Of a stretch of 64,000 bases of DNA, positions 1 through 64,000 are shown piece after piece. The stretch lies in contig NC_087096.1 of the NCBI RefSeq assembly GCF_963855985.1, positions 5,952,001-6,016,000 on the forward strand, given 5' to 3'. The translations under genes and the position numbers were made by a program. Source of the stretch: Ostrinia nubilalis. Its lineage: Eukaryota; Arthropoda; Insecta; Lepidoptera; Crambidae. The notes beneath the pieces are model-generated. The model was not told the origin of the DNA. It was given only the letters and a program-made list of their open reading frames with translations, and did not search any database. Positions within the stretch are counted from its first letter, which is position 1, and each line of letters opens with the position of its first letter.

Positions 1-190
1 TTAGACCGAAGGTAAACTGCCAGAGAATGTCTTAATGGCATTAATTTACCCTTATGTACCAAAAAAAATGGCATTAAAGTTTATATCAATAATTTAGACG
101 TCAGTTAAAACGTCAAGTGGACTGCTACAATGCTACGAAATTCGTAGCCATTTCGTAGCAATCACGCGTTGAAGCTGTAAGTAGCTGCTT

Positions 191-550
191 AGGGGTCATC
201 CATAAAGTACGTCACACGTAAAGAGGGGGGGAGGGGGTTGACAAAGTGTGACATAGTGTGACAAGGGGTGGGAGGGGTCCTAAGTTTCGTGACATCACAT
301 TTCAATTGTTTCAAATATTTGATATAATGTTGATTTCATAAAAAAAAGTACTTAAGTAATTTAAATGGAATTAAAAGTAATTTCGGAACTGCTGTTAATT
401 TAATAATTTTTCGATGTGAAATTGCAAAACATGTGACGTCACACTAGGGAGGGGGGGGGGGGGTCTCAGAAATGTGACCACCTGTGACAAGGACGGAGGG
501 GGGGTCAAAAAATCATGAAATTCGTGTGACGTACTTTATGGATGGCCCCT
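191..550. mobile_element. MITE with 28-bp terminal inverted repeats
   Basis: The ends are AGGGGTCATCCATAAAGTAC (191) and its inverse (ending 550). The 28-bp repeats differ at one base. The inside is G-run rich (GTGTGAC motifs repeated in both arms) and has no ORF. A non-autonomous DNA transposon. Confidence 0.8.
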
Positions 551-1581
551 TATTTATGAGACACAGTTACGGCAAAAGCTAGTAAATAATTTTAAGCACT
601 TTTTACTTATCGACCGACACAGCTCTGCTCTGACCTCTGACTATGCCTCTGAGCACCGTTGACATTGGTAAACACGTAGACTAATATAAATTTTACGCTG
701 TATGCCTGCATCGTTTCATAAATGCAAGGTAGGTTTAATTTTATATTCTTACAGCAATTTGTTACATTTGTAACAACTTGTTACATTTGTAATATTTGTT
801 ACATTTGTAATATTTATTAAACACCCAATTCAGATTTAATGAAGGCTACTGACAACGCCATTTTTGTGGCGGAGTTTTGGGCCGACGCTGTGTAGGTTTG
901 TTGTCGACACGACAAGAAGAAAGTATTTTGCATTAGTAAAATTAATATTAATAACTATTGTATGATTACCACTATACCCGGCTAAAGTATGAAAGTTGCA
1001 TTATTTATCGGAATGCCTGTCGAACCCAACTTAATTTGTCAATGCTATGAAGATTTGATTAGTTCAGTCGTCGGCCGGACCGCTCGGAAGTACCAACTGT
1101 AATTTAGACGTCAATTAAGGCGATTAGAGTCCTCAATCCGCGTCAAATGGTCATTTTGTAAAGCCTACTCCTCTTTTACTGCTGGACAGAAATAGTTGAA
1201 AAAAATATATGTTATACAACAGTTCAAGGACTACATTTGTGACGTTTGAATTTTTGCTACGTCTCTTTGTTTTGGATTAAAAAAATAAATACGGGACATC
1301 GATTTTTTACTTAAATTCCCTACTCCTCCGAAACGGCTATGTTAATTTAAAAGATTTTTGCACGAATAGATTAGGAATTCTTTAATCTTTAAATGACACG
1401 TTGCGTTTTTCAATCGAACATTACTTTAATTCATAAATTTTACTTTTGATAAATTCCGAACGTTTTGCTGTTGAGGGGGCCTTCGCGGGGTGCGGGCGGC
1501 AGTCGGCCGCTGGCCTTCAGACGGGGAGGTTGTGTCACTCGCTGCAAACTGACATTAGCGATCAAAATGAATTTTTTCTTT
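551..1581. other. No gene seen; contains a short tandem repeat
   Basis: AT-rich DNA. Only a three-copy GTTACATTTGTAA tandem (757-815) stands out, plus two copies of AATTTAGACGTCA (one here near 1101, one near 95). Confidence 0.5.
757..815. repeat. Three-copy 18/19-bp tandem repeat
   Basis: The core GTTACATTTGTAA starts at 761, 780 and 798; it is itself nearly palindromic. Confidence 0.8.
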
Positions 1582-1710
1582 GACTGAGTTGCACCACCTG
1601 ACGTGACCTAACTTTGACCGTAGCTTTGGCGATAACCGGTGTTTTTTTGTATGGAGTTTGACAGATTTTTGACTTTTGTCAAATTTAAAATAAGATGGTG
1701 CAACCTAGTC
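1582..1710. mobile_element. Short MITE, GTTGCACCA family, copy 1
   Basis: Imperfect inverted ends, GACTGAGTTGCACCA and its inverse; the same ends recur at 13859-13931. No coding capacity. Confidence 0.7.
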
Positions 1711-2604
1711 TTTGTTTGACAATAGTTTTTATGTCAGAGTTGTTCATAGAGCACATTCAGTCAGACGATACGATTGAATTAAGGCATGCTCGGACGCTAT
1801 TATCTACCTAAATAGAATCTATTAGTGTAAAAAAATCGACTCCAAAAAAAACGGCACTAGATAAGTAAAAGTTGAAAATATTTTCCGTTATTTATTTACT
1901 AGGCCTTTGCAATCAGTATCCAAATTAGGAGCGAGTCAGAATCAGTAACTTAATCGATTTACGTGAAGAAAACAATATCATTTTCATACTTAGGCTCGTT
2001 GCAAATGGGCCATTTAGAATTAGATTTTCAATAATGTTTCTTCGCGAAAATATCACAGTTAAAAAAAAATAAGATAAAGTGGTATTGATAAATTGTTCTA
2101 TAGAGCTTATTAAGAAATGTGGGTACTGATTACAAATGCCCGTATATCATGATTGATATTTTCGGAGTCGGTGACAGCCTACCTTTTGGTGATTCGTTTT
2201 GGAGTTGGTTTTAATTTTTGGTGAAAATTAATTTATTTCATGCCTTTAGTAGACTATAGGTACTTAATAGACCTTGTTATTGCCACTGAAGGTGCATAGG
2301 TACACAGTACATTGATACCATATTTTTCATGTTAAGTGCAAATAAACTTCCCTAAATTACCTAACCATGAAACGTACCTATAGGCTATAATAATTAAAAA
2401 GTTTCGTCGATAAAAACTGAAATCCTCTTATAAGATGATGAATTTTGGGAGCATGTCATGAAACTAAAATTATTAGCATACAAAAACTTGTTTTAAAAAA
2501 AAAGGTTTTTTCTTTTAATTTTTTTTTTATTTATAATGCGGAATTTGCTGCGGTGTAGTAGCAAAGATTTTTTCGTTATGTAGCTCGTAATAATTTCGAA
2601 GAAT
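1711..2604. other. No gene seen
   Basis: AT-rich, with frequent stops in all frames and no clear repeat structure. Confidence 0.5.
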
Positions 2605-3676
2605 AGGGATGTTTCCTGGGTAAAGCAAGAGTTTGAATTAGTCCGACGGTCAACTTACCAAAAAAATACTTTAAATGTATTTTTCACTTTTTTAAACTTA
2701 TGAAAATTTAAAGAGATAAAGCGCGCCAAAGTTCAGAAGAGGTCCATGACGTTAAGGCGTGCTTAAAATTGTTGCGATTTGTGACGTCACGCGGAATTTC
2801 ATCGCATCATAACTTCGTAATTACTTGTTTGTTGACAAATAAAAATATCCAGTGTCCAATATTTTTTGATAGTGTAATTGACGGACAAAGTGTTTCTTTA
2901 AGAAACTAGCCTATTCCTACGGCCACATTCCAGCTCCATCATCAGACCCTGTTTGCCTTTGAGAATTGAAGTAGGTAGGTAGATACTCGTTATTTTTAAA
3001 GTAGCTTACTTACATAATATTACTTACTTATATTTATATAAATAAATAAATACAAATCAAACAAGCCTAAACTCGATGGAATCGTTTAATCCCGGTGTTG
3101 CTATGGGGCCACTGGCATTCCAGCTCTATCATCAGATCGACTCCATGTCATCACAATATTGCATTGTCATCCGAATTACATGTATATCCAAAATTTTAAC
3201 TCAATCAGTTGTTGAAGGATTTCTAATAAAAAGACGAGATTAAACACATTTTCAGTTCATTCTTCATAAGTGACACAAAGGGAATGACAATAGACAAAGG
3301 AAGAAACATTTGCTTTTTTAAACCATAGACAATACTACTATGTGTTCCAATACCTACAGTAGGCTAGTTTCCTAAAAAAATGTATTTAGTCCGTCATGTT
3401 TAATATCAAAAAATATTGGACACATAATATTTTTATTTGTCAATCTAACAAATAATTACATAGTTATGGTGCGTTGAAGTTCCGCACGACGTCACAACGT
3501 GCGGCACTTTTATGCACGCATTGACGTCACGGGCCTCTTCTTATGAACTTTGGCGCGCTTTATCTCTTTAAATTTTCATTAGTTTGTAAAAGTGAAAAAT
3601 ACGTGTAGAGTATTTCTTGATAAGTTAACTGACGGACTAATTAAAACTCTTGCTTTTTGACCCAGGAAACATCCCT
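2605..3676. mobile_element. Foldback transposon with about 310-bp inverted arms
   Basis: The arms 2605-2911 and 3362-3676 are inverted, diverged copies (ends AGGGATGTTTCCTGGGT and inverse). The 450-bp centre carries a direct repeat, CATTCCAGCTC, at 2926 and 3116. No transposase is recognisable. Confidence 0.8.
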
Positions 3677-4693
3677 GTTGTCGTCAGGAAGTTGGTCTAA
3701 CAAATTCAGCTTGCAAGATTCCACCCGAAGTTAAATGACACCGACATCAAGGTTCATCAATTCAAGTTTAAAATAATATAGGCAGTAATGTCATGAAAAA
3801 AGAGCTTCTATTCTGTATCTACCTATGCCCGTGTAATTTTGATCGGTGTCAAATCGGAGTTTTCGTGCGGGGTGCGCGGGTGTTTCGCGCGGCGTGAAGG
3901 TCAAACGCCCAAGGTCATTGAGGACTCTAATCGCCTTAAGTTCGCTACCGTCGGAAGTAAGGTATATAAATGTTGCTTCATCGTCTTTTGTTTGTTCCGA
4001 AGAAAACGTCGTGATATTTTTTTCTTTTAATAGTGGAAACGTTTTAGTTATTACTTTTTGTAACGGCAAGGTGCTTTTCAACATTTAATTCATTAATGAT
4101 TTGGCTTTAATTTTTTCGTTCTATTCATATTTTTTATGAACAAACGAAAGTTTAAAATTCTATAAATGATCTGGTCGCGTTTATTCACGGTTTATTCACT
4201 AATACCAACTCCCAAAACGTTCAAATATTACGATTAATAGCTGTACCTAACTAACAGCACAAAATAAGTAATAGCTAACAGTTAGCAACTTAACATTTTC
4301 GTATATCCTTGTTGCATGTCACACACGGTCAATAAAAGAGGTCTAGGCAGGCAAACGTTGGACGTTTCATAACTGCTGCATTTTGGAATGAAAAACAACA
4401 ACTACATAGTTTGTAGCTTCGTCGCTACATAGCTATCTACTCGTAGCTTGTAGTAATGTTTGACCTACTTATGAGGCTTGATCAACATTTCAAGATGTTT
4501 TTTCAGAGCTATTAATATAGGTCACTGGTAAAATTGACCTTTTCCCATCTTCTTTCATTCCTAGTATTCCAAATAAGCGACTTTTATAATATTTTACATT
4601 CTTACACAGTACTTGCACACCCATCGACTTTCGATAATGATGACTTATACGAATAGAATAGAATAGAATAGGTTTATTGATATACGAGTATGA
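3677..4693. other. No gene seen; small GC-rich patch near 3860-3960
   Basis: Short overlapping ORFs on both strands around 3791-4088 look like chance, with no recognisable domain. A 21-bp string here (3917-3939) is the inverse of 1119-1139. A GAATA pentamer repeat lies near 4653-4672. Confidence 0.45.
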
Positions 4694-4695
4694 TA

Positions 4696-5634
4696 CAGGG
4701 TGGCCCAGAAGAAAGTTCACTTTTGAAAATTCAAGGAAACGAAAACTGTACGTTTTTATAGAACTTTAACTATTGCAATTCAAAGGAAATTTAATGCAAT
4801 TTATTTTTAAATTTACCTTTATTAAATTACATCGCCCAGGAGATTTCCTTGGCGCTTACAACATTCGATCAACATACATCAAAATCTTGAAATGCGTTCG
4901 TTAGAATTACCTCGAAACCTATTTTCAATTTTTTGCCGAATGTTCAGCTTTAGTTGCTGCATGGTTGTTGGATTATAAAAGTATACTCTATTCTTAATGT
5001 AACACCACAAAAAGAATTTTCTGGAGTGAGATCAGGGCTTCCTGGTGGCCAGGAGATGTCACCCCTGTCTGAAAAAATTTTTTTGTGGGAACATGTCTCT
5101 TACCATCTAAATGCTCTCATTTGAAGTGTGACACGTAGCCCCATCTTGATGAAACCAAGTGCTCCGGTCATAGCCTTGCGAATTTTGCAGAATTGATATC
5201 AAAAAGCTTTTCAGCCTACCAGTATAGCGCTCTCAAAAATTAATCATCCTTTCAATGCAACAAACCAATTAAGCAGGGGTGAAATCTCACTGCCTCTAAG
5301 AAGCGCTAATCTCATTCCAGCAGACTTCTCTTTGTGGAGTTACCTTATGAGCAGAGCTTTACTCTCATAATCCAAAAACTCTGCAGCATTCATTCATCCT
5401 GAATCCATTTCGAGGTAACTCTAACGAAAGTTTTCCAAAATTTTTATGTAGGTATGTTGACCGAATGTTGTAAACGTCAAGGGAATCACATGTACGATAA
5501 AATTTATAAAAGAAAGTAAATTTAAAAAAATTGCACAAAATTTCCTTTATATTGCAATAGTTAAAGTTCTACAAAAATTTACAGTTTTCGTTTCCTTGAA
5601 TTTTCAAAAGTGAATTTTCTTCTGGGCCAACCTG
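4696..5634 (-). mobile_element. Decayed Tc1/mariner-superfamily transposon
   Basis: TA target duplication (4694-4695, 5635-5636) and inverted ends of about 107 bp, starting CAGGGTGGCCCAGAAGAAA. The minus strand between them holds broken transposase remnants: GDISWPPGSPDLTP, then after a frameshift FFLWCYIKNRVY, then TTMQQLKLNIRQKIENRF. These match the last third of a DDE transposase common in insects, in which 'SPDLTP.DFFLWG' carries the catalytic Asp. The frame is broken by stops and shifts, so it is inactive. Confidence 0.78.
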
Positions 5635-6057
5635 TACATTAGCTAAGAAAGTAATGAAGGTCTTATTTCAACCAGTACTAGAATCTGCAGTTAGTTTTTA
5701 CTCTTAAAACTATCCAACAGTTCCAATTAACTACTAAAATGTAAAAGTGAAAATCCTTGTAAAACTCCACCATTCCCTTACCTAATTTAGAGGTCGACTG
5801 TGCAAATTACCTCTTGCCCCTATATTCAAAGGGGTGGTCAAAAAGTCTACGATAATAGATTACCTCTGTAAGTGAATGAAATCGCCTGTCCGCTTTATTG
5901 AAATACCTACTCGATTTCACACTACTTAAGTATTCTATTGCATGATCATATAGATTTTTTAGGTATTAAACTTGGGTAGATACCGTTTTCGGAAATATAC
6001 AAAAGCTTAAACATATGTTTTAATCAGACATTGCAACATGGCATGAAACATGTGACG

Positions 6058-6600
6058 TACGATACCAAGTTGCTGCACTTAAAAATAAATTTTCGTAACA
6101 ACATCCAGCCAAAGACAACATTACAACATCTAGTCAGCTCATCCAATTGGCTTTCAAACGTCACCTTAACTCCGAGTTACATCTATGTATAACTCCTGCG
6201 TATGACGAGTGCGGGCGACATAAGGCATTACTTTCTATGTTACTGCACATAAAAATAAATTCGCGTAGTACAACGTCCAACCAAAGATAACATTATTATC
6301 AAGTCAGCTCACCCAATTGGCTTTAAAGCTCTGAGTTACATCTCTGAATCATCATAATCATCATCATTATTTCAGCCATAGGACGTCCACTACTAAACAT
6401 ATGCCATTTCCATATCACCCGGTTGGTAGCGGCCTGCATCCAGCGCCTTCCTTTATGAGGTCGTCGTCCCACGCTGCGTTTTCTGATACCTGGAATCCAC
6501 TCCAGAACTTTCCTGCCCCATCGGCCATCTCTCAGTAACTCCTGCGTATGACGAGTGGGCGACATAACGCGTTACTTTATAGGTTTTAATTTGGGCGTTT
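6058..6600. repeat. Imperfect tandem duplication of about 175 bp, second copy interrupted by a LINE end
   Basis: Both units carry CTGCAC(T/A)(T/A)AAAAATAAATT, CAGCTCA(T/C)CCAATTGGCTTT and AACTCCTGCGTATGACGAGT in the same order. Unit 1 covers about 6067-6240, unit 2 about 6239-6600. A retroposon insertion splits unit 2. Confidence 0.7.
6346..6525 (-). mobile_element. RTE-like LINE 3' end with 7-bp target duplication
   Basis: On the minus strand it encodes the C-terminus of an RTE-type reverse transcriptase: KVLEWIPGIRKRSVGR, then RRWMQAATNRVIWKW, and ends in a GAT/ATC-rich tail. It is flanked by CATCTCT on both sides (6339-6345, 6526-6532). 5'-truncated and non-functional. Confidence 0.8.
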
Positions 6601-9112
6601 TATGTCGCGATAACATCTGCGGCATAATGGCGCCGCCAGCCGCTGGTTTACGGCGCTCTTTATGGCCAGTGCGTCGCTCGTTACCGGAACTATGTTGATT
6701 TTTTAAAAATGTATTTCGGATTTTATTATTATGAAAATAAGAATTCATTTCGGTTGTTATTTAGTTATATGCTAATGGGCGTAATGGACCGTATCTTATG
6801 TGAAAAAAAGTCAACACAGTACACGTTTCACTTGGATTTGGATTAAGTAAGAAGTGTGATACGTCTACGTTGACACTAAACGAATTATACATAGGTACCA
6901 TAGAACTCAATTGAAAACTTTACAATATTTATTATAAATATTAATAAAACGGAGAAGTGATTACAAAACCACGTATCCTGCATTATTCAGACAAAGTTAT
7001 AAATTGTAGTTTACATATCGCAACCTGACCTAATTTAAAAGTTTGCAAACCAAAACAACTAGCTTTAGTTTAGGCGGGTAGACGTGGAATATTTCATCAA
7101 AATGCAAACCACCCGCGCCGCGCGCGTGCTACAGAAAGAAGAGTTAACTGGACTCGATAATTTGATCTACATAACTGGAACTGACTACATTCGCTATGAC
7201 GGGTTAATTCATCTGAGAAATGCAGTAGTAAGTAGTTGGAATTTTTGCATTCCTAGTGCTCAACACAGCAATCTGGCACGCTGTTAATGTTTGTGTTATT
7301 CATAACCCTGTGGTCTTAGTGATAAGACAATTTATCTCAGACTTAGAAGGCCCGGTTTCGATTCCTACTCATAGTGCGGGCAAAATGTTGTGCTTGTTTT
7401 AGCTGATTTTAGGATTTCTTCTAAGTCTAACTTTATAGCTACCACCATCTTATCTAAATATGTTACCTACTATCAATCTATTTATCCAAGATGTTTGAGA
7501 TTTATTAAAATTACCGTTTTAGGTATGTCATATTCTTTTTCAACACTATTTATTGGAAGAACTCAAGCCATTTGTTCTGAAAACGATACTGATTGTATTG
7601 ATGACTCTGCAATTAATATCGGTCTCCAATTAGCGGCTAGCGGGAAATGTCCACTGCCGATAGCTATTCAGTCACAAATAACATGGCGGCGCCGATTGAG
7701 CTCTATCTTGTTCCTCAAAATACATTCTACTATTAAATTAATAGGGATTTTCTATGTTAATAAAATATCGTTTGACCAATAATCATAGTAAAATTGGAAA
7801 GCCGTGTACACATTGACCATTTGAGGAAATTATTGAGGAAAGTCGTACAGACAATTTTCTTTTAACAACAACTTTCAATTAATTGTATAATTTGATTTTT
7901 ATCACAGTTTTATACACTGCTGATTTACTATTTTTTAAAGCGAATTGATAGATAATGTATAAATTAACTACTTACATAAAAAATTTAAAATAATTTTGGA
8001 TATTCGTAATGATAAAGGAAACTTAAATGATTTATTTCTGCCAGTTGACTTTTGCACCATGAGAAAAATATTTTGCGGCTGGCTGAATGTGACTACTAGA
8101 CTTTTTGTACCAGCAAAAGTTATACACAAGCTGAGAAATCGCCGGAAAAAAATCGCTAGTAGGTATGAAAAAGCTCTAAAAGCACAGTTAATAAAAATGT
8201 CTAACGTAGAGTCGCATCTCAGTGAAAACTACATTTTTCATATTATTTTAAAAAATCTAAAAGCATACAGATAAAATTCGTGATTCGTAAATTATTTATG
8301 ACGATTTTTTCATAAATAATTCATGTATTGTGTCGTCAAAGATGAAAATCGGATAAAGGTCAAAGAGAAGTGGCCGTTGGGCGGCAGATAACTCGATCTG
8401 CATAACTGGCGCGCGCTAACCTAATTTCCCCTGACGGGTTAACACGACTGAAAAATACTTGTTTGTTGTTTTTTCGCACCAATTAATCCGAAAGCTGGGC
8501 CTTTCGACGCAAATATTATAACAAAACAAGTGTTAAGCAAATAAACATTTTTGTTTGCGATTGGGACGAGTATTAACTGTTGCTTTTCCGGGTTTGTATT
8601 TTAAATAATCTTTGAAATGTTCAACGTTATTTCTTTGTTTTCTTTTGATTGGCCTCCCGTTGTACGTTTGTTTATACTTACATTTGTAAATATTGTCAAT
8701 AGCGCTCAACGGTAATTAAAAAGTACACAGTGGGGCGTTCAAGCAGTCTAATACAGGAATAAGTAGGATGGATCTTGTATTAGTCCGTCAATATTCGTCG
8801 AGAAAATACAGTATTGTACAGAATAGAGTAATAAAAGTAAAATCCGATAGTATCCATTGAAATGATCGCGCTGAAAGTGGGACTCTACTCTTCAGAGCGA
8901 TTTCCATTTTATCGTCTCTCTGTCTCCCTCAGCAATAAAATGAGCGAAAGAGACGTATAGAGCTGAAATAGTCGACTGGAGTATTTGGGTTCACGTTCAA
9001 ATCCGCATTATCCAAATAAGCGGTTTATAGCGAGCTGCTAATTTCACAGAGTGCACGCGCTCGAATCTTTTCCCCGAAATGTGGGATTTAACCAGAAGTA
9101 TCGGGTTGTTTA
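6533..9112. other. No confirmed gene; possible regulatory islands
   Basis: GC-richer islands at 6590-6700 (with several TTTATGGC-type sites) and 8340-8510 stand out from AT-rich surroundings. Plus-strand ORFs at 7084-7287, 7390-7782 and 7996-8274 show no recognisable domain and use AT-biased codons; I do not call them genes. A tRNA-like SINE fragment lies at 7309-7366. Confidence 0.4.
7309..7366 (+). mobile_element. tRNA-like SINE head fragment
   Basis: TGGTCTTAGTG (7311-7321, A-box-like) and GGTTTCGATTCC (7354-7365, B-box-like) at tRNA spacing. No clover-leaf was verified. Confidence 0.5.
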
Positions 9113-9114
9113 TA

Positions 9115-10708
9115 CAGGGTGTTTCTTGTAAGGTGTCAAGCCGAAGGCAGGTGATAGGTGAGGGCTAGACCTATCGATTTCACCCCCATGTATGTTCTAC
9201 GATTTTTTGTAGTTTAGAAGTTATCGTTAATTTTGTGATTTTTTCAAATTTTATGACCAAGTAGGCTTTCAATTTTTTTATCTTTTTTTTGGGTTGACTT
9301 TTCTCAGATTTCTTTTTTTTGACAGATTCCCTATTAATTGCAAATGTTTGAAAAAAATAATCACCTTCCTATCCTTGATGCAAGATACAAAATTTTTGCT
9401 AGAAACATAAAAAATATGCTTTTAGCAGAACATTCTAAAATTTTCAACTTAAAAGTTTGAAAAAAAAAAGAACTTCCATAGGTCCAAAATAATTTTAAAA
9501 ACTGCGCAGTTTTCTGAACTTTCATAATAACACAAAAAAACATGTACTTAATAGGCCATTTTTTTCTGTAATCGCTCTACTAAAGTGGTAAGTCGGAAAT
9601 TCCGTTACATGGTTTTGTTTTTCTTAGGACTAACTGATGTTTGCAATCCCTAAGTTTACGTTATGTAGAACACATTTAGAGACAATAACTGAACAGAACA
9701 TTTTTTTATCCACAACGAGGAAGCTCTTGCCCTTCATCTGACCTGATGGAAACTGATGGATGATAGCGAGCTTCACCCGGAATCTTAAGCCACAGAGGAA
9801 TTGGCTGTCCTAAATAGGTGGCCTTACCACTAGACCACAGTGGTGATTGTTACTTTACGATTAAATTTGATATACCTACCTATTAAAGTGTGAGAGAAAG
9901 GGAAAGAGTTTGTGTGTGTGTGTGTGTGTGTTGTCCGCCGTTGACCTGAATGCACATTCGACAACGACGCAAAAAAATTCTTCGTAAATTTACAAAAGCT
10001 TCTTCTTGCATTCTAATGTGGTTTTGTGCTTCAGTCAGCTTTGTCCGCAGTTCATCAATATTTTCATATTCCCTGTTGTATACCAAATGAAGGGCAAGAG
10101 CTTCCTCGTTTTGGATAAAAAAATGTTCTTTTCAGTTATTGTCTCTAAATGTGTTCTACATAACGTAAACTTAGGGATTGCAAACATCAGTTAGTCCTAA
10201 GAAAAACAAAACCATGTAACGGAATCTCCGACTTACCACTTTAGTGGAGCGATTACAGAAAATAATGGCCTATTAAGTACATGTTTTTTTGTGTTATTAT
10301 GAAAGTTCAGAAAACTGCGCAGTTTTTAAAATTATTTTGGACCTATGGAAGTTCTTTTTTTTTCAAACTTTTAAGTTGAAAATTTTAGAATGTTCTGCTA
10401 AAAGCATATTTTTTATGTTTCTAGCAAAAATTATGTATCTTGCATCAAAGATGAGAAGGTGATTATTTTTTTCAAACATCTGCAATTACTAGGGAATCTG
10501 TCAAAAAAAAGAAATCTGAGAAAAGTCAACCCAAAAAAAAGAAAAAAAAATTTAAAGCCTACTTGGTCATAAAATTTGAAAAAATCACAAAATTAACGAT
10601 AACTTCTAAACTACGAAAAATCGTAGAACATACATGGGGGTGAAATCGATAGGTCTAGCCCTCACCTATCACCTGCCTTCGGCTTGACACCTTACAAGAA
10701 ACACCCTG
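9115..10708. mobile_element. Large foldback DNA transposon with about 620-bp arms
   Basis: TA duplication at both ends (9113-9114, 10709-10710). The arms 9115-9736 and 10087-10708 are near-perfect inverse copies beginning CAGGGTGTTTCTTGTAAGG. The 350-bp centre holds a TG microsatellite (about 9911-9931) and a tRNA A-box-like stretch on the minus strand (9822-9839). The ORFs within it mirror each other and code for nothing recognisable. Confidence 0.88.
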
Positions 10709-10710
10709 TA

Positions 10711-13700
10711 TAAATTTAGAAATGTTTTACTTAAATCTACTATTTTGTCGAAAAGTTTTATGTGTAAAACTATGTTTAATTTATTTATTTACTTTTTCTA
10801 AAGTTACACAAGAATGAAATACTAATGTGTTCCATCTAAAGCAGTTAACCTCTGGGCAAAACTGAAAATAATAATAGGCATGATTGCATAGCGCATTTTA
10901 TTAATTACTTTTAAAGTACTAATAACAATTATACCTATCCAAAGTCTTGAAATTTAGCTTAAAAGTAAAAACAGAATTTTTATTTTTGTTCAAAGTAATT
11001 ACAGTATTTTTTGCTTAACTTCAATTTACTTTTTGGCCATTTGAATTAGTAAGCAAGAAAAGTTTCCATTTCACTAATAGGCGGTTTGGATTAAAACTGC
11101 TAATTTCACTAAGTGAAACCGAGTCCGAGTGCCCGATTGCGAAACTTCTCCCGCAAAGACAGCTTTAGCGGAGAAACTCCCAAGTTGCTGGAAACATTAG
11201 AAAAAAACGAACTAAAAATGTACAGTTTATATCTCAGTAACGGAAAGAAATCTTCTAGGTATCCATTAGTCATTAATATTTGACATGAAAACCACTTAAA
11301 AACAATGTTTTCAGTTTAAAGTTATCATAGTTTTTTTATGCATAAGTGCCTTTTGTACTTACTTACTTAATGATAAGACTAATGTTATAAATGCGATTTG
11401 AGTAATTGTTTACATCACATCATGCCTAAACTAATGCATCTTTGAATAATAGACAAACCAAATCTCTCTTATTTGGTACGCCGTGGCTGGATAAGAAAAA
11501 CAATTTTGCCATTAGCAAAAAATACATTGTGTTTATAAATGCGATATTATACTTTTGGTGACTGAAATCCACGAGGGCAATATCGCGAACAAAAACTACT
11601 TTAATAACATGTGTTGAACCTTCGAAACCCATCTCCCTAATGTGTGTTGTTGAACTGAATTTCACCTCACATTTCCCAAGCGGGACCCAAAAATAGAACA
11701 CTTCATAACTTTTATCAAGTGTGATATTATGAAAATTTTCACACCCATTTTAATAAATATGACGAACTTAGCGTAGCGAGCTGAGTATTAAAAATTCATA
11801 GTTCCACGCAAACGCGCCAGAGAGCGCGTTAGCTAACTTTCGGACTTACCAAATAGAATTTTAAACAAAATCGCAAAAACAATGCCCGTATATGAATAGC
11901 CTATTTAATTAATGTACAAAAGGCTTTATAATGTGTGAATTATTTAAACGTAGCTGTTGAAAATGTGCGAAGCTTTTTATCGAGATGCTTTATATTTTAA
12001 TGGACGTGTTTGAATAAACCTTTTGTAAAGGTAGCTTTATTTTAAGTAAATAAGCCTGTAATAAATAGAATACGTGACTTTACGTTACGGCTTGCCAACA
12101 AAATACATCAAATTATTTATTTGTAACATACAAATTGTTACATAAAATCAGCAAATTTTGAGAACATTCCAGCCTTCATATATGAAACAGAACGTTCTTA
12201 GTGCCTGAATACAAGTAAACATCTAAGAAATAAATGACAATAAGATTTAATTTAATTACTTATTAATGAAAAAAAAAATAAGCTACTCTTAATAAGTACT
12301 TATTTAAAAATACCATTCACTTGATTTTACGATTGTTACAATTTTTTCTAAATTTTTTCAAACTTAGAATCTTTAAAAAGTTTCTAATTCTTTATAAGTG
12401 CCAGTATTCATAAAATGTATTCTTTAAAAAGTGGGCAGCCATGACGGCGTTGAAGCACATTTCCAGCGGTCGCAGCGCTCGGCCGCGTGAAGCGCTGAAT
12501 AGTTGATGGCAGCGAACGAAGCACGCGGGACATTTCATAAATGTCCAATGTTCCCATCTGCCAATTTCAGTGGGAATTTTCCGTGGCAGTAGAACTTTAA
12601 ATTTTTCGCTCATAAATGGTTATTCTTTATTGTGAATTATGGAAAAAATGATCCTTTGGATTTCACATAAGGAAGTGGAAAGGAAAATTACTAAAACCAC
12701 TTCAATTTTAAGGTATTCTAAGCCCATTTTTGAAGATTAACGGCATCAAGACATGTATTGTTCATATCCATTTCCCTCATCAACACGAATTTCGTAATGG
12801 TATTCCTTAAAAATAATAATTTACTAAGTAATTAAGTACCCTTATTATAAATGAGAAACTGATTTTAATTTTTCACTATACCAATCTTATAACCACTAAT
12901 TCTGCTTATAAAAATATACAGTAGAGAAACTAAATTTCCAAAAATCCAGGAAAACTTTTTCTATAATAAATCCAAAAGTTTTCTCCATACTTTAATATAC
13001 TGACGTTTTGACAACAACATAGTAAGTTTCTAAGTATAAACGTCCGCAAACTTGGTGTGGCACACACCAACCGCCTTCCTTCGAGCCACCAGAGTTCGAA
13101 AACTTGTCTTGTCACTGCCGTCTTAACTCAAGTGGGCAACTAACAACTTATTAGATGGGGTCATGCCGTAGCATGGAGCACTTCGACTGTAGTTATATGT
13201 ATACGAGTAGGTACAAAATATTAAATAAACAACTTGAAAAAGTTTGAGAAGCGACTCTTATCGCTAAGAAATGTTAATGACGAGTAGTTACAAACTTACA
13301 TAATTAAATCTTAAAAACACCTCCTATGCTTTTTACATATCAAGGGAAAGCCTTTCCCAAACGTTACACGCTCCTTCTTATTATTTCAAGACAATAATTT
13401 TCAATTTTATAAATTAAAGAGTTACTTATACATTCTTCTTATGTCTAAACCTTCCTTTAGTCACCTTCATTCGTCAATTTTCCATAATTATATTTCTTCT
13501 TTGTATGTGTAATAAATAATAAATTTTCGTTAGCTTAACTTCATATTGCGCTAAGTAAGCCAATATAGCGTTGGTAATTTTACCCTTCTGAACTGGGTTC
13601 GTCATTATGGGGCATTCGCCCGATAAAATGGGTAAATTGAGCCACCCAGCGGGCAAATTCCTACGTATGTACACTAATCTGCCCACCCAATAACATACAG

Positions 13701-13858
13701 TGGGCCAGCCCTCATTAGGAAACCTCGCAGCCGTAAGAGAATTGGATTGTTGCTAAATGCTCAATACATGTACATGTAGGTATGCTGTTGCGGAAAGTCG
13801 AATCCTTTACTAATTCTGTAAATAAGATTTAATTGTAGCACAATGACTTAACAACATA
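10711..13858. other. No gene seen
   Basis: AT-rich. Minus-strand ORFs at 11426-11701, 12392-12613 and 12930-13115 lack domains, splice context or a similar partner elsewhere in the window. A GC patch (12430-12560) is of unknown nature. Confidence 0.45.
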
Positions 13859-13931
13859 GGCTGGGTTGCACCATATTACTACGGTTAGGTACTTATAGTT
13901 CAAGTTACAATTAAAGTGGTGCAACTCAGCC
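13859..13931. mobile_element. Short MITE, GTTGCACCA family, copy 2
   Basis: 73 bp with inverted ends GGCTGGGTTGCACCA and inverse; same family as 1582-1710. Confidence 0.7.
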
Positions 13932-16900
13932 TTAACGTAGCTTCTTTTCTCTGTTTTATATTTTTATTTTTTGTACCTTTATAAAGTCGTATTAATGCCG
14001 TAACCACATTAAGACCTAGCAATCGAATAATCTAAGTAACAATATCTTGGTAAGGTCTGAAAATATGTTCAAAGTTTTATAACTTTAGCGTCAACTATTT
14101 TTCCAATATCCAATCCAATTCATTTATTAAATCTAAACAACAATATGATTTTGAGTCGCAGTCCGATATTCCTTTTATATCACGCTGGCCATAACTCGCC
14201 AACACATCTTGGAGAGACATAAACCACGTGATTTTATGGGGTGTTCTGTAATGTAACTGTTCATTTCATTAGTGCTTTTACGACTTAGTTTGTTGTGTCA
14301 ACTACATATTTGCAATACTATGCTATTACTATTAACAGCCAAGTACTCGTATATTTCATAAATTCGGCCGGCTCATCTCCATTAGCACCTACTATCAGTT
14401 TATTACATAAAAAAATTTATATCAGAAAATGGGTGCCGATTTTACTATAAAAACAATTGTTTTATTTGTTATTTCATTTGCTTTAAGAACCTGCAATCCT
14501 ATTACTCACCTCTGATGCATTTTAAGGTACTATTTTTGTTGTGGAAATTGTTTATTTGCATTGGGAAATGTTTAATATTAAATGTAAAATCTATTTAACG
14601 CTTACGGGAAAAAATATTCGCACTCTTTTCAAAAATATTTATCGTGTAAACTGAAAACGTTTTATTTGATACTCCTGCCATGAATAAATAGAAACGTGAA
14701 ATAAAATTGTTTTAGTTTTGATTTCAAACATTTGTAGGTGTCTGTTTTGTCGTTTCTTTGTCTACGTTGATTTTGCTATCTTGTATGGACTGATATTGTA
14801 TTTTTAGGTTCAGTTAAACTTATTACGAGTATAATATGACTTTTGATGGCTCGTCTGCAGTCAGCGTCAAATAGTTCGCAACGTCGTCGTTGTTACCGTT
14901 GCGGTTTGCGGGTTCAAATCATATGGGACACGAATATTAATGAGCTGAGCACTAGTATTTACATTTAATTACTCATTTCACAATATTTACTAATGATTTA
15001 ATTTTGTGTGTTTGCAAACTTCCAATTCTTATTGACAGAAGCTGACTTTTACGTCAGTCACAGAGCGTGAGATAAATGAAGTTCTTATTTTCTGTCTATT
15101 CCTTTTACACCATTTGGCACCTATTACAAAACCGTCAGTCAGTGTTCGTAATATTTTCGGGCAATATTCGTGATATCTGACGACTTCTGACGATTTTTCA
15201 CTCCCGCTTAGCAAGTTATTTCAATCCAGCCTAAATTAATTTTCATCTACCGCCACAGCCCGAAGGGCACAGAATATAAGCCTCAAATTCCCTTTAGATT
15301 TTATTGATACTTAACTTATGACGACTGGATTTGGATATTGGGAAAGTTATCAGAATTATTGGACTGGTGTGTTAAAAGTTTAATAGATTGGGAGAGAAGA
15401 ATTTAACTTTTTTCGTCTGTGTGTATAACTATGTGTAACTTAGTACATACTAATAGGTACATACCTATTACACATATTATTAATAGTATGATTGAAAATG
15501 ACTGTAAAGCATCGCAAAGTCACATAGTAGGTACTTAAAAGGTAATACTGAACAATTAAAGCAAAAGTTATGGAAACGTCGCAGTTATGTGCCAGTTGCC
15601 TTTTTGTTGTCTTCATAATTCAAAAGACAAGGTTTGGTAAAAAATAACTCAAGCTAGCTTTAGTCAAAATGTTAATTTTGTAGACAACTCATCAGGTTTT
15701 TATGTTCAGCGATCTCAACAACTCTCTTTTATATGTGTTACGGGCACATTTCATCAACATATATCGCACGTCCTCTTATAAGAAACTTCACAGTTGAGCA
15801 TTTAACTTGAGCTTGCGGTATGCAAAGTTGAGTGGCACGTGTCCAGAAAGCAACCGATATTTGCAACGAAGAACAAATAGTGGTTAAAACTTCAAGGAAA
15901 CCTCTGGAATATGAAGTACTTTTTTCATACACTTGAGTTCCAAAACTCTATGTATAAGAAGTATTTTTGACCTTGTTATGTTTTAGTTAGATGCTTCCTA
16001 TCTACCTTCCTTAAAATAATATCAATTTACTAATAGCATGTAAACCCACCCATAATGTAATTGAAATACTTAGTTAGGTACTCCTGCAAACATTAAGAAC
16101 ATCAAATTAACGCTGGCAAATAACTTCACATCGCAAATGCATCGCTGGCACGAATTAAAATTTTCCACAAAGCAATTTGCGCTGGCTGACTAATGAGTGG
16201 CGATTGCAATGAGCTACTTGAATGAACGTTGATTTAATTTCACCGGAGAGCTGGCGTCGCGAGCTTGATATAATGCTCAACTAAATAACGCGGACATCTA
16301 CACCCCACCCCCCTCCGTCTCGCCTTACCCCCTCCCCAGCCATTCTCCCCCCAGAATTAATCTTCCACATGCCTCAATGTCATCTACCGTTGCAAATGAC
16401 GCAAAAAATAATGATAAATATAGCGGAAATGCGAAATTCTCAGTTTGAAAAATCCTCTCATTACCAAGGGAGTCTTTTTGGCTTTTGGTGGCGGTTTTAC
16501 TTACTTTCTCTGAATGAGCAATGACTTACTTCTTTAATATGATACACCTGTAATTTATTTTTGCGCCTCCAGGCTTTAAAAAGAAAATATTTGCTTTAAT
16601 TTTAAAATGAATAAGCTTTCATCGCTCCAAAATTATTATGAAATCTCAGACTGTTGACTGTTTACCTTTTTAAATTGAACTTTACAGCGTTAGCATAGTA
16701 ATAAAGTAAATAAGTTAGTTAAAGGACATTGTCAGAAACCGCCTTAGATTCCTGGGCACAGCAGTAAAGTATCAAAATTAATCTCTTACTTTTTGAATAC
16801 TTAAATATTAATTAGATTGTAACGGACACTTGAGGATTAAAAAATGAAATAATAAAAGTATTTTATATGTATTCCATAATACTATGACGACATCCGGACA

Positions 16901-18143
16901 TTTTAGGGCGTGGCCTGCTCCATATCCTATGAAGTTCCATAATTTGTGTCGATAAAATCTATGTAAAATCGGCACAAGGCAATGCCGTACTTCATTGTTA
17001 GGAATCCATGTAATAGTGATGTTGACTGCGGTCATCATAGACAATAAGATACCGATCTTGTAAATAAAATAAATCGTCCAAATTGCTACAGTATGACTAG
17101 ATTTTAATTAAAAGTTAAAAATATATTGCACGATACTACAAGAAGCTATCTAATGTGTCCAACTGGTCGAAGGTCATGAATAAAATAAAAAGAATTGTGA
17201 TCATAACACTGATAATATAGACAATGACAACAATATGGGATCATCTTTAATATATCTGTTACAGTTTCAAAATTCGATGAAAAATCCAATGCCGCTTAAA
17301 GTGAGAGAAATGTCTAAAGTTCTAATAGAATTGAAAGTTTTATTCGCTCAAAATGCTTATAACAATAATTGGTAATACATTTCAAATATTAAGTACCTTT
17401 ATAATGTATCGATAGAACCAAAATGATATCCTCTCAGCTTGGAAAGGGAAAACCCAGGATTGGGGGAGCGCTCCAGGCAATTTTTAGAACATTTCATAGG
17501 TGGTAGTAAATAATATTTATTTTATTATTAAAATTGAATATTTTGATATTGATAAAATTGAATATATCTTTCGATTCAAATACCGAATATTTTTCAATCG
17601 ATAATAATTATCGAGAATTGTTAATAATATTCAATTAAAAGTTGTTCAATCCCTAGTCATGCATAGACTAAGACGGTAACCATGGAGATAGTTAGTTTGG
17701 TAAGTCACGTGTTAAATGTCAAAAGTGGAAAGTAAACATAGGATTCATGTTATTTATTTACGTGCAAAATGTAAGTAAGTAAATCATAAAAGTGGAACGC
17801 CGAGCTATTTCCAAAACCCGTCCAATATTATAATACAATTTGGCTGCGACAACTACAATACAGAACATCTCCCAAATCGATGTGCATAAAATAATATAAT
17901 ACAATACTAGTAAGTAAGAGGTTATGATAACAATATTGCTATCAATAAGTTTATAGAATTGGTCCGCCAGGAATAATTGTTCTTACATAAAGATTTGTGT
18001 CATTTAGAACCTAGAAAGTATTATTTCGGCACTGTTGATCTAACGGCGAACAATGTATGGAGAACGAACATTGTCCTTTGAACTTAAATAGAATACATAA
18101 ATGCATAAATTGGATAAGTTTGAATATTTTTATGAATGTTTTT
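13932..18143. other. No confirmed gene; candidate conserved non-coding block near 16.1-16.4 kb
   Basis: Mostly AT-rich. At 16110-16300 the sequence is complex, non-repetitive and balanced in composition, followed by a C/T-rich run (16303-16355), a look often shown by conserved enhancers. Minus ORFs at 15029, 15738 and 16808 are uncertain; the last is discussed under findings. A B-box-like string with no matching A box lies near 14907. Confidence 0.4.
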
Positions 18144-19217
18144 AGGGTTCCGTACCTCAAAAGGAAAAAACGGAACCCTTATAGGATCACTTTGTTGTCC
18201 GTCTGTCCGTCCGTCTGTCAAGACCCTTTATCTCAAGAACGCGTGAACGTATCAAGCTGAAATTCACATAAAATACTCAGGTCTATTGTCCCTTTAAGCT
18301 GTGAAAATATCAAACTTCTAAGCCAAGCCAATCAAAAGATACAGCCGATTATGTCGATATTTTCAACAAATTTTCGACACTCGCAAAGGAATCAAAACCT
18401 ACAGGATACTTCCCGTAAACTCGGAATCTTGAAATTTGGCATAAAGCATTGTCATATAATGCAAATATAGGAAAAATTGCGAAAATTTCATTTTTTTAGT
18501 TATATAATATAATAAAAATATTTTAATAAAATGAAACTTACTACCTTATTTCTCACGAACGAATAAAGGTATCAAATTGAAATTTATACCAAATACCTAG
18601 ATCTATTGTCCCTTTAAGAAGTAAAAAAATGAAACTTCTAAGTTAACGCGATCAAAAGATACAGCAGTTTATACCGACACCTTAGACGAATTTCCGTCAC
18701 ACGCTAGGGAATCAAAACCTACAAGGTACTTCCTGTGAACTCAGAATCTTGAAATTCGGCACGAAGCAACGTTATATAGTACAGATAAAGGAAAAATTGC
18801 GAAAATGATAAATTTGAAGTTATATAAAATTTAAAATATTATTTTTGCTTACATGACATAAAATATTTTTTTAATAATTATAAACTTACTACCTACCCTT
18901 TTTCACATGAACGCGTAGAGATATTAAAGTTGAAATTCATATCAAACACTTCTTAAATCTAATTGCCTCTAAACTGTGAGAGAAATTCTAAATGAACGCA
19001 AAAATTCAAAACGCTGAGGTAGGTACCTACCTATAATGCAAATATATGAAAAATAAATAAATAAAAAATAATCATACCGCATATTTTGAAATTCGCCACT
19101 ACTCGCAACGGAATCAAGTAAGTAATTTGATTTAATACGTCATAAATTGTAAACCGCTACGTTTGTACGGCGGAACCCTCGGTGTGCGAGCCCGACTCGC
19201 ACTTGGCCGGTTTTTTT
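18144..19217 (+). mobile_element. Dispersed lepidopteran non-autonomous repeat
   Basis: It opens AGGGTTCCGTACCTCAAAAGG with an early inverted CGGAACCCTTATAGG and a (GTCC)n-like run. It closes CGGAACCCTCGGTGTGCGAG followed by a GTGCGAG/CTCGCAC hairpin, GCACTTGGCCGG and a T run. Inside, a unit of about 300-350 bp is repeated in tandem three times with divergence (starts near 18225, 18540 and 18895; shared 'TATTGTCCCTTTAAG...GATACAGC'). The class is uncertain; the 3' hairpin could suggest a Helitron relative. Confidence 0.65.
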
Positions 19218-20057
19218 CCAACTGACTCAATTGACTAATGGATTTAAATCAACATAAAATCGAATTTTTCATTTACTTGCAAATAAACTGGAAACTAATT
19301 CAGTTTTCAGGGCTTAATGACGTGTTCTTCCTGAAATACCTATAACTTCCAAATCAAAACATTGCTTCGTCTAATACCGAACACCTTGGTGGCCAATAAG
19401 ACCAAAATCATCCAGCCAATAACGAAACCTCGCCCGAGCGGAATCGAAATGAATGTAAGCTATTTTGTTCGGGGAATTAAGCCGCTGGATATTCCAGTCG
19501 CTGCGATTTGAGTCGACGCCACCATATCCAGTGGAGCGACAAATCAGCACACCGATATTGCCTCGATTTGGGCACCCACCTCAATATACGGAAAATAAGA
19601 TTTTTCATTGCCCCTGCAAATGGTACGGCTCTGTGCATAGGTGGCGGAGATTGGGCGAATCGAATTGCTGAAATGGTTTAGCTAATGCCTTGCTAGTTAA
19701 GGGAAAGTTGGTTTTAAACCTACTTACTAGCCTTTATTTAATGATGATCACATTTTTTTTTGCAAAATCTCTACTATTATTAACGACATAAGAGGCTACC
19801 GTGTTAAGCTTGATGTGCCGTCGTCTCTACCTATACGAAGACAGCGCAGCGATCCCAAACCAATTAGGTACTCGAACAGTTCTAACTTTTTAATAGATCA
19901 TTTATCGAGTTACTGGCGACACCGAAAGACTTATCGATTCCCAATTAGTGATATTATGATGTTGTAATTGTTATTGAAATAATATTATTAAGAGAGTTTT
20001 GGTAAATCGTACAAATCGTATCTCGTAAATTGAGTCTAGGGCCTAGAATATACGCAT
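19218..20057. other. No gene seen; GC-balanced block 19430-19670
   Basis: Possible conserved non-coding DNA at 19430-19670. ORFs on both strands there match nothing I recognise. Confidence 0.35.
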
Positions 20058-20061
20058 TTGT

Positions 20062-21031
20062 TGTGACATCCGGCTAGCCAGTCACTATCACAGAAGTAGG
20101 TCGTGAGTAAAAAGAGTGTATAAGATTACAAGATGTTTATTCTGTCTTATTCCTGGCACATAGCTGACCGAGAGATAGTCTAATGTGAGGGAGGACACTG
20201 GCCTGAGGATGATCCGCGAAGCTTCCGAGGGTCACAGCAGAGATACTATGTCGGGTAGTGTCTGAGGGTAGTTCTTGACAGCAGGGGTAGGTAGGTAACA
20301 CGTTACTTCCCGTAGGTCTTCAGTCTTCTGAACTGGTAACGGTTGGGGTCAATCAGGTAGCTCTGATCCTGGAATCCGTAAGACAAGCGTTAGCGAGCTT
20401 GACTTGACATCTGCCTTGGCGAGCCCTAGGCCACGTCCAATACCTCACAACTATTACAATTTACGCGAAGCAGGTTTCGGTTAGGCAGCACTAAAAACTA
20501 TAAAAACACTACAAATAAGCATGGTAATAAGAACTCACCCTAGCGGGATCCAAAAGTTATATAGATTATAGTGTTTAACTTCCAACGTATTTAAACGAGA
20601 CGCGGAGTGCGCGTACGTAACGGTTTCGCTTAGGAGAACGGCACAGGTGTTGCGTAGTATAGCAAATTGCGGTCTGGCGCGGAGAAAACCGAGCGACTGC
20701 CAGTTCGTGTGATCGGCTGTTGTCGGAACCCATCGGCTCGTCGCGCGGGTTAGACACTCCCACCTTAGGGATGCGTGTGCGCTCCGCGCAGATTTAAAAA
20801 CCAATTATGTGTGAGATTAAATTTAGGGTTCATTATATTAGTTAATTTAATTCTCTTGTAGCATTAAGATTTAGTTTTAAGTAAATTAGTATTAAGAGTT
20901 ATTGTTAAGTTTTATATTATTAAATTAAGTATATTTTTAATTTATTACGTAGTTTTATTTTATTATGCTAATTTTATTTCTAATTTAAGATTAACGTTAG
21001 GACACGTCTCTGCGTAGTCCATAACGTTACA
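20062..21031 (-). repeat. 3' LTR
   Basis: 970 bp. On the minus strand it runs TGTAACG...GTCACA. A purine-rich GCGGCGGAGTAT directly precedes it (minus strand), as expected of a polypurine tract. Confidence 0.9.
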
Positions 21032-21127
21032 ATACTCCGCCGCAAACGGTAGGATTTTGCGTATCTGACGAAAAATCCGTCTACTAAATCTAAACTAAGG
21101 TTGGTCTTAATCTGTTTCATTAACTAA

Positions 21128-22690
21128 CTATTGTGCATAATTTATCAACTTTAAGTCTTTTATGTGCCAACATCCTATATTATTACCCACTTCATCAGAC
21201 AGTTCATAGACGAGGGGGGATCTTTTACTAATAACTTTACATTTTATAAATTTTGGTGCTAGTTTCTTACTAAATCGTTTGTCTTTATCACTTTGATAAA
21301 ACGTCCTCTTCCATACTACATCCCCTACATTAAACTCAGCAGGCAATCGTCGTAAATTATATGTTGTACTATTTCTGGAATGTGCCTGCAATAACAGAGA
21401 CTGGACTTTGTTAAATATCCCCGAGAGGCAACCCAAATTTTCTGCGTAAGAATCGCGCGGCTGAAAAACTATATCGTCGCACTCGGCGTCAATGTAGTGT
21501 GACCCGCATGTGACTAGTTCACGCCCGTGCACGAGGAATGAAGGAGTGTAACCGGTTACTTCGTTCACCGAACTATTTATTGCGAATTGAATTTGGGGTA
21601 TCAACTGATCCCAACTACGATGGTCATTGTTTTCAACAAACGTTGATACAGCAGTCATAATAGTTTTATTGTATCGTTCTACAGTGTTGACGTGAGGTGA
21701 ATATTTTGGAGTAAAATGTAAGTTAGGTATATTATATTTATTAAGCATGTTTTTAAGAGTAACACTAACAAATTGTTTGCCATTATCTGAAATAACGGTA
21801 GACGGAATTCCGTGGACTAAAAATACACGTTCTTCTAGTAACTTAGTGACGATTTCAGCTGAAGCGCGTCTAATAGGAAATATTAGGCAGTACTTGCTAA
21901 AACAGCATGTCACCACAAATATGTGAGTGTTTTGCATTCTTGTAGGAGACAAGGGTCCAACGAGGTCAATACTTATGGTTTGAAATGGTCTAGAACATAC
22001 CTTAGGTCTACCCATTTCTCCTAAAGTGGCATGATTTTGATGCTTATGTGAAATACAGGTGTCGCAAGACGAAACATACTTAACGACATCCGAATGCATC
22101 CCTGGCCAAAAGTATCGTAGTGTTAGTCGTTTGTAAGTTTTATATATTCCTAAATGACCTGCTATTGGCTCAGCATGATTTTTGTCAATCACTAAGAGTC
22201 TATCTTCTTCCGGAACTACTTCCTTCCACTCAAATTCTTTACGAAGGGAGCATTTGCTTTTCATTAGTCTATAAAGGGTGTTATTTTTTATAGTATAATT
22301 TGGAAATGATGAAGGAGACGTTTGGCAATTTTTGTAAATGTTGAGATACCATTCATCAGTTGTATTTAGGGGATTGGTAACGTTAGAGTTGTTACCAATT
22401 GCAGAAATCAGACAAGCCCTAGATAATGCATCAGGAACTACATTATCCTTACCACGGCGATGTTTAATTTCGAAGTTGTAGCCTGATAGACGGACACCCC
22501 AACGAGCTAGACGTCCGGTAGGATTATTTAAATTCAAAAACCACTTTAAGGCAGAGTGATCTGTATGGACAGTGAACTTAAGGCCGTTGTCTAAGTAGCA
22601 TCGCCAATGCTCGATAGCGACCAAAACAGCTAAAGCTTCTCTCTCCGTTATACTATAATTTCTTTCAGCTGCAGACAAGGACTTACTCAT
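21128..22690 (-). pseudogene. Retrotransposon pol fragment: RNase H and integrase
   Basis: 520 codons from the first Met, with the open frame reaching further upstream to the 5' LTR junction. RNase H: the DASDYG Asp lies upstream of the Met, then E18 (ITEREAL), D44 (HTDHSAL) and D87 (VPDALSR). Integrase: an HHCC zinc finger (H...H then C..C in CDTC), then the catalytic triad in SIDLVGPL, ISDNGKQF and NTVERYN, ending with a C-terminal 'GCWHIKDLK' domain typical of Ty3/gypsy relatives. The frame is intact, but the protease and reverse transcriptase that should precede it are missing. Confidence 0.92.
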
Positions 22691-22797
22691 GTACGCTATA
22701 GGACGTTCAACACTATCAACGGTTTGAGTGAGCAGGGCTCCTATACCATAGTCACTCGCATCAGTGTGAACCTCAAATGGCTTTCACGACCTACTAC

Positions 22798-23777
22798 TGT
22801 GACATCCGGCTAGCCAGTCACTATCACAGAAGTAGGTCGTGAGTAAAAAGAGTGTATAAGATTACAAGATGTTTATTCTGTCTTATTCCTGGCACATAGC
22901 TGACCGAGAGATAGTCTAATGTGAGGGAGGACACTGGCCTGAGGATGATCCGCGAAGCTTCCGAGGGTCACAGCAGAGATACTATGTCGGGTAGTGTCTG
23001 AGGGTAGTTCTTGACAGCAGGGGTAGGTAGGTAACACGTTACTTCCCGTAGGTCTTCAGTCTTCTGAACTGGTAACGGTTGGGGTCAATCAGGTAGCTCT
23101 GATCCTGGAATCCGTAAGACAAGCGTTAGCGAGCTTGACTTGACATCTGCCTTGGCGAGCCCTAGGCCACGTCCAATACCTCACAACTATTACAATTTAC
23201 GCGAAGCAGGTTTCGGTTAGGCAGCACTAAAAACTATAAAAACACTACAAATAAGCATGGTAATAAGAACTCACCCTAGCGGGATCCAAAAGTTATATAG
23301 ATTATAGTGTTTAACTTCCAACGTATTTAAACGAGACGCGGAGTGCGCGTACGTAACGGTTTCGCTTAGGAGAACGGCACAGGTGTTGCGTAGTATAGCA
23401 AATTGCGGTCTGGCGCGGAGTGGCGCGGAGAAAACCGAGCGACTGCCAGTTCGTGTGATCGGCTGTTGTCGGAACCCATCGGCTCGTCGCGCGGGTTAGA
23501 CACTCCCACCTTAGGGATGCGTGTGCGCTCCGCGCAGATTTAAAAACCAATTATGTGTGAGATTAAATTTAGGGTTCATTATATTAGTTAATTTAATTCT
23601 CTTGTAGCATTAAGATTTAGTTTTAAGTAAATTAGTATTAAGAGTTATTGTTAAGTTTTATATTATTAAATTAAGTATATTTTTAATTTATTACGTAGTT
23701 TTATTTTATTATGCTAATTTTATTTCTAATTTAAGATTAACGTTAGGACACGTCTCTGCGTAGTCCATAACGTTACA
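22798..23777 (-). repeat. 5' LTR
   Basis: 980 bp, the same sequence as the 3' LTR apart from a tandem 10-bp GGCGCGGAGT-type duplication near 23410-23430. Short ORFs within both LTRs are not genes. Confidence 0.9.
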
Positions 23778-23965
23778 TTGTATTTCTAATGCCCCAAATA
23801 CGCGTATACAGTGTTATTCTCACCTGTTTGTATGCTCACACATGATACACATAAAGCACAATATACACAGTGTATGTTGAGATCAGCCGAGGAGAATTCC
23901 GATGTAGTGTATCCGCCTTTGTCTTGTCATACTGTGATTACAACATCCAGTTGAGGTGAAATTAA

Positions 23966-24930
23966 CCTTTAACCGACGACGTGATTTTTTTGTCACGCCG
24001 TCTGCGACGTGCGGTCTGTGGGACCGCTATACTGTTTACTCAAAAAGTAATATTTTTTTTTATAAAAGTATATTGGTTTTATATTTTGTGAGAACATTAT
24101 AGTATTACAAATAAACATACGTATAATTTGCGAGGAATTAATGTATATTTTTTATTTAAATATCGCTAAAACTTTTTTGACCCTTAATTTCATTGAAATT
24201 ACACTAGAGCTCAATAATACCTATATAACTTGTAAATTTTAATCAAAGCAAGAAAAACTATACTCCTTTCTAAATATAGTAAACATAATGAATAAATGAC
24301 AAGTACATTACATGCACAAAAAAATTTGACATAGGGTAAACATCAGGCAAAATCAGGACATTTTTTTTACTGCATGCCAAGCATTTTCGGAATGCATAGG
24401 TAACACCTGTAAGATAATTTCGTTTTGAATTTAGATGTACTAAAATGTACGTCTTTTTTGCAGCTGGTGCAATGACATCAGGCTGATTTGGCATGTCAGA
24501 GCTTAGAATACAGTCACTGTTTGCTTTACCACCCGTTTCGCGGTATTTTTTTACAGACTACCATCTTTTACATAATATTATGTTCAAATATCAATATATC
24601 ATTAGGAAATGTCTTTTCCTAGGTTGTAGTTGCCCAGGATCCATCATTTTTACGAAAAATTAGTCGTCTAAAACAAAAACGCCATTTTCAGTATGGTACA
24701 AAAATGTCACGTAGTCTGCGACGTGCGGTCCCACAGACCGCTGTTGAACTTTAAATCGAATTATCTTATTAAAACTGCCTTCGTCGATGTAACCACTACC
24801 TGTAATGGCGTTTGGGCAACTAAACTCGAAGGTACTGAGACGCTCGGAACTCGGGAGTAAGTAGAACATTGCAATCCAGAAATTTCAAAAACCGGAGCGG
24901 TCTGTGAGAACGCACCTCGTCGGTTAAAGG
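23966..24930. mobile_element. Short piggyBac-like element
   Basis: Flanked by TTAA on both sides (23962-23965, 24931-24934) with inverted ends CCTTTAACCGACGA(C/G)GTG, one mismatch in 18. The CCTTT start and TTAA target are piggyBac hallmarks. A subterminal GTCTGCGACGTGCGGTC occurs in each half in direct orientation (24000 and 24714). At 965 bp it is too short for a transposase; minus ORFs of 74 and 69 codons inside are not recognisable. Confidence 0.85.
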
Positions 24931-24934
24931 TTAA

Positions 24935-25457
24935 TATTATGCTAGTAAACTACACAGTGATGGAATATTGTCAACATTAATTTGAAAATAATGGGAGATC
25001 CATAGTGTTTTGACTAACTTAGAATCAGGTTATACGAGTATGTGTGCATTCATATTTTTTTATGAATGCACAAATAGGACACTTTGTACTTAGTAAAAAT
25101 GTGTACGTGATGATGTTTCAAGCTCCAGAATAATGAAAAACCATTTAAATTTTCGCTGCGCGGAAAATCCATGATTTTAAAAGAAAATTTTAGTATAATA
25201 AGATACATAGATTGCATTTCCTGTGTACCTATGTTAAAATAGATTACAATACATATAAATAAATAAGCATACCTTATTCCAAAAGCAACAAAACATCAAA
25301 AAAATTGTACCATATTACCTAAATAGATATATGAATAATTTTCTTTGTAAAGTTTTACAAAAAGCTTGTATAAAAAAACAAAATCGAAAGTACCTACCTA
25401 TCGTTTTTGTTTGTTTTAATATTCATTATCTAATCACTTAACAAATTGCTTACTCAC
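24935..25457. other. Intron or 3' flank of the channel gene; no exon found
   Basis: AT-rich sequence after the last donor. The next exon should be in or beyond this stretch, but I see no CNG-like segment. Confidence 0.4.
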
Positions 25458-25639
25458 TTCATTATAATCACACCCCATCGCCTAGGATTACTGTAGTACA
25501 GGTCCGTATCTCGCACGGCGCGTCTATGCAGCGATTCGGTTCCATCCGATTGCCTCATCAAGCAGAACACGAATATCGAAACTGTCATAAGCGGCTTAAA
25601 GTGGCTTCCAATCCAGAGTGAAGTGCTATTGATTGGGAC
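25458..25639 (-). CDS. Channel exon C9: end of module C CNBD and following linker
   Basis: Residues 1260-1320, phase 0 to 2, acceptor ATACAG|GTCCCA, donor ATGAA|GTGAGT. The helix WIGSHFKPLMTVSIFVFCLM aligns with the CNBD C helix of module A (exon A7), followed by a charged linker with Arg pairs. The acceptor has a poor pyrimidine tract and the strand before the helix is shorter than in A and B, so this is the least secure exon. The strong GTGAGT donor says the gene goes on leftwards. Confidence 0.6.
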
Positions 25640-28600
25640 CTGTATGCGACTATACCGCTATAGGGACCGATATGCGACTGTTATACAGCTCTAGGAACGC
25701 TAGGATTCGATGTAGGACTGAACACGTGCTCAAATTTCAATTATAGTAGATATGATCGTAGAGTTCAATATATTGAATTGAGAACTGTACTGGATGGATA
25801 ATATCCACTGGATATTCATTACTCATTTATGTGGGTATAACGTGGTTTTAAAATACATAATAATATGTGCCACTGCCACCGACAGGTATAACGTCGTATA
25901 TCAAATTCCTTGTGTGCGATATTGCATCTGTGTCCAAGACATTGCATCTCATATTAAATTAGTTAACCCCCAGGCTACCTCAGGCAAATGGCTGTTGTCA
26001 GTCTCCATTTGAGAACTTTACGGTAAACGATAGAATATGGCTAATTCAACATAGGCTAATTACTACTCCCACCTACTAATCCAATGTGTGTATATTAATT
26101 ATGTTAATTAAATTACAATTACCTTCAATATAGTTTATATCACCATTGATGTGGTGGTGGGGTCAGCTATAATGGGACGTTTAAAGTGCCCTGAAAAGGG
26201 CTAACATACTAAAAATAATTTGAACTTAAAAACTACTACAAGTAAAAGAGTGTGTGCTTATAAGTTATTTTTATTAATAGCTAAGTTAAAATGTATCTTA
26301 TGAGTGTTAAATCTGAGCAAACAAAACCTCAGACCGATCCATGATAGACTTTTTAGATTCCGGGAAAAACTGTATAATGTTTAACCACGTATCCAGGCTG
26401 AGCGTGAGTATACTGACCTGAAACGAAATGAAATGATATTTACCTACTCATAACCTAAATAGATTGCACGCACAAATTAGTGTTCGATTTGAAAGAATTA
26501 TTTTTTTATTTATACATATCTAGAGGCTGTCCGTTTAGCCCCCCGGATAAACTAAGTTTACCTACTGAAATGACTGCAATAAAATAATTGACAGTTTCGT
26601 ACAAAAATTGTTTTTGTTGCGAAATATCGTTATCGTCTAAAAATTTTTGTGTTTTAAATCTAAAACATGAATATCGAACTACATAAATGAATATTAAAAT
26701 GTACCTTTGTTTCAGCCCTGTATGAGAAACAATGAGCGACTCCTTTATTCATTCCCTGCAGGATCCCAAAGACGTCTCCAGGACCGAGCAGCTCGTGGGT
26801 CGTCTCAGTCAAGTCCGGACGCACGGACACCACGGAAACCACCCCGGACACCACCCAGTACATACTGGCGTTACAGTCACCGGCTACGACTATGTAGTTA
26901 CCTAAAATAAATAATAATAAATATGCTTAGACATTTCACACTGCGCTATCCAGTCCCAAACTAAGCAAAGCTTATACTATGGTCACCAGGATAGGACTGG
27001 AAAAGGTATTTTCCAAGTATTTCCACAGCGACCAGACAACAGAGATTTGGAGTGTTGTTCATAGCCAATAAAACTTTCATTTGTCTAATAAGTTCTTAAG
27101 AAGGATAAATGGTATACAGGGTGTTAGGTAAATGGGTATATGAGCCGACACCAGCCCATGTTAACATGGTCATATAAATGGTATGGTGAAGTCAGAAATT
27201 TGATATTATCATTTTATTTATTTTTTATTTTCATACAAAATAAATTTTATAAAATCCGATTTGTATGAAAATTAAAATAATTAAAATGAAGATATCAATT
27301 TTCTGACTTCACCATACCATTTATATGACCATGTTAACATGGGCTAGTGTCGGCTCATATACCCATTTACCTAACACCCTGTATAAATCAAAGACATCTG
27401 CTTGCATACCACTGATGATGAATAGTGTTTCATTAAAATTACAAAGGACATCATCCACGTTTCATATATTTTTGGTCCAAAATCAAAAGTGCCGGCCAAC
27501 AAAAAAAAGTGCTGTATTCTGACAGAATACGTCTGCCTTAGCATTTGTTACTATGGCACCAAAGTCGTAGCTCCACTGTGCGTCGAGCATTTGAGATCTA
27601 AAAGTCATCGATTATTCATACATTTTTTGTTCAAAATCAAAAGTGTCGGCCAATAAAAAAAAAAGTGCTGTGTTCTGATAGAATACGTCCGCCTTAGCAT
27701 TTGTTACTATGGCACCAAAGCTGTAGCACCACTATGCGTCGAGTATTTGAGATCTAAAATTCATCGACGATTCATACATTTTTTGTTCAAAATCAAAAGT
27801 GTCGGCCAATAACAAAAAGTGCTGTCTTCTGACAGAATACGTCCGCCTTAGCATTTGTTACTATGGCACCAAAGCTGTAGCACCACTGTGCGTCGAGTAT
27901 TTGAGATCTAAAATTCATCGACGATTCATACATTTTTTGTTCAAAATCAAAAATGTCGGCCAATTAAAAAAAAAGTGCTGTATTCTGACAGAATACGTCC
28001 GCCTTAGTATTTGTTACTATGACACCAAAGCTGTAGCACCACTGTGCATCGTAGTATTTGAGATCAAAGTCAGTCGTTTCATATATTTTTAGAGCTCAAA
28101 TACTACGATGCACAGTGGTGCTACAGCTTTGGTGCCATAGTAATAAATGCTAAGGCGGATGTATTCTATCAGAATACAGCACTTTTATTTTTTGGCCGGC
28201 ACTTTTGATTTTGGACCAAAATGGATGATGTCCTTTTTGTAAGCTATGTGACTTACCGGGAAAGAATACAGTGTAGTTTAGTACACCAGCCAGTTGTCGC
28301 AAGAACTGCTCTCCAGTATCTTGGAAGATGTAGCAGTTCCTCAGATGGTGTCCAAACATAGCTGACATCAGGTCACAGCGCCTGACGTAGGGCGTTTGTT
28401 CCAGAAGTACTGGCAGCTGGTAAATATTAATTGAAATAAATCACTTTTAAAAATGCTAACTTTAAACGAGTATTATTGACTGAATGACTACTAATTAACA
28501 TGTAACAGTACCTACTTATTTAGTAGGTAGTTAGATTCAAGTGCAAAAATGATCATTTTTAAAAAGGAATGTTCGACTTTTGGCTGCAATATTGACAGTT

Positions 28601-31600
28601 TCTATTGGCACAGACTATAATTATGTTGGTAGGTAGCTAAAGTGGTCATTAAAGTAAAAGTTCTCGAATGAAATCAGCTAAATAATTTGCAGTGATGCCA
28701 TGCTGTTACAATTTTAATCGTTACAACACTGCATAATATAAGTCACTATCCATTGTTATGACTATTAAACTTCAGTACGACGATAAAATAAAAATAAACA
28801 AAAATACAGTGTTCTTGCCAAAACTGCCATGCCATTGCCACGCATATCTGAACCATTAATAATAGTGGGAATGGAGCAGAAATGTACAACTACATTCATG
28901 TAATGTTTCCATCTATCAAAATCTGAGTTCAGACAGAATCATCGTGTTGCCATATAGGAATTTCACATTTAGAGCTTTTTACGAAAAAACGTTAGAATGT
29001 AACTTAGTCGTATTTACCTGACGGCCGCGTTCGGTCACCCAAAGCTGTTTTATGTATTGCCAGAACTTTTTCAACTGGTACCCTAAAAATGTTATACAGT
29101 ATTATAAAATTGTAAGTGTAATAAATTCTGAGACTAAAAGGATACGTGCACGTGCAAGATAAGTATTGCCACAATTGGTAAACGATAAGTCGCATTAAAC
29201 ATCGTTTAAGGAATTTGGCCATCGATTTTGCATTAGGGCTTACCGATAAATCTTTACCAAGTTAAAATTACCTTTGTATAAAGATACTAAAACATAATAT
29301 AACATACTTAACAAACTTTGTTGAGATTTTGCGGAAAAAGAAATGCATCACTCACTGCAAACAGATTTCCATACAGGTAGTGTATAATAAAGTGCCTTAT
29401 TTACTTCACAAAAACGTATTTACTTGACAATCCCTGGTTCTTCAGCATATCAATGAGCTCCCGAGTGGCGACCTCGTAAGCCGTCAGGGCATACTTCGAG
29501 GAGTACGCGACCTGGATAGCCGTAGCCACCACCGTTCCAGCCAGCATTTTGCCGCAGAGCAAGCAGATGGACATTATTGCTATTGGCAGAAAATCGTCCA
29601 CCACAAACTCATCTCCACCAGTCATGGTCAGCTGGGAGATTATCACGTATATGGACGTGACGTAGTCCCAGTTCCGTTGAGGCGTTTCTCTATAAGGATA
29701 CATGTTATTAATAATGGAATTTTGTATGCATTTAAGTTTCTGTCTTCTTCAAATAACAAATTGGACCCGGTATACCTACATATAGAGAGCACCCTAGGGT
29801 TCCAGAAATTTTTAACGTCTAGGCAGCGCCCACTTCCACCGGTTTTGTCAGTATTTAATAAGACTCATGAAGACCACGTCTCGGGAATTATAATGTGCGA
29901 GTAGGACGCCATTACTCGATAGGCCGACGACCTCAAGTAATTGGTAGCAGCTAGATAAAAATAAAACCGAAAAACGTGCTCTCTGATGATGATGACTGGA
30001 AACTCCAAAATTAATACAATTTTGAGACTTACTCATCAATGAGATGCATCTTGAGCGTGCGTATGATGCACACCGGTGACGTTGCGATCAGAGTCAGCAA
30101 CCAAATGCATGTGAACGTATGGATGAGCAAGACTACCACTATGGCCGTCATAGCTACCTAAACATGAAAGAGTTATTTTATTGTTTTAATTACACAGGTT
30201 TTAGGCCTTATTATAATTAAATAATTCATTGTCAATAAATCAGCTAAGGGATAACTACTTTCACCAAGTAGGTACAGACCGCTAGTTGATCTAGAACTTT
30301 AGGTTTCTTTGGATTGTGAGGTAAAAATCAATGAAGTTTGATGAAAATTATTTGTGGGAGGTTAATCGTACTGATATAATATGATCTTCAGATTTTATCT
30401 CGAACCAGTGTGCTTACCATGAGTTTACGTTAGGTGAGCTCGCTAGCGAATACGTCAAAAAATTCTATGAACATTTTATTTCTTGAAAGTAGCCGCTAGG
30501 GGCGCTGCACAATATGTCATACATTTAAATGACATTTTTTTACGCAGTCGCTAGCGAGCACACCTAACGTAAACTCATGGTAAGCACACAGGAATTCAGC
30601 TTGGAAACTGTAATAACACGTACAGTTGTACCAAGGTTACAGAACATAGCAGGCTTGAATCAATCCGATCCGTTCATTTTGATAAGATGTGACTTGTTGT
30701 TACAGGCTTTCTCGAACTCCCCAAAATAAGGAAGAATGTTGCAATATTTTAAACTTAAAGTAACCCTTAGGCATGTATATTCCTTAGGAGGTTATAAAAG
30801 AAACTAGGTCTCCCTAAAGCCTTTAGTCCTAAAACTCCATACAAAAGCTAACTCCCTATTTTTCTGGTGTAACAACTCCACTGAGCAAATCCAATCTCCG
30901 AGCTCATCAGAAATCGTTTATCCCAAGAAAATAAAGTATCTGTCCTTAAATATTGCTTTTATTGTACAGTCGATAGCACATCAGACAACATTTTTGTTAC
31001 ATAATCGCTTTTATCACAACTACACAGATGACACAGTGTTTATCTTGATGCGCGTCGGCTGTACGCGTATCATCAATACTTATTATCATAAGAGCTGTTA
31101 CATCAGGAACGCTACGTTATTATTTAACGGTTATAGAAAGAAAAGCTGGCCAAAAATTTACAATAACTTCCAGGTATAACTCGCGGTTGAACTCAAACTT
31201 AAGTCAATTTCCCAGAAATTGAATCCGAACGTATTCATTCCTACTTCTTTAAACTCTTCAATAACAATATTGTACTGCTTCCATTGAACGATACTTTATT
31301 TTCAGTTTGGCCCTAAGGTTGACTGGCAGAAAATGTCCGAAAGGCATTAAGTCCGCCTTATGTACACCGTTCTATGTGCATATAAGTTTTAAATAAATAA
31401 TAAATAAACGATTTATATTCAGTTTTGCTTTGTTTATTGGTTCTACATTTTTAAATTACAAACATAGGTAATGTACCTAATGTAAAATATCAGCAGTACT
31501 TACTTGCAGTGTTGTTAAATTGTTCGTAAGTTCGGCAGATGTTTTCCGGTAAAACTCTATTAGATATTTCAGCCTGAACAGCTTGTTGGCTCGAAAGTAA

Positions 31601-34600
31601 TGCATTGCTGACAACTTGTATCTACAATAATAATTTTACAGTCCATAAAATAAATAATAATAAATAATAATAATAATAAATATCCGCCCCGCAGGGCAGC
31701 TTTGTGGCGAGCTGTTGGTGAGTAGCGACACCACGGGGCCAGTTGTTAATCCGAGTGCTCCCGAGAGTCGGTCAAGACCCTCGTCTTCGGCTTGCCGAAG
31801 TGGAATCCGAGAGGGTCTGCAGGACTTTCACCTCTGGCTTGCCTTAACCGGCCGGCCAGAGTGGAGTCGCTAGAGCTATATGCTCCAGGGGTGGAAGTGT
31901 TAAAGGGCATAACGCCGCGAGTAACTTCGGAGAAAGCGCAGCACACCTCTCTACACCCCTGAGCTGGCAGACGCCAATGTTGCCCCTCAGTCCGGTCTAT
32001 ACGACCCATGACGCCAGGAGGGGCCCATTTAGTCGCTGGCTAGTCACCGCCTGCCATTTTTTCAGTCCGAGACTATGAACCAGGCAGGTGTCCCGTAGTC
32101 TCCATCCATAGCCCAGTAACCAGTCCATCCATCCTTCATCCATAACCCTAGTCCATTCTCCAATAACTGCAATAGCTCCTGTGCACAGGCTGGGGATGGT
32201 CTCTGGCTACATCCCATGATATAGTCAGAGACTAGATCCAGCATGTGCACCACTTTCACTTTTGTCGATTATTTTGCGCTTAGAACGGCCTCTACGTGTT
32301 GGATCTGTATCCCCACGCAAGCCTTATAAAGGACCGGGCCACTTTTGACCCGTGAGCTCCAAAGCGTACAAACATAAATATCCTTAGACATATCACACTG
32401 AGCTTCTAGTCCCAAACTAATAAAAAATAGTAACCCTTTAGTCCGTTATACAGGTTGACATTGAGGTCGATGGAATCCTTTTAAATTAAGACTCTAGGGG
32501 AGACTGGGGCTGGTTTTAACAGGGGTAAATACTTACAGCGTAATTACATAGAACCTATTCGACTTACCACGCTAATTCCAACGCACTTTGTGCCTACGAA
32601 TAAGCGCGAACGTGTCTCGACCTGTCAGTTGCCGGCCAAGCATCACGGGAGCAGGTTGCGTCAGACGCCTCCAATTTCACAGGAAAATGAACTTTTTTAC
32701 GTGTTTAATTTTTTGCATTACTCTTTAAATATGTATCGTAGAAAATTGGCTTTGGTATTGCATAAATCCGAATTTATTGTATTTTTCATTAATTTCAAAG
32801 TTTTAATCGAAAATATAACCGGTAAAAGAAAAACAATAATTTTGTGCAAAATGAGGTCGTGGGGTTGGTTTTAACAAAATGCACGGGGTAGGTTCTAACG
32901 CGTTAATATTTGCCTCGAACATTGAGTAAGACTGACTTTTATAACCAAAGTTGTATGTTGATTTATTAGAGGAGTATTTTTTTTGTTATTTTATTTGATA
33001 AAGATAGATTTAGTAAGTTTTAAGTTTATTACACATGTTTAAACGGTAAGGAGCCGAATTTCAATGATCATATTTTGATGATCAAAAATTATTTTTTGTT
33101 CTTTGATTTGAGTAATGCTGATTGAGTGAGTCAGTTTATTTAACTAATAAAATTTAAGTTTTCTGTTTATTTTATGAACGGTAAGGAACCGCATTTAATT
33201 TTATTAGTGTTTCTAATAAACATTGATTTATTATTTTGTTGTTTATCTTAGCCAAAATCCCATTCCCAACTATAAATCATTTCTTACCCCCGCTGTTAAA
33301 ACTTTCCCCAGCGATGTTAAAACCAACCCCAAACCGGGGGTAAGATCTAAAAAGTGACTTGTTTGGCAAAACTCGATTTTTCTCAGATATGGTAATTATT
33401 ATACAGGCTGTTAGGTAAATGGGTATATGAGCCGACACTAGCCCATGTTAACATGGTCATATAAATGGTATGGTGAAGTCAGAAATTTGATATCATCATT
33501 TTATTTTTTTTAATTTTCATACAAAATAAATGTTATAAAATCCGATTTGTATGAAAATTAAAATAATTAAAATGAAGATATCAATTTTCTGACTTCACCA
33601 TACCATTTATATGCCCATGTTAACATGGACTAGTGTCGGCTCATATACCCATTTACCTAACACCCTGTATACATTTTGTTGTACTTTACGTAAAGCTCAT
33701 TAAATTTGACATCACGTACCAAAAAACCATGTTTCTTGCTAAAGCAGTTTAGAAAATATTACGCTCAAATCAAAATTTGTTAGGACCAGCCCCAGTCTCC
33801 CCTACTCATAATACATAGTACCTACATTCCCTGAATATGAGACAAATCCAATGAGTTTTTTGTCATAATTTTACTATTTACTTGTATTAGTGTGCTCTTA
33901 AAAAGAGTTCAAAACGATTTACAGCATATCAGACTACACATTTTTGTTGCAGAATAACACCTAGGTACTACATCGAAATAAGATGCCGCAGTGTTAAGTT
34001 TGATGTGCTGTCGTCTGTACAAGTTTTAATTTGGACTTATTGGATTTGTCTCATATTCAGGGAATGTACTATGTACCATTAGTAGAGTCTTAGTTTAAAA
34101 GGATGCCAACGATTTAAAAGTCACCCTGTATACAATCGAAGTAACTGACTGTTTATCTTATATGTAGTTTCATTTAAAATAACGATAGACTACAAATAGT
34201 AGCCCTTATGAAACCATATCTGCTGTGCTCACTGAATGCGCATGACTGATAACATTATTCTGATGATGTCTGCTCGGGGCTACCAAAACATGGCTAGTGT
34301 TGTCATAGCAAATGGAAACGTCGATAATTCACTATCGATATAATGTGCGGAAATATCAGACATCTTTAGAGATACTACGGTTGATGGTAAACGTTTCAAA
34401 ACAATACAATATTGTTTAACCGTCTTAGACTGCATCTCACTTAACATTGTGATTGCGGTCAATTACCTGCTTTTGGCTACGTAAAAATAAGAATGAATAA
34501 TAACCCAGTGGGTTTTTGGAGATCTTTTATACAATATTATCTTTCGTCAATATTAATATAACTATTGTAGGAAAAAAGATGTCGGATCTTTCCTTCTTCC

Positions 34601-37600
34601 CTCTTTGGATTGACTGATTTATTGTAACCAATCATTGCAAATTCTTCTTGGTAGCCATATCATCGATATCAGTTCGTCGATAGTCGACTCGTCACAACAC
34701 TAAATTCATCGTATTCCACCCCGTATTGTGAAATTAGAAAATGACAAATTGAATTTGGATGTAATGAGTGTTGACGTGATAATATGTGTTCGGTTACGCT
34801 TCTATTTCTGTGGTAACGGAATGCACTGTGGAAGCCATTAATATAATTAAAACGTAATTATAAAGCGCCAACGGTGATAAAACGCCACATATGGAATGAG
34901 GGTAAAAAAAACTAAAAAAACTCATTTATTTATCTCAAAATTTAATATAGCTTGCTCTTATTCATCACTTCGGGACAACATATTATTGTAGACTGGTGCT
35001 GAGAAGAAGTGGCGAAAGAAATTCAGTCGCTTTTGTCAACCTCTTTTTCAATTAATACTTAGTTACAGAAAATACATCAAACAAGATAAGTAAAAGGTAA
35101 CCGGTCACCTTATTTATCTGTTAAACGTCTCTATCTGAGACCTGTGAAATCTAAAGCTTTAGTTTAGACTATCAGGAACTATATCAGGTGGTTAACCAAG
35201 CCCTTAATTAAGCTATTCATGGCGTCTCTATTTATAAATCACGTGGCTTCTGCCATAGTCAGAAAATGGAAATGTTATTAAATCTACTAACTGTGTATTA
35301 TGTAAGCTTTAATTCGGTTCTCGTTAATACCAAGATGTTCATAAAATTAGTATTTTTTTTAAACTTTAGAATTTTGCAAAACTTTGTAAGTGAGTTGGAT
35401 TAATAAAGTTCGTTAACAATGTTTAGAAATACTTTTCAGTAATACACATTGGGAAAATATAAATAATTTAGGTATAAATATAGGTAATCAAGAATATTTT
35501 CCTACCGAAAACAAAATCCGAATAGCTCTAGAGGAAAATTGACGAATATATCCGACCAGACCCACACTTTATGCTTGAAATATCGTTTCCTGCACTTCGA
35601 GGCGTTGACGATAAGGTCTCCATGCTTGTTGACGAAACCCTAAAAGTAAATTTAAATTGCAATGATCAATGACTTATACTGGGATCATCTAATCTCCAAT
35701 GCAAAAGCATGACTCTGTAATTAATCAGAGGAAAATGGAGGATTTAGCTTACAACCCCACGCTGATACATCAGAGATGTAATGGATTTTTTTCCGAAGTG
35801 TGTTAATTGTATTTAACCCAAGAGCTAAGTAAGGTACTGAGTACAGTACAGTACAAATTCTATACTAAACCTAAGTACATTAAATATATTATTTGTATTT
35901 TAGGAACAATACAAACAAAAACAAACGAGGTTTCGTTTAAATTAACATGATGCTAATATAATAATTGTAATCTTTACACAACAACACAAAGGCGTTGTTT
36001 TATCAAAGTAAATTTACACTGAGTAACTCAAATATTACGCCTAAACATATTACTTCTTATCTTTCAATATTAAACAGACGTCTGTCTCATAACTTCTAAC
36101 AAGAATGGCTTAAGACAAAGCCCTCGTGATTAATATCATAAAGCTGAAATGAAAAAATAAATTTGCGAACATTTTTATGAACTAATCCTATTACTTTGAG
36201 AAATACAGTTTCACTTTTCACTTGGATTATTAATTCTCTTTAAAATTATTTGATACTGACCTGATGCATCGTTAGAAAGACTTTAACATAAAAGAATACG
36301 TCGAAAATGGACTGCAGCCAAAATATAACGTAACAATCGTTCAGAGTGGTCAATTCGTAAAGTGCTATCACATAGTCTATTGTCGCCATCAGGCATGTGA
36401 AGTAGCCGAATAACTGAAAATTAAAACAATATTTTTAAAATACCTAATGCAATTTCTTGATAAAATTTCAAGAACTTCCACAATTTTTCCGAGTATGAAA
36501 ATACCTGTATCTAATGTTAAAGGTAGCATGTCAAGGCAGTTCTGAACAGAAAGGTCACGCGTGTAATTAGATCCGTCCAGGAACGAGAAGGTAATCGTAT
36601 AGAGAGTAGAGACTGCCCACTGGTGATGTTCACTCGTAACAGTAATTTGTACCAACCAGACAATTACATTACAGACCGCTCGCCTTACACAGCGACCGCG
36701 TTTCTGGTAAATCTAATACGTAATCGAGGTGACGTCACCTGATTCTCAAATCAGGACTAATCCTTAGGGGCAGATGCACTCTTCCATGATACGTAGTGTA
36801 AAGCTAGTTTGTATATTTTGTTCCCAATTTGACGGGGATAAACTTACGTCATGTTCGGTTGATTCAGGCATGCTGATTGTACGAAAAAAATGATTTTGCA
36901 TCTCGAAAGGACCTATAAGCCGTTGATTGGTCTAATTAAGCTACGACAGCTCAAAAATCTGCCCACAAAATTTGACCGAACTGATTGTAACCTTAATGTT
37001 ACAACGAATACCTTAAAAGATTATGGTCTATTAGCGCTAAACATTATTTAACTTATTACGGCTGCATTACTATAATCAATGAGGGCTGGACGAACACATC
37101 CCGTTCCCTTACTCCTTGTAATTCCCTCGCACAATCCCATGTAGGTAAGTTTTCATCTTATTATTGAGTAACACTAATACCTCCACATCTTCCTCGTTAT
37201 AGGTATTTATCTTACCTGAAATATCCATGTGCCAGGACGCTGCAAATTACTGATACTCGCGTAGCTATGGTACGTCATCACGCTGGTGGTTGACTTGGCC
37301 TGGCTGATGTTTGACTGCGACACACGGGCATTGAGGTTACCTGCGTTAAAGAAATCACATGAGCATAGCTACTCCATGCTAATTAACCGATCAGCTCAGA
37401 CCAGATTAATGAAGTTTTCGAAGTTGGATCCCATATCAAAATAATGTCAAAAACCAGAAATTAACGCCTTCATGGAATACTCGTTAAATAGTTAAGCTTT
37501 TACAATCGAAACTTCTGGGTTCGTTTACCAGATGATAATAAATAGAGTAAAATCACTTCATGCAACTTTTAGTGAAGTTATAGAAAACTGAAATGTCGAA

Positions 37601-40600
37601 AGTAATATGATTTCAGGCACAAGCACTAGCATCAAGAACACTATAGATAGTTTCTGATTTCGTATATTGTCTGCAGCATTTCTATCGACGTGGACCACAC
37701 AAAGTCCTACATCTGACCTAAGTACGAAACTAAACGAGCCCAGAACTCGGTAGTTGGATTACAGCCTTCTGTAGTAACGAGTTAGTTAGCGGTGGCAACT
37801 CATTTTATCGAGTTACCAACACGTCCGACGCGCTTCAAAGTCAACACATGAACTTGGTCATTTATTTCTTTGTATAAACTTGTGTTATTTCATTTTCTCA
37901 GAGTTTTTGTTGTTGTGCGAAATTGTATTAGCAAAAGAAATGTTGATCAGTTCTGACTTAAGTGTACAAAAAATAGTAAAGACCTGACCGAAATGGATAA
38001 AGACCTGTACAATATTGGACCTCGACTTATAGGTTTACATACACTTCGCGATATTCGCTGAGACTGTGCTCAAATAAGTACCACTAGTGAAACAAAACAA
38101 ACTTAAGTGCTGCATAAGCTGCACTCTACTATTTATTCTATGGCTGCACTTAGATTGAAACCTGTTCTAAGTATAACAAAAGTAACTACTAAACTATAGA
38201 ATACAATAAAGATCAGATTTTGTGCTTTAGTATTTCTAGTCAAAATACTTTTTACAAAGAAAAGGGCTTTAAACAATCATATTACATACCTGGAACTTCG
38301 AATCTACTGTCACCGCTTCTCGAATCCACACCTGACTCCAGGGACATTAGGTCTACTTCAGAGTCTTCTGTAAATAAGACAACAATTTAACGTTTGTTTT
38401 TATTTGTATAGAGAACAATAGCGTCTAGACAAACCTAAAGAGGATTTAGGACGCTATTTGGATCAAATATGTAATTGCTCAATAATGAATAATAAATAAA
38501 AAATAAAAAAAATTAAATATATGTACATTATGTGATATGGTGGTCATCACATTATAATATTAAGTAGGTATAACGTCTCAATAAGTAAACGCATTCATGG
38601 TATGAAAATTGTAGCTGACACAGAAATTAAATCAACTGTTAACTGTTCTACAACATACAATAAAATTCCAGCGAAAACTTTAAATACGAGTATAGTCACC
38701 CTGTCTCACTGCAGTTAACTATCTTTTTAATTTGAACACAGACTCTTACAAAAGAATTCCATGATTAAACTAGTGACGACTATTGAATTCCTGTTAAACG
38801 GATCGGAAACGCTAATTCTACAATTGGGTCACATGCAAATTCGTTCACAACGAACTAGAAATTGATGGGGTAAAGCGAATAGAGATCCTTTTTACTAAAC
38901 TGTTGCATTTTAGGTACAATAAAAACAAAGTGCTTTTTAGAACAGAAATACTTTTAAATATCTCTTTTATGCATTTTTTTCCAGAATGGTTTCCCGAATA
39001 AGCCCATTTGAATAAAATACCAACATATAGTTTTGTTATCAGAGGACAATACTAGTTTTTCACTATAAATTGAACCTATTAAAATCGATCGAAACACGCT
39101 TTTGGAGTCCATGCAAATAAAATAGCCATCCATTTGGCTACACAATCGAAGTAAAGTTTTTCCCACACACTTTCCAACACTAACACAACTAAAGCTGAAT
39201 ATTCAGATTCATGCATTTTAATGTTTGTTACGTCTTCATGCTGAACACATTTTTTTTCTTTTCTATTTTAAAACCGATTTAACGATGCAAGATAACTTTT
39301 TGTTCCCAAAAACAAGTAATAGTGATCATATAATTTAACGTGCTCTAGTAGGTATGGCTTTGTATTTTATGTTCAATAAAGATTTTCCAGTGTTTTCTTT
39401 TTCAATATTATGCAAAAGCACTTGAAAGTATAAAATATCGATTGTAAGATGAAGCTCATCCACTTTTCGGTTCCCGGGATACTTAAATATAACTAAAACA
39501 TATTTTCCCGAATCGAAGCCGTAGCTACTTGTTGTCCCATAGGCAAAAGATTTATTGATTTCATAAATCAAAAAGAAGGTTATCCCAAGAAACCTTTTAA
39601 AGTTTAATATTTTATGATTACGAAATTCCCAAGCTTCTTTCGTGCATTTATAAAGCTCAAGGGCTAATATCAGGAAGAATGAATTAATACCCCAACAATG
39701 ACAGCTCGCCAATATCGTAAGAGTCTGAGCCTCTTTGTCGGATTAAGAGCTTAGCTTTTGCCAATTAATCCACCTTTATTGTCACGAGGTTCAGACCACT
39801 AGTAGTACTAATAGATGCCGCGTGAGGCCATTCGACCCTGAAGTCAAGAAGAAGCGTACGAGTATAACGGTCTTCCACTGAAGTCAAAGCAAAGCATAAC
39901 GGACTTCGCCAACTTATTTCTTTAAATTCATATCGAGGAAATAACGTTACAAATAACAAGGGATAAAAACATTCTGAAATATGTTTTGGTACAGAATCCA
40001 ATGTGTGCTTTTCTTATATTCCACAGAATACTTCTGGATGACTTCATTTTTTTTACACTACTACATGGATGACCTAAATTTTTTTGCACACAAATGTTTG
40101 TGATGAGTGTGATTGGGTAAATGACTGAGTCATCAAACACTCTTTTAAATTTATTTAAATTGGAAAAGGTGAGTAAACGCGACAGGGTTTCTGCTTCATA
40201 GTTCATAAGTAACAGGGGAGTTTGATTATTTCAAAATGGACAGCGGTATCTATTCAATGGTATTATCTACGCCAGCTTACCTGAAGAGGTGTCGTCGGCA
40301 ATATCCATAGTTATAGGCATGATATAATCTTTGGACACTTCAAAGGCTTTGTACAACGGGTCCTGGATTTTGGGATAGTATTTAACGAGGTTGAAGAACG
40401 TTTGACTAGGTATCACCAGGAGATCTAGACTCCGGCTGGCGTATATCGCTACTGCTGAGCAAGATACTGGTTGCTAAAAGTGAAATTAACAGAAATGTAT
40501 TAAATTGTACATTAGGACAGTCGTCAAAATATACACCTGATCTAAAATAACGTGAACGTCAGAATGGCGGGTGTATGGTCACAGAATTGAATAATATAAA

Positions 40601-43600
40601 AATGAATTTTTAATACCTGAGATGTACCTTGGTGTACCTTTAGTTATTAATTTTGTACCTCCCTAAAACGGGAACAATTACAATTACAAAATGAGCCGCC
40701 AACCTGATATCAGGTTGGCGGGTGTATGCTGAAATTGGACGAAACAGGTAAGTTATGGTTTTCTTATATTTATCATTATTTAGTACCTCAGATGTACCTC
40801 ACAAATATATTATTATAAACCAAATGCGACGAATAATTACCGAGAAAATTGATACGAAAAATTTGATGTCCACCATTTTTTTGATGGCCACCATTTCTTA
40901 TAACAAGTTAGAAAGTTGATACTGACACAGATAATACATACCGTAGTATTTTTTAAGTCTGTTTTTTATGGCACGCACACTTTTGAAAAGAAGAAAACAA
41001 TAATAATAGAAGAAGAAGACTATGTCCCGATTATTAGTTCCGATTGTTGCCACGTTGGACAACCTTATTTATGACATTTACAGGAGGGCGCCTCTCTATC
41101 AATACTAACTTTTTGATTTTAGCAAATTAATGGCGTTGGCAAATGCAAAAGTGTGCGTGCCATAAAAACAGACTTTAAAAATACTACGGTATGTATTAAC
41201 TGTGTCGGTATCAACTTTCTAACTTCTTATAAAAAATGGTGGCCATCAAAAAAAAGGTGGACATCAAATTTTTCGTATCGATTTTCTCCTTAATTATTCG
41301 TCGCATTTGGTTCATATTTATTATTTGTGAGGTACATCTCAGGTACTAAATAATGATCAATATTAGAAAACCATAACTTACCTGTTTCGTCCAATTTCAG
41401 CATACACCCGCCAACCTGATATCAGGTTGGCGGCTCATTTTGCAATCGTAATTGCTCCCATCTTAGAGAAGTACAAAATAAATAACTAAAGGTACATCAA
41501 GGTACACCTCAGGTATTAATTAATCGTATTTATTTTGTTAATTTCTATGATCATACACCCGCCATTCTGACGTTCACAAAATAACAGATTTCCTTTATTA
41601 ATTCTGAACCTTGTTCTAAAGGTATACAGTTCAAAATCTAATGTGGAAAGTCATAGTGTGGTGGTCAACTTTATCTGTGAAAGATTAATTGGATGTTTTG
41701 GACGCACTAAGTATAATTTCTGCTCGGGTATATACTCTGTAGCAAACCTCGCATAGTTGAGCAAAGTTATAATATTTTAAGTAATTTAAGACCCTTAGAG
41801 AATTCTTACAAATCAGTTCGTTGCGTAGGTACTTTATTTTGCTTAAACAAATGACCTTTCGTTATGGCATCGTTTTTATTTTGACCACATCCATCGGTGC
41901 AGGGATTAATGATATTTTATTTTAAAACGAGATTCATGAGAAACATAAAACAATGTGACAATTTATTCATACGTTGCAATAACACTCACGCCGGTGAAAT
42001 TGCCGAACATTCCGCCCGGGCCCATGCACGTTATCATTTCATTGTACGAGGTCAGCACATCCACCTAAAATTAAATATTTATCAAATACATTAACCTATT
42101 AAACTTTAAAATATTATACAGATTCATAACTGAAAAACGGGTAGTATTTAAACGAGTGACTGGAAATTTATGTTGTAAGTGTCAAAAATAATTAATGTGG
42201 GCTAAAGAATTACTAAGTGAGCGACTGAGTGCGAGTGACGAAAAATCAAAAGAATAGCAACTTACAAAAAAAAATTGAGTTCATTAAAATACAAAATGAG
42301 AAGCTTCATAATATTTGAGAGACCTAATATTTGATTGAGTGTCAACGTTAGGTCCTGCATTTTTTTCAGTATTTGGCAAATGCTTTTTTTATACTGAGCG
42401 GTATTTTGAACTTTAATGAAGTGTTTCGAATGCAAAAACTACTTTGAAAAATACTATTATGAGCAGCGTATTATGAGCTCACATTTAAATAAAATATGAT
42501 CTTATGAAATAAATATTTGACGGAACACTATTCTAGTAGCGAAAAAAATAAATCATTAAAATTTAAGGGTAGGTAATCAAATGAAACAATGTATTACGAA
42601 AAATGAAATAAATTTGTATTTTCTTAAATCGAATCAATAATCGAATAAAATAAGTCGCTTCTGTCGACCCAAAAAAAAGTAATCTTATTAATAAGGTTCA
42701 TTGGTACCTATGAGGATTGAGGAGCTCTACCTACTCATCGTCACTGTATGATAAGTGCTGGCTTGGACTTAGCGGGCCGGCCTCGTTTTCTTTTTTGTCC
42801 AATAGGTATCAGTTTTGCTTCCAGTGGCGGTGTTGTTAGTTTGAGCCGAATTGCTAGACCCAAAACGTGTTTGCATACATATTTTGTTAAAAATTCGGGA
42901 CAGTCGCCCCGCCCCCATTCGAATTCGCGCGCTGTAACAATCTGTAGTTTTCATTAATAAAGCGTATCAAAATAAAAAACATAAGACCTCAAATATAATA
43001 TCAGTAACCAATAATCATTAATAAAGCAGCTCACAAAACTTTGCTTAGAATTAACTTTTTTGTAGTTCGTTCAGTAAAACCTCAATTAGAAAAATCTAAT
43101 GTATCTTCATATTAAAGTTGCCCTCTCTGTATTTCTAGTCGCTCACTTAGTAATTTAGTCGCCCGGATAGTATTTTTATGTCTGAAATGTAATAATCAAA
43201 ACCCACATTTTGTAAGCTCGTTCTCACATTCGTCGTTAGTTTGGTAAATTTTTCGCTTACTCAAATTCATACCGCTCAAGGTATTAAAACAGTATGCCAT
43301 CATCAGTCGCAAAGTTTTTTTTTAGTCGCTCGTTTTATAATTCCCCCTGAAAAACTGCTACGAAAGTTCGTAGTCTCGTAGCGTTCATAACAAATAGCAG
43401 GGTGAAAACTACAAGTCCACCGAAAACATCATATTTATAACATCAAAGTAAACAAGCACAAAAGGAGCTCTTAATTTAATAACCAGAAACGAAAATGTTC
43501 TACTCATGAATGACAACAATAAAATATTATTTAACAGCTACGAATCGTAGTCTCGTAGCGTTCGTAGCAAATAGGATTTCGTATTGCAGTGTAAGAACTA

Positions 43601-46600
43601 AGAACCGCATACTCCTAACTAACCAACGGGTTTTATTAGCTAAAAATAATTATACGAAATATTGTAGATTCGTAATATCATGTGCATATGCAATTGAAAG
43701 TTACCTCAATTTTTTTACTTGCTTAAATATAGGAGAAAAATAAAAAACATACTATACCTTGCCTCGGTAAATAATATAAATATAGGGCTGCACGTCTCTG
43801 CACTGTATCACCGTCTCGCCCTTCAGGAAGTACATCTCGTGGAGGTGCTGTGTGATGACCCTGATGAAGGACCTCTCGACCTTCCCGAAGAGGGGCACTT
43901 CTCGAAGGGCTCTCTCGTACATGAATACTAAGGTGTCTTCCATTAGCGCTGTGTTGAGGCACCGGCATATTTCCTAAGAAACACCCAAATAAATAATAAA
44001 TAATAATAAATAAATATCCTTGGACATTTTACACTGCGCTTCTAGTCCCAAACTAAGCAAAGCTTGTACTATGGGTACTAGACAACGGATATAAACATAC
44101 TTAAATACTTTTTTTCTGTAAATACTACTTATACATAGAAAACACCCAGTCCAATACAAATAAATATGTTCATGCACACAAATGTTTGTACTGTGCGGGA
44201 ATCGAACCCGCTACCTCCGGAATAGTAGTCCGTTTCGAACCACTACACCAAACGGCCGAAATACAACTAAGTAACTACTTACAGAAGGTTTATTTTCGGA
44301 CTATGCATTGTCATATAAATCCATAAAAATACACCTCCGTGTCATTTACAGGCCAGGCCAATCACTAAATAAAATAATCGCCAAAGAGAGTTGTTTGTTT
44401 TGTCATTGTTTGTTGTTACAAAATTAATTTAAAATACTCATTCACTCGTCTAACAAAAGTAAACCCTTAAGTCTTTAATAAAGTCATCCCAAGGGCCTGA
44501 TAAACCTATTTTGTTCTTTACTATTCTAACCCTCCATTGTAAAGTTAGAACCGAACCCGACAACAAAAATTCCAAACAATGGCTACCTTATTAAAAGTTG
44601 GGCGATACCAGCAGGTGGAAAGTATTCAAAAGGGAATGCCGGCAACTTTCTGACCGCAGATTCCATAATGGCTTAAATATGAAATGGGAACAAAGACAAC
44701 CTAGCTTTGTAGATACCGGTCAGTTTTCAGTTTTTTAGTAGTGACACTTTTTTCCATTATTACTTAAGATGTCAGCTGTCTACTTCTACGAGGTTGTTAG
44801 TGTTTTACAAATAACCCTGTATAAATAGGGTGATGAGGTATGTGGTTATTGCATGACACACTACTGCTTCTCTATCTAAAAAGTTTCTCATTACTAGTCC
44901 ATGACATGTCAGGTGAAGTCGTGTGACGTCACCAGATATCTTAACCTCTAGCTAGACAATAAAATTTATTACGGATGCGATTTCTATAACTTTAAATGGT
45001 CTTTTAGTGAAAACAAACTTGAGGGTTGCTCCCGTTGGTCCGCTTCCAGACATACTCAAAATACTTCACCGTTTTCGCAGTGAGCATCAGATCGACGTTC
45101 TCTTGATATAGAAAGTTGGCCAGGTCCCTTGTTTTTTCCTGAAACGTATGGAAGTTCTCATTAAAACTAATCTAATTACAAAGCTGGTAATATTTTTAAT
45201 GGTTAAAGTTTCTCCATTAACCGCACAGGTGTTACGGACGTTAGTTATTATTTAGCATACTTTTATAAATTAGCGGAAAACTGGCTTGTGCTGTGCTGTT
45301 TTTGGTTTTAAATAAAAAGTATAAAAAGTGTCATCATAAATGACATTTTCCGAGCACCTTTGCTTATAACACGACTATGGTGATCGCACACCTGTGCGCA
45401 TTAATCGAACCGATTTAATCCTTTAATAAATTAATTACCTAATTAATGCGATGCGCATTCTCTAAGTTTGCATCACTAATATGATGAACACCTAGTTGCG
45501 TTAACTTTAATTAGAAAATTTTATTTGAAGCTAGTCAGCTATTCATTTCGGATTTTTCCGACTTTAGTTAGTATATCGATGAGTTTCTTTCAAATAAGCC
45601 TACATTTTCCTAAAAACTGCACTGGTATACTGACAAGCTAAAATAGAACTACAGAACAAACTCACATTATGTTCGAGCAAAGCATGCGTTTCCGTAGACC
45701 TTGACGCAGCGACGTAGCCAAACATAAAAGCGAAGTAGAGGAAGCCGGTGATCTTTAGAGCCATGTTCAACCACACGTCTACAATGTTCGACACGCCCGC
45801 TGGAGTGCAGCCGCACCCTAAAGCGAGAAGATTTTGAAATAGTTATCATTCTAAGGCCCAGAACAGACGGTGAAACGCAACTGCAACGAAACTGCAACTG
45901 CTAGTTACTTTTGAGTTGCATCTAAGTTTCTGCCATAGCGTCCGATGAAAGACCACACATGACGCGATCAGTTTGAAACTATCAGATTCAGTTTCATTCA
46001 TCAGAATCATCCGAAAGTTGCAGTTTCGTTGCATTTGCGATTCACCGTCTGTTCTGGGCCTAACCCTCCATTTTAAAGTTGGAATATCATGATGGTCAAT
46101 GGGATCCCCATTGTGAAAAAGTTGTCAGATCTCACGTAGAGCAAAGCTTCTAACTCTGCTCTGTACCTACGCCCCAACTCTACAAGCCTTCTATAAATGT
46201 TCTAGTTGCATGTCAAACCAAACAGCTTGAAGTTTGTCTTATGTTACCAAAATATAAAAAAGTTATAATTATAAATGACTAAAGATACACAATATACAGT
46301 TTAGCTTAATATGCCGCCCGTCTATCCAACCTATAAGCCACATTTATAGGAATTCCGTATTTGTCGATAAATCCTATTATCCTGTACTATTAAAGCCTTT
46401 ACTATAATAATAAAATTAACTAATGTAGCTGTTCAATAAGCTAATGTTATTATTACTTCCACTAATAGAGTATTGGATAACAAAACACAATATTTACCCA
46501 CAAATATTTCGAAAACCCAGTAAAATGTGTTCGCGTATTCAGAAGCCGCATCTGTAATCGTATATGAGTGGTAAATGTGTTTCTATGGCAACAAAGCGTA

Positions 46601-49600
46601 TAAAGATTATATTTTGGTAAAATGCTGTATAGAGCTATAGTCCTGAGCCCTTAATAAAAAAGGCAAGGAATTACGTAATGCCGTAATACCATTATTAATA
46701 TTACAGTGGATGGGAATACATTTTTTTTAGATAGGCTAAAGAAAAAATAAGATGCTTATAATAAATATGCCTGTCAACCATGAAATATGAAGCAATTTTA
46801 TAATAATCGACATGAATTGTTCTTGGGACATTTTCTGAGCACAGTTCGATTTTATGCCAACAAAACTTGGATAATATGTTTACTATTTCGCTCCAAAGGT
46901 TCTGGGTTTGATTCCCGGTAATCACTACACATTTGCACTAAAGCATTCTCGCCCAGTTTTACCTTTGGGTTGAATTATCAGTTTTTGTATGAAATTGTTT
47001 CCAGTAGATCTTTGATTTTGTTACATTATTAAGCTGATGTCCACGAAATTTGACACTAGTGTAATAGAAACCGGTTTTAAATAACGAAAAAATTCAATGA
47101 AATAAAATTATGGTACTTCTGGATACTTACACTTAATATCCACTTTATTAGTAGTCACAGTCAGGGCTCTGGTACAGTTGACCAAAATATAGTATGTGTC
47201 GGGGGGCAGATACGGCGTGCAGGTGTTGATGAAAATGACAGTCGAGGCGAAGTTCACGATAGTGACTGTCACAGGCAAGTATTTGAGAAGCACGATGATC
47301 GGGTTCACTTGCATTATGTCACTCTCCCAATATGAAAAGGATTGCATTACTCTACTGACCTGCAATAATATTCTATAGTAAATTAAGATTTAATTTGTTT
47401 TTAAAACCGTCCAAAGAGAGTCGAAAGCTCTTAAAAAACTTAAACTCCATTAGAGAATCTAAATAAAAATTAGGTAATCGCACTTACTAAAAGCATCCGA
47501 TTCATCCGATAAAAATCCATGTCTGTATTGTCGTTGACAATTCGTAACTGAAAAACACGAGTGTGATTAAGTTAAAAATAATTTCACCATATGAATAAAT
47601 AAACTCTTTTGACAATAATATCTTTTGAAAAGTAGGCTTAATACCAAATCGTTACTCCTTACCACTTGTTCAATCGGAAATACAGAGATAGCATCGATGA
47701 AAAATGATGTTTTCAAATATCTTGACACAGACAACAAGGGATGGGTGACCAGCAGCGACCTCTCGTTATAGTACGCTACGTATGCCATGACCACTATGTC
47801 CACGTACAGTAGAATGTCTGTCCAGGGATACGCGCCCATATGTCTGTGTTGCTTAGTCTGAAAATAAATTAATAAGTCTGAAGAAAAAATAATTTAATGA
47901 ATGCAGTCCTCCTCTCAGGACATCATTCCATTCTGACAACGTTAATACAGAGACAAGCGACTGAGACAAGAGATCGAAACAGGATCGCAAGTCTTGTTCG
48001 CATTAAGTTTCAACCACCAACGCGTGCAGTGTACCTAACATGAGTTTACGTTAGGTGTGCTCGCTAGCGAAAACGTCAAAAATCTCTATGGAGATTTTGT
48101 TTCTTGAAAGTAGCCGCTAGGGGCGCTGCACAATATGTCATACAATTAATGTCATTTTTTTACGCAGTCGCTAGCGAGCACACGTAACGTAAACTCATGG
48201 TAAGCACACTGATCGCCATCGCGCGATCAAAGGCCGATGACAGGTCGCGCGACCTATGACAGTTCACGCGACCTGTCATGGGCCTTTGATCGCGCCGTGA
48301 TCGCGCCGGGGATGGCGATCTGCACGCGTTGGTGTGGTTGATGCATTAGTCGAGTAATTTAGTAGGGCCTTTGGACAATAAAGCATCAGTTCGCGAGCGA
48401 GGTTGGTCGACCTGTCAGGTTACGATTTCGGTCTCCCGTCTCGGTCTCTTGTCTCGGTCACTTGACCCAATAGCGGCGACAACTGCCATCTTACGATAAT
48501 TTTTTGAAAATACATACGGGTGTGTTTTTTCGATCGCCTGTGCGGCTGAACACGTCTTAATGCGTTTTCTTGATTTTCGATACAACCGTACGGGCTCACA
48601 CGTAAAGCGCCTGTTGCCTATTGTATCGCCTATGCGGATTCACCAGTAAAGCTCAACCTGCTATTATTTACTTGTTATATTTGTCTTCCGTCTGATAATA
48701 AATGTTAATAAGCTGAAGGAGTGGAAACCGCGTCTTGGCAAGTACAGCGTTGGCTCCCAGACAAATTAGCGACAATATTATTATACTCAAGATGGCTGGT
48801 GGAGAGCGTTTAGAAGTGGTTAGATTAGTAAGAGCGGTTTCGTAACTGTGCATTGTGATGTCACATTGTAATAAATGTTTCTGTAATATTATATAATGTA
48901 TAACAAATTGTATAATATTTATTTAAGGAAAACCTATCCAATATAGCCAAATAACACTCACATTACCATGGTTCCTAAAACTGCTCTTTTGTAATACGTA
49001 TAATACATGGTAGTGAATAGTAATATTACCAATGAAAGACCCGGTTACCAAGGAGAAGAGGAAAATGATTTTATTAAGACTCTTTAATCCGATAAGTAAC
49101 TTTGTATCAACAATACAATGTGAGCACTATTCACTTCGATACTCTCATTCGAAGAGTTTTTATATTCATAAAAATGTAACCAATACTTTTAGAAAAGCAG
49201 TATAGGTAATAGCATATGTCCTAGAATGCTTTTTTAGATTCGAGAAACAATATTACCATCATAGCGAATTGCCAATAATGAGACTATTATGTTTACATAA
49301 AACGGAATTTAAAACATAGCAATATCGGTAATGTGACATTTACAACACATACCTAATTTTTTATTTAGCTCTTAAGACTAGCTATTTTCAGCAAATGCTG
49401 TGAAAGCTCACTGTACAAATGAGACTAGAAAGGGACACACGATCTAACGGAATAACTAAACAGCATCATGATGCTGTACATGTACAGCGCTTTGTTCTGA
49501 TTCCGAAGACACGTTAATGGAATTACTTTGAACATATAAATACATACATATTTTATTTAAATACTTTTATCTCGCAATCTTTGTATACGTTAATTATATT

Positions 49601-52600
49601 GCAGTTGTTTATCTTTTGATTAAAAATTTGGCATCTTAACTTAAAGGATAGATGTTATTTCCCATAATATGCACATTTTCTCTCTTTCATTTTACATTTT
49701 CTACATCTAAAGGTAGGTATTTAAACAATTAAAGCTTCATAGTCGCGATTACTTACCATCCGTGACAGTTAATTGTAATAAGCATGAAGTTTGAAACAAC
49801 ACATAGTACTAATTCAAAAAACAGTTTTGAACTGGAGTTGAACTCTTATGAATTTAAATTAAGTTCGTTTCTTTTGTTCTTCAAAACATTGTAGCCAACG
49901 ATTTGAAGCAGTTAAGTTATAGTGCTTTTTTTTTACTAACATTAAAGTAGCAGAGACCTTTTAACAAGGAACAAAGGAATGAAAAGATGCGTCTGAAATC
50001 TAGACTGCAGTATCAAAGAACGGAATCTTAAACCTGATCCTTTTTTATACATAACCATTTCCAAGTTGTCATCATTATTGAACCATAACAAAAGGCAGTA
50101 AGATTCAAAATGATGGGAAGTATATTCCCATTAAATTATACTTACAGCAATATTGTAAGGGATCATCATAATGTAATACAAAGCCAACACGAATCGCACG
50201 CCGCACCAGAACTTCAAAAATATGCCATGAGGAGTAATGCAGCCTGGCAAGAACAGGTAACGAATATATCTGGAAAAAAAACCATATTTAATAATAATTT
50301 TAACGAATGTAACTTTAACCCTTACATAAAACGAAATATAAACTGCTAGCTTTTATCCCACAGTTTCAACCGCATGGAATTCGATCTTTCGAGCGTCCTG
50401 CATCTAAAATTTAAATCATTACCAGTACTTTCGGAGACTATTCCCTCCAAACAAACAATTAAATCTTTCCTCTTTATAATATTGGTATAGACAAGTATAT
50501 TTATAAATGTTGTATCATGAATTTCCACATTGTTCATCTAACTTAATTATTTCGTTTTGAATTGATATTGAAATGGTAATGAACTGAATAAAGAAATATC
50601 TTTAGAAAAATTACATTCATTATTTAGCATTGTATGAATACAATACATCACGATTAAACAAATTAGGGCTCCAAATGAATACGTAATGCCAAGATCCAAC
50701 TTTTTCTTTTGTTTTTAATATTATACCTACATAATTCCCGGCATACAGGGTGGACAGATTTGCAAAAAGTTCAACAGTGGATATAGAACATGTTTCATGT
50801 TCTTTTTTTTCAATTCTGTTTGATTTATGTAGTAGACTATCATGACGTACTAGGAAGGTACCCCATAATATACACCATAATCAGTCTAAAATAAACATTA
50901 TTTAACTTGTTAATCTAAATATCTAATGTAGGTATCCAGGCTCTGCAAAAACAAATCTCTGAAATCTCGTCTCGAAAAAAAAGAGTAATGACATACTTAG
51001 GTAAATTAGCTTTCTTGACATAAACTTAAACGGTTTATATTTATTTTTTGTGTAACCAGTGACAAAGTTAAGTAGGCGTTAAACATTTTTGGATAATAAG
51101 TTTCAACAGTTTCCTGAAACAACTGACACTCACCTCATAACGCCCAACTTGTCGAAAGTCTTCACATACTCAACTCTGTTGCGGCCTGTGAGCACCACGA
51201 AACTCTCCTTTATTTCTTGCTGCAATAAAACAGTTTTTCGATTAGCAAATAATATATCAAGAGTTTATAATACCTGTTGGTATTATGTTCATATTTTCCA
51301 AAAATAAACTCGGATATTGGATTAATTTAATTACAACTAAAAATATTGTTAAAACCAACATAGTAATGTTCAGTGATGAGTTAGGCAAAAATATGGGCCA
51401 ATTGATTAATAGTTACTTGGGACAAAGTGTAATCAACCATTGTTTACCGGGTGCTTCCTATTTAGAAATTATGAGAAAAATAACTAATTATTCGTTCGCA
51501 ATAAATACCACATTAGTAATTTTAATGGGAAATAGGGGCAATGTAGGCAAAAAAGACCTACCAAACATTTTTGATAGCTTATGTTTACTTAATGTAGATA
51601 AAATAATTTTGTTCACATTCCCCTACAGTAGAAGCTTGCCACAGGAGGAAAATAATTTAAGATATAAATTGAATTTGACATTGAATACACTGACATATAA
51701 TCAATGCAAATTCCATGTAATTGACATTAACAATTATTTAAAAAATAAAGGTTTACTGACAATAGATAAATATAATTATCTAAATAAATATTGCAAAAGA
51801 CAAATAGCGAACTCGCTAGCATATTTTATTAAATATATAGCCATTAATTTGGCTAGCCAAACTGCTTTTATTGAGCAGAACATGGATGTTCGACCCTTGG
51901 AATCTGTTCCAAATCATAATTTAAATTACATCACAAGACAATAGAGGACAACTCTGGCATACAAAATTCGGGTGCAAAGAAATTTAACGGTTTTAATTTA
52001 GTGCATCAAAATGTACAAGGCTTCTCCGGGAAAGACTTGGAAATTGAGTTATTTATCCAAGAATTGAATATTCATGTCTTATGTTTAACGGAACATTGGC
52101 TCAGGCAATATGAATTAATGCTGAGCATTAATAGTTATAAGCTCATTAGTTCATTCACTAGAGAGTTAGCTATTCGTGGAGGGTCACTAATATTAATCAA
52201 TGATAAATTAAAATGTAAAGAGCGTAAAGATATTGTATCTCTCTCTGTCGAGCGAACTATTGAGCTGTCATGTGCAGAACTGGACGACTATGTTATTGTA
52301 TGTGTATATAGACCCCCATCTAGTAACTATGAGTTATTTGAAACCACAATGGAAGAGGTACTTAGAAGAGTTTGTAATAGTTCAATGAAAGTAGTTGTAT
52401 GTGGAGACTTTAATATTAATATAATAGAAGATTCCTCTCTTTCAATACGGTTTTTAAATTTATTCAAATCTTTTAACTTGTTAAATCTTTTCTCTGAACC
52501 AACTAGGGTGACTCCAACATCAGCTACTTGCTTAGACAATATATTTTGTAACTGCTTAGTGCTAGAGAAATCAATGATAGATTTTGTTAATTCTGATCAT

Positions 52601-55600
52601 TGCGGTCAAATAGCGTCATTTCAACACCATTTTGTGCCATCGAGCAAGGAAATAGAATATAGACCAGTCACTGCATCCCAGAAAGACAAATTTAAATCTC
52701 AAATATCTTATAAGGTCCCACTTTTGCATTCTTTTAACTGTAGTATTAATATTTTATATGAGCAATTATTTGAATTAATCAAAAATGAGTTCAACAAAAC
52801 ATTTCCTAAGAAAAAAATTAGTATTAAAAACAATAAAACTAAATTCAGTGACTGGGCTACAGTAGGTATTTATATTAGTAGGAAAAAAATGTTTGAATTA
52901 TATGGTAGAAAAGCCTATAGTAGTGACCCGGACTTTATAGAATATGTAAAAAGATACTCAAAAGTTTTTAAACAAGTTTGTACTATGGCAAAATCTATTT
53001 ACATACGTGACAAAATCAAAAACTCTGGCAACAAAATTAAAGCTACTTGGAATTGTATTAATAAAGAAACTTGTAGAATTATATCTCGGGATGATACATT
53101 CGCATTAAAAATTGATAACAAGTATATTAAATGCAAAGATAAGGTAGCAAGCGCATTCGAAAGTTACTTCTCAAATGTACCAATCATAACAACAAGCAAT
53201 CTTAATTCATGTTCATATCATGCAATGTCTCTTCTCGAAGGTTGTGTTGATGTTTGCAATAGCCCATTAAAATTTAGACAAATAGACCCCATAGTTATTA
53301 TAAAAACTTTCAAAGAACTAAATATAAAAAAAACAGAGGATATATGGGGCATATCAACAGACATAATAAAACCCATCATTCCTCTTATAGCTCCCCATTT
53401 AGCTCATATCTTTAATGAATGTATTAACGAAGGTCAGTTCCCCACCCTGATGAAACATAGTAAAATTATACCATTATTTAAAGCAGGAGACAAAAGTGAC
53501 CCATCCAACTTTAGACCTATATCGATACTACCTGCGCTCAGTAAAATATTCGAAAAAAATATTTTCAATCAACTACTGTCTCATTTTAACTTAAATAAAC
53601 TGTTTCATGAAAAACAATATGGGTTCACAAAAGGGAAAAGTAGGACCGATGCAGGGGTTGCTCTTATCAAACACATTTTCGATGCTTGGCAGGAGAAAAA
53701 AGATGCTATTGGTGTATTTTGTGACTTATCGAAGGCGTTTGACTGTGTTGATCATCAAACTCTGTTATTTAAGCTAGAGCATTATGGCATATCAGGCAAA
53801 GCCTTAAGCCTATTACACTCTTACCTCTCAGACAGATTACAAAAAGTAAATATTCACGGAACTAACTCTTCAGGCGCCCCTCTAAAAATGGGAGTGCCCC
53901 AAGGCTCAATACTGGGACCATTGCTCTTTCTGATTTATATAAATGATCTACCTTTTTATTCAAAGGACCTTTGTGAGATAGTATTATTTGCTGATGACAC
54001 TTCTTTAATTTTTAAAACTAACAGGCGTCAGGAAATATTTGACGACGTGAATAATGCTCTTTCCAAAGTATTAGACTGGTTTACAACTAATAATTTGCTA
54101 TTAAACGCAAAAAAAAACTAAATGTTTAAAATTCACTATGCCTAATGTCAAACAAGTTAACACAAATATTACAGTAAATAATGAACGTATTGAACTGATA
54201 AACTCTACTGTTTTTCTAGGTATTACTCTAGATTGTAAATTACAATGGGGCCCCCATATTGCTGCCTTGGCGGGAAGACTTAGTTCAGCTGCCTTTGCGG
54301 TGAGAAAGATCAGAAACTTGACTGATGTTGAAACAGCAAGGCTTGTATATTTTAGTTATTTTCATAGTATTATGTCTTATGGTCTTTTACTGTGGGGCTC
54401 AGCAGCAGACATAGAATCAATTTTCATTTTACAGAAAAGAGCTGTTCGGGCAATATACGGTCTTAAATCACGTGACTCGCTTAGAGAAGTTTTTAAAGAA
54501 ATCAATATATTGACTGTGGCTTCGCAATATATATTTGATAACATTATGTATGTCCGTAAACATCTACATTTATTTACTAAGAAAAGCGACGTCCACTCAT
54601 TTAACACGAGACATAAGAATAAACTTGCTGTTCCATCTTTTAGGTTGCATAAAATAGGTAATTCATTCTTGGGGAAATGTATTACCATATTTAACAAAAT
54701 ACCACACAACCTTGTCGAATTACCAATAAACAAATTTAAGATACATATAAAAAATACCCTTATGTCCAAAGGGTACTACAAGGTTCGAGACTATATTGAT
54801 GACAAGGATGCGTGGTCAGTTCAGTCTGCACATATTTGATGTACTCCAATTTGGTTATTCTTAGCGTTAGATATTTCCCGGCAATTAGTGGTGACTGAGT
54901 TTGTTCCGGCGTTTCTTCTCAGCACTTGCCATATGTTTGTCTCGAAGCGCTGGTAGGGCCCAAAAGATAAGGAGACATGTAAAGTGCCCATAAGGGCTAA
55001 CTTTTCTTTTTTATTATTTTCTATAATAATTTTGACGTTCATAAGTGCCACTTGTGGTCTAAACTGAATAAATACTTTTGATTTTGATTTTGATTTTGAT
55101 TTTTACACGTTAGCGTTACGTTACATAATTATATATTATTATCACAGAACAATAAGTAGGTAGTCTACGAAAATATTTATTAGTATGTAACGAGTTGCAC
55201 GATTCCTCTATTGTCATGCCAGGAAACAAATCAAATCAAATCGACGTCCACTGGTGGAAATCTTTGAGGGAGGCCCTTTCCCTCCAAGATTTCCATAAGG
55301 ACCGGTGTACTTCCTGCGACCTTCACCAGATCGTCAGTCCACCTGCCCACGCTACGTCTCCCGGACCGTGGACACGTTTTAAACTCGTATTAGGTACCTA
55401 CTAACATACTAGTAACTGGTAATAGTTCGATGTCAATTTTAGTCAAGTTTTTTTTGTTTTATAAATACCATTGTCTTGACATGGAATAACAGACTCGTGG
55501 TTAGTCCGTCTATCATAAAATTAAAACTTGATCTCGTTTCTTACCGCTATCCTGTTAGTTTTCGCGTCCAATCGACCTGTCAACGGCTTCGCTTCTTCAT

Positions 55601-58600
55601 AAAATTTCGCCTTGTTTCTAAGCTCGGGGTCGTCCAAAGCCTATTATCATAATTTTAAAGTTATCTACTTATTTACACAGCAAAACTACTTTGAAGTTTT
55701 TTACAAAGCCCTGTATAACAGCTCTAGATAATAATATGAAGGGATTAAGAAACTCTAAAGTAAATAATTTTGGTTAGATAGAAAGCAAGACAGACAGAGT
55801 TACTTTCGCATTTTTAATAATAGTATTAGTATAGTAAATACAAGTATTGCAATTATCTATTTATGTATAAAGTTTTTATTTGGAAATTTAAATAAGAAAA
55901 AAAAACAAGTTTGATATGAATAAATCCGAAAGTAACTTTATTTGAATAGTTCTAAGATGAATAGTTAATTGACGAAGTATCGATTTAGTGAATTGTTCTT
56001 AGGCGAAATATCTAATGACGAACTGTGCTGTCGACGAATCGTACGCTGGTGAAAGGTTCAGTACCTCTAGTACGAAAAACTTTCGAGTTCGTTTCGTTGC
56101 GTATTCAAAGTGTCATCGAAAAATTTTGTATGAAAAATTAAACAGCGCCCCCTAGGGCGGCTATAATATAGGGGGCGCTGTTTAATTTTTCATACAAAAT
56201 TTTTCGATGACACTTTGAAAACGCAACGAAACGAACTCGAAAGTTTTTCGTACTAGAGGTACTGTTGGCGAAGCGGCGACATACGAAATGTTGAGTCGGC
56301 GGGCAGTCATGTGAAGAAACGAATGTCGGCGACCAGTTCCAGACTCATAGATAAAAGGTTTATTTACAAACAGGTTACTAGCAACTACAATAACAAAGTA
56401 TTTACTATCCTCATAAAGTTTGCGAGCTTTATTGATATTTTGTACGCAGACAATAGAAAATCAATCGCTTGAATAAAATACTCGTAACATTGTGTAATGT
56501 AGAACATTATACAATGTACGAGTATTTTATTACAAAATTTGTATGCTCGAGTTACTGCCACCGGTTTATTAAATTGAACGCTAAAATAGAAAATAGCTGC
56601 TATGCTGTTCCGAGCGTCATGTTACTTTGATAAATTTATTGTTACTACAATTTTGTTTGAATAACAAGGAAATATTAGTAATGCATTTGTTTACGAACTT
56701 TCTACATCACAAAATAAGCGTAATTTTTTATGGAATTAAAAGAAAAGATTACACAGAACTCGGAAGTGTACAAAGTAATTGTGAACTATCTTAGCTGATT
56801 TTTGTTTCAGATTCGCACGTCACGCTCACAGCTAGGGTGACGTCCAGATAAGGCTCTCTTTTGCAATGTAATCTGTGTCCAAATAAATAAATTCTAATAA
56901 TAAATAAACTAAATAAATGAATTCCATTCTAATTTAATTAATAAATAATTATTTTAGTATGAGCTACACTGAACATTGACAGGGGGCGTCCCGTCAACAC
57001 CGGATCGCTGGTTCCGATTTTTGCCACTTTGGACAACCATATTACCGCAGCTGCGGAGGGCGCTAATATCAATACTGGGTTTGGTTTTTTATTTTTTCTT
57101 GAAACGTCAAGCGTTTCAGAATTGTGGGACTATACGTCAGCGCACGCCCGCTATATGTCACAAATGTCACACAACAGGACAATATACGTAACAGCTAGAC
57201 TCCCTACTCGACTTTGAACTGGTCACCCTACTCGCAGATATAATGCATGAATCACCGTGATAATGGGGTGACTGATGTCCGGGAACGTGCCCCAGCTCTG
57301 CACGAGTGACGTGTATTCCACGTGCAGCAGGATGCAGTTTGTTGACGTCAGCACCGTGTACACCTGGGGGGTGATTAGGGGGTGTTAAAGGAGAATGAGC
57401 CTTATTGCATCCAGACATAAAGGTATGAAAATTAGCGCTGTTTTGGTAGCAATTTTCACAGGTAAGCCCTTTCACACACATTCTTTACATGCAAAACCAT
57501 TTAGTAGGTAAGATACTAATACTAATAAAATAAGTAAGTACTTAAGTTACCGCATAACTTACTAATCTAAAGATTCGAAGATTACATAATTCACCGAGAC
57601 AAAGTAAATAGGTATTTAGATGTGGTGCCAAGTACGTAAGCGCAAACTTAATTTTATTTAATTTACTTAATCAATCCATAAAAGTTATAAAACTGATTGA
57701 ATAAGTTAAACTAACCTTTGGCAATCCAAAGAGCATTTCCACAACTCCAAAATGGTTGCTGGGTCCGATAGATTTATCTATTTTACCGTGATGATTCAGT
57801 AGATTACAATGACCCTGTAATAGACCTAAATAATTTAAAAGAAATAAAATTTCGCTATGAGAACTGTGCGCAAAAAGCTTTTATTATTGATAATCTAATT
57901 TCAACCTTTTATACTAACAGTTATGAGTTAAGATTTAAAATTACTATCTAGCTCTGACCTTTTGTATGATGTACATATCGCGGCCGATGTCACCCCCATG
58001 CTGGACTATCTCGTTGTCCGGCAGAACAATGGTCCTGCTGTTGGCAGCTACCGTCTGCAGAAAGTCGCGATTGCAGCCCTGGAGACGAAAATAGTCTTAG
58101 TTGTTTTAGGTCTAAATGTGGTGTTACATTCTGCTTCGAAGTTTGCGGGTGCCAGTCGCATAGTCGCGACAGCAATAATATAATTACGCGCGAGCGATAA
58201 GGATGGGCAGCTAGGGGTCATTGGACAAAATTCTACGTGCGCACAGACCGGGCTTAGATAATTTAGGTACACAATAATTATTTACAAAATAGAGACGTGG
58301 AAATTGTATTGCGTGAAAATTCGAGAGCCTAGAGCGCGAAAAAGAAAACAAAAGAATATTAATATTGGTCGTCGAAGAAGAATGTAGTTTTTTTAGTGGC
58401 CAGTGTGCGTGAAAATTCGTGAGATGAGAGCGAAAAAAAACAAAAGAGTAACAATATTGTTCGTCGAAGAAGAATGTAGTTTTCTTAGTGGCCAGTGTCG
58501 CGCGACCAAGGAGGTGATCGTGTGCGGCCGCAACACTTGTAAAACGTCGTTTCAATATGTAACCAATGTTTACTAAATAAAAGCACCATGTCCTACCTGA

Positions 58601-61600
58601 AATATGGGACAATGTATAAGAGTTTCCACCATTTCTATTGCCAGAACTTCTTGTTGGATGTTTGTGGACATATCTCTGAAAATTTCCTCCGTTGATACAG
58701 CATTGTTGTAATACCTAAAAATAATGTTATAAGTAGGTTCATTTTACTAAACAGCGGCGTAAAGAATTGACTCCAATTTTAATAGCGCTAAATAACTAGA
58801 AAAGACTGATAAATTATACCGAAATCAGGTTTCGGTCCTACAATTATTCTAAAACAACAAACAAGCATATTAATATTCAACCAGAAAGATATTTTCCTTC
58901 GAACCACTTAATTAAGTATTATTAGTGTTCGATGAAACAAGAAACTAAGTTAATATAACCAACAACTCCGCATCAATTAATCGGTATAAGATTATCGGAT
59001 AATATTTTCCTTGTTTTGGAGGAACAAACTTTACCATTGGACGGAGAAAAACTTCTTCACGCGCGCTTTGATCTTGCCGCTTACGTGATTCACCGTCAGG
59101 AAGTAGAATAGTTCCCGCATCGATTCCTGGCCACAAAATAAACTTTTGCACAAAGGGTAAGTTTAAGTATCCATTACTATCCATCCGCAGTATCCATACT
59201 AATCCTTACTTACTTTATATCTACTTAATACAATGTCATTCGAGGAACTCTAGCCCGAACGATACACATTCGTAAAGAATGTACTTGACAGAAACTCCCA
59301 AAAAAACAAAAAACGGTCATCCACTCCAAATATCATTCCAAAGCTACATAGAACCCTCAGCGCTCCTGCACACGACGCCGCTACCGCGTCGCCGCCGCGC
59401 CGTCGTAGCGCCTTTGCACTGTTCAGTGTTCATAGTTTCATACGCACCGAGTAAAACCGCAGTAAACCGGCGCGGCGGCGGCGTGGTAGCGGCGTCGTGT
59501 GCAGGAGCGCTATTACATGAAACAGTATTGGATTATTTTAATATTATGATCAGAAATGACATCTATGTATATACTTTGGAACATTGGACCCCGATGGTAA
59601 GCCGCAACAGAAAATCATTGGGTTACAACCGCAAATCACGACCGCATGCACTATTATCTGCAATTTTAGCTTCGATGTAGGTATATTTGTGGGTTGATAC
59701 GATTACACACCTTAAATTTAAGCTTCCTTTGTGTACTTAACAGGAACCAGCTGCAAATCTTCGCTGTGTACAAGCAGCTGACATACGAGCCCAATACAAT
59801 TATTAGCATTACCTGCAAAATTAATTACGTATTTAAGTATACAGTATATAAGCCTTTGTAGCCTATCGAACATGAGGTCCTGCCATCAGGAAGTCAAAAG
59901 TAATTTATTTTTGAGCTTAAAATAATTTCAACCTGGACAAAATAACAAATCATCATGATTATCATTGGGTCTTTGAGACTAATCTCAATGCAGAAAAAAG
60001 ATCGTCTCTAATTAACCAGAGGCAAAGGGTATTTTTACCACCACCAAACAATTCTGTACCCCCAGTGAAAAGGGATCTAACTCGACTTAGATCAAAATCG
60101 ACTTTATAACATAATGTGAATCTCTGAAAAATTAGCTATTTTTGTATCTAATCGGTATGTTTCTACGACGTATAGAAAAGAAAATAATTTTGTGCCAAAT
60201 GATACAAGTAAGGCTTTGTGAACTTTTCTTTCGTGTATATTGATACATGTCTACTTTTAACAAAGTGTACCGGAGGCTTCTTTCACTTTTTTGTTGTGTC
60301 AAGAGGTATGACTCGTGTTACTACTTTTTACACGATTGAAGTTGTGCAGATTGAATTTGTGATTAACAATATAAGATGACGTGTAAAATGTTGTAAGTTA
60401 CTTAGATCAAAAACATTTGAAAATCGCAACTAATAATTTGGTTAATTATTTGGTGTAAAATGATACAACTTAGCCCAAACGTCAGATTAAAGGAAAAAAT
60501 AATGTCGTAGTTTATAAATCAAAGAACTTTAGTTAATAGTTTTAATAAATCTACTAGTAAAACATATAATTGAATTCATAGTGCCTAACGTTGTCAATAA
60601 AAGTACTTAATAAGTGCATTATCGAATTTACAAGAGCTCCAACTACCAGAAATCTTTATAAACAAAACTCATCACCTTTGACAACAAATTGAACTGGGCG
60701 AGTCATGTCGAGAACAAAATAAAAATGGCCTGTATAGCATTCCATCAGTGCAAGAGACTCATTGTATGGCCCTCTGACACATATTATTATGGATCACTTG
60801 TGTGGTGGCACAGAACACAACTATCCACAGCAAGATCAAAACTCCAAAACCTGCAACGCCTAGTAAGCATAGCGGGCACTAGTTGTATGAGAACCACTCT
60901 ATCGACATCACTTGAGTACCTTCTGAATCTTAGATCTTTAGACCTCTTTATTCAGGAGGAAGCGCAAGCAGCCGCCCTAAGACTTAAAGGTAAGAACGGC
61001 ATATAAAAGCAAAACAAGGAGACAGGACATTCCACGATCCTGCACAAAACCCTAATAAAAGAAATATCTCTCACCGAGGCACCTATCGACAGAATTCCCT
61101 GTGTTCACATCTTCGACTGGAGATAATAATATAATATCCAGCTTACAACGGAAACGCAAGATTGCTCTGGAATCAATGAAGTTAGGATATACACTGACGG
61201 CTCCAAAACCCAAAAAAGTACGGGAGCTGGTGTCTTCTCGAATTACCTAAATATACTAAGAATATCTACAACACTAGATACATACAATACAATTTTCCAA
61301 GCAGAATGCAATCAGAGCAGCACAGGCGATTGCAACCATAGACATCCGAGGTCTGAATATAAAAATAATCTCAGATAGTGCAAGCAATACAAAGCAACCT
61401 AATATACTACATTATAATACTTATATTGGAATGCCATGACGCACTCCTAAGTTATTGCAGACGCAAATGGCGTTACCGTGCACTCCTGAAGTGGATCAAA
61501 GGGCACAGTAACTCCTTGAGCAACGACGCAGCAGATGAACTGGCCAGAAGGGGATCGTACAGGACGGTATTTGGTCCGGAACAATTATAATGCCGATACC

Positions 61601-63910: not shown

Positions 63911-64000
63911 CTCAACGTGACTAATAAATTAATAAAAATGTTTTAGCGTATTCTTCACTCATAATATTATGATGTCATAAAAAAAGTTACTTTAAATTTC

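Follow-up and report, generated by a model that had tools for sequence, protein, structure and literature searches.

Ostrinia nubilalis LOC135074947 is, judged by its sequence, a whole-gene duplicate of CNGK, the K+ channel of sperm known from sea urchin and zebrafish. Our preferred reading, to which we assign a probability of roughly 0.6, is that this four-module CNGK duplicate encodes a chain predicted to form a single pore that is likely asymmetric, is not selective for K+, and is not opened by cyclic nucleotides. GYG or GFG is given as the K+ filter of CNGK (PMC4749565, extract), and neither motif occupies the filter of any of the four modules. The channel is of CNGK descent yet lacks the CNGK filter.

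Database entries for the channel are mostly uncharacterized proteins, a few being named, for instance, KCNH member 6 or cyclic nucleotide-gated cation channel; one Plutella orthologue appears in a table of SINEs as "CNG cation channel subunit A" (PMC8010984, extract). Searches of the open-licence literature gave no account of it, and for insect CNGK they gave one pupal transcript only. Insects are not named among the carriers of CNGK in the extracts of the CNGK literature, and the present gene thus extends the family. A 2018 account describes the four domains of CNGK as lacking obvious specialisation and confines asymmetry to the Nav/Cav/NALCN line (PMC6259924, extract). In the line described here, of CNGK origin, each of the four filters has diverged in its own way, as have one voltage sensor and the ligand pockets, and filter residues are conserved across dozens of proteins.

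Organization of the gene

The analysis began with a window of 64,000 nucleotides, at 5952001-6016000 of its contig, which holds the 3' two-thirds of the gene and opens inside module 2. Stop-to-stop frames and splice signals placed the coding part of the window on the minus strand, from 63776 to 26310, in 30 exons that join to 1310 residues and remain open throughout (Table 1). This exon model was built before the annotated protein P0002 (LOC135074947) was seen, and the two agree: all 1310 residues are identical to residues 503-1812 of P0002. The domain order given in a preliminary description of this DNA, a pore-S6-C-linker-CNBD followed by two S1-S6-C-linker-CNBD units, with linkers between them and a single continuous frame, is borne out by the stop-free translation, in which PF00027 is found in three stretches (E 4.4e-31). 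Several details of that description required correction. It counted 29 exons where the model has 30, it held intron phase to be constant whereas the 29 introns are distributed over phases 0, 1 and 2 as 19, 6 and 4, and it extended the gene to 25458, which is a donor-like site past the stop. Coding ends at 26310 and is followed by TAA at 26309-26307 and, about 30 bases further on, by AATAAA at 26275.

Two candidate exons were rejected. The segment 25657-25458, considered as S1 of a further module, is ruled out by the stop and AATAAA that precede it, and an exon at 30782 was replaced as module 4 S4 by 31621-31504, which the annotated protein bears out. Inspection by eye of the exon lists left of 25458 (lenient for phase 0, strict for the other phases) showed no channel-like chain.

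Sequences in the PDB matching the 1310-residue chain (SthK, KCNH1, KCNH2, CNG, HCN and GORK; best E 4.4e-19) jointly span all three modules, and together with the Pfam result they place the three-module signal far above chance. The same Pfam and PDB searches gave no match with unspliced 15-kb translations of both strands in which stops were written as X, and the lone pore-S6 fragment had no meaningful match in the PDB. The exons are short, and the signal of the channel became visible only after splicing.

The preliminary description had predicted a fourth module off the right edge or to the left of 25.4 kb, and had suggested extending the contig. When the next 60 kb of the same contig to the right was scanned for exons, module 1 and the first half of module 2 were found at approximately 64.5-77.9 kb in window coordinates; on the left, the gene ends inside the window. 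The 15 rightward junctions, up to the exon that starts at 63776, comprise 14 GT-AG junctions fitted by script and one GC-AG junction, at the donor of the ninth exon, recognised by eye because the script accepted GT donors only. Joined to the window exons without the ninth, the rightward exons yield 2020 residues that are 98.3% identical to the O. furnacalis protein P0001 with 28 gap positions, two of which are a VH pair present in module 2 of P0001. With the ninth exon the full chain has about 2046 residues in four 6TM-C-linker-CNBD modules, and the whole gene occupies about 52 kb. P0001 is 99% identical in the protein search. Unlike P0001, P0002 skips the C-linker and CNBD of module 1, although the genomic sequence contains the corresponding exons with open frames (about 70522-72513); the skip reflects either an annotation gap or a skipped-exon isoform. 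P0001 contains four PF00027 stretches and four matches to a module HMM that was built with P0001 included.

Table 1. Exons and 3' signal of the O. nubilalis channel gene, numbered in window coordinates
Feature	Position	Strand	Content
Likely first exon	near 78533	-	ATG and conserved N-terminus MRSYSEPSIGTVGTG
Rightward exon 1	77874-77761	-	
Rightward exon 2	77070-76824	-	
Rightward exon 3	76690-76587	-	
Rightward exon 4	75023-74848	-	
Rightward exon 5	74026-73957	-	
Rightward exon 6	73826-73695	-	
Rightward exon 7	72513-72303	-	
Rightward exon 8	71727-71549	-	
Rightward exon 9	71130-71053	-	26 residues; GC donor CAG/GCAAGT
Rightward exon 10	70629-70522	-	
Rightward exon 11	69979-69838	-	
Rightward exon 12	69323-69181	-	
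Rightward exon 13	66589-66416	-	
Rightward exon 14	66098-65871	-	
Rightward exon 15	64559-64458	-	
Exon 1	63615..63776	-	module 2 turret, pore helix, filter GTGTSD
Exon 2	59711..59812	-	module 2 S6
Exon 3	59035..59126	-	module 2 C-linker
Exon 4	58597..58714	-	module 2 C-linker
Exon 5	57959..58078	-	module 2 CNBD, first half
Exon 6	57716..57814	-	module 2 CNBD phosphate-binding cassette FGVVEMLFGLPK
Exon 7	57256..57363	-	module 2 CNBD end
Exon 8	55545..55640	-	charged linker, modules 2/3
Exon 9	51134..51219	-	linker, modules 2/3
Exon 10	50146..50269	-	module 3 S1
Exon 11	47663..47857	-	module 3 S2-S3
Exon 12	47488..47547	-	module 3 S4 start
Exon 13	47131..47359	-	module 3 S4-S5 and turret
Exon 14	46498..46551	-	module 3 pore helix
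Exon 15	45666..45817	-	module 3 filter GCGCTP and S6
Exon 16	45019..45138	-	module 3 C-linker
Exon 17	43758..43973	-	module 3 C-linker and CNBD first half
Exon 18	41990..42064	-	module 3 CNBD phosphate-binding cassette FGNFTG
Exon 19	40281..40473	-	module 3 CNBD end and linker start
Exon 20	38290..38367	-	linker, modules 3/4
Exon 21	37216..37340	-	linker, modules 3/4
Exon 22	36261..36413	-	module 4 S1-S2
Exon 23	35506..35639	-	module 4 S2-S3
Exon 24	31504..31621	-	module 4 S4
Exon 25	30033..30157	-	module 4 S5
Exon 26	29424..29689	-	module 4 pore helix, filter MTGGDE, S6
Exon 27	29018..29082	-	module 4 C-linker
Exon 28	28257..28416	-	module 4 C-linker and CNBD start
Exon 29	26705..26901	-	module 4 CNBD phosphate-binding cassette
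Exon 30	26307..26417 (coding to 26310)	-	module 4 CNBD end and TAA
AATAAA polyadenylation-type signal	26270..26275	-	after stop; sequence match alone

Relatives and a second lepidopteran family

A protein search with the exon-model translation returned 49 matches: 48 from Lepidoptera, including the identical P0002, and one from Tetrahymena (E 8.7e-4). A profile of 15 of the 23 full-length relatives (A1), four of the 15 having gaps in their models, gave 82 matches. Besides the present family, enlarged by P0050 to 49 members, these comprise 27 proteins (P0051-P0077) that form a second four-module family of Lepidoptera, together with eight from Phytophthora and a single Prymnesium protein. A second profile (A2), made from 11 proteins of the second family, gave 71 matches and added a partial protein of the stick insect Timema (P0096), a protein of the crinoid Antedon (P0097), and nine further lepidopteran members, one of which is named a putative tetrameric potassium-selective channel. 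By a hand count of names, both lepidopteran families occur in 25 species, from Plutella to butterflies. The present family was found in no insect order other than Lepidoptera, which is weak evidence of absence since the search relies on shared five-letter words. In the O. nubilalis genome, two regions guessed from CNBD matches gave no match to the second paralog.

The second paralog follows the same plan as the present family, is 29% identical to it, and also has a degenerate ligand pocket. It differs in its filters, which are K+-like (mostly TNALGD, SVGYGD, GAGFGD and ITGTGD), and in matching PF07885 and PF00520. Insects also retain a less changed CNGK-like four-module channel (P0051-P0077, P0087-P0095, P0096) with K+-like filters and degenerate nucleotide pockets. 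In Hyposmocoma kahamanoa the present family is represented by two diverged copies, P0042 and P0047, whose contigs have equal listed lengths, perhaps through a local duplication. The module HMM also recognises four 6TM-CNBD modules per chain in Phytophthora P0078, P0079, P0081 and P0085 and in P0098 and P0101; in these six chains the third module falls into two pieces, and in P0085 the first module is broken. P0078 has four PF00027 and four PF00520 matches. Oomycete tandems have been described as two-repeat (PMC7576140, extract).

Four divergent selectivity filters

Filter residues were compared at places 75-80 of a K+ filter. In Antedon the four filters read STGYGD, STGYGD, SVGYGD and STGYGD. 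Timema has NSGLGD and GIGFGD in modules 1 and 2 and TTSYGD in module 4, with a gap at module 3. Those of the present family are NVIFGD, GTGTSD, GCGCTP and MTGGDE, with variants. All four filters are covered in 37 of the 49 proteins. G[YFL]G at places 77-79 is absent from every filter covered (0/41, 0/46, 0/48 and 0/45 proteins for modules 1-4, or 0/180), and GxG of any kind at these places occurs in 2/180, as GIG in module 2 of both Hyposmocoma copies. A looser, register-free pattern was matched in 15 of 177 windows, which apart from the two Hyposmocoma GIG are GLG, GIG or GFG at places 75-77.

The replacement residues are themselves constrained. In module 1, N75, F78, G79 and D80 are present in 41/41 proteins, with I, V, L or T in the place of the first filter glycine; module 2 is looser (G77 in 45/46, D or E at 80 in 40/45). 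Module 3 has G77 in 48/48 and C78 in 47/48, and module 4 has G77, E80, and D or E at 79, each in 45/45. Four distinct constrained filters in one chain would make the pore asymmetric, if the chain forms one pore. The filters of the paralog also differ among modules, and the asymmetry thus arose before or beside the present line. Some K+ preference could remain, given G77 in modules 2-4, G79-D80 in module 1, and the Hyposmocoma GIG. HCN channels have a GYG filter, yet Na+ passes through them. More generally, selectivity is stated not to be predictable from primary structure (PMC7576140, extract).

Voltage sensors and cyclic nucleotide-binding domains

The S4 segments of modules 1-4 carry on average 3.06 (n=33), 1.26 (n=47), 3.00 (n=44) and 5.85 (n=41) lysines and arginines. 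Module 2 S4 is nearly devoid of arginine (mean 0.11, n=47), unlike that of the crinoid CNGK-type protein. The residues that hold the ligand are presumably the Glu and Arg of the phosphate-binding cassette, and the two are not kept intact across the modules: both are lost from modules 2 and 3, and partial loss is seen in modules 1 and 4. All 15 aligned orthologues retain the Glu of FGE in module 1 and have no Glu at the corresponding place in modules 2-4, whereas in the crinoid it is missing from module 4 alone; in module 2, most of the 15 have a Glu two residues further on. Modules 1-3 have other residues where the crinoid cassette has its Arg, and module 4 retains an Arg in SYRAET, close to the phosphate site (top patterns of 21). 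Largely the same losses are seen in the paralog and in Timema. As they are common to these proteins and partly to the crinoid, they are not marks of the present gene alone, and insects probably gave up nucleotide binding either at an early stage or on several occasions. Loss of the pocket would not by itself exclude membership of CNGK, as alkaline pH rather than a nucleotide opens the zebrafish channel despite its CNBDs, and the sea urchin channel uses its third CNBD alone (PMC4749565, extract).

The CNBD halves are the best conserved parts of the chain (mean entropy 0.40-0.79 vs 1.07-1.49 for the membrane parts, in 23 full-length proteins), which, in view of the pocket losses, suggests that the CNBDs serve some other task. 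An AlphaFold2 model of modules 3-4 from 22 sequences, of moderate confidence (pLDDT 70.1, pTM 0.55), shows two units, each a membrane-type helix bundle with its C-linker and beta barrel, and a disordered linker. In Foldseek it is closest to human CNG channels (E 2.4e-17; some 460 aligned columns, the length of one module; TM-scores of 0.5-0.6 on the target's length). The predicted model supports the module fold, and does not extend to assembly or filter geometry.

These features bear on two other accounts of the protein. It might be a scaffold or regulatory subunit with a dead pore, for instance one that works alongside the K+-like paralog. The residues at the first filter glycine of module 1, the nearly arginine-free S4 of module 2, and the stronger conservation of C-linker and CNBD than of the membrane parts would all suit such a protein. 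We nevertheless regard it as unlikely, since key filter residues invariant or nearly so in 41-48 proteins are hard to explain without a pore function, and a four-module chain would leave a partner subunit no obvious room. Less probable again is that the protein is an ordinary K+-selective, cyclic nucleotide-gated CNGK, diverged merely in appearance. The shared four-module plan, the one-to-one kinship of modules, and the filter glycines noted above agree with this account; against it stand the absence of G[YFL]G from 180/180 covered filters where the crinoid has GYGD four times, the GYGD and GFGD that the sister paralog retains in modules 2 and 3, respectively, and the loss of ligand-binding residues.

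Descent from CNGK

The preliminary description had left open whether the gene is a diverged CNGK descendant or a separate line, and a tree of single modules decides for CNGK descent. Thirteen proteins were cut into modules to give 40 rows, with one fish KCNH as the outgroup; P0007, P0066 and P0087 were left out for size and Timema module 3 for length. The sole CNGK reference in this tree, from which the recorded sea urchin and fish channels are absent, is Antedon P0097, which is listed as uncharacterized. We assign it to CNGK on the strength of its four matches each to Ion_trans and CNBD and of a GYGD filter in every module. Modules of the same number from the present family, the paralog, Antedon, and, where present, Timema group together (bootstrap/SH-aLRT 97/96, 99/97, 98/98 and 86/87 for modules 1-4, the last below the starred level), and the tree requires four label changes, the minimum possible. 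Like P0097, which has about 2100 residues, the O. nubilalis gene and P0001 have four tandem 6TM-C-linker-CNBD modules in one chain, and the CNBD fold is found in each module of P0001 by PF00027, with beta barrels in the modelled modules 3 and 4. The present protein and P0097 are 23% identical over their length, and their modules are one-to-one counterparts.

A tandem formed by new internal duplication within insects, rather than derived from CNGK, might be proposed because the searches found the present family in Lepidoptera alone, but it is rejected by the clustering of modules by position with crinoid and other insect modules, and we give it very little credence. Equally improbable is a row of single-module genes or transcripts: some introns span several kb, retroelement-like stretches occur in two of them, and 25 of the 48 relatives are annotated with fewer than 2000 residues, but the linker exons join in frame, series of invariant residues mark linkers 1-2 and 2-3 (linker 3-4 is variable), 23 of the 48 are single proteins of 2000-2094 residues, and the last module ends, inside the window, at a stop with AATAAA beyond it. 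The single gene of the preliminary description therefore stands, with no sign of one gene per module and with four modules in one chain in 15/15 aligned relatives.

The order of branching within insects is less clear. Timema groups with the present family in module 1 (94/90) and with the paralog in module 2 (87/63), and its placement is open in module 4. In a concatenated tree with long branches (15 rows, 1382 columns), the present family joins the K+-like paralog with support of 64/1, and AU tests on the same long branches gave p 0.575 for Timema with the present family and p 0.25 for Timema with the paralog.

A predicted mechanism

The chain of the CNGK duplicate is predicted to fold as a pseudo-tetramer, its four modules closing, by analogy with CNGK, into a ring around one pore. 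Acidic filter residues of modules 1, 2 and 4 would then lie at the pore mouth, with the K+ cage gone, and Na+ and/or Ca2+ might pass. Gating could be by voltage, through the charged S4 segments of modules 1, 3 and 4, and/or by pH or another ligand. Nucleotides would not be the trigger, and the ring of CNBDs may act as a mechanical or protein-binding part.

Nav, Cav and NALCN channels lack CNBDs. They resemble the present protein in having four differing domains in one chain and an asymmetric filter with acidic residues; the PF00027 domains in four stretches here, and the fact that the matches listed are CNBD channels, argue against membership of that group, and the likeness of the pores would be convergent. 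Single-module CNG, HCN and KCNH channels have one module per polypeptide, which the present protein does not. KCNH subunits, each a single module, have K+ filters and carry a PAS domain at the N-terminus. A CNBD that does not serve cyclic nucleotides is described for KCNH (EAG/hERG; PMC7576140, extract), and the same is predicted for the present protein.

A more far-reaching scenario, which we hold to be doubtful, is that a symmetric K+-selective CNGK became an asymmetric four-domain Na+/Ca2+ channel in moths and butterflies, with its four spent CNBDs as a gating ring, and perhaps mediates sperm Ca2+ entry in place of CatSper, of which this group is reported to lack a full set. If true, the step taken by the Nav, Cav and NALCN line would have been made a second time, independently. 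Arthropods that have sNHE and sAC but no CatSper have been noted, and a replacing Ca2+ channel has been called for; silkworm testis expresses sNHE and sAC, and the butterfly Heliconius retains two CatSper subunits (PMC6660944, extract). A word search for channel terms in two sperm papers (PMC13060016, PMC11288676) gave no match. The suggestion of a function in sperm is a guess, drawn from CNGK and the single report of a pupal transcript; the protein is a candidate channel for lepidopteran sperm biology. The less changed paralog in the same species offers a test of how K+ selectivity is lost from one module to the next.

Repeats and mobile elements around the gene

To the left of the channel gene, an LTR-retrotransposon-like insertion at 20062-23714 has direct repeats that pair 20062-20361 with 22798-23097 at 100% identity and 20669-20968 with 23415-23714 at 99%. 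A minus-strand open frame within it (21131-22783) encodes RNase H-like and integrase domains, and the insertion is probably a shortened element, its inner part being short. The intron between exons 8 and 9 holds a plus-strand LINE-like element (51246-54836), which, read as it stands, has endonuclease and reverse transcriptase domains at 51920-54118. Plus-strand frames at 60662-62011, within the intron separating exon 1 from exon 2, appear by eye to be retroelement RNase H-like; the two frames compared with Pfam gave no match. The intron between exons 28 and 29 contains a tandem repeat (27451-28051) of three copies spaced by about 155 bases.
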